Shown: positions 1 to 64,000 of the stretch, one piece after another | Layout: the number at the start of each line of letters is the position of its first letter | Position numbering within the stretch: position 1 is the stretch's first letter | DNA from: Protoeuglena noctilucae | Lineage: Eukaryota; Chlorophyta; Pedinophyceae; Marsupiomonadales; Marsupiomonadaceae | Assembly (NCBI GenBank): GCA_958009085.1 | Contig: OY253674.1 | Span: 1,207,760-1,271,759, forward strand | Length of the DNA stretch: 64,000 bases | Direction: 5' to 3' | Made by a program: the position numbers and the translations under genes | The notes under the pieces: generated by a model | The model's database searches: none | Told to the model about the DNA's origin: nothing | Seen by the model: the letters and a program-made list of their open reading frames with translations, nothing else

Positions 1-2845
1 CGGTACTTCTGAAGGCGAATGCGGCCGGGGACGTCGGGGGGGAGGTCGATCTGGGGGGGAGAGGGGGGGGGTGTTGTTATGGTGGTGTCGATATCAGTCT
101 GCAGACACGAGCAGTGCCACACTGCCACTTGCAGCAAAAGAAGCAACACGCAGTTATGATAATATAATGCTATCATTAATCACAATACCGATAACCAAAC
201 CCGCACTTTGTCACATAACCACCCACACCACTCGCCTCGTCGGGGTGCGCCTCCTCTTCCCCCTCTGCCGCCTCCCCCCTCGCCCGCCTGGCCTCATCCT
301 TGTGCCTCTGCAGAGCTGCCAAATAGTCACCGCGACCCTCCTCGTTCATATCATTATCGTTATCCCCATCATTATCGTCATCCCCCTCTGCCCCCATCCA
401 CGCATCGTCCCCATCGGTGCCATCATGGGCAGTGCCTGAGAAGGGGGAGTGAGCCGAAATGAGATGTGAGGAAACGAATATCATGCTTTTGATGTACAGC
501 ATCGCCATTGTGTAGTTGAGAAAAGCAGCGTAGTGTATGCCGCAACCCCCACCGCCCTCACCTGCCCCGCCCGCTCCCCGCCCATCTCCGCTCATTGCCT
601 CGTCATCTGCAAATGCGAAGCCTGATCACATCATCCTCCCCTTCACTCCCCACCCTCACTTCCCCCCTCCCTCCCCACCCCTCCCTCACCTCCCTCCCCC
701 TCACTTCCCCCCTCCTCCTCCCCACTCCCCCACTCGTCATCCTCATCAATCCACGCCGCCTGGTAATCGGACACACCCAGTCGGCCCCTCTTGCCACCAC
801 CACCGTGCCTGGCAGCGGCAGCATCCACCTGGGGAGAGAGAGGCGAGGAGATGTGACAGTGTCAATGGATGGGGCATGAATGAATGATTGTCTTTACACC
901 TTGTGTATTACACTGACCTCCACCTCCGTCATCAAAACACCCACACTCACACCCCACCCCTCACCTCCGCCTCCCTCATCTCTTCCTCAGTTGGCCACGT
1001 CTGTTCCCCCGCCAGAGTATCGGGGACGTTCTCCCGAGTCAGGGGCTCCCGGTCAGACGGGCCAGCCTGACTCAGCACCACCTCGCCTGACGCAGGCGCC
1101 TCCACCTCCATCCCCGCACCGCCACCTGCACAGGAAGCACAGAGCAAAGCAGAGCACGTTTCGTGTTGCAAGAAAATCAAATGTGCTGCAATGAAATGAC
1201 AACCAATGCCTCGCTTTTGCCTTTCCCAGAAGCGAGCGACGCCGCATATGCGTACCCGCACCCCCACCGCCCCATCAATGTCATCAACACCCCACACCAC
1301 CCATCCCCGCACCCGTGTCTTTGTCCGCCTCTCCCTCTGCAGCACATCTGCCACCCCATCCGTGCTTGGGCTCTCTCGCAGCGCATATGCGCGACACGGC
1401 GACGTCCCCCATCCCGCACACGTGCAGAGACCTTTGGGCCGACATCCCTAGGATTCGAACGTGGCCCTCCAGGTACACCTCCCCGGACGCCGCCACGCCG
1501 ACCGACGGGGCCACCAGGCACGGCCGTTGCTGGCGCCAGAGCGGCAGCGTCGACGGCATGGACGCCAGGTGCCTGGGGGGGATGGGAGACAGACCGGGGG
1601 ATATGAATAACAGTCAGTAACAATATCTGAGCCAACCCAGCGTCGTTATGCTCACGTACAAGGCGTACAAGCCACTCATCAACTCATCGACCTGCCTCGC
1701 ACCCACGGTGACCGTGACACTGTGACAAAGCAGCCTCGCAGTCAAAATCACCTCAGCAGCTGATCGGCGTCCGCATCCGACTCGAGCATGTGGGCCTTGT
1801 GCCCCCCAGACAAGCATGACTCGACCGCCTGCGTGTGAGCGTGACAGAGGCACGGCAGTGGCGTTTGTCAATGAATGGGGATGGGCACAACTACTCGCAA
1901 CGGCATAGGAGGGCTCTCAAGTGACGCAAAGGAGCAACCATGAAACGAAGGGACATATGGACCTCCTTGCCCTGCCTTGCACACGACCACGCACCTGGGA
2001 CGCCCGCTTCTTCGCGGCGCTGCGGCCCTTCAGGTCCCCCGCCGCCGGCCCGGGGCCCGTCACCGCCCGCGCGGCGACGCAGACGATCCCGGGGAGGCCC
2101 ATGCTGGCCAGGATAGCGCAGGCGGCCCTGCCCGCACCATCCACCGCCTCTGCCCCCGCGTGCGAAGGGACCAGGGCCAGCACCACGTCCGCAGCACGCG
2201 CGACTTCCACGGCATCCAAAGGGCGAAGCGGGAAGAGCGGCGGCGCGAAGAGCGCGCGCAGCGTCTGCCGGCCCAGCTGCAGCGTCGCGGCCCAGGGGCG
2301 TTTCGAGGTCGGTGCGCCCGTCCCGGCCGGGCCGAAGCGCGCCGCCGCGCCCGTGAGGAGCTCCCATGTCGCGTCGATGTCCACGTCGCCAGAAAGCGGC
2401 AAGAAACACACCACCGTCGGAGGGGCCGCCCACTGCGCCCGACGCTGCGGCACGGAGGAAAAACAAAGCCGCGTCGCGCTCCCGGCCGCCGCTGCCCACC
2501 TGCATCGTTGTATGTAACCTCTAATCTCCATAACGCACCTTTCCGACCAGCTCCGCGCGCTTGGCGTCCCGCGCTTGCTTGGCCTGCAGCGCCCTCTGCA
2601 GCTTGCCGGCCCCCGCGGCCGGCGCGGACCGGGCCTCGACGCCGATGATGTGACCGCCTTGCTTCTGTTCCCTGCGACGCGAAGGCAGCCGCGGCGAGGC
2701 GTGCGTCATCGCGGCCGAGTGCGGCGGGGCGGCGTTCGGCCCAGCCCTAAAGCGCGCCGCACCGGTGTTTGTGGCGCTGCCCCTTGCTCTGATGCTTCCC
2801 CGTCTTGTGCTCCTTGTTCTTCTGCGAGCGCCCGCCGCCCGCCAT
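1..2845 (-). CDS. TSR1: TSR1, pre-40S ribosome assembly GTPase-like factor (3' part beyond window)
   Basis: TSR1 is a nuclear/cytoplasmic factor of late 40S maturation, a BMS1 relative without GTPase activity. Exon 1 (2845-2763) encodes MAGGGRSQKNKEHKTGKHQS, the basic N-terminus of the family. Exon 2 is 2671-2539 and exon 3 (2432-1995) carries the degenerate G domain (VVCFLPLSGDVD). Exon 4 is 1828-1752 and exon 5 starts at 1572 (GEVYLEGHVRILGMS, domain II). Later exons near 1080-965 contain GEQTWPTEEEM, a TSR1 signature, and those near 820-640 and 435-236 are acidic. The last visible exon (about 54 to 1) reads DVPGRIRLQKY, matching the family's ARIRFQKY region. The intron after 236 has a GC donor (GAG|GCGAGT). 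Splice phases of exons 1-4 are consistent. The start is the only ATG before the conserved basic motif. The C-terminal third lies outside the window. Confidence 0.9.
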
Positions 2846-3403
2846 CCCCCCTGTCGGCTCGAGCGCGGCCCGGGTCGGGCGAGAGGGTGCGGCCGCCGCC
2901 TGGCGCGGGTCTCCGGGGCCCGGCTCTCCGAACGACGCGTGAGGGGAACGATCTGATGCCTCCAACTGACGCGTGCGGTGCCCACTCGTCGCCTCTCGTG
3001 CGCCAGGGCGAGACTTTTTGGCACGACTGATCCAAACGTGCTGCAGCGCCGTCTGTCTGGGAGACCCGCGTCAGCGCGCGGGTGCAAGGGAGCTCTCCCT
3101 GCCCTTTCAGCGTCACATCTGGCCATCCTTCGGTGCCTTGCAGACCCGTCGCGCTAGCATCGCTGCAAAGTTCTTCCAGGCGCCCTGTACGCGCGTCCGA
3201 TTGCCTTGCAAGGGGGCCGTTTCTCGCTGGATAGCGACACATCGTTCTGCTTGCGGCTGATAGGACTCGATACCACACCAATCGCGCGTCCGAACCCCGC
3301 GCGCGCGCGCATCCCGGCCGACGCGGGCAACGGGGAGTTCGGGGCAGTCCCCGCGGGCCGCCGCCGGGGAATGGCCGGCAGGGTCGCTGATTGGACGGCA
3401 TTG
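2846..3403. promoter_or_regulatory. Shared divergent upstream region of TSR1 and RPC2
   Basis: These 558 bases separate the start codons of two divergent genes, TSR1 (ribosome assembly) and RPC2 (RNA polymerase III). No coding exon with family similarity is visible on either strand. The stretch must hold both 5' UTRs and promoters. I see no convincing TATA box; it is GC-rich with short CG-alternating tracts near 3300. A common promoter is an inference from the layout. Confidence 0.5.
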
Positions 3404-6400
3404 ATGACGGACGTCGGCCTGGCAGGGCCGGCGGGGCCCGCTTCCACCGACCCGGGTGCGCGGCGTCCCTGCCGCCGCTGCTGTGCGAACAGGCTCGCCA
3501 GCGAGCCCCTCCGGCCCTTCACCCGGCCTCTCTTGCTTTGAATCGTTTCATATCTTGTATATCTTTCTACCCGCAGTGGAGCGGCTGCTGACCTCGGACC
3601 CCTCGCGGCTCACGGAGCCCATCAAGGTGCGATCCGTGCCCTGGCAGCCCCGCGCCGGCGCGTCCCAGCCCCGCCGCTCGCGCGACTCCTTGTAAGCAAT
3701 CTTTGTTTATTACACTGTCCATTCGCTGTCGTTGCAGACAATCAAGGACAAGTACGAGCTGCTGCCGGCCTTCCTGCGGGTGAAGGGGCTGGTGCGCCAA
3801 CACATCGACTCCTTTAACTACCTCATCACCCACGAGATCAAGAAGATCGTGGCAGCGAAGGGGAACAACGAAGTGCGGTGAGGGAATGCGGGGGACGGCC
3901 GCAGCGGTGCCTTGGGCTTCGTCGCCACGCTTCCCTACTGGTCCCGCGTGCTTACCAGGGGCAGTGCCTCCTGCTCATTGCCATGGATTCATTGCATTGC
4001 ATTCCGTTCCCGCTGCTTTCTCTCAACTCGGCACTCTTACCCTTCGCCCACTCCTCCCTCCACACCGCCCTCGCTCCACGCCCCACCCCTTGCCATCCCA
4101 CCCCTCCCTCACCCCTCCCCATCCCACCCCAACCCCCGCAGCTGCGACGCGGACCCCGATTTCTATCTCAAATACACCGGCATCTTCGTGGGCCAGCCAA
4201 CCGTGGAGGAGGACTACGTCACCAGCGGCGTCACGCCCCAGCAGTGCCGCCTGCGGGACATGACTTACTCCGCCCCCGTTTCTGTCAACATCGAGTATGT
4301 GCGCGGCAAGGAGGTGGTGTCCAAGACGGGCCGGCCGGGGGAGGGCGCGGTGGTGATTGGCCGCATCCCGCTGATGCTCCGCTGCCGCAACTGCGTGTTG
4401 CACGGGAAGGACGAGGCCGAGCTGGCCACCCTGGGGGAGTGCCCGCTGGACCCGGGGGGGTACTTCATCACACGGTGAGGTGATGGGTGGAGTAGCAATG
4501 GGTAGTTGGGTGCGACGGTAGCGGAGGATCAGTCAACACATGATTGTACGGTGGGGGTCGTGTGGGGGTGGTTAGTCATGTTGTGAGGGTGGTGATGGGT
4601 GGGTTGGTCATGGGGTGTAAAACAGTGGCTAGGGTGCATGGGTCGTGACACCCAACACACCCCATCCACACCCACACAGCCGCAACAACTCAGCAACCCC
4701 CCACCCTCATCCCAACACCCCCCCCCTTCCCATCCCCCCAGTGGCACGGAGAAGGTGGTGATGATTCAGGAGCAAGTGAGCAAGAACCGCATCGTGGTGG
4801 CACTCGACGCCTCCGACCAGCCCTGCGCGTCGGTCACCTCATCCACCCACGAGCGCAAGTCCAAGACAGCCGTGATCGTCAAGCACGGTCGCATGTACGT
4901 CAGGCACAACGCCTTCGGGGACGACGTCAACGCGGTTATTTGTCTGAAAGCGATGGGGATCGAATCAGATCAGGAGTGCCTGCTGATGGTGGGGGGGGAG
5001 GCGGCGGTGGCGGCTGTGGTGGCGCCCACGGTGCAGGAGTGCGCGGCGCTGGGGGTGCACACGCAGGTGAGAATGGGGTTGTGGGGAGTAATGTGTGGTG
5101 AATGGTGGCTGAGTGTGGTTGTGGGAGTGCGCGGCGCTGGGGGTGCACACGCAGGCAAGGGGTGGTGATTGGGTAGTAAGGGTATAGAGGGTGCCATCTA
5201 CATGTGCACGAGTATGCTGTCCCACATCTAACGATGACGCCCATAACACCCCCCCTCCCCGCAGATGCAAGCCCTGGAATACCTGGGGTCCAAGGTCAAG
5301 GTCACGCGGCAGGGGGGCGTGAGGGGGGGGAGGACCAAGGCTGACGACGCCAGGGACATCATGGGTGAGCGGATGTGGTAATGCACACCATATGCGTTGT
5401 TGATGTTAATGTTGATGTTGATGTTGCTGTACTCAAGAATGCTATATATACCAGTAATGATGTGAGCAGTGATGATACACCGAGCCACCACCCACCTCAC
5501 CCTCACCCACACCCCCACTCTTACCCACCCCCCCCAGCCAACGTGGTGCTCGCCCACGTCCCCGTGGTCAAATTCGACTTCTCCGCCAAGGCGGTGTTTC
5601 TGGCGGCCATGCTTAGGCGGGTGGGGGTGGCGATGCTGGATCCCCGGGAGGTCGATGACGTCGATTACTACGGCAACAAGCGCCTGGAGCTGGCCGGTCA
5701 GCTATTGGCGCTGCTTTTCGAGGATCTTTTCAAAAGGCTCAATGCGGAGCTGCGCAAGCAGGCGGAGGCCCACGCGGCCAAGGCCGGGAGGGGGGCGACG
5801 TTCGACGCGGGAAAGGCGATGCGGCCGGACATCATCACGTACGGGCTGGAGTCGGCGATCGCGTCGGGTGAGTGGTTGAAAGCAATTGCAGTGTAAATGA
5901 TGGTAACATGGCAGTCGTAGACATCATCACACACGTACGGGTTCCAGTCAGCCACCAGCTCACCCTTCACCCCCACACATCCCCCACCAGTCATTAACCT
6001 CCCAACCCCTCCCTTATGACCCCACCATTATAGCTCATCACCACCCCTTTATACCCATTACCCCCAGGCAACTGGACGATCCGCCGCTTCCGCATGGAGC
6101 GCAAGGGCATGACGCAGGTTCTATCCCGGCTGTCGTTCATATCCGCGTTTGGCATGATGACGCGGATCATGTCGCAATTTGAAAAAACGCGGAAGGTGTC
6201 GGGGCCGAGAGCCCTGCAGCCCAGCCAGTGGGGGATGCTCTGCCCGGCCGACACGCCCGAGGGGGAGGTGAGGGGGGGAGAGGGGACGGGAGTTGATATG
6301 AACTGTTATAGTATATTGGGAAGTGACATGGATATTGTAGTAATTAGACATGATAGCAGTAACTGGTTGCCACGCTGTGCCCAGCCGACATGCCCGAGGC

Positions 6401-9400
6401 TCGACTTTGGAATAATCTAGCATAATTATAACGTTATTAACACCAATAATCCCACTCGCTCTCCCACCCCCTTCAGTCCTGCGGCCTGGTGAAGAACCTC
6501 GCGCTGATGGCGCACATCACTACAGATCGTGATGCGTCTCACGTGAGGAGGGCGGCTTTGCTGCTGGGGACGCGGCCGGCCGAGGGGGTGCCGCCCAACG
6601 AGATGTTCGGGAGGCCGGACGTGGCGGTGGTGAGTGGTTTATGGGATATGATGGCATGTAATGGGGTGTTTGGGAGACCAGACATGATACCAACACCAAC
6701 ATCAATGCGAATACCAACACCCACACCAGCACCAACACCCATACCAACACACACTTACCAACCCCTCCCCCCCAGGTCTTTTTGAACGGCCAGGTGCTGG
6801 GCCTGCACGCCCAGCCATCCATGCTGGTCTCCCGCCTGCGCTCCCTGCGCCGTGCTGGCCGCATCGACACGTTTGCGTCCATCCACGCGAGCGGGGGAAG
6901 GGTGCACATCGCCACGGATGGGGGGCGCGTCTGCAGGCCGCTGATCATCTGCGATCATGGGGTGAGGGGGGGAGACAATGGGATGCGATAATGAGTGGGG
7001 CGTGTAGTGTTGGGTGGGAGCGTGGTGATGGGCGCCTGTCATTCGCGACAATGGTAAATATAGTATCATTTTACTATTACTATTACTATCACTATCACTA
7101 TCACTATCACTATCACTATCACTATCACTATCACTATCACTATCACTTTCACTGTTACTATCACTGTTACTATCCCCACCTCTCATCCCTTTCATCACCC
7201 CCCCAGATCCCCCGCGTGACCCAGCCCCACATCGACGCATTGAAGAGGGGCGACATGCACTTTAACGACTTTTTGTCCATGGGACTGATCGAGTACCTGG
7301 ACGTGAACGAGGAGAACAACGCGCTCGTGGCGCTGTACGAGTCGCAGTGCCACGCACAGGCGAGGATAGATGGTACTGCTAAGGGAGGGTGTGGTGGATA
7401 TGGGGTGTTAACAGTGCTATTAGTATAAGTATTATTCTAGTTATATTTCATAGGTAGTATACTCTTATGTATGATAGTTAATATATCTATTACTATATTT
7501 ACTCACTGTTTATAATACATAAATACAATCAACATCCTCACCCATCGCAGGTGACGCATCTGGAGATCGAGCCCTTCACGATCCTCGGGGTGGTGGCGGG
7601 GCTGATTCCCTTCCCCCACCACAACCAGTCCCCCCGCAACACCTACCAATGCGCCATGGGCAAGCAGGCCATGGGCAACATCGCATACAACCAGCTGAAC
7701 AGGCGAGGGGGTGGATGGGTATAGTAGTGGTGGCAGTTGTACTAATACTAAGCAACAGTTTGACTCTCACTATGCACCTACTCTATCAACCCCATCCCTG
7801 CCACCCAGGCTCGACTCCCTCATGTACCTCCTTTGCTACCCCATGCGCCCCCTGCTGACCACGAAGACGATCGAGTTGATCGGATTCGACAAACTGGGCG
7901 CGGGGCAGAACGCGTGCGTGGCCGTGATGTCCTACTCCGGCTACGACATCGAGGACGCCATCGTCATGAACAAGGCGTCGCTGGACAGGCGAGGGTGTGG
8001 TTGTTATTGAATATTATTTCATATACATATCATGTTTATCTTAATTATCAAAAAATTATTGATTCTATGTGTCACTGCAATTATGTTGTAATATTGTAAC
8101 AGCCAGTAACTGTAACTACGAGAATGAATTGTAAATATCATCACCCTGTTCCTTCTAACCCCCAGGGGCTTCGGCCGCTGCATCGTGCTGAAGAAGTACG
8201 GCACGACTTTGAAGCGTTACGTGAACCGTACCATGGATTCGATCTCTATCCCGAGGGGGCCGAATGGGGGGAAGGCCACGGGGAGGTACAAGTGCGTGGA
8301 CGTGGACGGCGTGGCCACGTGAGTGGGTTTGGGTTTGAATGCATGATTGGGGATGGGGTGGTGTTGCGTGTGATTCAAATGTGTGGATGGGGATGGGATG
8401 GGTGGTGATGTGTTTCAAGTGGATGGGATTGCTAAAAGGGGTTGGGATGTCAGTGAAAGTTCCGGTCCTTTCACCCCGTCAACTCTTACACTCACCCCCA
8501 CCCACCCACCCCCCAGCGTGGGTGAGAAGATCTTCCCCGGCGACGTCTACATCAACAAGCGCGTGCCCATCAACCCCAAGGAGACAGTCGAGGCGGGCAT
8601 CAACCCAGCGAATATGGCGAGTGGCAACTATGGCTAGTAAAATATAATGATGAGCGGGGATGCGATTGGTGGCCGATTGGTGGCCCTCTCGTTTACTGGT
8701 GCAAGTACATATGGACTACACCCCCACTGCCACCCCCACTGCCACTCTAACCCCCACACCCCCTCCCCCTCATCTCAGCCCGAGCACAAGTACCGCCCCA
8801 CCCCGCTTATCTTCAAGGGCGCGCCCGGTGAGAACTCGGTCGTGGATAAGGTGCTGCTGACATCGAATGAGACGGATTCGGCGGTCATCAAGGTGTTGCT
8901 CAGGCACACGCGGCGGCCAGAGCTGGGGGACAAGTTCTCGTCACGGCACGGGTGAGGGAGATGCTATCGCTATCGAGGGGGATGTTAGTGTGTGGGAGTA
9001 ATCATCAACATCGCTGTTTATACACACATCCACTCTCTTCCTCACTCCCTCCAGTCGAAAACGCGTGGTGGGCAACATCGCTGTTGATGTATAGAATACA
9101 AACACCCACTCTCTCTCTCACCCACTCGCAGCCAGAAGGGCGTGGTGGGCAACATCGTGAAGCAGGAGGACATGCCCTTCTCGGACCGCGGCATTTGCCC
9201 CGATCTGATCATGAACCCCCACGGGTTCCCCTCGCGCATGACGGTGGGGAAGATGATCGAGCTCATCGGGTCCAAGGCGAGTGGGGGATAGGGATGATGA
9301 GTGGTTGTTATTTATATGATCAATAATAACAGGTGATAGAGCTCATCGAATCCAAGGCGAGTGACGGGTGATGTTATGGTTGTTGTTGATAATGACAGAT

Positions 9401-10801
9401 GATAATGACAGATGGTCGAGCTCATCGGGTCCAAGGCGAGTAGCTAGTATATTATGGATGATGTTATGGTTATAAGCATAGTAGCAGATGATCGAGCTCA
9501 TCGGGTCCAAGGCGAGTAGCGATGGATGTTGTGGTGGTTACAAGCATAGCAGTTGTCGATTACAACAGATGATCCTCATCTCTCTCTCACAATCTCTCAC
9601 ACAATCTCACCCTACACAACCTCACCACCACCCCCACCCCCCTCACCCCCCCCAGGCGGCGGTGCACGAGGGCCGCCCCTTCTACGGCACTGCGTTTGGG
9701 GAGCCGTCGGGGTTAGCCGACGACGTGGAGACGATCGGAAGATGCCTGACTGCCCACGGGTTCAGCTACCACGGCAAGGACATGCTCACCTCGGGTGAGG
9801 GGTATTGGTGATGTGATGTGTATTGAGATTGATTATATTGATTATATTGATTATGACTTGTGATATATGTAGTATGGTTCAGCTGCCACGGGAAGGACAT
9901 GCTCACTCGGGTGAGGAGTGTTCTAATTGTATTCAATTGTTGTGTCAAAAAAATATATGGTTACCGTTTGATGGTCAACTACCCGATGTCCCCCAACCAA
10001 CCCAACCCCACCCAACCCCCCCTCCCTCCCCAGGCACCTCCGGCGAGCCCCTGACTGGCTACATCTTCATGGGATGCGTCTATTACCAGAAACTCAAGCA
10101 CATGGTGCTGGACAAGATGCACGCGCGAGCCACAGGCGAGGGTTGCATGCGACTGTAACTAAATTGAACTGATTGTGTAGTTTGTCAGTTACTCCGGCAA
10201 TATCCGTTGTCAACTCTGCCGATATCATTACTAGACATGGACAGGTGGCTTGCTCTGCCTCATTTAAGCGCACCCGCACCCGTACACGCACCCGCACCCA
10301 CACTCGCTCAACAACCCCTCCTCCCCCACCCACCCACCCCCAGGCCCCCGCATGCTGATGACGCGTCAGCCGACCGAGGGCCGCTCCCACGACGGCGGTC
10401 TGCGATTGGGGGAGATGGAGCGCGACTGCTTGGTGGCCTATGGGGCGTCGATGCTTCTCATGGAGAGGCTCATGGTCTCATCGGACGAGTTCACCATTCA
10501 GGCAAGGCAGTGTGATGGGCGATGATTACAATAAACACACATTACAACTGCCCAATGGAAGCATCTTGTGCACTGACACACACACACTCACCACCACTGC
10601 CCATCTCGCCCACCCCTCCAGGTCTGCACCCAGTGCAAGCTCCTCGCGTATTGGGACTTCGCCCTGCGTGCGGGCATGTGCAGCCGCTGCCGCTCCTCCA
10701 GCCACATCACCACCATGAAGGTGCCCTACGCTGCCAAGCTGCTATTCCAGGAATTGCAGAGCATGAACATCGTGCCGAGGCTCACGCTGGCGGATGCGTG
10801 A
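3404..10801 (+). CDS. POLR3B: DNA-directed RNA polymerase III second largest subunit RPC2 (POLR3B)
   Basis: This is the catalytic beta-type subunit of Pol III, which makes tRNA and 5S rRNA in the nucleus. Twenty-one exons join to 1167 aa (human about 1133): 3404-3455, 3577-3626, 3738-3877, 4142-4474, 4742-5066, 5265-5364, 5538-5867, 6068-6267, 6477-6629, 6776-6961, 7207-7359, 7551-7702, 7809-7988, 8166-8318, 8517-8616, 8779-8951, 9132-9276, 9656-9794, 10034-10135, 10344-10501, 10622-10801. Pol III-type hallmarks are [16 protein letters not shown] near the N-terminus, [20 protein letters not shown], the hybrid-binding [29 protein letters not shown], and a C-terminal zinc site CTQCKLL...CSRC. 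Seven of 20 introns use GC donors (at 7360, 7703, 7989, 8617, 9277, 10136, 10502). Several introns hold copies of the neighbouring exon edge. The segment before exon 10 (residues after HITTDRD) is more divergent than the rest. Confidence 0.96.
5036..5154 (+). repeat. Duplicated exon end and donor in RPC2 intron 5
   Basis: The last 31 bases of exon 5 (5036-5066) recur without a mismatch at 5124-5154 inside the following intron. The true exon end is followed by GTGAGA; the copy is followed by GCAAGG, which is itself a plausible GC donor. The spacing is 88 bp, so this looks like one tandem duplication of the junction. Confidence 0.9.
7072..7172. repeat. Hexanucleotide microsatellite in RPC2 intron 10
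   Basis: A run of about 100 bases of TATCAC/TATTAC units sits between exons 10 and 11 of the RPC2 gene. The central part is a perfect TATCAC array and the ends are degenerate (TTTCAC, TGTTAC). It is a simple-sequence expansion in an intron; no function is evident. Confidence 0.9.
9251..9517 (+). repeat. Fourfold tandem array of the exon 17 donor junction in RPC2
   Basis: A 32-base block (exon 17 tail plus its GC donor, core GGTCCAAGGCGAGT) occurs at 9251-9282, 9331-9362, 9410-9441 and 9486-9517. A fifth stub (AGATGATC) follows near 9567. Periods are 80, 79 and 76 bp. The first copy is the real exon end, because it continues the conserved protein and splices in frame to 9656. All copies keep the GCGAGT donor, so this intron carries four near-equivalent 5' splice sites. 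Confidence 0.92.
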
Positions 10802-11248
10802 GGGGGGGTGGGGGGGTAGGGGTGGGTGTGAGGGGGTGGGGTGAGGATGGGTGGAGTGAGAGGGGGTGGAGTGAGAGGGGGTGTGGGTGGAGAGAAGGTG
10901 GATTGGTCGAGAGGGGGTGGGTGGGTCGAGAGGGGTTGGATGAAGAGCAAAGTAGGGGCGTGCGTGGCATGGGGTAGTGGGACAGGGGAGCGAGGGTGCT
11001 GCTGCTAGTGCTTGGAGATGGCATGCGCTGTTTTGTCGCTGAGAGCTGGGATAGGGACGTGCCAGCTGCAGTTGAGCGAAAGTAAATGCGCGTGTCTCTG
11101 TCGTTTGCCGGACCTTGAACCGTCGAGCGGAGTTGGGCTGTCTGGCTTCAACACTGCCCTCCCGGGTCCAGCTGCGCCAGCTGCACAGTGCTCTGCTTAC
11201 ATCCACTCCATTCCCTGTCCGCCACATCTACATCCACCCACCCCCCCC
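10802..11248. other. Convergent 3' region, G-rich repeats
   Basis: These bases lie between the stop codon of RPC2 and that of the small gene on the other strand. The left half (10802-10940) is a degenerate G-rich repeat built from GAGAGGGGGTGG-like units. No conserved reading frame is visible; it must contain both 3' UTRs and polyadenylation sites. Confidence 0.6.
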
Positions 11249-11932
11249 TCACTCGTGCAGCATCTGGTCCAGCTGCCCCATCTCCGCCTTCAGCTGCTCG
11301 ATCTTCAGCCCCGTCGAACGCAGCAGCTGGGCGCGGTCCTCCTCCCGGAGACTGCAAGACGAGGAACACGAGAAGAAGCGTTTAGTCTTACTGAGTCTCA
11401 GCAACACACGATCAATCGATCGTCAAACATCACGTTGTGACAGCCCTGGGCTTCCCATCGCCTGCAGCACAGCTCACCGTGCGAGAACCCCCTCCCAGCA
11501 CCGAATGACCTCCTCCGTGCATCGCTTCGCTTCTCGGTATCCCTCCTCGAAGTAAACCGTGTCTTTGTCCTCCATCGCGAGCTCAATCTCGTCCCTCGCC
11601 ACCGCGAACAGCTCGTTCATGCGCTCCAGCTCTCCTCGGACGTCCTCTAAGGATGCTGCGGCGATGTAAAGAGATGGCGAGTTCGAGGACGCTTCAATAA
11701 GCGAAAAATTAGCTTGCTCATCATGCCGCCACCTCCGCGCCGCTCCCGCACCTGCCGCGGACGACCCCGCCCAGCGCGATGGCCATGGATGGTCTCTGAG
11801 AATAGGCGACAGGGCACAGGCGCACGCGCACGCGCGGTGATGATGGAACGCGGCGGCGGGGACGTCACGGACTTCCAGCGCCGCGCGCCCCGCGTTCGCC
11901 GCGCGGAGGAGGGCGCGGCGCCACACAGACAT
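11249..11932 (-). CDS. Small conserved plant/algal-type protein (EMB2735-like)
   Basis: Three exons (11932-11869, 11655-11478, 11351-11249) join in frame to 114 aa. The N-terminus MSVWRRALLRAANAGRAALE is short and basic, possibly a mitochondrial or plastid signal. The middle reads LERMNELFAVARDEIELAM and VYFEEGYREAKRCTEEV, and the end LLRSTGLKIEQLKAEMGQL. It is predicted to be almost wholly helical. From memory this matches a family annotated in Arabidopsis as embryo defective 2735; that recollection needs a search. The molecular function is not known to me. The gene converges on RPC2 with about 450 bp between stops. Confidence 0.72.
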
Positions 11933-12518
11933 GCGTGTGGCTCCTTTACGATTGCAGATGCAGGGATATCGACCTAGTCGAGGACCAGAGGCGCCGCAAG
12001 GCTGCGTGGATGGCTTTCCCGATGGACGCCAACCAAAGCTAGTCGCTGTCCGCACGATTGAGCAAGCAATCGATCGCAGCTAGCACGGTCAATGACGATG
12101 TATGCAGTAGCAGGTCTCGCGCTCAGCTTTCGACCTGGGCGAGGGCCCCGTGTCGCTCGCACGCCAGACAGCGCTGCAAGGAGTGCGTCAGCAAACCCGC
12201 TTTGGCCTAGAGGGCCAGCGCGTGACATGGCAGTATCGCTGAACGTCATCCCTCTCGCTCGCCGTGGTCAGTCGGAGCCCTCGTCGCACACACGCTTGCT
12301 CCCACGCATCATCTGCATCCGCTGCTCGCTCCGCGCGCCACTCGCACCGCGACTGCGGCAGACAGCTCTCTATCGTTTGCACTTTACGTCCACTGCGCCT
12401 CTCTGCCAAACCGTGCCGCGCCCGTCCGCGATAGCCCGCGGGAGTTTGGCATAACAAACAGACCCCGCTCCCCGCCGCCGCGGCCGGCCTCCCGGCCCGC
12501 CGGGTGCGGCTCCCGACC

Positions 12519-14576
12519 ATGTGGACCAACGAATTTCCGTGGTACTACCTCCAAGTGAATCCCGTGACCGGAGTGTGGCTGTTCGCGCGGTACACCCTGC
12601 TGGTGCAGAGGTGAGGCGCGCGCGCGCTCGATGCGTCGCCCGGCGTGCCTTCGCGGATACAGTTGCGTTCTATACGTTTACCGCTACTCGCCGCATCGAG
12701 TCCGCGCAGGCAGCGATGGACGCTCGACAAGATGTGGGAGATGAGCCAGAACATCGACCCTTTGTACGTGGCGCCCGCGGCGCCCCCGAAGGAGCGGCGC
12801 CCTATGCGCAATCCCAGTTTCCAGAACTACATTTCCCGCTTCACGGGAGGGGCCCCGCAGCACGCCAAGGCCCCCAGCATCGGGTCGGTGAGGGGCGAGG
12901 CTAACGCACCCGCATTTGGTGGTCACTCACAAAACGTGGCCACCCCTCCTACCCCGCTCGCTCGCGTGGCTTCACTGCGAGTTCATATGGTTCATGTGTT
13001 GCCATGTTGTGCTCTTGATGCAGTCCTTTCGCTTGCTCGCTCTCGCTTGCCAATCCAAACACTACCCAACCCCACTCCGTTGCGCAGCCTGGGGAGGGTT
13101 TGGGCAGGGAGGACACGGCCAGGTCGGAGAAGAGCGCAAAGCCATCTATCGGTGAGTGGTTTGATTGCTTGTTATGGATGGGGCATTGCTTTTACATGTA
13201 CAGACTGTGACATGGGTCACTGCATCGCGTGACGTGCAGAGCACCAATGTGATGACTCTGACTTGTGTTGCTTCCCCCGCAGCTGAGATCCACCGCAACG
13301 TGCTGTCGCGCCAGGCCATCTTCCTGGTGAGCGCTGGGGCGGGCGTGATGCATGGCGATCACAACTCGCCGTCCCCAACCACCTCTCCATCTCAGCAAGC
13401 CAAGCACCCCTCCCACAACTGAAGCTCCACCTCACCTTATCCCCACCCCATCCCACCCCACCCCCCCTCCCTCCCCAGGCCGAGCAGGCCAAGCACCTGG
13501 GCCGCAACTTCCGCATCATCCAGTCCGCGATCGGCTTCTTCCTGACTGGCATGGCCATCCAGTACCTTTACTTCGCCATCGTGGGCGCGACCGAGGACGA
13601 GGCCGTGGTGCGGTGGATGAACATCGTGGCGCAGGTGCTGGGGATGCTCGCCATGGCGCTCGCCGCCTTCGAGATCCTCACCTCGCACCGGTGAGGGGGT
13701 GGGTAATTCTGGGGTTGATTGTTTTGGGAGCGGTACGGGGGTGACTGTTGTGTGATGAGCGCATTGACATCTCACTCACCCCACCCACCCCACCCCAGTC
13801 CCCCAGTCATCCATTTGTGTATTAAACCATTCAACATCTCACCCCCTACCCATATTCGCAGTCCCCTGGTAAGCGAGATGACTTTCCAGGACCGATGGGA
13901 GCGCAACATGGTGAAGCTGGGGAGGCTGCCGGCGTCGTGGGGGGACATGCTGAGGAAGAAAGAAGCGATGGGTGATGCCAACTCTGTTAATGCCACTGCC
14001 GCTGCTGCGGGTGTGGGAGTGGGGGCGGGAAGTCCCACGATGTTCGCTCGGCACCACGACCCCGGTGCTCATACGCATACGCTGCATCATGGTCACGCGG
14101 GCGCGTCTGTGCCCGTGGCCGTCCCCGACTCCAATGGCATCGCCAGCAGCAGCGGGGGTGAGGGCGCGGGTGCAAGCGACAGCAGCAGCGGGGGTGGGAG
14201 GGCATGCTTTGGGTACGCAGCCACCCTCCCAACTCCATCTCTGCTGCACCACCCATGCTTCACTCAATCCCCTTTCCCATCTACTCTGGCTCACTCCCCA
14301 ACCCCAGCCCCACCCTGACACCCCTCACCCCCACCCTCACCACCCACCACCCCCACCCCCGCAGAGCCCGTCCTCCTCGGCGTCCGCTCCCACAGCGCCG
14401 CGGACCTCGCCCCCTCCCGGCCGGCAGTCGCCTCCGCCGTGGAGCTGGGCGCCACTTCGGTTCAAGCAGTGTCGGCGTCAGATCTGCCAATGGCGCCATT
14501 GGCGGGCGGCCCTGGGATCTCCGCGGAGGAACCTGCCGTGCCCTCTGGCGTCTCGGTCCTTTTCGGATTGGGATAG
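12519..14576 (+). CDS. Predicted two-TM membrane protein of unknown function
   Basis: Seven exons (12519-12610, 12710-12887, 13088-13151, 13283-13326, 13479-13690, 13862-14157, 14365-14576) join in frame to 365 aa. The N-terminus is MWTNEFPWYYLQVNPVTGVW. Two hydrophobic segments lie in exon 5, around FRIIQSAIGFFLTGMAIQYL and WMNIVAQVLGMLAMALAAFE. The C-terminal half is low-complexity (Ala, Gly, Ser, His) and ends soon after EPVLLGVRSHSAADL. Exon 6 is ended at the GTGAGG donor because that keeps the best frame into exon 7. Introns here show duplicated junctions (13393 against 13480, 13799 against 13862, 14146 against 14180). I do not recognise the family. Confidence 0.65.
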
Positions 14577-15067
14577 GGATGGGTCTGTGAGTTGGTACGA
14601 GAGGTGCATCACAAGCGGCTCAGTTGTGGGCCAGGGTACGCATGTCTGGTGGTTTCAGACCCACCACAGCCGGCCCCTCTTGTCTCGCGACTCCCTTTGC
14701 ACTCCCTTTGGCAAGGCGTGGCTGCGACCCCGACCTTCGGGCCAGCAGCCACAGGGCAGACCAGCCCCCGGCCCCGCCCGTCACTGGCCAATCTCATCTT
14801 TTTTCCCGTTGCCGACGCGGCGGGTGCGGGCACAACAGTGTAGAACAGCATAGCAGAGCAGTGCCATAACACAACATCATGCCGTCGCGTTGCATGCCGT
14901 AGCGCAGCGTTGCATTTGCACCAGTGACGTCAGGCAGGCAGTTGAACGCGAGCAGAGCGCCCTCTTTACGGCATGCGCGCGCCCGTCATCGGCGATGGCT
15001 ATCGTCGCCAGACGGGGCTCCCGGGCCAGGCCAAAGGGCGCCCTCCCCACTCCTCACGGTACAGCGC

Positions 15068-16042
15068 TTACTTCTGCGCCTTGTCCCGCTTCACGCCGCC
15101 CGCGATCGTGTCGCACTCGCGCATGCCCTTCTGGGTGATGCGGCGGCCCCCCTCGTCGTTCTGCGGGCGAGCGCAGAGAGAGGGAAGGGTCGCTTCGCTT
15201 CTTCGAGAGGGTCGGCGACGTCACCCTTTCGCGCCCGGCCCCGCAGCGCCGCCGGTCGCCCCGCGCGCCCACCTTGGCGATCATGCCCAGCTTCTCCAGC
15301 TGCGTCAGGCAGAAGCGGATGTTGCCGCTCGCCGCGAGCGCGCGGTGCTCCTGCTCCACCCCCCGGCGGTCCCGGCCCCCGAACATTCGGCGGAACGTGG
15401 TCATGCCCACCCCCTTGTGGATGTACACCCGGCGGAGGATGGCGGCCATGCGCACGAACAGCCTGCGCGGGAGAGGCGCGCGCGGGGGTCGGAACGAGAC
15501 GCGGCCGCCGCAATGGGCGCCCCGCGACGCCGCCGCGGTCCGCCGCCCCGGCAGAGGACGTCAGCGCCAAGAGGAGGCCTCACCAGTCATCGTTGTAGGG
15601 GCCCAGCTCCTTGAAGGGGGCGGTCTTGACCAGGGTCGACCACTTCGGCAGCGTGACCTGCGTGGGCCGCGGGCGAGGGCGCTCAGGAAAACGCCCAGCC
15701 ACGCGCGAGCGTAGCCTGTCGATCTCGGACCCATCCGCCAGGCTGGGCGAGCCCGGCGGGGTCTCGTGGCACCCAGGGCACCGCCCTGTCTGACCCCCGC
15801 GGACCGGAGCGAGGAGCAGTGCCGCAAGAGCCCCGAAATAGGTCGAGTTGACGTCGCGGGGACCCGTGCACGCGCAGACCGCGCAGGGACGGCACGGTCC
15901 GGCCTTTCTCCCCCGAGGGAGCCGCCGGACCGCTCTGCTGCGCGCCGGTCACCTTCCCGGTGGCCTTAAGGTGCTTCGCCATCGCCGCAATCCACACGTC
16001 CGCGGGGATGTCCTTCACCCCGGTAGAATGGTCGATCGCCAT
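15068..16042 (-). CDS. RPS19: 40S ribosomal protein S19 (eS19)
   Basis: This is a structural protein of the 40S subunit head. Four exons (16042-15953, 15657-15584, 15462-15273, 15160-15068) join in frame to 148 aa (human 145). Diagnostic stretches are VTLPKWSTLVKTAPFKELGP with YNDDW, AAILRRVYIHKGVGMTTF, MFGGRDRRGVEQEH, and the C-terminal GGRRITQKGMRECDTIAGGV. The start ATG gives MAIDHSTGVKDIPADVW, aligned with the family's VKDV...F region. The gene is divergent from DRC2. Confidence 0.95.
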
Positions 16043-16765
16043 GGCTGCGGACGGTCACGGCGACGGGCGCGGGGCGCGGGCGGTGTCCTCACGCCGTGAA
16101 AAGGGCGGTCGTCGGCGGGCCGGGGCGTGGATGGCCCCCTCGCGACGCATCTCGGCCCGTCCGACTCAGAGGCCGGTGTCCGTGCAACCCGCGGACGAAC
16201 TCCTTGCGCAGTGATGCATCGGAGCACGCGGTAGTAATTTGGCAATCAGTATTATTTACGGATATTAGAAGGAGCACTGGCTAACCTTGCGAGCCACTTA
16301 GGAGTCGGACCGCGATTCCGGACAGCATTCTCGCCTCCACGGCCGCCGGCGCCATCAGGACACCCGACCTGGGGAAGGACGGGGCTGGCGAGCCGCTATG
16401 CCTCCCCGGGTGAGCGCGCGAGCTGGGGCCCTGGCGTGAACATGTTGACGTGCGTCCCGCGCTCGACCGAGGCTCCGGTCGGGGCGCGCCTTTGCCTGCC
16501 ACATCTGCAAGCCGGAAGAAGTAGGGAGGGTTGAGTGGGCCTCTCAGCGATGGGCCCGGGGAGGCGGGGGACGCGAACGAGAGCATGTCGGACGTGGTTC
16601 CCGCCCTGCGCTCGCGTTCGCCGAATGCGGGGTCGTTTACGGAAACGTGGTATCTATGTCACTCACGCGACGTGGCCCCTCACGGGTTCCCACGCGCCCT
16701 AGGGCCGCCCGTGGACTGCCCCGGGGCGCGCATGTCGACGACGAGCCCGCGCCGTGCCTCCGCAG
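16043..16765. other. Divergent region between eS19 and DRC2
   Basis: This stretch holds both promoters and probably the first coding exon of DRC2. The first DRC2 exon I can support starts at 16766, right after the acceptor CCTCCGCAG, so an ATG-bearing exon must lie upstream. Candidate ATGs near 16585 and 16731 cannot be linked to it with confidence. No other gene is visible. Confidence 0.4.
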
Positions 16766-19700
16766 AGGGACGGGGGAAAGGGGAAGGGCGCGAAGAAGGA
16801 GGAGGACAATTTGAACGAGGAGGAGAGGCTCAGGCGCGTGCAGCGACGGCGCGGCGGTCGGGAGAGGCGGCGTCGCGACGAGCGGGGCGCAAACATCGCC
16901 CCCTCCGCCTCCCCCTCGCTTTGCAGGCGCAATGTCGAGGAGCGTCGCGTGCAGCTTCGCGCGCGGTTGCTTCGTGAGCAGGAGTACGCGCGCGAGCACG
17001 CGGCGAAGATCAACACGGCCTGGCGCCAGCTGCTGCGGAAGGCCAAGGTGGAGGAGCTGCGGGCGGAGATCCAGGTGCTGAGTCAGGGCCACGAGAGGGA
17101 GATCGACCGTCGCGATGCGGTGATCCAGATGCTCGACCGGGACCTGGAGGACGCGGAGGACCAGTATTTAACGGCGCTGCGGGGGCACATGCAGGCGAGG
17201 GGCGTGAGGGGTGGGGTGGAGTGAGGGGGGGCACATGCAGGCGAACGACGGTGGCGGTGTGGTGGTGTGAATGAGAGTGGCACATGGCGCGTGACACACG
17301 CACAGCGCCCCGCATTGGTGGCACTCCGCCCACCTGTCACCCACCCCGCGCTGCTCCGCCTGTCCTCGCAGGCCCTCGACGCTTTGCTGGACCTGCAGGA
17401 GCTCCGCATCCAGAAACTGGACAAGGAATTCCGAGAGAACCTGTCCATGGTGAGACTGGGTATTATACTGGCATGGATGTACAGTGGACGTGAAGGCACA
17501 GGCGGCGTGCGTGTCGCTGTGTGTGTGTGCTGCCACCGCCATCCTAGACCGGCACAAGCGGAGTGAGCGTCGTCACTCCCAACCCGCACCACCCTGTTCC
17601 CTCTCGTCATATCATCGTCTTCACTCATCCCATCTCACCCTCTCCCCCCTCATCACTCCCCCAGACGGAGCAGGAGTTCGAGTCCGAGCGCCAGGAGATC
17701 GTGGCCACGCACGTGCGGCAGAAGAAGGACCTGCAGGACATCATTGTGGCCATGGAGGCGGAGTTCGCCAGGATCGCGGCGGAGGCGGAACAGGAGTTCG
17801 AGGCGGAGAGGACGGGTGAGATGGGATGAGGGGGTGGGGGGGGGTGGGGGGAGGGGGATTCAGGGAGAGGGGTGAGGGGCACGGGAGTTTGAGGCGGTGA
17901 GGACGAGGACGGACGGGAGGGTGCACTGAGATGGGAAGGGGTGTTGAAGTCCCAGTTGTAACACCACCCCTTCTCTCACCACCCTCAACCTTCTTCATCT
18001 CCCCAGACATCAAGAACCGTGCTCAGGAGGAGTACCACGTGACGCGCATCCAGCAGAACAACGCCATCGAGGACTGCGAGGCGCACTACGACAAAATGTA
18101 CAAGACGTACATGCAGGCGAGATGAGGGAGTGGGATGGGTGCTAGACGTACATGCAGGCAGGAGGGGAGGGAGTGGGATGGGGTGGGATGCACATGCAGC
18201 GGGGTGACTGATGATATGGGGGTTGGATGTTCACATACACGCATTCCCACTGTCCGCCCCCACCAGGCTTCACTCTCACACCACCCTCAACCCCACCCCC
18301 ACCATGCCCCCCTCTCAAACCCCCCTCACCCCCTCTCACTGTCCCCCCCACTCAAACCCCCCTTTCCCAACCGCAGTCGAGCGAGAAGGACGCGGCGGAC
18401 TTCCAGCGACTAGCACAAACGGACAAGCAGGACGCCAAGGAGATTGAGCGGGAGATGAACCGACTGGCGCGCCTGCACCACGCCGTGCAGCACTGGCGGC
18501 TCAAGATCGCCAACAACGAGGAGGAGTGGAGCGACCGGAACGCGGCGCTGAGGGACGAGAAGGACGTCATGACGAGGCACTATGCCAAACTGAAGGGGCA
18601 GATGGACCGCTTTAGAAGACAGCAGCAGTCGCGGCTCAAGGAGCTCAGCCGGCAGAGCGGGGCGGCGATGGAGGCGCTGCGGACGAGGATCGCCGTGGCG
18701 GAGAGGATTTTGAAGCTGGCCGAGTTCTGCAGGAGGCTCGAGACGGAGGCGAGGGGGTGGGGGGGTGGGGGTTGCATGGGGGGGTGTCGGGGGTGGTGTT
18801 AGGGGTGGCATGGGTAGTGGGGGGTGTAATGGGTGTTGGGTGTTGCAATTCTTACACCCGCATGCTGCATGGGGTGTTTGTGAGTGGGTTGATGGCATGG
18901 ACAGTATTACTGGCGTCGTCGTGCGACCGGTTCACGTCACGGCGCACTCGCTCCGCAATGATCAATGACTACTGCAGCATGTCGTGACAGCCTCTCGTCT
19001 CGCTTTCCCCGCAGCAAGAGAAGGTGCTTCCCTTCTGGAGCCCCGCGGAGGCCCTGGCGGACGAGCTGCTGGAGGGAGACCTGAGGGAGGCACAGGCAGA
19101 GGCGTCGCAGGTGAGGGGAAGGTGGGGTAGATGAGCGAATAAGAGGAGTGCGGAAAGATGGAAGCAGAGGCACCGGCGGAGGCGAGGATGGTTAAATGAC
19201 GGCAGGGTACTGTTCAGGTGGTGGTAGGGCACAGCGATCGTCGCCCACTGTCACACCCACACCCCCAGCCGCCGCACCCACCTCACGCTCACCCCCCACC
19301 AACCCCAACCCCACTACCAACCACCCCCTCCCCCCAGGCCCTGCACCAGGCCGACGACGAGGCCTCCTCGCTGAACCTCCCCCACCGCGCGCAACCCGAG
19401 GAGCCCACCAGCAGCGCGGGGGTAGGCCCCGACGGCCGCCCGGTGCCTGAGTGGGACTACCTCAACAACTTTTTCAAGAAATACAACAAGGTGCTGCTCG
19501 ACGTGGCGTCCATACGCAGGGAGAAGCAGCGGCTGCAGGCGGAGGTGAGGGGGGGTGTGGAGGTGGATGTGATGGTGACGGGACATGCGAAGCGATGCCA
19601 AGTTACCTCAGGCTGACTGAGCCCAATCCAGGTCTGATAGACTCTCTCGCTCGTCGTCCACCTCTCCCCGCATTCGCCTGCCCTGCTGCCTCCCTGCATC

Positions 19701-19998
19701 GCAACCACCACTGCGTCGCTCGCCCACCGCACCCACCCACCGCTCATGACCCCCTCCGTCGTCTCTGCAGAACGAGGAGCTCCGCCGCATCCTGAAGCAT
19801 TACCTGGATGGCATTTCCGTATCGGAGGACGTCATGCAGAACCCCGTCAACCCGCTCCTGGTTGTCAACGAGCGGCTGCAGCGGGCGCTCAAGGCGCGCG
19901 CCACGGGCACCGCCGCGGGGGTCCAGGCCGAGATGGCGAAGGCGCAGATGGCACAGGAGGTCGAGCTGGTCGTCGAAGGGGGCGGGGCGCACTCGTGA
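16766..19998 (+). CDS. DRC2: Nexin-dynein regulatory complex subunit 2 (DRC2/CCDC65), 5' exon unresolved
   Basis: DRC2 is a coiled-coil subunit of the N-DRC, which links doublet microtubules in motile flagella. Exons: 16766 to about 16847, about 16927-17194, 17372-17449, 17665-17815, 18007-18116, 18377-18748, 19015-19110, 19338-19544, 19771-19998, all in frame to TGA. Family landmarks are [10 protein letters not shown] then [55 protein letters not shown], and the C-terminal [11 protein letters not shown] plus [18 protein letters not shown] and NPLLVVNER. Most of the protein is charged coiled coil. The short intron near 16848-16926 is inferred from family length; it could instead be read through in frame. 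GC donors follow 17194, 18116 and 18748. Its presence indicates a flagellated cell or stage. Confidence 0.9.
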
Positions 19999-20228
19999 CG
20001 CGAACCGCAGCGCCAGTTGCGCCAGTTGCTATGTCTGACCCGCGAAGGGGCGCGCGGCGGCTACATCCGCTGAAAGTATGCGTGTCTGGTGTTTATCTGC
20101 GAGCGCTCTTGTTGAAGGGACCCGGAGGGGCAGCTGCGAGGAAGCCTGGGAGTGTTCCGCTAGCCATGCGCATGCTGCAACGTAAATGCGCGGCCTGCGC
20201 CGACGATGACGTCCGTGTCTAGAGCGTG

Positions 20229-23200
20229 ATGAGTTCGTCAATAAGAGAGGACGACGCGGCGCCGGCCGCGGTGTCCGGCGGCGCAGCGACGCAAGCGGGG
20301 AGAGAACCGGGGAGAGCGGGCGCGATGCCCCTCTGGGTGTTTGCGCTCGCGGCCATCTTCGGAGCGCTCAGTTTGTGGTCGCTGTGGGAGCAGGATATCT
20401 GGTGGCAGGTGATGCCGGCACCGTCGTATCGCGCCGCATCGCTGCGCGGCCAGCGCACTCTGCGTTGTTGGCCCCCCCTACCCGTCTTTCCATCGACGGG
20501 GCGGCTGCGAGAGGCCGCCCGGGCCCTTAATCGCTGCCGATTCGTTTTATGAACCCTCCGCCGTCCAATGCCGTCGCTCCGGACCCCTCCTCGGCCCGCC
20601 ATGGCGTGAAAAGGTTTGCCCGGCTCGCCGCTCGCCCCGCAGATCCGCGCGGGGGAGCACATCCTCGACACCGGGACCATGATCGTCGAAGACGAATGGT
20701 CGTACACGGCGAGTCCCCTCCCGCGCCCGCCGTCGCCAGCACCTGCCCCGTAAATGCAAAGCGCGCGTCTTTGATGCGTCATTCGCGCCGCCCGCCCTCC
20801 CCGCAGGTCACCGGCGTCGAGTGGAAGAACGTGCAATGGCTATCCACCATTCCCATCGCCATCGTCTACCGCCTCTTCGACGTCCCCGGCCTCATCGCCC
20901 TCCGCGGGGTCACGGCATCTCTCGTGGTGAGGCCATGTCAATGGCAATGCTTACAAACGCTGCATAAGCACTGACCTGCTTGCGTTCGCTGACTCTGAGC
21001 ATGCATGCATCCACCCTCACATTTGTTTTAACTCACAAGTCACTCTCCGCACGCTTTCGTTTCATCCGCCACTCCACCCCCGCACCCTCCCCTGCATCTA
21101 CCTCTCACCTCCTCAACCCTTCCCCCTCCCCCCCAGTTCCTCGGCCTCGCCCGCACCGCCTTCCGCACCCGCATCCCCGGCCCACCGGGGCCCTGGGACC
21201 GATCCGCATGCGCCCTCGTCCCCGCCCTCGCCATGCCCGCCATCGCATTCCGCGTCCAGATACGCAGCGAGTTGTTCGTGATCGCCGCACTGGCGTGGAC
21301 CGCGTCGATGATCGCAGGCGCACCCCCCGCCCCGCCCTCGCCCCCACCCCCGCCCGCACCAGACGGCGTCAAACTCGCATGGACGCTGCTTGCGGGGTCC
21401 ACCCCCCCCGCACCCCCACCCGCCCCACGCGCCCCGCCCCGCCGCCGCCCCGCTCTGCTTGCGCTGTTCGACGGCGCATCGCCACCCGCCCCGCTCCTCC
21501 GCACCGCCCTCCCCGCCGCTGCTGCCATCGCCATTGTCGCCAACCTCCACTTTGGCCTGGTGCCATTCGCGGTGGCACTGGCCGGATCCTGGTGCCTGGG
21601 TGACTCTGGATTGACGAATGGGTTTCACCGACTGATGGTGGCAGCTGCCATGCCACTGGCAGCCGCGCTCAGCCCCCACCCGGTCTACGGGTGAGAGTGT
21701 GCGGGGGTATGTGTATGTGTATATGTATGTGTGGTGAAATACTTACTTTACATATCTTGACTGCTATGCCCTTTCCATTGCACCTACACACCGACCCAAC
21801 TACAACCCGACACTCATCCCACCACCATTATTTACAGAACCCTGCTCCCCCCCCCCAGTCTCCGTTTCATCTGGCACCACGTCTTTTACTTCCACGACAA
21901 GCTGCTGTACAACCCCGACCACCAGCGAATGACGTGGGGTGACCTGCGCCATGCGCCCCAGACACCCATTCTGGCGGCACTGGCGGTGGCGGCGCTGTTT
22001 ACCACAAGGCGATCGGACAGGTGAGGAGTAAGCGGGGGGAGAGAGAGAGGTGCGAATGCATAGCCGTGCCCGCAACCACACCCCAATCACCCACACCACT
22101 CCTCATCTCCCACACCCACACCCCTCTCTCTCAGTCCCCGTGGCTACACGTGCCTCCCCATCACTAACACCCACTCCTCAAATCATTCACTGCCCTCACC
22201 CACACCCACACCCACACCCACACCCACACCAACACCCACACCCCCTTACTCTCATCTCACTCATTCCAGTCCCCGTGGCTACGCGTGCCTTCCCATCGTC
22301 TTTGCCTCCCTCGCCGCCTGGTCCCTGGGGTGCGCAGACCGCACCCGAGTGCTGCCATTCGCCATCATCTACGCCACGCCACTCGCCACTGCAGCTGCCG
22401 TCAGGGTGAGGGAGCGATGGGGTGGGATGCTATGCGATGCGTCAATCATGGGTGCTCGACAGATGCGTGCATGCCACGAGTGCCATTCACAACACCAAAG
22501 ACCACACCTCTCTCTTACCTCACCCCATCTCTCCTCTCCTCTTCTCCCCAGCTGGCACGTGCCATCCAAACCTCATGCACCTCACCCCATCATCTCACCC
22601 CACCCCTCCACCCCTCCTCTCCCCACTCAGCTGGCGCGTGCCATCCAGACCCTTGGCTTGGAAGACCCCTCCGCCCCCTCCGCCCCCGCCCCGCCACCCC
22701 GCAAGCCCCCCCGCCACGCCCGCTCCCTCCTTGCCACCCTGAGGTCGCTGGTTCGAATCCCATCGGCTCACCTGGCCGCCCTTTTCGCCACCGCGCCCCT
22801 CCCCTGGGCCGGCATCGTGGAGGCCGTGTCTAGCTACGTCGCAGTGACCGAGCATCTGCCCAAAGGACTGGTCATCGCACCCCGCGTGTGGCCGGTGGAA
22901 ACGGTTCGATTCCTCCAGAGGTACCGGGGCAGCGTGCGGCCCCACATCTACCACACCAACGACTTCGGGGGTTACCTGGTCTACCATCTGCAAGACTACC
23001 AGGCGAGTGTGTATGGGGGCGGGGGTGGTTCATGGAGTGGTGCAAATGGGTATGGGTAACATTAGATATGTTATATGGTTTATAGCAATGATATAATAAC
23101 ACCCACTAACACGACTGCTATTAGGCAATCGCCATGTCTGTGCCATATGCCCAGGTGTGGGCGGACACGCGTGAGACGATCTTCAAGGGCCTGGAGGGGT

Positions 23201-23508
23201 GGTACCTGGGGGCATACAAGTCACCCGACGTGTTCAAGTGAGAACAGAGACCGGGAATGGTACTGGCATGACTGCGGGTGATCGCACCACTCGCACTCGC
23301 ACTGACATTTGAAATTCACATCCCCCCCTCCCCACAAACGCAGCACTGACATTTGAAATTCACATCCCCTCCCATCCCAACCACAGGGACCTGGTGGAGG
23401 AGTTTGATGTAAACGTGGTTCTGACGAAGATATCTGGCACTCAGTTCCTGGGTTACCCGGGGAGGGGGTTCCGGGACGTGCATTCCGAGTACATGGATGA
23501 GGACAAGG
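20229..23508 (+). CDS. Bacterial-like GT-C type multi-pass membrane protein (truncated by assembly gap)
   Basis: Nine exons (20229-20408, 20643-20708, 20807-20926, 21137-21690, 21859-22020, 22270-22405, 22631-23002, 23155-23237, 23387 into the gap) give 598 aa so far, in frame. The N-terminal membrane segment is followed by SLWEQDIWWQIRAGEHIL, resembling the D-x-WWHLRTG motif of bacterial polytopic GT-C-like proteins. After several hydrophobic segments, a lumenal-type domain has HTNDFGGYLVYHL then YQVWADTRETIF and FDVNVVLTK, the order seen in bacterial proteins with a GGYLIW...VFIDGR...VDVVL region. The true substrate and activity are unknown. Exon 8 is placed at the acceptor before GTGTGGGCG because it restores the motif spacing. 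GC donors follow 20708 and 23002. The end of the protein is lost in the N run. Confidence 0.75.
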
Positions 23509-23708
23509 NNNNNNNNNNNNNNNNNNNNNNNNNNNNNNNNNNNNNNNNNNNNNNNNNNNNNNNNNNNNNNNNNNNNNNNNNNNNNNNNNNNNNNNNNNNN
23601 NNNNNNNNNNNNNNNNNNNNNNNNNNNNNNNNNNNNNNNNNNNNNNNNNNNNNNNNNNNNNNNNNNNNNNNNNNNNNNNNNNNNNNNNNNNNNNNNNNNN
23701 NNNNNNNN
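23509..23708. other. Assembly gap, 200 N
   Basis: Exactly 200 undetermined bases. It hides the 3' end of the GT-C-like gene from the left and the 3' end of the coiled-coil gene from the right, so the two genes converge on it. The round size may be nominal rather than measured. Confidence 0.99.
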
Positions 23709-26700
23709 TTCACCTCCTCACGCAAACGCGACACGTGGCCCTCCAACTCCGCCACGCGACGAGACAGCTGCGGGGGTGGTGAGGGGGCGATATATGGGAG
23801 GGTGTTTATTATTATAATGAAAGCACCGATGATAGCACAGGGCAGACGCGACTGACTGGATGCAGTGGATGAGATCATGACATGGGCTTGACAGCAGCAT
23901 TGCAGTTGTTATGACTATGTCATAAACACCCCGTTCCCATGCCCACACCCCCTTCCCCCCCTCACCTCCCCCACCCTTATCTCCGCCCTCTCCCTCTCCC
24001 CCACCGCCCCTCTCCGCCGCCCCCCTCGCCTCCCCCCACCCCCTCTCCGCAGCTTGCAATGCCTGGCTCAGCCTGGATGACTCGCGGCCCCACAACGCCT
24101 CCGCCTCCGCCCACGCCTGGTCCCTGAGAGAGGGACAGGGGGGTCGAGTCAATGATGATTGATGCTTATGGATGATTGATGATGGATCTGTCACAACACA
24201 TGCACCGACATAAACCTAAACTAAGTATCGACAAACACCGCACGCATCCCTGCGTGTCGGATGACCATCACCGCACCGTGCATGCATCGCATACTCACCA
24301 TGCCCACAAGACATTCAAAGCCACAAACAAACAACCCTCACCTGTCCGCCAGTGCCCCCTGCAGTCTCTCCACCTCCTTCGCCATCTCCCTCGTCGCCTC
24401 TGCCACTGCATCCGCATCCGCACCCGCACCCGCCCCCTCCGCCCGTGCCTCTGCCTCACGCAGTGCTGACCGCAGCTCTGCCACCTCCCTCTGCCAAGCA
24501 TCCTCTGCCTGCCACGACGCAGCGCTGGGGGGGAGCGGTAGGTGAGGGGGAGGTGAGGGTGGCAATGGGGGTGGCAGTGGGGGTGGCAGTGGGGATGGTG
24601 ATATAGGGTAACTGTGACCACCAACCACTCCACTGTCCTCTCTCTCTCTCATCTCACCGCACTTGTCCCCATCTCCGCCACCACTCTCTCCCTCTCCCTT
24701 TCCACCACCGCAGCCCTCGCCTCCGCCTCTGCTGCCCTCTGCTGCGCCACACGCGCCCTCTCCCTCTCCGCATCCAACAACGCACGCAGCTGAGAGGGGG
24801 AGCATGGAATGGGATATGATCATGGCATTGTTATTGATCATCTACATAGATGGTTATTAATGGCGATACGGCCCCTCTCTTAACTCCCCCACCACTCTCC
24901 CCCACCCCCAATCTCTCACCTCCCCCACTTCCCTCTCCCTCCCCACCGCCCCGCCGCCGCCTCCCTCGCCCTCTCCACCTCTGCTTTCATCGCAGACAGC
25001 TCTGACGCCGCACGCTGGTCGGCAGCACGCTTGAACTCCACCATCTGTGGAAAGAGGGAGTAACGGACAGCGATAACAACAGTAAGCTGCCATGAGATAC
25101 GATAGTTAGTAACTATCGCAGGTATGGGATCATAACAACTGGCTAAATTGACATCGGGATTGAAACATACTTTCTACACAGCCACCCCATCCCCCTCACC
25201 TCTCTCATCGACTGCTTCAGTCTCTTGTACTTCCCTCCACCTCACCAATCGACGCCTCTCCGCCTCCCACCCCGCAACCGCCACCGCACGCCCACCGCCA
25301 TCACTCCCACCCTCACCAGCCCCATTCCCATGCACACCACTTGCACCGCCCTCCCTCTTGCTGCCAGCCCCGCCGCTCCTCTCGCCCCCATCCCCATCCG
25401 CACCCGCACCCACTGCCACCCCACCACTCTCTCGCATCGGTGTGGGTGGCTCTGCGTCTGTTGACTCGGCAGCCTGGGGTGGTGCGCGTGTGGGAGATGG
25501 GGAGGGAGCCTGCGTGTGCAGATAGATAGGAGAGCAGTGCTGAGTGTGGCGGGAGGAGTGGATGGCATAGCCTAGCCACAACCCCACTCCCTCACCCTCA
25601 CTGCCGCAGCCGCTCTCACTGTCACCCACCCCACTCTCACCTCCCCCTTCAGCCCCACCACAGCCACTCTCACTCCCACTCAACCCACTCTCACCTCCCC
25701 CTTCACCCCCACCGCTGCCGCCGCCACTTTTGCCTCCAGCGCCGCAATCACCGCCGCCTGACGCTCCACCTCCTCCTCCAGCACACGGACCTGATAGGGA
25801 GGGTGTTAGAACAGTGTGATGGTTTGTCCAAACTCAATTGCACGCACAAAGCATCGCCCCGCCCATCTTCACTCACACCCCAACCCTTCCTGCCCATCCC
25901 CCCACAGCACTCATTCCCTACAGCACCCTACATACCCCCACCCAACCACACACACCCCCACTCCCACCTCGTTCCTCCTCTTCTCCGCCGCTGCCCTCGC
26001 CATCTCCTCGTTCACCTCCCCCAGCCGCGCCACCTCCGCACGCAGACCGGCCGCCTCCACGGCAAGCCTCTCCAGCTGACCCTCACGGGCAGCGATGACG
26101 CGGTCACGGTCCGCGAGAGCTAGTGAGAGACGGGACACCTCCTCAGCGACACTTGCGACGTGCACAGTACCTACACCATGCCCGCTGCTGCTGTCCCCTT
26201 GCGCAGTGCTACTCCCGGCCCCATCTGCCACCACACTCCCGGCCCCATCTGCCACCCCACTCCCGGCCCCTTCCGTCTCCCTCGCCACCTCGCTTGCACC
26301 CGCATCCACCTCCACCTCCAACTCCACCTCCACTCCCGCACCCTCATCTGCACCAAGCCCCTGTGCACCCGCACCCGCACCCTCATCCGCACCCAGCCTC
26401 TGTGCACCCTCTCCCCCCTCAAACCCTAGCCTTGAGTCGCCGCTCACTTCGCCCTCGCCCTCACTCCCCTCCATCTCTCTGCCCCCCGTCGCACTCGCAC
26501 CTCCCTCCCGCTCCTCTCCGCTCACCCCACCCCACCCATCCTCTATATTTCCACCCATCCCGACACCCGCCACCTCGGCCCCTTCCCACCCCTCCCCATC
26601 TCCCGCAGTGCTCTGCCCCACCTCACTCTCCACCCCACCCTCGCCACCTCGCGCACTCGCCGCCCCACTCACACTCCCGCTCTCCAACCCCATGCCACCA

Positions 26701-27008
26701 CCACCCCGCACACTCGCCGCCCTTCTCACACTCCCACTCTCCACCACCGCGCCACCCACACCACCCCCCACACCCACACTCCCACTCCCGCCCCCGTCGC
26801 CCCCCCTCCCCCGCTCCTCCCTCCTCCGCTCCCTGGCCGCTCGTTGCGCCTGCACCGGGTCACCCCGGTCCCATATCTCCTTCAGCCCCTTCAATCCCCC
26901 CCACAGCCCCGCCAGCGCCTGCCTCCCGCCCCCCTCCACCCACCCCTTGCCATGCCCACCCCCGCCATCCCCGCCCGCCCCAGCCCCCTCGCGTGGCCCC
27001 GCCTGCAT
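23709..27008 (-). CDS. Long Glu/Ala-rich coiled-coil protein (3' end in gap)
   Basis: The first supported exon (27008-25968) begins MQAGPREGAGAGG, has a short motif LAGLWGGLKGLKEIWDRG, then a long Gly/Ser/Glu-rich region with internal repeats (ADEGAGAGAQGLG and related, and SGSVSGAASARGG against SGSVRRAASVRGG), and ends in heptads SRLSLALADRDRVIAAREGQ. Further exons near 25790-25690, 25540-25200, 25050-24920, 24790-24665, 24530-24350, 24125-24040 and 23770-23709 are all heptad-rich, for example EVERLQGALADR and LSRRVAELEGHVSRLREEV. The aromatic N-terminal motif followed by coiled coil is reminiscent of golgins, but this is weak and I do not assign a family. The intron near 25620-25690 contains a copy of its own donor junction. 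The start codon and some exon edges are uncertain. Confidence 0.6.
26215..26405 (-). repeat. Tandem repeats inside the coiled-coil gene
   Basis: Two short coding repeats: a 27-bp unit (CTCCCGGCCCCATCTGCCAC on the plus strand) repeated three times near 26215-26275, and a unit of about 36 bp (GCACCCTCAT...CTGTGCACCC) repeated near 26338-26405. They encode Gly/Ala/Asp repeats of the low-complexity region and keep the reading frame. Confidence 0.75.
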
Positions 27009-27410
27009 CCGTGAGACGCCAATTGATTGATGGACTCAAACACCTCTCGTTGCTGTCACTGGTGTGTCAAGCAGAGCAGTGTGGCTGGCGATGCTCGCGT
27101 AACAGTGAGGGACCGTCGGGACAGTGCAGGTCACGCGTTGGGGGGCGTCACGAGCACTCGGGGTGCTTTCAGAAAGGCGAGCTTCTCTCTGCGAAGGGCG
27201 TCGATGACGAGGCGTGGGGAACAGTGACAGGGATCGAGGGAGGAAGGAAGGCACTGGTGGCGATGGCAGTGTGGGTAGCCACGACTGCGACAGTCATGGA
27301 CAGCAACAGCCGGTGGCAGAGACAGCTCAATTATAGAATAGTCACAACGTCGCTGTGCACAACTCCACATCCCTGCCCATCCCATCCCATCCCATAGCAC
27401 CAACGCGCCC

Positions 27411-27828
27411 TCACCGCAGCACGGCCCGGGCCACCAGTTGCGGTCCCCCCGGGCCCTCCACGCGCTCCAGCACCAGCAGCGGCCGGGACAGCGGCGCCGT
27501 GCCACCCTTCAGCTCGTGCCGCCCGATCACCAGCGTCGCGGGGGCGACGCCCTTGGCTCCCCGGGGACCCAGGCGACCCGCCCCGACCTCCAGGGACTCG
27601 GCCGCGGCCCTCGCGCGCTGCTCCGGGCCCAGCTCCAGCTCCCCTTGAAGTTCCAGCAGGCACTGCGGGGGCGGAAAAGAGGAGCGCGATGCCGGCGGGG
27701 CGTGGAGGGCAGGCCACGCGCCGCGCAGCAGAGCGGGCAGCGTCCTGCGCCGCCCGCGGCGAGGCGAGGAGCGCGCTGTTCACCCACTCAGGCAAGGGAC
27801 CGGGGTTCTTGACGACCGGCAAGATCAT
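27411..27828 (-). CDS. CTF8: Chromosome transmission fidelity protein 8 (CTF8/CHTF8)
   Basis: CTF8 is a small subunit of the Ctf18-RFC clamp loader, acting in replication-coupled sister chromatid cohesion and PCNA loading. Two exons (27828-27784, 27662-27411) join in frame to 98 aa (human CHTF8 about 121). The join gives PLPEWCLLELQGELELG, matching the family's EW-LLELQGEL core. The second half has TLVIGRHELKGGTAPLSRPL followed by LVLERV, matching the IG-H-L-G...L-KPL-V pattern. The start ATG is next to the conserved region. An upstream in-frame ATG also exists but adds non-conserved residues. Confidence 0.88.
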
Positions 27829-28972
27829 CGCGATTCCAGGTGCAGGAGCACAGCGTGGCGCGCCGGATGCGGATGTCCCACCCCAGCGCGGCGCGGGTGG
27901 CGACGCAAACGCTCCAGCGATGCGCGAGGGTGAGAATGTGCAGCCAGGGAATGGCCGTATGGATGCCAGGAGCGCGTCCGAATGCATGCACGCGCAATGT
28001 CAGACTTGAGGTCTGTCCGTCTCACGGGTTCGTCTACGGGGAAATCAGGGGACTCCGCTGCAGCCACTACATCTCATGTGTGTCGTAGGCAGTCGTGTGG
28101 AGCCGATAAAGAAAAAAACACTTTGTCCTAGGCTCTGCGCTCAAAAGCAACCAGTCTGCAGCGTCGCGAGACTTCCGGTATGCCGTGCATATGAAGATAT
28201 GATGTTTAATAGCGTTTGAGCGCGTGTAGCTCCCATCGTGTCCAGCGAAACACTCTCTACAGCCCGTGCATGATGGGCTGCGCGCTGTCGTCCCGAATCG
28301 CGTCCGATGGGTGAGTCATCTGGACCTACTGACGGGCTGTAGGCGCGCGCCCGACCTCTCGCTTCCCGTGCGCGGAGATCCCCGCCAAGGATCTCGAGCA
28401 GCGGCCGCGTCGCATGGCGGGCCCCGACAGCGTGCGAGAACTATCGAGCGACGAATTGCAATCACTTGTGGCCGCCGACGCTGTCGCCTGCCGCTCAGAG
28501 TCCCGGGAGCGAGGGCTTGCTTTCTAACTGGCAGCCGTGCACCGCCTTTTCCGCAGGAGTGGTAGGCATTCTAGCTTTAAAGACTCGCGCACGTTTACTT
28601 CTGGGGAGCGGTCGGTCGTTACAAGCCCCGAGCCGGCCGGGAGAGCCCAGGCAAGGAGGGACGGCGGCACTCGGCTGTGCTGCCCCGTTGTCGCGCGCCC
28701 CCGGCCTGCGCCCGGGGCAGATTCGTGGGCGTCGTGGTCAAAGGTTCTGGCTGCCGGCCTCGCGTAACCATCGCTGCGTCGCGTGGCCGCAGGCGCCCGC
28801 CGCCGCGAGCCACTCGCAGGGGACCGAGCGCGTCTCCATCGGCGACCGGCCGACTCCTGAGAACGCCGACGTCGATCGCGTACGCGAGCTGCATCCCGAG
28901 GGACCGCAGAGCTCTTGCGAAGGCCCTGGCCCGGGGCCGGAGTCCGGGCCAGCGGCAGTTAGCTTGCTCCGA
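27829..28972. other. Divergent region between CTF8 and the next gene
   Basis: About 1.1 kb upstream of both CTF8 and the gene at 28973. The part 28020-28260 is less GC-rich and looks non-coding. The part 28640-28970 is an open frame running into the next gene and may contain its 5' exon. I cannot support a separate gene here. Confidence 0.4.
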
Positions 28973-30935
28973 ATGTTTGCGGAAGACATCTCCCCCTGCC
29001 CGGCGGACGCGGGCCCGTCGAGTGCTCCTCATGCCCTCCTGGACACGCCGATGGGGTCGCTCATCAACGCGCGCCTCGCCGCGCTCTTAGGTGCGTGCCG
29101 GCAAGGAACGTCGTCTGATTCGACTCTCGCGCGCGCGCCGCCCCGCGCCGGCCCGCTCCAGCCCAAAATGTGGTGATTCTCCCACTTGTTTCGCGTCTCT
29201 CCGCTCTCGCAGGCACGCCGGGGCCGGGAGCGATCGTAGGCCTCGCGTCGAGCCCGTGCCAACGCGAGGCGGTGTGGCAGGAGCTGGTGCGCAAGGCGGG
29301 GACCGGGGACGAGGGCGTGGCGTACCTCCACTTGCTCTGGGGCATGGCCGCGGGGCAGCTGCGGGACGTGCACCTGGGATCTCTGCCCCCGGGCCTCGAG
29401 GCCCTCATCAACGCCCACCTCTCCCGGTGAGCCATGCACGCGCCCTCACGCAGCCACGCATTTAACACCGAGGATATCGGATATGAATAAGCTCTGCTGA
29501 CCCTTTGCATCCTCGGCTCCCCCGGCACTCTCCCCAAACCACCTGAGCTCGCACCTCATACCAACCCCACCCACCCCGCCCCCGCAGTGCGTTGGCGCCC
29601 CTCGCGGACCGCGAGGCCTCCGCGGCGCGCCGCGCCCTCGCCGCCCTCGCCGCGGCCGCGGAGCCTTTGTCAGAGTCCGACGTAGCAGCGGTGGTGGCGG
29701 TCCCAGACCCCCCCGCCTCCCCCGCCCCCTCCCACGCCCGCTCCGCCACCGTCGGCATCCCCGCCTCCGCCTGCGCCGCCAGCGACGCCTCGGGTCCCGG
29801 CATCTTTGTCCGCCTGCGCCGCTCCCTCGCCGACCGCCTCAGCGACGCAGACGCGGGCCCCTCGACCGCGGATAAGGCCGACGCCGACCACGCGCTCCCC
29901 TCCGCCCGCTTCCACGCCGTGCCGCCCCCCTCGGAGGCCGCCGACGCCTTCGCCGCCCTGTCGCCGCTCTTCGTCCGCGCCACTGCGGCCGGCGCGTCGC
30001 TGGTGGTGCCGACGCACGACGCCGTGGTGCGGTGCCTGCGCGCCGCATGGCCCGGCCCGGACCTCACCGCCACCGCCGTCCTCGCCCTCTTGCCCCCGCC
30101 GCCGCACCAGTGGGGCGCGCCTGGGCCCAGCCCCTCCCCGGACCAGCCCAGTGATGTGACGTGGGACCCCAAGTCACTCCCTGCCTGCAACGGCCACCTG
30201 GAGCACACCCGCACCTGGCCGCGGCTGCTGCTGGCGAGTGCCCCGGAGGCCTGGGTCCCATGCGCGGCGGCGGGGGGGGTGGGTCTCTCGGCACGCGTGG
30301 GCGCGTATGGCGCCACCTACGCATTGCACCATGCGATGGCATTGCTGGCGGAGTTGGACCCACTCCACGTCGGCGACAGCGAGCCGGGGTCCGGCGCACC
30401 CACGCCCTCGTACGGCGTGGCGCTGGGGGCCGCGGCGCTGGGGGAAGGGGACCCGCAGTCGCAATGGCAGTTGCATGCGCACTTGCAGCTGCCGTCCCAG
30501 ACGCCCGCCCCCGCGCCGGGCCAGGCCGCGCCGCCACCCCCCGGCAGCCCCGGTGGCCCCGCGGGTCGCCGCCGCCAGCGCGCGTGCGGGCGCGTGCTGG
30601 AGTGGCTGGAGGCGGTGGCGACCAGCCTGGAGGCGGTGCAGGCGGCAGCCGAGCAGCGGTGCCTGCCGCGTCTGGCCCGGGACATGCACCGCGCGCAGCG
30701 GTGGCTGCAGCGGCACGGGCGCAGCGGCGGGGCGGCGCGGGCGGCGTCGGGCGCGGCGTGGCTGGCCGGGTGCGCCTCTCAGCTGGACGGGTCGGTGCGT
30801 GCCACGGTGCGCGCGGCTCTGTCCGCGGATGACGACACGTGGGTGTACCGGGCGGGGGAGCGGTGGGCGGCCGCACTGCCGGGGGAGGGCAGGGCGTTGG
30901 CCACCCCCAGCCGCCCCAGCCTCGCCTGCGCGTGA
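28973..30935 (+). CDS. Unrecognised Ala/Pro-rich protein
   Basis: Three exons are supported by frame and splice sites: 28973 to about 29090, about 29213-29427, and about 29588-30935 with stop TGA. The sequence starts MFAEDISPCPADAGPSSAPH, then AVWQELVRKAGTGDEGVAYL, a long helical and Ala-rich middle, ALHHAMALLAELDPLHVG near the centre and a helical C-terminus (VLEWLEAVATSLEAVQAAAE). An upstream in-frame extension is open to 28466, so the true start may lie further left. I do not recognise the family. The large open final exon with no frame break over 1.3 kb and good splice sites argue that it is real. Confidence 0.55.
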
Positions 30936-31769
30936 CGGGACACTGCGTCTGTCTCTGCACCACCCGCCATCACCCGCGCTAGCAACTCAACTACCGCCGC
31001 CGTGCAGCAGTGTCGATGCCGACTCCTATCACCACCTCGCTACCGGGCCCTCTGCCCCCGCCATATGCCCGCCAGCACCGCCTGGCACGCGACCGCATAC
31101 CGCATCGCATCGCATCTTAGGGGCAACTGCCCCCATCTCATCCCATCCCATCCCATCCAGTCTTGTTTCTGAGCCTCGCTCTGCCTCGTTCCCGTTTCAG
31201 CCCTCGTTGTGCCCCCCAGCCACCCCTACCATTGGGGCGCGCGTGGGTGGGCACTCACCCAGACCGATGCCGTCGGTCCTAGAGAGAGAGAGACTCCTTA
31301 GCAGCTACCATACCTGAAGACGTCTAGAGGCACCCCATTGATCATGTCCCTGTATATGTCCGTCTTATGTGCGAGCAAGCGCAGCCGCTCATGACCGCCC
31401 CCACGCCCTGCTCCGGACATGTGGAGTTGCTGTTAGGCCCTCTGACTGAAGTGGTCGGCTTGGGGTGGATGCGGTCGGGAGTGCATAGCAGAGGGCTGCA
31501 TCGTCCGCTGGTCTCTGTCCGCCTCTGTTCGCCTTTTCTGCGCCTGCGGTGCCGCCGCCGCTTGAGGCGCGGGGTTGAAAGCACATTGAGCATAGTTATA
31601 CAAACCATGTTACGAGACATGGTGTGACCAGAGAGAGCGAAGTCATGTGAAGTGACACTGTGTTCTCATTCAAACTAGACTAACTAAGCAATCGTATGTC
31701 AACAGCTGGAGTCTCCACCGCTATCTCAACCACACACCCCCCCTCACTCCCTCATTACGACCTAATCCA
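30936..31769. other. Convergent 3' region
   Basis: This lies between the stop codons of the unrecognised gene and the J-domain gene. It contains a short CATCC repeat near 31137-31158. I see no coding exon with support; it should hold the two 3' UTRs. Confidence 0.5.
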
Positions 31770-34456
31770 TCACCCCCCCCTCGCCCTCTCCGCGTCCCTC
31801 GCCGCGAATGCCGCCACCAGCACCGGCACTGCGGTGGGTAGCTGCAGTGGAGGGGGACACCGCGTGAGTGACCCCGCCTCAAAGTGCCACGAGCCGCCCT
31901 GGTGGGAGAGGGTGCGGGGGGAGAAAAGCCAGTACCTGGGGGAACAGGAGAGGGAAGGGGGGTGCTAAGAGGGTTGGGGAGGGAGGAGTGGGGGTGCGGG
32001 TGGGATGTGGTGTTTTCACACCGCCAATCAAGAGTCCATCTCCTGCCACACCTGCTACCCTGACACGTACCCCATAACTGCTCGCGGTATTTCATATACC
32101 GGATATCTCACCTGGCGTTCACTGCCCTGGCGTGCTGCACGCGGCAGCAGAGCACCGGGGCACGCCTTCCCTCGGCGTGTGCCACCCAGGTGTGGCCGCA
32201 GACGAGGGCACGGCCGCGCACCCGGAGCGTCGAGAAGAGGACAGAGTGGGTGCGACGGAGATGACGGGCACTGGCACTTGCACTGCCACTCTCACCCGCA
32301 CCCGCACCTGCACCCTCACTGCCACCACCCTCGCCACCACCACCGCCACTCTCACCAACCCCCCCCTTTGCCAGGCACACCTCGGACCCGGTCACCCTGG
32401 CGATGAGGGGCCCTGGGTTGCTGGGAGTGCCCCAGAACACATCGCACTGCACGGCACGCGTGGGGTATGCAACAGTCACGCATCTATCAACAGATGAGCG
32501 CAACTGTGACCCCATGCAGCGGCATACGGTCACCCCACTCCCTCACTTCCCCACTCCCTCACTCACCACATGCAGTGGCATGCTGTCAAACCCACTCCAC
32601 TCATCCACTCCCACTCACCACATGTAGTGGCATGTTGTCCACTCCCACGAAAGGCGCCGCCCAGGCATCCAACGCAGACAGCACCCGCCCCAGCCACCCA
32701 TGCCGCTGTCGGGACTCATCACCACCCTCCCCCTTCACCCGACCACCACCACCCTCTGCCCCTCCCCGCACATCCTCTCCCCTCCCCAACCCCTCACTCC
32801 CCTCCGCCACTCCCCGCACACCCTCTCCCCTCCCCACCCCCTCACCCCCCTCTGCACCCCCCCGCACATCCCCACTCTCCCTCTCCACACCCCCGCTCGG
32901 CAGCTCTCTCGCTCCCCACGTCAACTCCCCCCCCGCATGCCACGCCGCCCCCTCCGCCTCCCCCAGCCTCCTCCGCACCGCATGCGCCACCACCCGCCCC
33001 GCCAGCTCCAACTCCAAACATTCCCTCGTATCCCTCATGTTGCTGGCATTATCCCTTTTACTTCTCACATCTCTGGCGTCCCCCACGCACCCCGGCAGCG
33101 AGGCCTCCCGCACCGCCCCCAGCGTCGTGCGCCCTGACACCAGCTGCCAGAGATCGCCAGCAGTGGGGGAGGTGCGCGACTCCGCCTCGAAACCATCTGA
33201 GAGAGATGGGGGAGAGATGGGATGGGTGATATGCACAGACTGGGTGCGCAGGGGCGAAGCGTGATGTGGGAAGGGGTGGGGAGGGGCGCACGATGGCACA
33301 TGGGCAGAGGGGCGAGTGAGGACAGCACTGCTCGGCTAATCAAGCGCAGTAATGGGGTCCAATGGTAGGAAGCGTCGCGTCTCACCTGGCAGCTCCCCCG
33401 CTTTCAGGTGCGATATGTCTGGCCCCAGGTATGCGTGGCGCATGGCACCCCACAGCGCAGCCACCAGGGCATCGGGGAGAAGGGCGCCGATGACACTGCG
33501 ACGGGGGGTGGGTGGATGACGACTGGCGACAATGATGGACAAAAATAGACAGATGACCCCACGCAGTCAAAACTGGTCAACCAGCAGTGCCCTCACAGCC
33601 CCCCCCGCACTCACCCCACGTCCCTCGCATCTTTCACAAACCCCACGTCATTCCACCGCACTGCCCGGGCTGGGCTCCTGGGCCCCTCCACGCCCGCCCC
33701 CTTCTCCGCTCGCCAACCCCGCGCCCAGTCCAGCAACGTCGCCTCCTGGGCCCCCTGCGACGTTGAAACCAAGCATGGTATTCATACATCACAGCAAATA
33801 GCCCTGCCTGTCCGTATGCTACCGCATTTCTACTCCAAAGCGCCCCTCACCTCCGCACGCTCCCGCCGTCGCGCGGCCCATCGGTCCAGGCCATCCAATC
33901 CCCATCGCCATGGATGCTCCTCGAATCCCTCCGTGTGCTCCGTGAATTGGACGGGGCCCCGGGGCCGCCGATACACCCCGGCCGGGCCAAATGCGCGGCC
34001 GCGGTGGGGAGGGGCGCGATGAGCCGACCCGGGCCCGGCCGACGCCTCGCCCGGCGCACGGTTGTCGCCATGACGTCGTGCGTATCTCCCTCCGATGCCT
34101 CCCGGACCGCCCGCGCCGTCCCCTCTGCGCAGGTGCGCGTCGTAAGCGCGGCGCGACACAGGGCTCCCCAGCACCCGCCGGGCGTCGACGAGGCGCTGGA
34201 AGACCTCCCCGCGACTTTCCTCCCACTCCCAGATCTCCGACGCCGATCCCGTCGCGTGGCCGTGGTCCGAGCGGCGCTGCAGGTCGGGATGCAGCGCGCG
34301 GGCCCTACGACGGAACGCGCGGCTGATCTCCTCGGCGCTCGCGTCCGACGAGACGCCTAGAAGCTCGTAATGGGTCAGATCGCGCACGGACTGAAGCGAG
34401 CGCGGGCGCGCGGACGCTAGGGCGCGCGTAGCAGCCCTCGCCATGCCCGGCTGCAT
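31770..34456 (-). CDS. J-domain (DnaJ/HSP40) protein with long unrecognised C-terminus
   Basis: J proteins stimulate the ATPase of HSP70. Exon 1 (34456 to about 33850) encodes a basic N-terminus (MQPGMARAATRALASARPRS) that could be an organelle signal, then a J domain HYELLGVSSDASAEEISRAF with the HPD motif in ARALHPDLQRR. Later exons near 33757-33615, 33500-33400, 33199 to about 32619, 32504-32355, 32240-32110 and 31940-31770 continue in frame with EATLLDWARGWRAEKG, LVAALWGAMRHAYLGPDISH, ESRTSPTAGDLWQLVSGRTT, TVAYPTRAVQCDVFWG and SVLFSTLRVRGRALVCGHTW. The C-terminal part looks like a conserved globular domain but I cannot name it. The intron after the 32619 exon contains two extra copies of the donor junction. 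The stop is TGA at 31772-31770. Confidence 0.72.
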
Positions 34457-34736
34457 GGCTCTGCGACCGCCATGCCAGTCGTCTTCGCGGCGGGGCCTGT
34501 GAAAGCGACGTTGCGGAGTCCACGCAGCGCGGAAGGGCGCGGGGGCGGCGGTGCACCTCTGGCAGCGACATCACGTTTCAATGTTTGGGTCGTGTGCTAC
34601 AGAGCCTAAGCTCGCAGGCAGCGCACTGAGAAACTCCATCCTCGCTGCAGCCACAGTGAGATTGTCCGTTGTACGATTTCAAGGGCTTCAACTTCGTCGT
34701 GGCGTACGGCTCCCCTCACATGTCCCGGTATGTGAA

Positions 34737-34915
34737 GGGGCAGTCTCCGCCCACGCCCAACGCGGGATTGCCTCACCTCACGCGCCCCGTAGGGTCTCGG
34801 TTGTAGATCTTGTCCTGCTTTACTTTCAACAGCAGAGCAGGACGAGATCTACTGCAGAGACCCGACGGGGCGCGTGAGAACGCGAGGCGTGTGTTGCATG
34901 GGCGGAGACTCCCCA
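34737..34915. repeat. Large imperfect palindrome 1
   Basis: The left arm (about 34737-34820) and right arm (about 34829-34915) are inverted copies around a loop of about 8 bases. Matching blocks include GTCTCCGCCCA, TCACGCGCCCCGT, GGGTCTC, GTAGATCT and GTCCTGCT. Arms of about 80 bases with scattered mismatches could form a long hairpin in RNA or a cruciform in DNA. It lies between the 5' end of the J-protein gene and the 3' end of the DHQ synthase II gene. Confidence 0.85.
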
Positions 34916-34935
34916 GCGGGGCCGGGCGCGGGTGC

Positions 34936-35034
34936 GGGCTGTGGACGGAGTGGTTTTCATGACGAGCCCTGCAACTTGTCGATGCATCGACGCCTTGCAG
35001 ATCTCTGGCTGAAAACCACTCCGTCCACGGCCCC
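34936..35034. repeat. Large imperfect palindrome 2
   Basis: A second inverted repeat starts about 20 bases after the first. The left arm has GTGGACGGAGTGGTTTTCA; the right arm has its inverse TGAAAACCACTCCGTCCAC at 35010-35028. The centre is the perfect palindrome TCGATGCATCGA with no loop. Arms are about 48 bases. It is unrelated in sequence to palindrome 1. Confidence 0.88.
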
Positions 35035-35516
35035 GCAGAAACCGGGGAGGAGAGACTGCTGTGTGTGTCGACTTGCTATGCACTGCTCCGCAACGGGTCG
35101 GCCCGGCGAACCGCGGCACAGGGGTCGCGCACTCTGCGCGCACGGGAACCACGACGATTTATTCAGGCGACAGGCTCGGCGTCACTCACTCACGGCTGCA
35201 CGGGCGGGCCGGATCCAAAGGGGTCACGCCCACCTCAGGATCGGCCTCCCCCCGCCAACACCTGCCCGCGCCAGGGCCCAATCGCGCCTCTATGCGCTCC
35301 GAGAGAAAGAACAGAGGACGCGGGCACGGAGCCGCAGGGCCGGCGCGCCGCGGATGGCCGAGCAGGTTGAAAATTGAGGACACGAGGATTTTTGTGTCTA
35401 CTCTCATGTGGCGATCGTTCAGCTTATTCCTCGCCGAAAGTGGCTCAGAAACATGGAAAATGTCGGCTCGGGTGCTAGGAAATGAATCAAAACGTTCGGC
35501 GCTTGCGCGTCACGCG

Positions 35517-37399
35517 TCAGACCTCCCACATTCCTGCGTCCACCCGCAGTCCCGTGTGCCGCGCCCCCTCCTGCCGCAGCACGTACACCTCGCGCCCTGG
35601 CCGCAGATCCGTCACCGACACGGCCTCGTCGCCCTCCCCTCCCTCGGCCGGGCCCACCAGCCTGTTGCAAGACAGGGATGGGCGCGTGAGTGGGACAGAT
35701 GGGTGGCAGTGACTTGCAGATGGTGGAGTGGCAATGCGACATTCAAGCTCATCGCACCCCTCACCGCACCGTCTCTGCCTTCTGCACCACCACCGACACC
35801 GCGTCCCCCCCCGCCCCCTCCGCCTCCACCAGCACCATCGGCCGCCGCTCGATCTTCACCCGCCCCACCGTCGCCTCTCTCACGGGCGCGCCCCCCTCCC
35901 CCCGCGGCCCCACCACCGCCACCCGCGCCCCCGCCCTCAGCTCCGACAGGTACGCCGTGCGATCCCCCGCCGCCAGGCAGTAGGCGTGCACCGCCCCCGC
36001 GTTGACCCGGAAGGGCCGCGCGTTGACGTAGCCCTCCGCATCCAAGCACTCGGAATGCACCAGGAACAGCGCCCTCGCGAAGTTGCCCACGAGCATCCCC
36101 TCCCCCGGCGACAGACGCTCCGTCAGATCCACGCACGCGCGGTCGCCCACCCCCGCGTCCACCACCCGCGCCACCCGCACCGCCTCTAACATAGCCATTC
36201 CCGGCCTCTCGGCGTTGTTAGCGCCACCACCACGCGTGTCGAGGTCGGCAGAGTCTAAGACCCCCACCCCTGTCGCCTGCCGGGGCGCTTGTGCTTGAGC
36301 TTGCGGTGCCGCCCCCCGCACGTGCATCCCCAGTGCGGCCATACGCTCGGCCAGCCGCGTCACTTGGCCCGCCTCCTGGGTCCGCAGCACCACGCCGCCC
36401 ACGCCCACCTCCAGCGCCGTCAACATCACCTCGGCCTCCTGAAGAGAGGGCAACGGGGACATCCACATGTCACATCAGCATCATTTCGGCCTCTTGAGGA
36501 AATGGCGATTGGGACATTCACATGTCACACCGCCACCCCTCCCCACATGCTGGCAGCAAGTCCCATACCACGTCTTGTGGCAAGCATTGAGTTTGGCCAC
36601 GCAGCGTGTCTCTCGATGGGCATGCGCCCCCAGTTAGCAATTTCTGTAACTGGAGACACGTGCGCATGCGAGAGGCATGCGACGCGGCTGAGCCCAGGAC
36701 ACGCCACAGAGCGGCGTATGGCATTCGATACCCGCATGCAGCTGCGATGGACCCCATTGCCACGCCCATGCATGCGTTGCCCATCCAATGCCACCCTCCC
36801 CTCACCCCCGCGTCCTCGACCGCAAACAGCAGCGCCGCCCTGGACCCCCTCGTCTGCGCAATGAGGTTCTCTGCCGGGATGATCTGCCAGTCCGTCGCCT
36901 CCACCACCAGATGGTAGCCGGGGGGGTGCTGGGGGGGGTAGGGAGACGGTGGCGATGAGACTTGTTATCGCTAGCTCCGATGCTAAGAGAGATAGATGCG
37001 ATGATGCTCGCCATCGCCAGCTGCAATGCCACTTTACTCCATCCACACTCACTCGCCCCCTCCCCTCACCTTCTTCCCCACCAGTCGGTCAGTCACCCCC
37101 CGCAGCTCCCCCGCTCCGCCCACCGACACCCACTCCCCCGTACACTCCCACTCCCCCTCGCTCTCCTCGATCCCATCACTGAGAAACGTCACGCAGACGC
37201 CCCCCTCGCATCCCGGCAGCTCCGCGTCACCCGGCACGCGCAGAATGTCAGCGAGGGACGCGCCGGGCCCCACCGTACGCGACGCCAGCACACGCGACGG
37301 GCCCCGGGACGCACTACCGCTGTCGACAACGAAGGCGCGGACGCCGTTGGCGATCGCGGCGCGGACCACGGCCTCGCTCGTCGTCATGACCCAGACATC
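35517..37399 (-). CDS. 3-dehydroquinate synthase II (archaeal-type AroB'), 5' exon unresolved
   Basis: Family members catalyse the DHQ-forming step in the archaeal shikimate route; homologues occur in plants and algae, where the role is unclear. Exons: 37399 to about 37076, about 36930-36816, about 36438-35769, about 35662-35517 (stop TGA 35519-35517). Landmarks are VWVMTTSEAVVRAAIANGVR at the start, TDWQIIPAENLIAQ, EAEVMLTALEVGVGGVVL, VVDAGVGDRACVDLTERL, GMLVGNFARALFLVHSECL, RPFRVNAGAVHAY, and the C-terminal VLRQEGARHTGLRVDAGMW. This covers nearly the full family length. The first supported exon starts at an acceptor, so a 5' exon exists upstream, perhaps the frame starting MLLCACFAGQSPVRMRAMRA near 37725, which looks like a plastid or mitochondrial signal. 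The intron near 36440-36540 has a duplicated segment. Confidence 0.87.
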
Positions 37400-38042
37400 C
37401 TGCGCGCTTCGTTCACAGGGGCGAAGAGAGGGTCTTGGACATGCCAAACGTCTCTAATATGCTGCAGGACAGCTGCGGCAAACCAAGCGTGGCAATCGCT
37501 TCGTCTGTGCGTGGGAAACAGCGCACCTTTTCGACGAGCGACGCCCGCGCCACTGCGTCGCGCGCCGAGGAACGATGGGCGCGATGGGTGCGCGAGGACG
37601 TCGACGGGGGGAACGTCGTCTCGCGGAGACGTGCTCTGGCCCATGGCGCAGGCGCTGCTCGTAGCCCGCATGGCCCGCATGCGCACGGGGCTCTGCCCCG
37701 CGAAGCAAGCGCAGAGGAGCATTGCGTGACCGCCAGTGACCTCGACATGGTTCATACATCGACAACGCATCCCTAGCCGCGACGCAAACGACAATTGACG
37801 CGACCAGCTAGCGGCTTGCACCGCGTCAGAACCAGGGCTCGCTGGCACAAAGCGTCCTCCCGGCCGAACGCCGCTGCAAATGCGGCGGGACCTCGTCCGC
37901 CCTGTCACCCGCCGGTTCGTGCCTCCTGGACGCGTTGGCGAGACGCAGGGCACGATCCCCTCAGGCCAGCGACCATCGCTGCGCTCCCCGCGCTCGCCTG
38001 CCGCCCGTGGCTGTCGCCGCCGTGACGCATCGCAAGCTCAAG
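37400..38042. other. Divergent region between DHQ synthase II and the DUSP12-HAD gene
   Basis: This probably contains the first coding exon of the DHQ synthase II gene on the minus strand (candidate near 37725-37620, Met-, Ala- and Ser-rich) and the promoter of the plus-strand phosphatase gene. The plus frame upstream of 38043 is open to 37935 without conserved sequence, so the plus start is not certain. Confidence 0.4.
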
Positions 38043-41000
38043 ATGCTTGTGAAGATTATGGATGGCCTCTTCATCGGCGACAAGGACGCCGACGCCGCCG
38101 CGATGGATCGACGCGTGACGCACATCCTCCGGCGAGCGCGCGGCCGCATAACAGCGGCCTTCGATCTGCAATTCGCGAGTTTGCTATCTAAAGTAATCGC
38201 CTCGCGTCACGCGCCATCCCCTCCCGCTCCCTCGCCGCAGCGTGGGTCCCTTTGATGACGTGCCCCCTCCTTGCCCCCCCGGCGCCGCTGCGCCTTCGGT
38301 GCTCGTCGTCCCGGTCGATGACACCGACGACGCGGATCTCCTGGACCGTCTGCCGCCCGCGGTGGACTTCCTCGACGCCGCCATCGATGCTTTCCGGGAC
38401 CGCAGGAGCGGTGGGGCCATGGTGCAGTGCGTGGCGGGGGTGTCGCGGTGAGGGATGGTGGATGGTGCAGTGTGTGGGTCGCAATGCATGACAGTGGTGT
38501 GCTTGTCAGCCATGCCTTTCTCAACCCCCTCACTCCCTCTCTCTCCCCCCCAGTAGCGTGTCGGTGGTGTGTGCGTGGGCCATGCGCCGCCACGGCCTCT
38601 CCCGCGACGACGCCCTCTCCCGCATCCGCACGCGGCACCCCCCCGCATGCCCCAACGACGGTTTCATGCACCAGCTGGCCATGTGGGGGTCCATGGGGTG
38701 TCGTGTGGATGCCAAGCACCCGGAATACCGAAGGTGCCAGTGGTGTCAGGGGACACAATCTCTGCTTGTGTTTGTGTGTGGGAACGAGTCACGGTGTCAA
38801 ATTCACACCATGTCAGCACTTCACTCTGCCCCTCCCATATGCTACGCCTGCCTTGCTGCCACTCGCAACCACACCCGCGCCTCATCACATGCTCCCTCAC
38901 CCATCTCCACTCCCCACACACCCCATCATCCCTCTCCTCCCCCCCAGGTTTTGCCTGGAGCAGCTGGGCGTGGATCACCGCGACGGTGCAGGCGTGGGCG
39001 AGGAGAGGCTGGCAGCGGACCCGGGGGCAGAGGGGGCGTCGTTGCATGGGAGTAACAATGACGATGTCAGTGGCAGTGGCAATGGGAGTAACAATAACAA
39101 TGGGGGTAACAGTGGCAACACCAACCCCGGTGACCTGTACCGTTGCCGGTCGTGTCGACGGATGCTGTTTGGCGAGGGGAACGTCGTGCCGCCGGTGAGA
39201 GAGGGGGGGGGGGGGAGGTTACTTGATTAGCATGTAATTGTGCTTATCTCTGTCTACCTGTGCTCTTTCTCATATCTGTGTACCTGTGCACGTGTTCATA
39301 TCCGTGTGCCCATGCATGCATATCCATCCCTCGCATATCTTTTGACAGTTATTCCCAATTCATCCGCAGTCGTCTGCCACCGGCTGGTCCCGATTTAAGC
39401 ACGGGAGGGGACCCGCACGCCCACCACCGACCACAGCGAGTGCGGACGGGGGTGCGGGTGCCCATTCCCCATCGTCGCTGTTCCTGGAGCCGATGCGGTG
39501 GATGGAGGGGGTGCTGGGTGAGAGAGAGGGTTAGATGCGTGGCAAAAGGCGAAAGTAAGATGGATGCAATGCACTTCAGTAGTGGGTGACAGAGTATCGC
39601 CCACACCCACGCATCTGTCGCACCCTCCCTCCCCCCCTCACAACATCGAACCCACCCACTTCCCCCACACCACCCACCCCCTCTCAGTCCCCCCTAACCC
39701 CAGGCTCCCCCCGTGGCAAGCTCTACTGCCCCTCGTGTCACGCGCGCCTGGGATCCTTTGACTGGGCGGGGCTGCAGGACGAGAGGGGGCAGTGGGTGAC
39801 GCCCGCGTTTCAAGTGCACAGGAGCAAAGTGGATGGGGGGGACGGGGTGGGGGTGGGAGGGGTGGGAGTGGGGGTGGGCAGTGGGGTGGGGGGCGGTGTG
39901 GGAGGGAGTAAGGGGTTGGGCGGTGTAAGCGGTGTAACCAGCGGGGGTATGGGAGGGGTGGTGGCAGATGGGGTACAGGGCGGCACTGCACATGGTGTTT
40001 CCAGTGTGGGTCGTTTCGATTTCGTGATCTTCGACTGCGACGGTGTGCTGGTCGACTCGGGTGAGGCAGCCGTGCCTATGTAGGCATGCATGCATGACAT
40101 GGGGCTTGTGTGTGTAACAGTAGTGGTGGTGGTGGTGGTGATACACCACCAAGTCTCTCCATCTGCCTAACTGTGTCCATCACCCCACCCAACGCCACCC
40201 CACCACATCACCATCCATTCCCTATTCTGTCTTCCCCTCAGAGCCCATCTCCTGCCAGTCCCTCGTGCTAGCCATCCACGCGGCCACGGGTGTCACCGTG
40301 CCTGGGTCATACCCGGATGACTTCGCGGCAGTGCAGGGGATGGACGTCAAAGGGTGCGTGGGGCACTACAAAGCACAGATGGGGGTGGAGTGGGACGTGG
40401 AGGCGGTGGCGGGTGAGGGGTGTGGAGCGTGTATGTGGGTAGGGCATGGGTGCTGTGTCGTGGCTGGGCGGAGGTGGCAAGTATGGTGTGCCGCTTCACC
40501 TCGCTCTTGGGTTCTACTAAACTCAATCCCGCTGCCAATCCCTCATCCACCTCACCCATCTTCAATCCTCACTGATCCCCGCCTCCCCCCCAGCCGAGGT
40601 CTCCCGTCTCAAAGACGGCATCTACGCCCGCCTCGCCGACCAGCGCGGCATCGCGGCCATCCCAGGAGCAGCATCTCTGATTGAAGCATTGCGTGACAGG
40701 GGGTTGCCGTACGCACTGGGGTCGTCCGGGTCCCCTGCCAAGATCAAACGCAACCTGGCCACGAGCGGGCTCATATCTTTGTTTCACCCAAAACAGGCGA
40801 GGGGGGGGGGGTTGTGTGTGGGTGTGGGTGTGGGTGTGTGGGAGCAGCGCAGGTGTGTGGGTGTGTAAGGGAAGGACCCAAGCCTTTGCCTCACTCACTC
40901 TTACTCCCCCTCACTCCCTCCCCTTTCTCCAGGTCGTGAGTGCCTCGATGGTCCCCCGCGGCAAGCCCCATCCCGACATCTACCAAGAGGCCATGCGGCG

Positions 41001-41390
41001 CATGGGGTGCCAGGACCCACGAAGGGCGATGGTGATTGAGGACGCCGTGCATGGGCTGGCGGCTGCGAGGGCGGCGGGGGCATTCGCGGTCGGGATTACC
41101 ACGTCAGGTGAGGCTCTATGGCATTTGAGTGGTCATGGGGTGTCCATGGTTGTGGGGTGGTTGCGTGGGTGCTGGTAAGGCGATGACCGTGTGGGGTGGT
41201 GCTTAGAGTACTGTCGGGTCATGTATCGGTGTTGCTATGCGAGTGACATAAAAAGTGTTGCATTCTCGTCCCTCCACCCATCCACGCAGCCCCTCGCTCC
41301 GTGCTCGCCCCCCATGCCGATGCGGTCATTGACAGCCTGGCAGAGGTGATACAGCTGATGGGGTGGGGAGAGGGAGAGGGGGATGCGTGA
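38043..41390 (+). CDS. Fusion of a DUSP12/YVH1-like phosphatase and a HAD-family phosphatase
   Basis: Ten exons join in frame to 625 aa: 38043-38131, 38241-38447, 38554-38733, 38948-39194, 39370-39517, 39704-40060, 40242-40412, 40594-40796, 40933-41107, 41290-41390. Residues 1 to about 160 are a dual-specificity phosphatase domain (MDGLFIGDKDADAA, VVPVDDTDDADLL, MVQCVAGVSRSVSVVCAWAM). The zinc-binding DUSP12 C-terminus follows (YRCRSCRRMLF, SSLFLEPMRWMEGVL, LYCPSCHARLGSFDWAG, WVTPAFQVHRSKV). A Gly/Val-rich linker of about 60 aa leads, with no stop, into a HAD domain: motif I FDFVIFDCDGVLVDSEP, motif II LGSSGS, motif III Lys in RGKPHPDIY, motif IV MVIEDAVHG. GC donors follow 38131 and 40796. 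The usual His before the catalytic Cys is Gln. HAD substrate is unknown. If an unseen intron or stop splits the linker there would be two genes. Confidence 0.8.
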
Positions 41391-42586
41391 TGGCATGGAT
41401 GGGAATGGTGGAGAGAGCGCAGGGTTGATGGGCAGACTAGCCGCGTGCACGTGTGGGTAGCTTGTCGCCTTCCCAACACAGCATGGATGGAGCAGCGTAG
41501 AGGCAACGCATGCACTGCACAGTGACTCAGGAGATCGCTGAATGACGTGTTGACTGTCATCGCTTGACTGCTGAGGCTGTCGCTTTCAAAGCGTGGAAGA
41601 GCGGCGGGCGGCTAGCAGTCCCAGGGTGTGGCAGCCTGCGCCAGCGACGTCGCAATGACTGGCCTGGGACGGAGAGACGCGGCAATGACTGACCGGGGGT
41701 CAAGAGACGAGGCAGCCTGACCGGGTGCCAAGTGACAAGGCAGCCTGACCTGACCGGGTGTTAAGAGGCAAGTCAGTCACTGGCCGGGGGTCAACAGGGG
41801 CGGCAGCGGCGCAGGGCCGTGCATCTGCAAAGAGGAGGCAGACGACTGGCGGGGCCGCTTGAGAAAAACCCAAAGAAAAGAGAGGCAAAGGGAGGGGGCG
41901 TCAACGTCACATTGACGCGCACGCAGACACGCTATCACACACGCACGGCGCTGCTGCTGCCTGGCCTGGTGCGGTGGAGAGAGGGGCGAGGTGGCACACC
42001 GCTTGCAAGAGTGGGCGCGGCGCGACTCTGCTCGCCGGAGAGAGGCCGGTGGACCGGAAAAGTGCACAGGAAAGGACGAAGGGCAAGGGCGACGACGCGC
42101 CTCCGGCCGTGTCGGGCGGGCGCTGCTCGGTGCATGAAACACGGCGCGCGGCCCGACACGGGGGCGCGGGATGGGGGAATGGGGAATGCAGGGAACGTGA
42201 CGTGGCATGTCCCGATGCCGGGTGCGGATCGGGGCACGCGAGCGTCTCCCGTCTGCTGAGGGGAGAGCCTGTGACGCGGTGGGGCGGAGAGCCTCCGAGG
42301 GTGCGGAACAGAGCAGGGGAGAGGGAAAGGGGAGGAATGCGGTAAGAGGGCAGGCCGCGCGGGGCAGCCGCTGAGTCGGGGAGACCGGGCGCCGCACGCG
42401 CGGGGTGCCGGGAAAGGAAGGGTTCGGGTAGGGGGGGTTGGAGAAGGGAAGGGAAGGAAAAAATCGCAGCGCGACTGCGACTGATGCGAGGTTGGTTGCA
42501 ACTGGTGCGTCGTTGCAACTGCTGTGTCGCTGCGACTGGCGTGCAAATGGGGCAGCGCAGGCATCCCTGCCCCCCACCGACCGCCT
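41391..42586. other. Convergent 3' region between fusion gene and cyclase
   Basis: About 1.2 kb containing the tandem repeat at 41655-41800 and long G/A-rich stretches on the plus strand. Open frames on both strands reflect base composition and show no family similarity. Near 42475-42535 there is a short repeat of the pattern CGACTGNNTGCGAGGTTGGTTGCAACTGGTGCG/TTGCAACTG. Confidence 0.45.
41655..41800. repeat. Degenerate tandem repeat, 3' intergenic
   Basis: Four to five diverged units of about 35 bases, each with a core like GACCGGGGGTCAAGAGACGAGGCAG or CTGACCGGGTGCCAAGTGACAAGGCAG. It lies just downstream of the fusion gene's stop and upstream of the cyclase 3' end. No coding role is seen. 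Confidence 0.7.
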
Positions 42587-45500
42587 TCACCCGAGGCTGC
42601 GGCTGGGTCTCGGCAGCACCAGCATCTCCCCCGACGCCACCGTCTCCATCGCCGGGCGTGACGCGGCTGCCGGGAGAGGCGCCGTCCTCCCCAGCAGCCC
42701 CCCGTGGCCATTCGCCCCCTCTCCCCCAATCGAGTCCCGCCTCCGCTCCCCCGCCCGGTCGTCCCCGCTGACGCTGCCCTCTGTCCACCGCGTGCGCCGC
42801 CTCTGCCCCTCCGCGTCGCTGGACTGGGCGCCGGGCGACCGGGGGGCGTGGGGGGCGGGGGCGGAGGTGCGGGACTCGCGGGTGGGGGCGGGGTCGAGGG
42901 AGGCGGTGGGGGGGGTGAGGGAGGAGAGCATAGCAGGTCCGGCGTGGGGGGAGCGGACGAGGGAGGCCGCCCAGGCGCGCAGGGCCGGGTGGGTGCCATC
43001 CACAATGTACGTGGCCGTGGGGCCCTTGCCCTTCACATCGACTTCCTCGGGGCTGCGTGGGGGGGAGAGAGGGAGGGACGTGACGGGGATGGAATGGGTG
43101 GAGATGTGAGACAGAGAGATGCAGTGGCATGACGGGGACTGGGGTGGTGGGTGGCACTGTGCAGAGCAGAGGGGGTGGTGGTGCGAATGCACTTATCGAT
43201 CAACGGCATGCAGCATCGATGCCTTTCTATATTCGCCAAGCGTGTCAGTCCAAATCTCGCCTAAACAGGTCCGCGATGGCCTCCTCCCTCAGCCGCGCGT
43301 GGAAGGCGGCCGTGACGCGGATGTGCATGGGGCGGCTGGTGGACTCCATGCGGGATGCCGTGTTGACCGTGTCGCTGCGGATATCGCAGAGGAGACAAGG
43401 TGTCGATGGGGTGACCCTTACCCTCACTGTACCACTGATGAGAGACGAAGGTAGGTCACATCACAGTGCCGGCCCTCACCCCGCACCCCACCTGCACCCG
43501 CTACCACCCCATGCCACTCCGTATCCACTTACCCGACGAGCGTCATGCCCCGCTTGGTGTGTCCCAGCAGCCCCGCGCACGCCGGCCCCACGTGCAGCCC
43601 CGCGCGGATGCGGATGCCCGATCGCTCCCCCGGCCCCTCCCCCGGCAGCGGAATCGTCTCTGCGATCTCCACCATCGCCACCGCGCACGCCAGGGCACGG
43701 TCGCAGAAGTCAGGCGCGTCGGCGTCGTTCAGCCCCGCCACCGCCACGTACGCATCCCCCACCGTCTCATACTGCGATGCAGAGGGGAGCGGGGACGGAT
43801 GCAGGGACGGGGCGGGTGCTGCTTAGACCTCAGCCACGCCGATGCTTGTCAGCTCAGCACCCATCCCCCTGCACCACACTGCCACACTGGTGTTGCCGCG
43901 CAACCACCCCCATCCGCAACCATCCTTGGCTCGCCTTGAAGAGCTTGAGCGCGTGGACGGCCGCGTCGACGCGAGTGAAGTAGTTGTGCAGGAGCACCAG
44001 CACGCGGCGGGCGTCCCAGGTGCTGACCATGCTCGTGTACCCCACAATGTCGGTGAAGAGGAAACCCATGGCGGGGCGCTCCCTGAGGGGAGACGTGGAT
44101 GAGAGAGACGTGGATGGGGGGGACTGAATGGCATGGATGGCATGGGTAGTGTGGATGCACCATGCCTGTGGGTTTGTTTGCGTGTGGCATGGCGGAGGGC
44201 GCTCGTGCATGCATGCATGCGTCTGCATGTATGCCGTCGTGTGCTCACCGGAAGAAGGGAAGGTCGTCGGCGCACGAGATGAGCTTGAAGGGGTCGGGGT
44301 TCGTGATGGAGGGGCCTGTGATGGAGCGAGAGAGGCAGGCGGTGACGACCATTACGGGCGTGCGCTGAGCAGGCAGCTGTTCACATCAGCAGGTGGCACG
44401 GGGAGACGCGGGTATGCGGCATGCGCAACGGGGCTGGCCCAACACCCACCCGTGGTGCTGAGGTTGATGGGCGAGGGGACCGTGGTGTTGACGTGGCCGG
44501 GCAGCCCCAGTCGCGTGGCCCAGTAGGACAGCCCCCTCCCGCGCCGCCCCTTGCTGTCCGTCGGCAACGGACTCGCCCCCTCGCGGCCCCCCTCCCCAGA
44601 CCAGTGCCCCATCGACAGGGCCTCAGGGGCGCCCCGCTGCGATGACAGCGGATCCGCCGCCACCTTGCGGCCACGGGGGGTCTGCGGGGGGGGGGCAATG
44701 TGGGATGGAGGGTGATAAGCAAGGGCGCTCGCACAAGCAGTGGCAGTGGCGCCTTGGTAGCCAGCAGCCCACGCCCCTCATCACGTGCCCCTCTCCCCTC
44801 ACCTTGGCGGAGAGCACGAGTGCCTCGGCTGCGTCGGGGTCCCCCACGACGTCCCCCAGGACGCGGGACTGCACGCGGAGCTGGATGCGGTAGAGGATGC
44901 GGGTGAGAGCGATGGTGAGGAGGGCGGTGGCCGTAACGACGTGCGAGAGGGGGGAGGGGACCAGGCCGCCGCGCACGAGGGCCCCCAGGATGAGGGTGAC
45001 CTGCAGGGACAGCGCCGCCGCGCCGGACAGCACGGGCAGCGCTGACGCCTCCCATCCGCCATCGCAGGACCACAGGGCGGCCAGGGCGCGGGAGGCACTC
45101 TGCGGGGTGGGGACGAGGGGCATGTTTGGTGTATGCGTGCGTGAAGGGCATGCCAGAGAAGGGGAAGAGAGGGGCGCAGATGAGGTGGGTGTGGTTGCGA
45201 TGACCAAACGCACCTTGGAGTAGACGAGGTCCATCCATGCGGATGGCTCCCACACGATGCATGCCACGGCCTGGAAGAGGAAGCACACGACGGCTGCAGG
45301 CGGGACGGCGAGGAGCGACAGTGGCGTGGCGGCGACTCAGCATGAGGGGGCGGGGGTTAGGCCGGTGTTGAGTGGGCAGAGATACGGGGGGCTGACGTCC
45401 TCACCCGTGACGACGCCGACTTCGACGGGGCTCGGGAACTTGCACGCTGCCCAGTACGTGGCGTCTTGCATGCCCGCCAGCAGAGCCTGGGTTCACACAC

Positions 45501-46459
45501 ACCGAGGAGGGTGGCGTGAGCGGCGGCAGTCAGTGCGACAACCCCGCCACCCGCCCTGGCTTCCAAGGACACGGCTCACCTTGGCGCCCTGCCCCAGCGC
45601 AGTGACCGCCAGCGATGCGACGTTGAGCATTCGAAACATGCGCCTGGGACCACCGGGGGGGAGGGGGCAGCTATGTCGACACAGCCGCGCAATTGAAAAA
45701 CAAATCCATGTGTGGAGAAGACATGGCTGCGGGAATGTGACGAGGTCAGTCCCCCGCCCATGCGCGTGGCTCACTGGTACCCCGAGCACGGCACGGGGGC
45801 CGTCACGAGCACCGCCACCGTCACGCTGCTGCGGATGCCGGCCTGCGGTGGGGTGAGGGCATGTTCCGCTGAGTCACGCGTGCTCCACAGACAGCCGAGT
45901 CGCACAGAGCCCCCGTGCATTTGCAAGCGTGCGGTGGGGTGTCACGCGCTCACCCACGGCGTGGTGTCGAAGAGGGGTCTGTCGTCATCCCCGTCGCTGT
46001 GCGGGTGCCTCGGCAGTGCCCCGGCCACGACATAGACCTGGGCAGCCACGACGAGGGCGGCAAGGAGCACGGAGCGGTGGTGGACGATGCGGTTGCGGGT
46101 GAGGGGGGCGGCCAGCAGCACCTGGGAGGGAGGGCGGCAGGGGGGTTGGGCAAGCGGACACGAGCGCACGGGGTCAGGTGGGGGGGCGTAAGCGAGCGCG
46201 GCGGGCTCACCAGGGCCGTGGCTGCGATGGCCCATGTCAGGATGGTGGCCGCGGACATGAGGGCGCACGTCTGGCTCTGCGAGGGCGCGGGGGCAGTGTG
46301 AGCACGAGATTTGTGCCAATGTCCTGTCACAGCGGGACTGCTTCACTGGCCTCCATGCGACATGCCTGGAAGTTTATCTGATAAGAGGGGCATGACGCCG
46401 AACACGCCAGCAGCAGCGGGGCCAGGGCGCTCCAGACGACGACATAGATAGCGAACCGC
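42587..46459 (-). CDS. Membrane-bound class III nucleotide cyclase (guanylyl-cyclase-like), 5' end unresolved
   Basis: Produces a cyclic nucleotide from NTP. N-terminal exons (46459 to about 45215) encode successive hydrophobic segments, e.g. RFAIYVVVWSALAPLLLACS, SAATILTWAIAATAL, SVLLAALVVAAQVYVVAGAL, NVASLAVTALGQGAK, AVVCFLFQAVACIVW; exon 45105-44805 adds VVTATALLTIALTRILYRIQ. A linker follows, then the cyclase domain: FLFTDIVGYTSMVSTW (metal-binding Asp), YETVGDAYVAVAGL, RIRAGLHVGPACAGLLGHTK, DTVNTASRMESTSRPMHIRV (transition-state Asn/Arg pair) and EEVDVKGKGPTATYIVDG. The Glu of YETVGDAY is the residue typical of guanylyl rather than adenylyl cyclases, so cGMP is the inferred product. The tail after the catalytic core is low-complexity. 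An exon near 46818-46743 may belong to the 5' part. Exon edges in the N-terminal half are approximate. Confidence 0.82.
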
Positions 46460-47916
46460 TGCGGGCGGGGAGGGCGAGGCCATGGGAGCCTGCGTCGCGG
46501 AGTGCGGCTGGGGAGGGGCGAGGCAGGGTTGCGCCCCCCGCCGCTTGCGGGGAAGCCATGCGCTCAGCGCCGACGACATTCGATGCACACGGATAGAAAC
46601 AAAGAAGGCGCAGAGCGCATATGGAGGCCGCAGAGATGGCCGTCGGCCCCGCAGCGGGCGTCGGCGACGCTGCACGGCATGCTGCCGACGTGCGCCTGCT
46701 CCTGGCACGGGCATTGCCAGGATGCGGCGCCTTGCACTCACCACGGGTGTTCCTGCTGGCGCCAGTGGCTGTCCAAGGCCGCCAATCACGCCCAGGCCCC
46801 TGCGATGGGAATCGCTGCGGCCATTACCTGAGAGCCTTGCAACGCTGCGAGGTGTATACAGGGGTCGATGCCAGGACCACGATTTCCGAGCAACCCTCGC
46901 GCTGCATCGTCGCATTGCCGGGCAAAGACGCCCGCCGCAGAGGGCGGCAAGGGCCCAAACACTTGCACGCCCCCCCGCCCCTCGGCAGGGACGCGCAACC
47001 GGATGCGGCGCCATAGAAAGCCACCGTTTTCGTCCCGTCATGCGGGAAGGGCCGCGGGACCCCCTGCCGGCCTGCATTCCTTGCCTGGAGTGGCGAAACG
47101 AGGGGCTCCCCCCGTGAAAACGGAGAGCCGTCGTCGCCATCACTTGTTAATCGGAAAAGGATCGCGGCGCGCAGGCCATCCATGCGGACAAAAGGTAGTT
47201 CGCCGCGCTTGCGAGTCCTCTCGGCAGAGCTAAGAGTGACGCGTGACGCGGAGGACCCGGCGCAGTCAAACGACGCAAACAAGGGAAAAGGGCGCAATGG
47301 GACTGCGCGGAAAGCGCTTCCTTCCAACGGCAATGCAGCCGCCCTGTAAAAACCGAGCCTGCTTTGCCGCCTGCTCTACGGCGACGCGCCAATCATAAAG
47401 CGGGGGCTCCACCGCCGGGCAGAAAAGGGCCGGAACGCCGCCGGCGCGCTGAACTGGCGGATTTGCAGCCAGTTGCACGAGTTGCACGCCCCAGCCCTGT
47501 CGAGGGGAACTCTCTATCCGTTTAAGTGAGACAAAAAGAGAGAACCCATCCGCGTTCGCTGGGCCCTGCTAGCTTTGCCTCGCAGCGCGGGTCAACAACA
47601 GCCATCTTCGTCCCCACATCGCCGGCTCCCGCCGCCCAGGGCGGCGCGCCTCGTTCGCAACCCGCAATTCTCATAGACTCGCGTTGCTGGCGCGCCCAAG
47701 TTCGCGCTCGTGCCGGCCGGGCGCGCGGGAAAGGCAGGCGAGATGGCGGGAGCTTGGCAACGCGGTCGACCGTCGAATCAGCCCACCGTGTAGTTTACTG
47801 GATAGAAATCACGGATTTATTTCGTTGTGGACGGCGGCACCTCCTGGATACGCCGGCAGCGACGGCGCAGGGCCTCGGCAGCTGTGAGAAGGCCACAGGT
47901 CCGCCCCGGGCGCAGG
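46460..47916. other. Divergent region between cyclase and DUF4485 gene
   Basis: This holds the unresolved 5' exon(s) of the cyclase on the minus strand (a candidate with good acceptor and GTGAGT donor at 46818-46743) and the promoter of the plus-strand gene. Long open frames on both strands near 46480-47140 are not supported by any conserved sequence. Confidence 0.4.
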
Positions 47917-49514
47917 ATGGCGGAGGTTTTGCCGCCGATGCGGAGGGCGTTGGATCCCACGCCCTTCTTAGGAAGCATCAGCACCTCACCGGAGCTCCGG
48001 CGGCACCAGACGACCCTCCGCATCGCTGGCGAGGAGGACTACGTCTTTGGGAACCTCGCCTTCGAGGTTGGGCGGCGAATGGAGCTGCTGAACAAGCCGC
48101 TGAGGATCAGGGTCGCCCAGTGGCTCGAGAAGCTCGCGCGGGCGCGCACGAGGCGAGTGGGCAGCCATGGCAACCTGCCCGGCCCTCGTCCACCTTGCGC
48201 TCCCCATCCCGACCGCGCCGCGCCGTCCTCCCCGCAGCAATCGGACGTGGCAGCGCCTCCGCAACGAGTACGCGAGGGTCCTGGTGGCGCAGCTCGAGCG
48301 AGGGCGCGTCAGCGAGCCTTTCCACTCCCGCCCGCCGGACGTGAGCGCTGCATGACGTGGGCGCCGGATGCCGATGCCGCGATGCGCCACCTCGCTCGTT
48401 GAGCTGCTCGATCCGCGCCGTGCCTCACGCCACCTCTCCTCTCGCCCTCCCCCAGGGTCCCCTCCCCGAGCTCCCCCACTGGATGCGGCTGGCGGCCACG
48501 GCGGGCGGCCACCCGGCCACGCTGAGCGAGTCGGCGCGGCAGACGGCCTCCAAGCGCGCCGCGGGAGGCCCCTTCGGCTCCCACATGTACACCAACGCCG
48601 GCAGCCGCCCGGCGTCGGCAGGCGCGGGCGTCCCGGGGGGTGGCACCGACCCCGGCAGCGGCCCGCTGTCGTCCCGCGCCGCGCGTCGGCTGTTCGAGGA
48701 GGCGGCGGTGTTGCGGGGCTCCTCGGATGGCCCCTCCGCCGGCGCCGGCTCCCTGGGCCCCCGTAGCGGCAGTTACCACGAGGGCCTGTCCGGGGGTGCG
48801 CAGCGCGTGGGCAGCCGCGTGGCGCTGTCCGGGTTCGACGCCTCGCGGCTGGGCCCGCGGTCCAAGGCGGAGCTCGAGTCGGAGCTGGGGGCCAGCCGCG
48901 AGCGCAACACGGAGCTCAACTGGAAGCTCCGGGTGGCAGAGGACCGGTGAGGGAGGGAGGCGGGTCGGACTCTCGTGGACCACGTGCCTCGCGGGATGCG
49001 TTGGCGGCGCCGGGACTGTTCGCTTATTGTAATCCTCTCTCATCTCCCACACCGCTCCCTGTCTTCGCTCCCAGTCTGCGCGACGCGTCCCTGCACCTAA
49101 GCCGCACGGTGGGCGACGCGGCGGCGCGGCGCGTGGTAGGGGAGGTGGCGGCGGAGCGGGCGTCCGCCGATGGCCTGGAGCGTCTCCTGCGCAAGAACGA
49201 GGAGAAGAGGGACGCGCTGAGGTGAGCCGCGCGCAAGTGCAAGTGCCGGGGGAGGTCAGGTGCTGTCCCGCCGCGGTGGTCTGTCTTGTTCAACATGACC
49301 GCGAGTCCGCGGTCGTTCCCGCAGGTCCACGCCCGAGTCCCTGCGGCTGTCCAAGCTCTACGGCGAGCAGCCCCTCTCAGCCTGGGCTGTGTCCTTTGGG
49401 GGCGCGTCGGATGCCACAGCCGTGTATGACGACGACGGGTGGCTGCGAGCCATGCAGGAGTTCCGAAGGCAGACGGAGCTCCTGCGCCAGCAGATCGCCC
49501 TCATCAGCCCCTGA
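47917..49514 (+). CDS. DUF4485-domain coiled-coil protein
   Basis: Five exons (47917-48152, 48238-48340, 48456-48946, 49075-49221, 49325-49514) join in frame to 388 aa. Residues near 20-130 form a DUF4485-like domain: VFGNLAFEVGRRMELLNKPL, IRVAQWLEKLAR, then NEYARVLVAQLERGRVSEPF and RPPDGPLPELPHWM, matching the family pattern of a helix, 'LL-QL--G---PF', 'PP-GPLP-LP-W'. A Gly/Ser-rich middle follows, then coiled coil (KAELESELGASRERNTELNW, ADGLERLLRKNEEKRDALR) and a short C-terminal helix. The family is found in ciliated or flagellated eukaryotes; its function is not known to me. The intron after 48152 has a GC donor. An in-frame ATG exists further upstream, so the start may be earlier. Confidence 0.72.
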
Positions 49515-49669
49515 CACTGCCCGCTGCCACTGCCCTGCTCCCGTGTCGCTCTTGCTGCACTGCACCCTACCAGCGCCTGCCACCCTGCCCTCCCGCTCCT
49601 AGCTTCCAACTCCTAGCTTCGTTTGAATCAATCGCTGACTAACGCTGCCTCCCCATGCATGCCCGAGAC

Positions 49670-50636
49670 TCAATGCCTCGACTTGTGTTTCTTCGCCTTC
49701 GCCTTACCCCCCTCTGCGCTCTCCCGCTTCTTTGATCGGTGCCCTTTACGTCCCTCTGCGCCCTTTCCGACCTCTCCATCCCCCTCCCCGCCCTCTGCCT
49801 CCCCATCCCTCGCATCGACCCCGCCCTCCTCCGCCAGCCCAGCTCCCCCGCCGTCACGCAAACTCGCCAGCAGCTCGTCCGCAGCATCGCCGGCCGTGCG
49901 CGGCGCCCTCCCCTGCTCCTGCTCGTCCTGCGGAGCAAGGCGGCTCACCGTGTTGTCCCACCCCACACCGCACTCATGCGCCCATCCGCCGCCGCTCAAG
50001 CCTCCCCTTCCCCACCTGCCGCGCCTCGCCCTGCCCCGCTACCTCCCCCCGCCTCAGACGCTCTCGCTGCTCCTGATTCAGGCCCGACAGCGCGTGTGCC
50101 AGGAAGCGGTTGGCTGCCGGCACGTCCAGCGCCTGGGCCGGACGGTTGCGGACCAGGAAGTCATCCTCCGCTGCCGCATGCAGCCTCCTCACGCGAATCT
50201 CAATGCGCTCCCAGTCCTGCGCTTGATAGGGGGCAAGGGATTCGCCGGATGGATCCCCAAAATTGATGTGTGCAGTAGCAAACGTAGCCACGAGCATGCA
50301 GCACCTTGCACAGGTCTTGGTGGCTCGTGGGGTCCTCGCCGCAGACGCGCAGATACATGGAGAACAGAGTGTGCATCAGCCTGGCCCCTGCGATGTGCAC
50401 CTCGGCCCGCCGGAGCGGGGGCAGCTGCCGCTCGACCTCGGGAGGGACGGCGCCCGTCAGCGCATCGACGGCGGCCTCCACCTGTGGTACACAACATGTC
50501 TGGTTAGTCAGATGCACGCAAAGCGCGCAGCGCACCCAAGCAGACGCGCCGGGCACGGCCGCACCTTGCCCAGCGCCGCAGCAAAGGCGTCCAGCTGCTC
50601 CTGAACCTTCTTCGGGACCTCGACCAGGGCGTCCAT
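49670..50636 (-). CDS. C1D: Nuclear nucleic acid-binding protein C1D / LRP1 (Rrp47)
   Basis: C1D/Rrp47 is a cofactor of the nuclear exosome subunit Rrp6 and belongs to the Sas10/Utp3/C1D family. Exons: 50636 to about 50565 (MDALVEVPKKVQEQLDAFAA), about 50480-50304 with AVPPEVERQLPPLRRAEVHI and RLMHTLFSMYLRVCGEDPTS, about 50218-50036 with DWERIEIRVRRLHAAAED and LDVPAANRFLAHALSGLN, and about 49999-49670, a Gly/Glu- and Lys-rich tail ending KAKAKKHKSRH. The last feature matches the basic C-terminus of the family that contacts RNA. The final exon's acceptor is approximate. Together with TSR1 and eS19 it adds to the ribosome and RNA processing genes in this window. Confidence 0.82.
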
Positions 50637-52322
50637 TGCTGAAGGCTTGTGCGGCTGTCCAGGGGTGCTCGTTTGGGCTAGCGGATGCGGGGCCTGAAGC
50701 GTGGAGCGTCTTTAAAACGGTTCGGCGACCTGGCTATCACCCCTGGCGCACAGATGAGGGCCGGCGGCGGATGGATCCATCAAATAGCTTATTGTCATCG
50801 TCTAAACACGCATTGAATTGAAAGGCCGCCGGTATCAGCCTCTGGCACGCGCCGTCAGAGCTGGTTTCCGTCCACCGTGATCAACAGCCCCGCCCCAGGT
50901 GCGATTGCGTGGCATTACTCACATCGTGCGTCGAGGAGCGGCTAAGTGTGCCTAGTGGGCGACGCGCCGCCCCTGCCCGCTCCAAGCCGCTCTGTCCACT
51001 CTTACCATTCAGAGACGCTTCTTCTGGCGACGTACGTCTGCCGAGGTGAGACCGCCAGCTCTTGCTCCGCCCTGCCTGCTCGGATGGCGCCAGGATGCGC
51101 GGAATGGCGGCTGTTGCCGTCCCTGCGTCCCTCCGCCCCCCCGGGACCACCTGGGGCGCATCCGTTGCTCTTCGCGCGGCAAAGTTTCCACGGCGCTGCG
51201 CGGTGTCCCGCGAGCCGGCACGCCCGGCGTCCCGCGACCCCCGAACCCCCGCGCCGGATGACGATGGACGACATTTACCATAGAACGACTTGTCTGAGGC
51301 GCTCGCGTCTCTGACGAAACAATCGTCATGCACCACCAACCGACGGCTGCGTTCGGGGCTTCCGGGGGCTTTGGCGGAGCTGTGCTGCCTGCTGTTGTTC
51401 CTCGCGCGCAAACCCAAGCGCCGCTGCCCCCGTCATGCGCAGGCGCCGCTGGACCTGCTGAACGAGCCCATCGTTTTCGCATAGAGGTGAGCGGGGCCCG
51501 AAGGGTCACCATCGGCGCCCGCAGCGTCTGCCGCCGTCCGCCCCTGGGCAGGGCGGCGCCGGGCCTGCGGCCGGGACCCCGCGCGCCGCCGCGCCTCGGG
51601 CGTAAATCCGGGCGCGGCGGTGGGTTCCGGCGACGCTGTGCGCCGGGCGAAAGTCCCCGGGCTCTTTGGTAGAGAGTACCACCCCGCAAGGGGAGGGCCG
51701 CCGCCTGCCCCGCCTGGGGCCTCGGTCCCTGCGCCGGGGCGGCGGCGCAGCTCGCCTTTCTGCCGCCTCACGCGGGCGGCGCCGCTACAGTTATGTGGCC
51801 GGTGTGCGAGTGGCACACGAACTCAACGGGGCTCACTCTCGGTGCTCACGCTCACACTTTCCCTGGGCCCTCCCAGGTTTCGCTTTGGCGCCTGAAATGG
51901 CATGGCGGCAAGCGCGGTCGCTCGCACAGGGGGTCCCAGGTGCGCGTGGTTCTGCTCGGGTTGTCACCGTGCATGCTGTGATTCGGGGCCGCTGCGGGAT
52001 GACGATGTCAGACCCACAGACCTGTGCTGACGGGCGGGCAGGTGGCCCGCCCGCTGACTGAGAAAACGTCGTTTCATGCACCACTCCGACCGCTGGCGCC
52101 CCGCGGAGCGTGGCGTGGGGTGACGATTGCAGCTGCCGCGGTGCGCAACGCCCGTCCCTTGTTGCTCCTCCCTTGCAGGCGCATCGGACAGGCGGCGACT
52201 TCAGGCTCACTTTGCCGAGATCCAAGCCTCACACCCGTGTCTGTCGACACGCTCACTCTGGAAGCCCCTTGCTCGCTTCAACACTCCCGCACCGCTACTC
52301 GACCCAACCCCTCCCCGTTCCT
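50637..52322. other. Intergenic, no supported gene
   Basis: About 1.7 kb between the 5' end of C1D and the 3' end of aspartyl aminopeptidase. Open frames occur on both strands (for example around 51,009-51,689 minus and 51,620-52,061 plus) but none has a recognisable motif. A short plus-strand segment near 51,395-51,483 encodes hydrophobic then basic residues and stops. A small unrecognised gene or non-coding RNA here is possible but unproven. Confidence 0.4.
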
Positions 52323-54346
52323 TCACCGATTGTTGCCGAGTTCCCCGCAGTCGGGCGCCTCAATCTCCCCCCGGATGTCGGCGGGCGGCAGGGTGTCGAC
52401 GTCGATGGTGCGGTCCAACTGAGAGAAGGTCTCGAAGAAGGCGCGGAGGTGCTCGCGGCTCGTGTGGATGTCATCTGTGAGGAGGAAGAGACGAGCAGAA
52501 TGCGGATCATCACACGTGGTATCACGCCTGCCACTTGTGTCCATCGACACCATCGCCAAACACATGCCGCTCGCCCCCCATCGCGACGCCCTCTCAGCTC
52601 CTCGGTACACCCTCGCATCCCGGTGCCCCCCACCCCACCCCACCCCCTCACCGGTGCCGCACATCTCCCGGATCGAGTGCATGGCCAGCTGCGCCACCCC
52701 CACGTCCACCGTGCGGATGCCCGTGGCCGCTGAGATGATGGGGCCGATCGTCGACCCGCACGCCGTGTCCTGCCGCACCACGAACTCCTGGCTGGGCAGG
52801 CCGCGGCGGGCGCCCACCTCGCGGAAGAGCGCGGCGGTGACGGACGTGGTGGCGTAGCGCTGGTTGCAGTTGTGCTTGATCACCACGCCCCCGTGCATGG
52901 CCGGGCGGTGACCCGGCTCGTGGCGGTCGGCGTAGTTGGGGTGCACGGCGTGGGCCATGTCGGACGAGACGACGAACGACCGCTGCATGGCGCGCTCCAC
53001 GGCGCCCTCCTGCCCCGCGCCCAGGGTGCCCGCCACGCGTCGGATCGTGTCGAGCATCACGGGGCCGCCCGCCCCCACCGCGGACTCGCTGCCCACCTCC
53101 TCGTGGTCGAACAGCGCCATGGCACGCACCGCCTCCTCCTCCTCAAGCCCAGACGCGGACAGCAGGGCGTCCAGGGCACTGCGGGCGGGGTGGGAGCGAT
53201 GTTACGGATGAGGCGTCCTCCACTCAGAGTGATATGAAATGGTCCTTAACACCACTAGCGGTGGATCGGTGCCATCCACTTGAAGTGATAAGAAACGCCC
53301 CCCCTTCCCCTGCTATCATCATCATCGCTCACCAGAAGGACGACGCGAGGTTGTCGAGGCGCCCCACAAAGAGGAACTCCCCCCGCGCCCCCCCGATGAC
53401 GCCCGGCTGCACGTCGCAGAGGTTGAGGTCAAAGTCTGCGATATCGTCGGCGGCGCAACCCAGCTCCTCGGCCAGGAGCTGCAGCAGGAGGGGGCACTGG
53501 GCGTCCCGCCACTTGCGGAGGGGGTCGCCTGGAAGCAACGAGCCATGGGGTTAAGTGAATGGGTCAGTGAATGGCAGAGCGAGGGTTGCAAGCTCCACCA
53601 AGTCATCTACCCGAACCCCACAGCGCACCGTTGGCCCCAGCCCCGCCCGCCCCAGCCGGGCTCTCCAGCCGCCCCTTGACCTCCGTGGCCAGGATGGGTG
53701 CCAGCTCCGTCTCGGGGTTGGGCTTGAACCCGGCCGTGTTGATGTCGCGGTTCAGGTGGATGGCCAGCATCGGAATGCGCAGGATGGGCCGGTCGATCTT
53801 TACCAGCTCGTGGCTCAGCCGCGCTCCCCGCCGCACCAGCACGCGACCCGCCAGGCCCAGGTCGCGGTCGAACCACGTGTGCCACAGGCCCCCGCCGTAC
53901 GTCTGCACCGCCAGCTGCAGGTACCCCTCCCGGGACCGCGCCGTGCGGGGCTTCAGCTTCAGGCACGGGGAGTCCGTGTGGGCGCCCACCACCAGGAAGC
54001 CGCCCCCGGGCTCGTAGCGCCCTCCCACGGCGAAGGCCACCAGCGTACTCATGTTCCGCGTAAAGAAGTACTTGCCGTTGCGCCGGATCTCCCAAGCGTC
54101 CCGCTCGGACAACTGCTCGTAGCCCGCAGCGAGGAGGGCGCGGCGAGCCTCGTCCACCGCGTGGTAGGGCGTCCAGGCCTGCGGGAGGCGCGAGCAGATG
54201 AGGATTCGGTCATCGAAACGAGACGCGGGGGCAACGCGCCGCGCGATGGCTCCCAGAGCGCGACCGCGCACCTTGTTGATGTAGTCGAGCATGCGGTGCG
54301 CCGTGGTCTTGCCCGCCGCAGCGGACGCGTCCTTAGGCGCGGTCAT
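52323..54346 (-). CDS. DNPEP: Aspartyl aminopeptidase (M18 family, DNPEP)
   Basis: Removes N-terminal Asp/Glu from peptides; a dodecameric di-zinc enzyme. Exons: 54346 to about 54274 (MTAPKDASAAAGKTTAHRML), about 54178-53612, 53529-53332, about 53178-52653, about 52475-52323. After the first intron AWTPYHAVDEARRAL matches the family start. Zinc-site and catalytic motifs are LVVGAHTDSPCLKLKP, ALFDHEEVGSESAVGAGGP, and FVVRQDTACGSTIGPIISA with RTVDVGVAQLAMHSIREMCG. HNCNQRYATT is also typical. C-terminal exon ends DCGELGNNR. Length is normal for the family (about 480-500 aa). Other genes on the same strand flank it but intergenic spacing does not suggest co-transcription. Confidence 0.95.
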
Positions 54347-54932
54347 TTCCAGTCGGGCCACGTCAGGGCTGTCGCCAGAGCCGCAACGGGCGCGGATTTG
54401 CGGGACAACCAGACGCGGGCGAAGGAAGGAGCAGGGGTGGCTGGCAGAGACTTCAGACACTCCGTGTCGAGACCTGCGACGCGGAAAATGCCGTTGGCGA
54501 CGTCGACGGCACGCCCGCAACTCCATCGGCATCAGGATCAGCGCAAGGCTGACGGGTGCGCCTGCAGCTCGCAAGGGGGGTCCAAGGCTTGCCTGGCTCC
54601 AGCCGCAGAGCTCAAGAGACGTCCCCTGGGAAGCACTGCACGCATTTGACGTCTCAACCGGTGGGCAGAGCCTGCGCCTGCCCCACACAAACCCGTGGCA
54701 ATCAATCCACGCCAGCCCGCGGGAATCCGAGGCGCTTTTTCGAGCATGGGTCACGGGGCGGAAGTTGTTCAGCCCGACGACCGATAGGCTGGCGCCTGTG
54801 TCAGTTGCCTCCCGCTGCCTCGGCACAGCACCGCATGTCAGGCGCAGACCTGGGAGCGAGGCCAAGCTGCCCCCACACCATCTCTGCCCTTCCTCCTCTG
54901 CTGCAGCCCGAGCGTTCAAATAATCGCGGCGC

Positions 54933-55232
54933 CTATTTGAGCAGGCTGAACAGCTTGGGCGCCACGCACTTGTCGATGCACTTCCAATAGTCGAAGTACT
55001 GGCCGACGCAGTTGGCCTCCCCCGTCTTGTCCCCCTTGATCCTCTCGGCACATGCCTGAACGGGTAGCCAAGAGTTGCATGGATCACGGCCCCCGCCAGG
55101 TACGGCTACCAAGCAGCGTGTGCAGCTTCGGGCGCATGGCGTGTGCCCACCTCGTATGCAGCCAGGAACTTGATGCACTTCGGCTTGCACTCCTCCTCGA
55201 GGTGAGGCTTCGGGTCTGCCACGTCGTCGCTC
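54933..55232 (-). CDS. QCR6: Mitochondrial complex III hinge protein QCR6 (UQCRH), first exon unresolved
   Basis: A small acidic intermembrane-space subunit of the cytochrome bc1 complex. Two exons are supported: 55232 to about 55152 (SDDVADPKPHLEEECKPKCI, KFLAAYE) and about 55056-54933 (ACAERIKGDKTGEANCVGQY, FDYWKCIDKCVAPKLFSLLK, TAG). The twin cysteine pairs that form the hinge's disulphides are present (CKPKC...AC and C-x9-C, CIDKC). The wording FDYWKCIDKCVAPKLF is very close to plant QCR6. The first exon begins at an acceptor with two bases of a codon missing, so a short 5' exon with the ATG lies upstream and was not identified. Confidence 0.9.
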   Translation of the reverse strand, partial: ERRRGRPEASPRGGVQAEVHQVPGCIRGGHTPCARSCTRCLVAVPGGGRDPCNSWLPVQACAERIKGDKTGEANCVGQYFDYWKCIDKCVAPKLFSLLK

Positions 55233-56571
55233 CTGCGCAACGGGGGGGCTTGTGAAGGTCTCAGCAGTCGTCGGCAGAGCAGCAGAAAACCTCTGATGGG
55301 GCTGAGAAAGGCACCGACGAGACGAGCGCATGCAAATAGCGTCAAGGAAGAGCTAGCGATGCAGCTCGAGACGCACAGACGGCGACAGGGCTCACAAGGC
55401 TGGCAGACTCGTTAAAACGCCATGCATGCGGAGTGCGGAGACGCCGATTCGCGCTGCAAACAAACGCGCTGCAAGTCCACGCGTTCCCCTTTCACAGGCC
55501 GACAGGTCTTGCTCTGCCGGCCCGGGGAAAGCTGGGAGCCACGAGAGGCTAAGTGCGCCCCAGCTACAGGGCGACTGTGACCTCTCCTCAACGCCAAGCG
55601 GGACGACAAGCAAAGGTATGAACCACATCGTCGGGACGCAAAGCTTAGACGGCGCGGAAGCCGCCCGGAGCATAAAACAGGCGGACCTCCAGCCACGCGG
55701 GGCGTGCAGGCTGCCCCTCGCCGCCCTGCGGCGCCCTCGTCGGCGGGGAGCAAGGTCGGGCCTCAGAGGAACATCCAGCCACGCTTCTCCACTCACATGG
55801 TCCCCTCCCTCGCAGCCAGCCGCGCGCGACGTCACGCCTGGACCGATCCCACGACGATCGGCAATCACACCTGCCCACGAGTGCGAAATTGCGCGCAGGG
55901 ACGGCAAGCGGGAGGGAATCCTGCAGCCTGGCCGACACCAACTTTCTTACATGCGGAGTCGGCTTCAGAAAAGCTCAGCTGCTCACCTCCCCGGCTCCGT
56001 CGTCATCGATCGCTGACCCTTGGCGATTCAAGGTCACTCGCGCGTGAAGCTTGTGGAGAAAGTTGTGGGTTTCCGAAACGTCGCGCGAAAGGCGACATCT
56101 CAGCAGGAACTGAGATCTTTGGACCACAAGGAGTCGCGTGGACGGCGGTTGGGGGCTCGCGGCCTCCCACCGCATCAGGGCGTTGGTGTCCGTGCCCTCC
56201 AAACAGCGCGAACTCCGCGAGCGAGGCCCGCGGGACTATGCGGGGCGCCTTGCGTCGCTTTCTCTGACATGCCTTTTCTCCTGTAAGGAGGACGGTCCAC
56301 ACAGACGCCCGGCCTGCGCGGGCGCCCGGGACCAGGGTTTGCGTACCTGATGCTCGGGGAATATGCCCTGCTGCCCGGTCTGGGAGGGATGCCGGGGTTC
56401 GGAGGCCTCCCTCCGATCGTCACTCCGCCCCCCTTCCACCTCCCACCGGCCGTCTCGAAGGGGTGCGTCCGCGCAACGGACATGCAGGCGCTCTGCCATG
56501 CCTGTTCTCGACCGGTGGTCTCCGGGGGCCCCGCGACGAGCCCCGATCGATAAGCGACGACCGGACATGCA
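55233..56571. other. Divergent region between QCR6 and kinesin
   Basis: This contains the missing first exon of QCR6 (minus) and the promoter or first exon of the kinesin gene (plus). I see no conserved coding sequence. A plus-strand frame near 55426-56016 is open but shows no recognisable domain. Confidence 0.4.
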
Positions 56572-59500
56572 TGCGATGCTTTCCTCGCTCCCCCCGCCTC
56601 CGCAGCTCGCTCCCCGCCGCGGGCCAGCAGTCGTGGCGCAGCGCCCCGGCCAGTCCCCGGAGCCTCTCGCCGCTCCCGGGCCGCAAGCCGCACCGCGGGG
56701 ATGCGAACGGCGCGGTGGGCCCGCAGATGGGCCCCGCGCCGCTGTCGCGGTCGGCGAGCGGCACGGGGCGGGCGTCGAGCATCAAGGTGGTGGTGCGCGT
56801 CCGGCCGCTGAGCGAGGGCGAGGCGGCGGCGGGGGACCGCGAGGTGGCCGTGGCAACGGGGTCTGGCGGCCTGCAGGTCACGGCGCCCCCCGTGGCCGCG
56901 GGTGCCTCCGCCAAGGCCCGGTCCTTCGACTTCCACGCCTGCCTGGGCCCCCACGTGGGGCAGGCGGACGTGTTCGGGGTGTGCGGGGTGCCGCAGCTCG
57001 TCAACGCAGCGCTGCGGGGGTACAACGGTGAGCGAGCAAGCACCCCGCTGCTGCTGGGGAAGGAGTTGCGTGGCAGCCCACGCGTGCTAGGCATGCACAC
57101 GAGCTTGGCCCATGAGCACCAAGGCCTCCCCCCGGGCTCCCGCAGTCTCGGTGCTTGCGTATGGCCAGACGGGTTCCGGCAAGACGTACACGATGACGGG
57201 GAGGGAGTCTGCCATCGCGTCGGCCGGGTTCTCCTCGGCCGCTTCGCCCCCCGACGGCGTCGTGCCCCGCGCGCTGCGTCACCTCTTCGCCGCGGTGGAT
57301 GCGGCGCAGAAGGGGGCTCCCCGCGGCGAGGGGGTGCAACTGGGGCTGTCCCAGGTGGAGATCTACAACGAGGCCGTCTACGACCTCTACCGCTTCACCA
57401 ACAAGCCACTGGCCGTCAAGGCGAGCCGCGGGGGGGTACATGGCGTTCCTTGCGTGAGCAGGACATCATGAGCAGGAACCGAGCCATCATCAGCAGCCAC
57501 GTGCCATCCCCACCGTGCCCCTTCTCACCCCATCACCCCACCGCTCCTCTGCTACCCCAACCCCTTTGCCTCCCCCCCCCAGTGGGACGCCTCGTCTGGC
57601 TTTTACGTGGACAAGGCGCAGGTGCTCCCCGTGGCGTCGTGCGAGGAGGCGCTGCGTGCGCTAGCGGTGGGCATGCAGCACCGCCACAAGGGGGCGCACG
57701 AGCTCAACCGCGAGTCGTCCCGCTCCCACTCCATCGTCACCGTGCACGTGGCCTCCACCGCCGTCGACGCCGCCACCGGCCGCCCCGTCACGCGCCGCTC
57801 CAAGCTCCTCTTCGTGGACCTGGCGGGGTCGGAGCGGCTCAAGGCCACGCGCACCACGGACGAGGGGCTCAAGGAGACGGGCAGCATCAACCGCAGCCTG
57901 TTCACGCTCGGCAAGGTCATCGGCACTTTGGGGGACGCCAGGGGGGGGGCCGCGCCCCACGTGCCCTACCGCGACAGCCTGCTGACCAAGCTGCTCATGG
58001 ACAGCATCGGGGGGTCGGCCCTCACGCTCATGGTCGCCTGCGTGTCCCCCGCGGAGTCTCAAGCCGAGCAGACGCTGAGCACCCTCGCCTACGCCCAGAA
58101 GGCCAAGAATATCCGCAACAAGCCCGTAGTGCAGGTCGACCACGCCGACGCAGAGATACTGGCGCTGCAGGCGAGGGAGTGATGGGGAATAGGTGCAGCA
58201 GGGTGTTGCGGGGAGCTGTGGGAGCTTGTGTGGTGTCAGCTACATCTGTCGGGTTGTGTTGCGAACGTGTGCCCGTCTCACAGCACCCCCTTGCCCTCGC
58301 CTCGCTGCACAGAGGGAGCTCGCGCTGCTGCGGGAGGAGAACAGCTACCTGCGTCGCCACGTGTCGTCCACGCCGGGACCCCTTCCCGCCCCGCTGCCGC
58401 CCCCGCGGCTGGCACACACGGACAGCGCCACCCCCGCGCGCCCCGACAGCCGCAGCTCCGAGGGCGGCGTCCCCGCCGGCGAGATGGCACTGTTACAGTC
58501 GCTCAGCCAGACGCGGGCGCGCGACCGCGGGGCGTCCGGGGCAGTGGCGGAGGAGGCGCGGGGGGCAGTGGCACGCGTGCGGGGGAGGGGCGACGCTGAG
58601 CTGCTGCGGATGGCCAGGGAGGACCTGGTGGCGGAGCTGCGTCGCGCCACGGAGCTGGTGCTGCGTCTGGCGGGGGAGCTGGACGAGGGGGCGGCCGAGA
58701 GAGACCGACTGCGGTGCGTGGGGGGTGGGATGAGGGGAGAGCGAGCGATTGCTTGGCCGCAGCTGTCTGTGTCTGTTCCTGTCAGCACCCTGCACGCGAA
58801 GCGGCGAGGACATCTCTTGTGGACCCCACAACTGTCGCTGTGCCTGATCACACACCCACTCTCACACCCTTGTGCCTCTCCCCATCCCAGGGCGTCCCGT
58901 CAGCTCCTGGCCCTGGACCACCGCGGCCTGGCGCAGGAGAACGAGCAGCTGAGGCACAAGGTGGGGCTGCTCGAGGCACTCGTGAGGAGGAGGGGGTCGG
59001 GGGGCAGCGGGGCGCCGATGGATGCCGACACAGCCACCACCACCCCCGCTGCCGACCCCGCGCCCGGCCGACCACGCGCCCCGTCCATGGGACGCGCGGG
59101 CACCCTCGCAATCGAGGCGCGCCAACCGCTAGACGCCCCCTCTCCCCTCGCGTCGGCATCCGAGAGTGACATGCACGCGGGGGACGCGCATGCGGGGCCC
59201 GTGGGCGACTGGGATGCCGCGGGGGTTCGGTACCTGGACCGGGTGCGGCGGCAGCTGGGAGCAGAGGCGTCCGGGAGCGGGGGCAGCGGCGCGAGCAGCC
59301 CCGCGCGGCGGCTGGCGGGCGTGCACAGCGACGTGCCCGGGGCGAGGGAGCGCATGGAGATGGGCCCGGTGGAGGCGCGGGTGCGGATGCGGCACCGCAG
59401 CCACAAGGGCGTGGGGCAGAGCGGGGACCGGGAGGGGGAGGCGGAGGAGGGGGAGGGAGGGGCGCGGTCGGCGCATGGCGACGCGGCGGTGACGGGGGCT

Positions 59501-59656
59501 GCGGGGGCAGGGGCGGCGCCGGAGGTGGTGCGTGCAGAGAGCGAGAGGAGCGACCCCGGCGAGAGGGGCGCGTCGCGGGTGGGGGACGACGGCCGAGGGG
59601 CAAGGGGGGGGCGCATCACTGTGTCTGGGCGTGCGATGGAGTTGCTGGGGGGATAG
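56572..59656 (+). CDS. Kinesin motor protein with C-terminal coiled coil
   Basis: A microtubule motor. Exons: 56572(?)-57027, 57146-57420, 57583-58170, 58313-58713, 58891-59656 (TAG). The motor is N-terminal: SIKVVVRVRPL, P-loop AYGQTGSGKTYTMTG, switch I NRESSRSHSIVTVHV, switch II LFVDLAGSERL, then LKETGSINRSLFTLGKVI, PYRDSLLTKLLMDSIGG and LAYAQKAKNIRNKPVV. Right after the motor comes LALQRELALLREENSYLRR, a neck-like coiled coil, followed by low-complexity sequence. The N-terminal motor and RNKPVVQVD...LLREENSYL join suggest a KIF12-like or related plus-end kinesin, but the subfamily is not settled. An acceptor at 56605 could make the first exon lie further upstream. Introns at 57421 and 58171 start with GC. 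The stop is about 100 bp from the stop of the convergent carrier gene. Confidence 0.9.
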
Positions 59657-59755
59657 GCGGGTGATACGTGCCGACTGTGAAGCTTGCTTGCTTACTAGTA
59701 CTAGGCTAGGACAACCCTCCGATGGTCTCCCCATCGCGTGATTCAACCGGCGCCG

Positions 59756-61166
59756 TCATCCTGCCGCATCACTCGTCTCCTTGGCGCACACCCTCTTGAG
59801 GAATTCGTAGGCGGAGACCATGGCCGTGCCCCACAGGGCGCTGGATGCCATGCGGGGGGCCACCCCGCGGAACATCCCACGCAAGCCGTCGCGGGCGAAC
59901 AGGTCGCGCACCACGGCACGCACCGTCGGCTGGGCCTCGCCTCGCGCCGCACGCGTCACCTGCGGGAGCAGAGGCAAAGCAGGGTCAGCCTCGTTAGCAG
60001 GCACTGGCCCGTTGCGGCATGCCATGCGCCCACGCGGCTGTCGCCGCCATCCCCGCACCTGCAGCCGCGTCTTGACGACGTCCAGCGGCGCTGTCAGGAA
60101 CCCACTCGTGGCCCCTGCCGCGACCCCCGACGCCACCTGCACCGCCCCCACCCACGGCACTGACGCCCCCCCGCCCCCGTCCCCGCTGCTGCTGAGCCCC
60201 AGCGCGTGCCACAGGAGCTTCTGGTACGTGCTGTAAGCGCTCCACCAGATGGCACTCGAGGGCGCGTACGTCAGCTGCGTGGGGAGCACAGGCATGGAAT
60301 GGTGCATGCACCGCCCATGCGCCCATGCCCCGACAACTCCACACCCACGCTGCCAGTGGCTCACCAGGGACACGGGCAGTCCCCGGTAGAGTCCCCGTAG
60401 CCCCTCCTGCGCCAAGATGGCCCGGAATGCCTGCAGGCCCCCCGCGTAGCGCGGCTTGGGGCCCTCGTGGGGGGCGTGCACGTGCGACGCCCCGGCCTCG
60501 TAGCTCCTCTCCACGCGGTCCGCGATCATCAGGCGCTGAGACACCACGTCGATGGGCACCGAGACGGCCTGCGTGGCCAGGCTGGCGCAGAACCCCGCCA
60601 CGAAGCTGGCCGCCCCCGCAGAGGCGGCGTCGCTGAGGCCGCCCCAGGCGTGGAGGTGCGCGGAGGACACCGCGCGGACCTTCTCGAGGGACGTCAGGTA
60701 CACGATCCTGGGAGCGGGGCGGGGCGTTCGTGTCGCGTGCAGCTAGACTTGAGCTGGTGTGCGAGCCCACCGTCTCCGATGGCTACCTGGCGGGGATGGT
60801 GCCCACGAGCACCGTCCCGAAGCCCTTGTAAAGCCCACGGATGCCCTCGGCTTGAAACACGTCGCGCGCAATGCGAGCCGCGCCGCGCAGGCCCTGCACA
60901 CTGCCCTGCCCCTGCGCATCCGAAGCGATCTGCCGCGTCTTGATCACCGTCAGCGGGAAGAGGCACACCGTCACGGCGCTGAAGAGGCCTGCGATGGGTT
61001 AGGGGGTAGCAGCGCCCGTGGCCGCAACGCGCTAACCACGAGCGGCGCGGCTGGATCGATGGACGCTGTACGCAAGGCTGCCAAAAACCACACCTGTACC
61101 GTACACAAAGAACTTGCGCTTGTCCAAGGCGTCCCAATCGATGTCTCTCCGGCTGTCCTCATGCAT
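59756..61166 (-). CDS. Mitochondrial carrier, SLC25A44-like
   Basis: Six-TM inner-membrane transporter; SLC25A44 in animals moves branched-chain amino acids, but substrate here is inferred from family only. Five exons (61166-61094, 60988-60787, 60707-60365, 60274-60059, 59959-59756) join in frame to 345 aa. The start MHEDSRRDIDWDALDKRKFF matches the family's IDWEHLDKKKF. The three carrier signatures are PLTVIKTR (with Thr, as in SLC25A44 repeat 1), PIDVVSQR and PLDVVKTR; GFCASLATQAVSVPIDVVS and LLTYAPSSAIWWSAY are also family-typical. A loop in the middle repeat (SYEAGASHVHAPHEGPKPRY) is somewhat long. Confidence 0.92.
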
Positions 61167-61610
61167 CCTGGCCCCCACGTTGGTCCTGCCGCGGGATTCG
61201 CGCCAGCCAAGCCCGGCGAATGGACGGCACTCGTCTCGCGCACCAAGCCACGGAAACCACTTTCAGCAGCCGATGCCACGATCAAATATGACTAGTAAAG
61301 CGCTTGATGCGCAAATCACGGCTCAAATCCTAGCCAGGGAGCGGAGCGACTGGGTGCCACTGCTGGGTGCTGGATGGCCGCCCTTCGCGGCTCTTTGCAA
61401 GCGATGCGCACGCCTCTGTGCCGGCGAGGATCCCATACTCCATTGTCAAACGTGTCAGATGCAGACTTCACGATTTGGGGCCGCATTGCCCCCTGAAAGG
61501 GCAAGGGTCTTCCCCACGTGACAGCGCGACCTAGCATGGCAGCAGCTAGTCATGGCGAGGACCCGAGAGAGTGCAGACGGCAAGCTCTGCTCTGCTCCCG
61601 TCCCTCGCGT
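61167..61610. other. Intergenic between carrier and SurE genes
   Basis: About 440 bases upstream of the carrier start and downstream of the SurE stop. The plus frame at 61114-61521 overlaps it but is the shadow of the carrier exon at one end and has no motif. Probably carrier promoter and SurE 3' UTR. Confidence 0.5.
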
Positions 61611-62932
61611 TCATGCCTCCCGCAGAGAGGCCCCCAATGGCGTCACAGACACAGCTCCCATCCGAATGGCCCACACGTCCGTGCCCGCCTCGGCCGGCCT
61701 GCAAGGACGCACAGCAGTCACGGTCGATGCGGTTACTCGGTCAGCACTCGACGGGTCCGCCATCACACCTGCAGACATGCACCCTTGCCTCTCAAACACC
61801 CGCAGCCCCTCCGGGCTCCAGGCAAAGAGGCCGTCCTTGTCCTGGGCATAGGCGCGGCCGTACCCGCGACCACCCGCGATGCGCGTCCAAGCCAGCGGGA
61901 CGGGCGCCGACAGGCCAGGCACGGGCAGCCACTCAAAGGCGGTGTCATCGGGGCTGTGGGAAGAGAGCACATCGGTATGCAGCAAGCGGGCTGGTCGACA
62001 CGCAGACTGCCCGGCAAGCAAAAAGAGTCCGCATCGCTCTGCGCTGCATCGGCGTGAGGACCAGGGCTGAGCTGCCACCCCTCCCTATCGCCCTGTCCGC
62101 ACCGAATGGGCTCGGCACCCAAGAGGGCCGGCACGTCGACATCCACAGCCCCCACGCCCAGGGGCACATTGACGTTGCAGAGGTCGGCGCCCGCGGGCCA
62201 CTGGGACCACAGCCGCTCGACGGCCGCGAGCGCCGCGGCACTGGCGACGTGGACCTGGGCGTCTGTCCAGCGGTGAAGGCCCTGGGGGAGTAAGGGGGGC
62301 AAGCATGCCTTGAGGAGCATAGTTGTTAAACGATGTTCTGCTTGTTCGATCCATGCCTCGCCTGGAAGAAGGGGAAGGAGAGGGCGATGGCGGGGAGGCC
62401 CAGGAGGGCCGCCTCGGCAGCGGCGCCCACGGTCCCAGACGAGAGGACGAAAGCACGACCGGCGTTGTGGCCGATGTTGGGGCCGCTGACGACGAGGTCG
62501 AAGGGGTGCGGGTCCGCCAGCTGCACGGGGAGGGGTGGGGGTGGCTGTCCATGCGCTCAGTCAGGACGGCCAGGGCGCTGAGATGGGAGGGTCGTGGCAG
62601 CAAGCAAGTGCTCGCCTGATGGATGGCGATGTTGGCGGCGGCGGCGGGCGTGCCGGTGACCGTGAAGAAGCCCGGCTCTGCCTCGGCCAGCGCCAGGGGA
62701 CCCCGGGGCAGCGCCTTGGCCACGAAGGATTGGTTGTCCGCGGGGACGCAGACCGTCACGTCCCAGAGCGGGGACTGGCGAGCAATGGCGAGAAAGGTGC
62801 GAAGGAAGGGGCTCTGCGGCGGGGAGGCAGGGGTGCTGTGTCCGTTGAAGGGGCGTGCGCCGGGGTGCGCGTGCCCCCCTTGAGCTCCGCTCTCACGTCC
62901 GGCCCGTCATCGTTCGTCAGGAGCATGCGCAT
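61611..62932 (-). CDS. SurE-like nucleotidase/phosphatase
   Basis: SurE proteins are metal-dependent 5'/3'-nucleotidases and exopolyphosphatases. Exon 1 (62932-62895) encodes [12 protein letters not shown] with the NDDG metal site. The next exon (about 62805-62617) gives [20 protein letters not shown] and [13 protein letters not shown]; about 62525-62365 gives [20 protein letters not shown] then [20 protein letters not shown]. Later exons (about 62280-62040, about 61955-61611) hold [33 protein letters not shown] and the end [11 protein letters not shown]. The NDDGP...SPF and FVAKAL forms resemble the fungal/plant SurE class rather than bacterial enzymes. Length about 300 aa fits. The ATG chosen is next to the conserved motif. 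Confidence 0.87.
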
Positions 62933-63474
62933 GGAACGATCTCGTTTGGTGGACCCAGCCGTCGCGCGGGGCGCCCTCGCCGCGCGGGGCGGCTCGCACG
63001 ACTTGGGAGGACATGACGGGGATCCAGCCAGGCGGCGGGCGCTGGCCGCCGCCTGCAGGATCATGCGCGATGCCAACTTTGATGACGGATGTGGCGAAAG
63101 GACTCGCTCGGTCGCCACTGCAAATCTCGAAGAGCGCGGCAGCACGGGTCAAAGGGAGGTCACGGTCCCTCGTAATCGCTTCGCGGCCCTCCACAACCCC
63201 TAAGAGCCAGCAGCAGGTGTATGATACCAGCAGTAGTCGACAGGCGTCACGAACACGCCGCACAGATCCACGTCGGCGACGCTTCGACCGGACCACTGGC
63301 AGCGAGCGCTGGCGGGAATGCAAGACCGCGCGACCAACACCGACCGGCCCCTGTCCAGCGCTGGCAGATGTACCTAGAGGTTGATGACGTCGGACTGCTG
63401 GGTGGAGATCCAGCGATCGGTGGCGCTGCGCGTAACTGTAGGTGCCCCTGCCGTACTTGGCGGATCCGGATGCG
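62933..63474. other. Subtelomeric intergenic region
   Basis: This lies between the SurE start (minus) and the CBM20-like exon (plus). No conserved coding sequence was found. The SurE promoter must be here. Open frames on both strands lack motifs. Confidence 0.5.
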
Positions 63475-63620
63475 ATGACGTCGCATTGGATTGTTTTCCA
63501 TGTAGTGTCAGACGAGAAGGACTGGCAGGAGGGCGAGGAGGCCCGTCTCATCGTCGTGGGGAGCTCGCGGGAGCTGGGCGAGTACCGCATCGCGGGAGGC
63601 CTCCCTCTCACCCGCGCGGC
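63475..63620 (+). pseudogene. CBM20-like starch-binding exon truncated by the telomere
   Basis: The frame beginning MTSHWIVFHVVSDEKDWQEG continues EEARLIVVGSSRELGEYRIA and GGLPLTRAAG, then reaches a plausible GTAACG donor at about 63620. The pattern 'V-F-V...L-VVGSS-ELG-Y----GLPL' is that of a family 20 carbohydrate-binding module (as in starch dikinases, disproportionating enzyme and related proteins). CBM20 modules bind starch or glycogen. Only the first half of the module is present: about 125 bases later the telomeric repeat starts, so the rest of the gene is missing. It is a remnant unless an extremely short gene. An upstream in-frame start at 63442 is also possible. Confidence 0.6.
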
Positions 63621-63743
63621 AGGTAACGGCCGCGGCAACGGGCTGGGAATCTGCACATGACCTTGCTTGTTGCTGCCGCGATTGCATCATGTCAGCCGCG
63701 AGGGCGATTCGGCGCAGCGGGCACCGAGCACTCTGTGGCACGC

Positions 63744-64000
63744 CTAGGGTTAGGGTCAGGTAGGCAGGGCAAGGTTAGGGTAGGTTAGGGTTAGGGTTAG
63801 GGTTAGGGTTAGGGTTAGGGTTAGGGTTAGGGTTAGGGTTAGGGTTAGGGTTAGGGTTAGGGTTAGGGTTAGGGTTAGGGTTAGGGTTAGGGTTAGGGTT
63901 AGGGTTAGGGTTAGGGTTAGGGTTAGGGTTAGGGTTAGGGTTAGGGTTAGGGTTAGGGTTAGGGTTAGGGTTAGGGTTAGGGTTAGGGTTAGGGTTAGGG
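63744..64000 (+). repeat. Telomere (TTAGGG)n, chromosome end
   Basis: From 63744 the sequence is degenerate telomeric repeat (CCTAGGGTTAGGGTCAGG, then GTTAGGGTAGG), and from about 63784 to 64000 it is a perfect TTAGGG array. The G-rich strand runs 5'->3' toward the right end, as at a true chromosome end. The unit is the human-type hexamer, not the TTTAGGG of most land plants. Confidence 0.98.

Follow-up and report, generated by a model that had tools for sequence, protein, structure and literature searches.

Gene content of the window

The window, by which we mean the whole 64-kb stretch of DNA analysed here, forms the terminal part of a contig of 1.27 Mb (OY253674.1, hereafter C7) in an assembly of 26.3 Mb and 26 contigs. 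RNA polymerase III subunit RPC2 is the product of an intron-rich gene at 3371-11075; its best match is at 76%, and the best named matches, from green algae (Myrmecia, Coccomyxa and Nannochloris), are at 67-68%. A gene at 16585-19998 matches the NYD-SP28 sperm-tail family, and the minus-strand gene model at 23453-27828 encloses a run of 200 N (23509-23708). Two back-to-back long hairpins occupy 34720-35050, with arms of 48 nt (85% complementary) and 49 nt (80%) and an RNA fold of -223.6 kcal/mol (z -12.6); their only matches in the genome are their own opposite arms, and they are a candidate small-RNA precursor. The gene at 38058-41545 encodes a predicted protein with dual-specificity phosphatase and HAD hydrolase domains, and a diverged tandem array with a 30-base unit lies behind it in intergenic DNA (41652-41794). 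Further along are an RNase MRP RNA gene (51620-51848, Rfam) and a telomeric GGTTAG array of about 38 copies (63773-64000), a repeat also carried by the end of contig C1.

Sample, gene models and scoring

Beyond the window, 280 kb were sampled, comprising 200 kb of C1 (C1:200001-400000), the 40 kb of C7 adjoining the window upstream, where positions carry negative coordinates, and the last 40 kb of C1. All introns were predicted from DNA alone by a semi-Markov gene finder trained on the sampled data, and merging of mini-exons and zero-length exons gave a final set of 777 introns in 344 kb. Counts from an early sample of 597 introns rest on gene sets that were later refined, and are superseded by the final regional counts. 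The first 42 kb of the window and the 40 kb upstream of it are together referred to as the hot region (C7 0-82k). For the junction-copy test, each exon edge (up to 30 nt) was aligned to its own intron, with a score of at least 14 as the main cut.

The sampled regions have a GC content of 62-70%, with a mean for introns of 0.607 in the hot region vs 0.653 elsewhere in the sample. Before merging, 194 of 793 introns, about a quarter, had GC donors. Introns are G-rich in their first half and C-rich in their second, so that their ends might pair.

Copies of exon edges within introns

The sequence-only reading of this DNA had held that many introns contain a copy of the flanking exon edge, and this was borne out at 14 of the 16 sites that it cited, which score at least 14, a value reached by between 0 and 4 of the 748-763 other-gene introns compared. 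The site at 13799/13862 scores 7, as do or exceed 297 of 763 other-gene introns, and thus fails, and at 14146/14180 there is no predicted junction within 81 nt, although a short duplication is present (20/22 aligned bases). Across the whole window, junction copies occur in 21 of 140 introns, in eight genes; the introns at 689-607, 17816, 24029, 24954, 26464, 39066 and 39896 are additions to the earlier list. The sites are as follows (position, strand, feature).

589-720, minus: intron 689-607, exon-tail copy 27/30, unit 44 nt
5037-5264, plus: RPC2 intron 5067-5264, copy from 5125 matching the exon tail at 30/30, copied donor GCAAGG; remainder of unit without significant similarity
6239-6476, plus: RPC2 intron 6268-6476, exon-tail copy from 6375 (22/25), with loss of the copied donor
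8952-9160, plus: RPC2 intron 8952-9131, exon-head copy from 9063 (18/18), intronic part similar (p 0.002)
9251-9655, plus: RPC2 intron 9277-9655, exon tail and GCGAGT in four copies, with unit lengths of 80, 79 and 76 nt and similarity across the entire unit (157/210)
9758-10033, plus: RPC2 intron 9795-10033, exon-tail copy from 9882 (27/30), plausible copied donor; remainder of unit dissimilar (p 0.89)
13327-13508, plus: intron 13327-13478, weak exon-head copy from 13394 (20/26)
17181-17371, plus: intron 17195-17371, donor-spanning duplication, unit 46 nt
17787-18006, plus: intron 17816-18006, exon-tail copy 24/28, unit 91 nt
18098-18376, plus: intron 18117-18376, donor-spanning tandem duplication, unit 41 nt
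19081-19337, plus: intron 19111-19337, exon-tail copy from 19167 (16/18)
22021-22299, plus: intron 22021-22269, exon-head copy from 22135 (26/28), unit 135 nt
22406-22660, plus: intron 22406-22630, exon-head copy from 22552 (19/21), unit 79 nt, intronic part similar (p 0.008)
23768-26464, minus: gene 23453-27828, exon-tail copies in introns 24029-23768, 24954-24790 and 25694-25452 (the last a whole 54-nt tandem duplication) and exon-head copy in 26464-26348; model uncertain at 24954 (copied donor outscores the called one) and 26464 (period 39)
32447-32648, minus: intron 32618-32447, donor-spanning duplication, unit 52 nt, third copy decayed
36420-36529, minus: intron 36805-36439, acceptor-spanning 55-nt duplication (44/55); exon-head score 13, under the cut and outside the 21 counted
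38419-40241, plus: introns 38448-38553, 39066-39369 and 39896-40241, exon-tail copies; the last two with uncertain models (weak called donors, repetitive coding stretches)

The peptide that is present four times at RPC2 9277-9655 occurs once in the four RPC2 relatives examined.

Copies were found in an exon's own intron far more often than in controls. In the first sample, exon tails scored at least 14 in 16 of 559 cases and exon heads in 6 of 559, against 0.87 and 0.43 expected from non-cognate introns. At the same cut, exon windows 30-120 nt off the junction gave 1-3 matches (0.6-1.9 expected) and reverse-complemented exon edges gave none (0.9 and 0.5 expected), and at a cut of at least 12, one of six off-junction windows, 30 nt into the downstream exon, was raised (17 vs 7.1 expected). 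Dinucleotide-shuffled introns lead to the same outcome, and the copies are thus specific for their own intron by both controls: in the hot region, 18 of 170 tails and 8 of 166 heads were matched, vs 1.3 and 0.2 from shuffled introns. The rest of the sample yielded 2 of 557 tails and 1 of 566 heads, vs 0.65 each. The sequence-only reading thereby passed the shuffling check that it had itself named as a possible refutation. Divergence between exon and copy in the region ranges from none to about 23%.

Regional distribution

Junction copies are concentrated in the first 42 kb of the window (21 of 100 introns, eight genes, or 17 of 100 when the four uncertain or coding-like introns at 24954, 26464, 39066 and 39896 are set aside), weaker in the 40 kb upstream (5 of 81) and rare elsewhere, which indicates a regional process. 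None was found in the 39 introns of the last 22 kb of the window or in the 103 introns of the telomeric end of C1 (last 40 kb), and the 200 kb of C1 had three in 446, giving 3 of 588 for all sampled introns outside the hot region. Repeats accompany two of these three: the gene of 17408 contains a 288-nt repeat, and 199319 is next to coding-like arrays of 21 nt. The background may therefore be lower still. Testing of the hot region came after it had been noticed, which inflates the p-value; the unbiased check is the upstream 40 kb, which had not been picked by the earlier reader and still exceeds the rest (Fisher p 0.001).

Self-comparison of introns and their flanks, which picks up local duplications of any kind, gave 37 of 184 introns in the hot region vs 15 of 593 elsewhere. 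Intron length was considered as a full explanation and rejected, the hot region being higher in each of four length bins. Subtelomeric position was likewise rejected as the cause, given the empty telomeric end of C1 and the empty last 22 kb of the window. At the density of the hot region, the sample shows neither a genome-wide nor a subtelomeric phenomenon, and the earlier statement that the process is ongoing in the genome was too broad. Within C1:200001-400000, local intron duplications look loosely clustered near 10-33 kb and 196-199 kb of the joined stretch, perhaps as weaker hot spots.

Anatomy of the duplications and probable intron lengthening

Duplication units span about 26-137 nt, with a mean of 57 nt in the hot region, where introns bearing a duplication average 226 nt vs 157 nt for those without. 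Whole-unit tandem duplications are seen at 25694 (unit 54 nt), at the acceptor of 36805-36439 (unit 55 nt), at 9277 (four copies) and, with a unit of 64 nt, 37.5 kb upstream of the window. The intronic part of the unit could be compared in 18 of the 29 junction copies, the other 11 being too short. It was similar (p<0.05) in 8 of the 18, including the C1 intron 17408 in the gene with the 288-nt repeat, where 0.9 would be expected by chance; in the other 10 it was not significantly similar, while the exon part was 77-100% identical.

We consider it fairly probable (about 0.68) that short local tandem duplications have occurred repeatedly in and across introns of the hot C7 stretch, lengthened these introns and then decayed. 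A duplication spanning a junction would leave the intron with a second exon edge and splice site. With the outer junction still functional, splicing would take out the extra copy, so that the intron becomes longer and the duplication is kept because splicing removes it; the spliced-out copy would then be free to decay. The reading builds directly on copies that are specific for their own intron, on their regional clustering, on an excess restricted to introns (see below) and on the similarity of whole units in part of the cases. Use of the outer splice site, neutrality of the duplications and a repair mechanism of fill-in or slippage at staggered breaks are what we infer beyond this, as would be any reason for the hot region itself.

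The 10 dissimilar cases are not what a simple tandem duplication of one age would give. An alike exon part next to a dissimilar spacer implies either that filler separates the copies or that similarity in the intron was lost quickly. In the former case, fill-in of a staggered break at the junction would duplicate the exon edge with its splice site, and unrelated DNA would be inserted to separate the two. We regard this sub-mechanism for the dissimilar-spacer cases as possible but tentative. The extreme example is intron 5067-5264, where the exon is matched at 30/30 and the rest at p 0.12, and genome searches with 5060-5160 and 9800-9900 (simple repeats skipped) returned only the sequences themselves and, for 5060-5160, the exon source. 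In cells of mouse and human, fill-in of 3'-overhang ends is reported to yield small tandem duplications (PMC8355091). However, the remainder of the unit is similar in 8 of the 18 cases, and introns have simple sequence in which insertions and deletions may accumulate, so that similarity may have been lost where it is now missing.

Introns compared with exons and intergenic DNA

Intron interiors in the hot region are themselves frequently duplicated. Interior points with a downstream copy amount to 6.9% vs 1.45% elsewhere, with about 0.3% in a random-place control; the points were sampled 7 nt apart and are not independent, and exonic points were taken only from exons of at least 180 nt. As intron interiors are duplicated about equally often as junctions, a junction-specific process is not needed. 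The expectation that copies should be rarer away from junctions held for intergenic DNA and did not hold for intron interiors. Intergenic points in the hot region gave 19 of 1575, the same as their random control (19 of 1575), and elsewhere 48 vs 29 of 4936 in the control. Exonic points gave 5.7% in the hot region vs 4.5% elsewhere (random control 2.2% and 0.95%). Tandem arrays show a similar pattern, with 24 intron and junction arrays in 31.4 kb of hot-region intron vs 8 in 79.9 kb elsewhere, compared with 7 in 36.4 kb vs 27 in 133.0 kb for exons and 4 in 14.2 kb vs 7 in 47.8 kb for intergenic DNA. The regional excess is restricted to introns in this sample.

The periods of the arrays differ between compartments. 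Over the whole sample, the period is divisible by 3 in 29 of 34 exon arrays vs 20 of 43 non-exon arrays. Given this last share (p 0.075), some of the 43 may be coding repeats that were put in the wrong compartment. Among the junction copies, the unit is divisible by 3 in 7 of 29, a difference from the exon arrays that is as expected if splicing removes the junction copies.

Two results speak against the preferred reading of local tandem duplication: a hot stretch should also raise duplication in intergenic and exonic DNA, yet there is little or no rise, and 24 of 32 events in the hot region span a junction where uniform placement predicts 15.6 (sd 2.5). The corresponding count for the whole sample is 30 of 46 vs 22.2 expected. 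Both could be accounted for by a duplication process coupled to splicing or transcription, with some preference for splice junctions, which we nevertheless think rather improbable. Exon tails are duplicated more often than interior points (10.6%, 18/170, vs 6.9%), as such a process would have it, but heads are duplicated less often (4.8%, 8/166). Moreover, copies touching an exon may stay recognisable for longer because one side is constrained, an effect that could give rise to the modest junction excess. Intergenic DNA, for its part, amounts to only about 14 kb in the hot region, and selection may act on it.

The wider proposition, that a domain of at least 82 kb exists in which introns, and not intergenic DNA or exons, have been repeatedly lengthened with a mild preference for junctions, is at present doubtful. 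Were such an intron-only domain real, it would point to co-transcriptional or splicing-coupled duplication as a driver of intron growth, for example through R-loop breaks over the G-rich 5' halves of introns. If the preferred reading of local duplication holds, the copies of a single region, from identical to about 23% diverged, form a natural record of stepwise intron growth and of the reasons why junction-spanning duplications are tolerated. The many tandem alternative splice sites would then be material for studying how the spliceosome continues to pick the outer one, and the region would offer a test of whether intron length can be driven by an intron-acting process rather than a general DNA process. 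A narrow literature search on junction duplication and intron length found no paper, a result that we confine to that search and do not extend to the printed record.

Improbable alternatives: intron birth, a function of the copies and Introners

Rogers reportedly proposed that introns are gained by tandem duplication of an exon segment containing AG|GT, and the ATP2A1/ATP2A2 genes (Hellsten et al. in 2011) and a potato RdRp gene are said to be cases linked to such gain. The sequence-only reading had suggested that introns arise or grow in this manner. Growth is supported by the greater length of duplication-bearing introns and by the similar units described above, while birth is not supported. 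New introns of this type were sought as an exon-tail copy abutting the 3' end of the intron or an exon-head copy abutting its 5' start, an arrangement that is detected for well-preserved copies only. No tail copy was found in 691 introns (score at least 11; 0.45 expected), and one head copy was found in 691 (score at least 12; 0.15 expected), in the minus-strand window intron 1312-1126. An ungapped version of the test gave 3 of 691 tails (1.2 expected) and 1 of 691 heads (0.2 expected). Donor-side copies sit within introns and are followed by further intron sequence. The gene finder did take 5067-5154 as an intron, with the copied exon end as acceptor and a zero-length exon behind it, and such a unit can therefore look spliceable. 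That introns here were newly made by the Rogers route nevertheless seems very unlikely.

Retention of the copies for a function, as alternative splice sites, in recursive splicing or as decoys, is at least as improbable. When the highest-scoring site no more than 3 nt from a copied junction was compared with the sample, it exceeded the 5th percentile for 11 of 20 donors and 4 of 9 acceptors; these copies keep a plausible splice signal, and alternative splicing there is possible. However, about half of the copied sites have been lost, and the affected genes are unrelated ones from one region. Mismatches between exon and copy number 17/232, 23/231 and 29/238 at the three codon positions (41 non-synonymous, 28 synonymous). 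Coding constraint on the copies was considered, and no clear sign of it was seen (position 3 vs 1+2, p 0.14), which also weighs against a function; by our estimate, the spread over codon positions is close to what decaying copies and silent exon changes would together produce.

Mobile introns of the Introner type, bearing long target duplications, would fit the exon edges flanking dissimilar DNA on both sides in part of the cases, but are extremely unlikely, since an all-against-all comparison of the 777 introns (E <= 1e-6, low-complexity filter on) found a single similar pair, the neighbours 16493 and 17408 in the C1 gene with the 288-nt repeat.

Comparison with known systems

Local tandem duplication followed by decay, the reading preferred here, shares features with several known sources of duplicated or intronic sequence. 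Introners are described as transposon-derived introns, occurring chiefly in lineages that evolve rapidly, green algae among them (PMC9860276), and are likewise a source of intron sequence; unlike them, the present sample holds no family of similar introns. Fill-in at DNA ends by CST / Pol alpha-primase is reported to produce small tandem duplications of adjoining sequence (PMC8355091), much as observed here. That work concerns Cas9-nickase breaks in mouse and human cells, and in the alga it is the sequence outcome alone that is compared. Gain of the Rogers/Hellsten type has in common with the present case a tandem duplication that involves an exon edge together with splice signals. The difference lies in the product: whereas no new intron is seen forming in our sample, existing introns lengthen repeatedly within one region.
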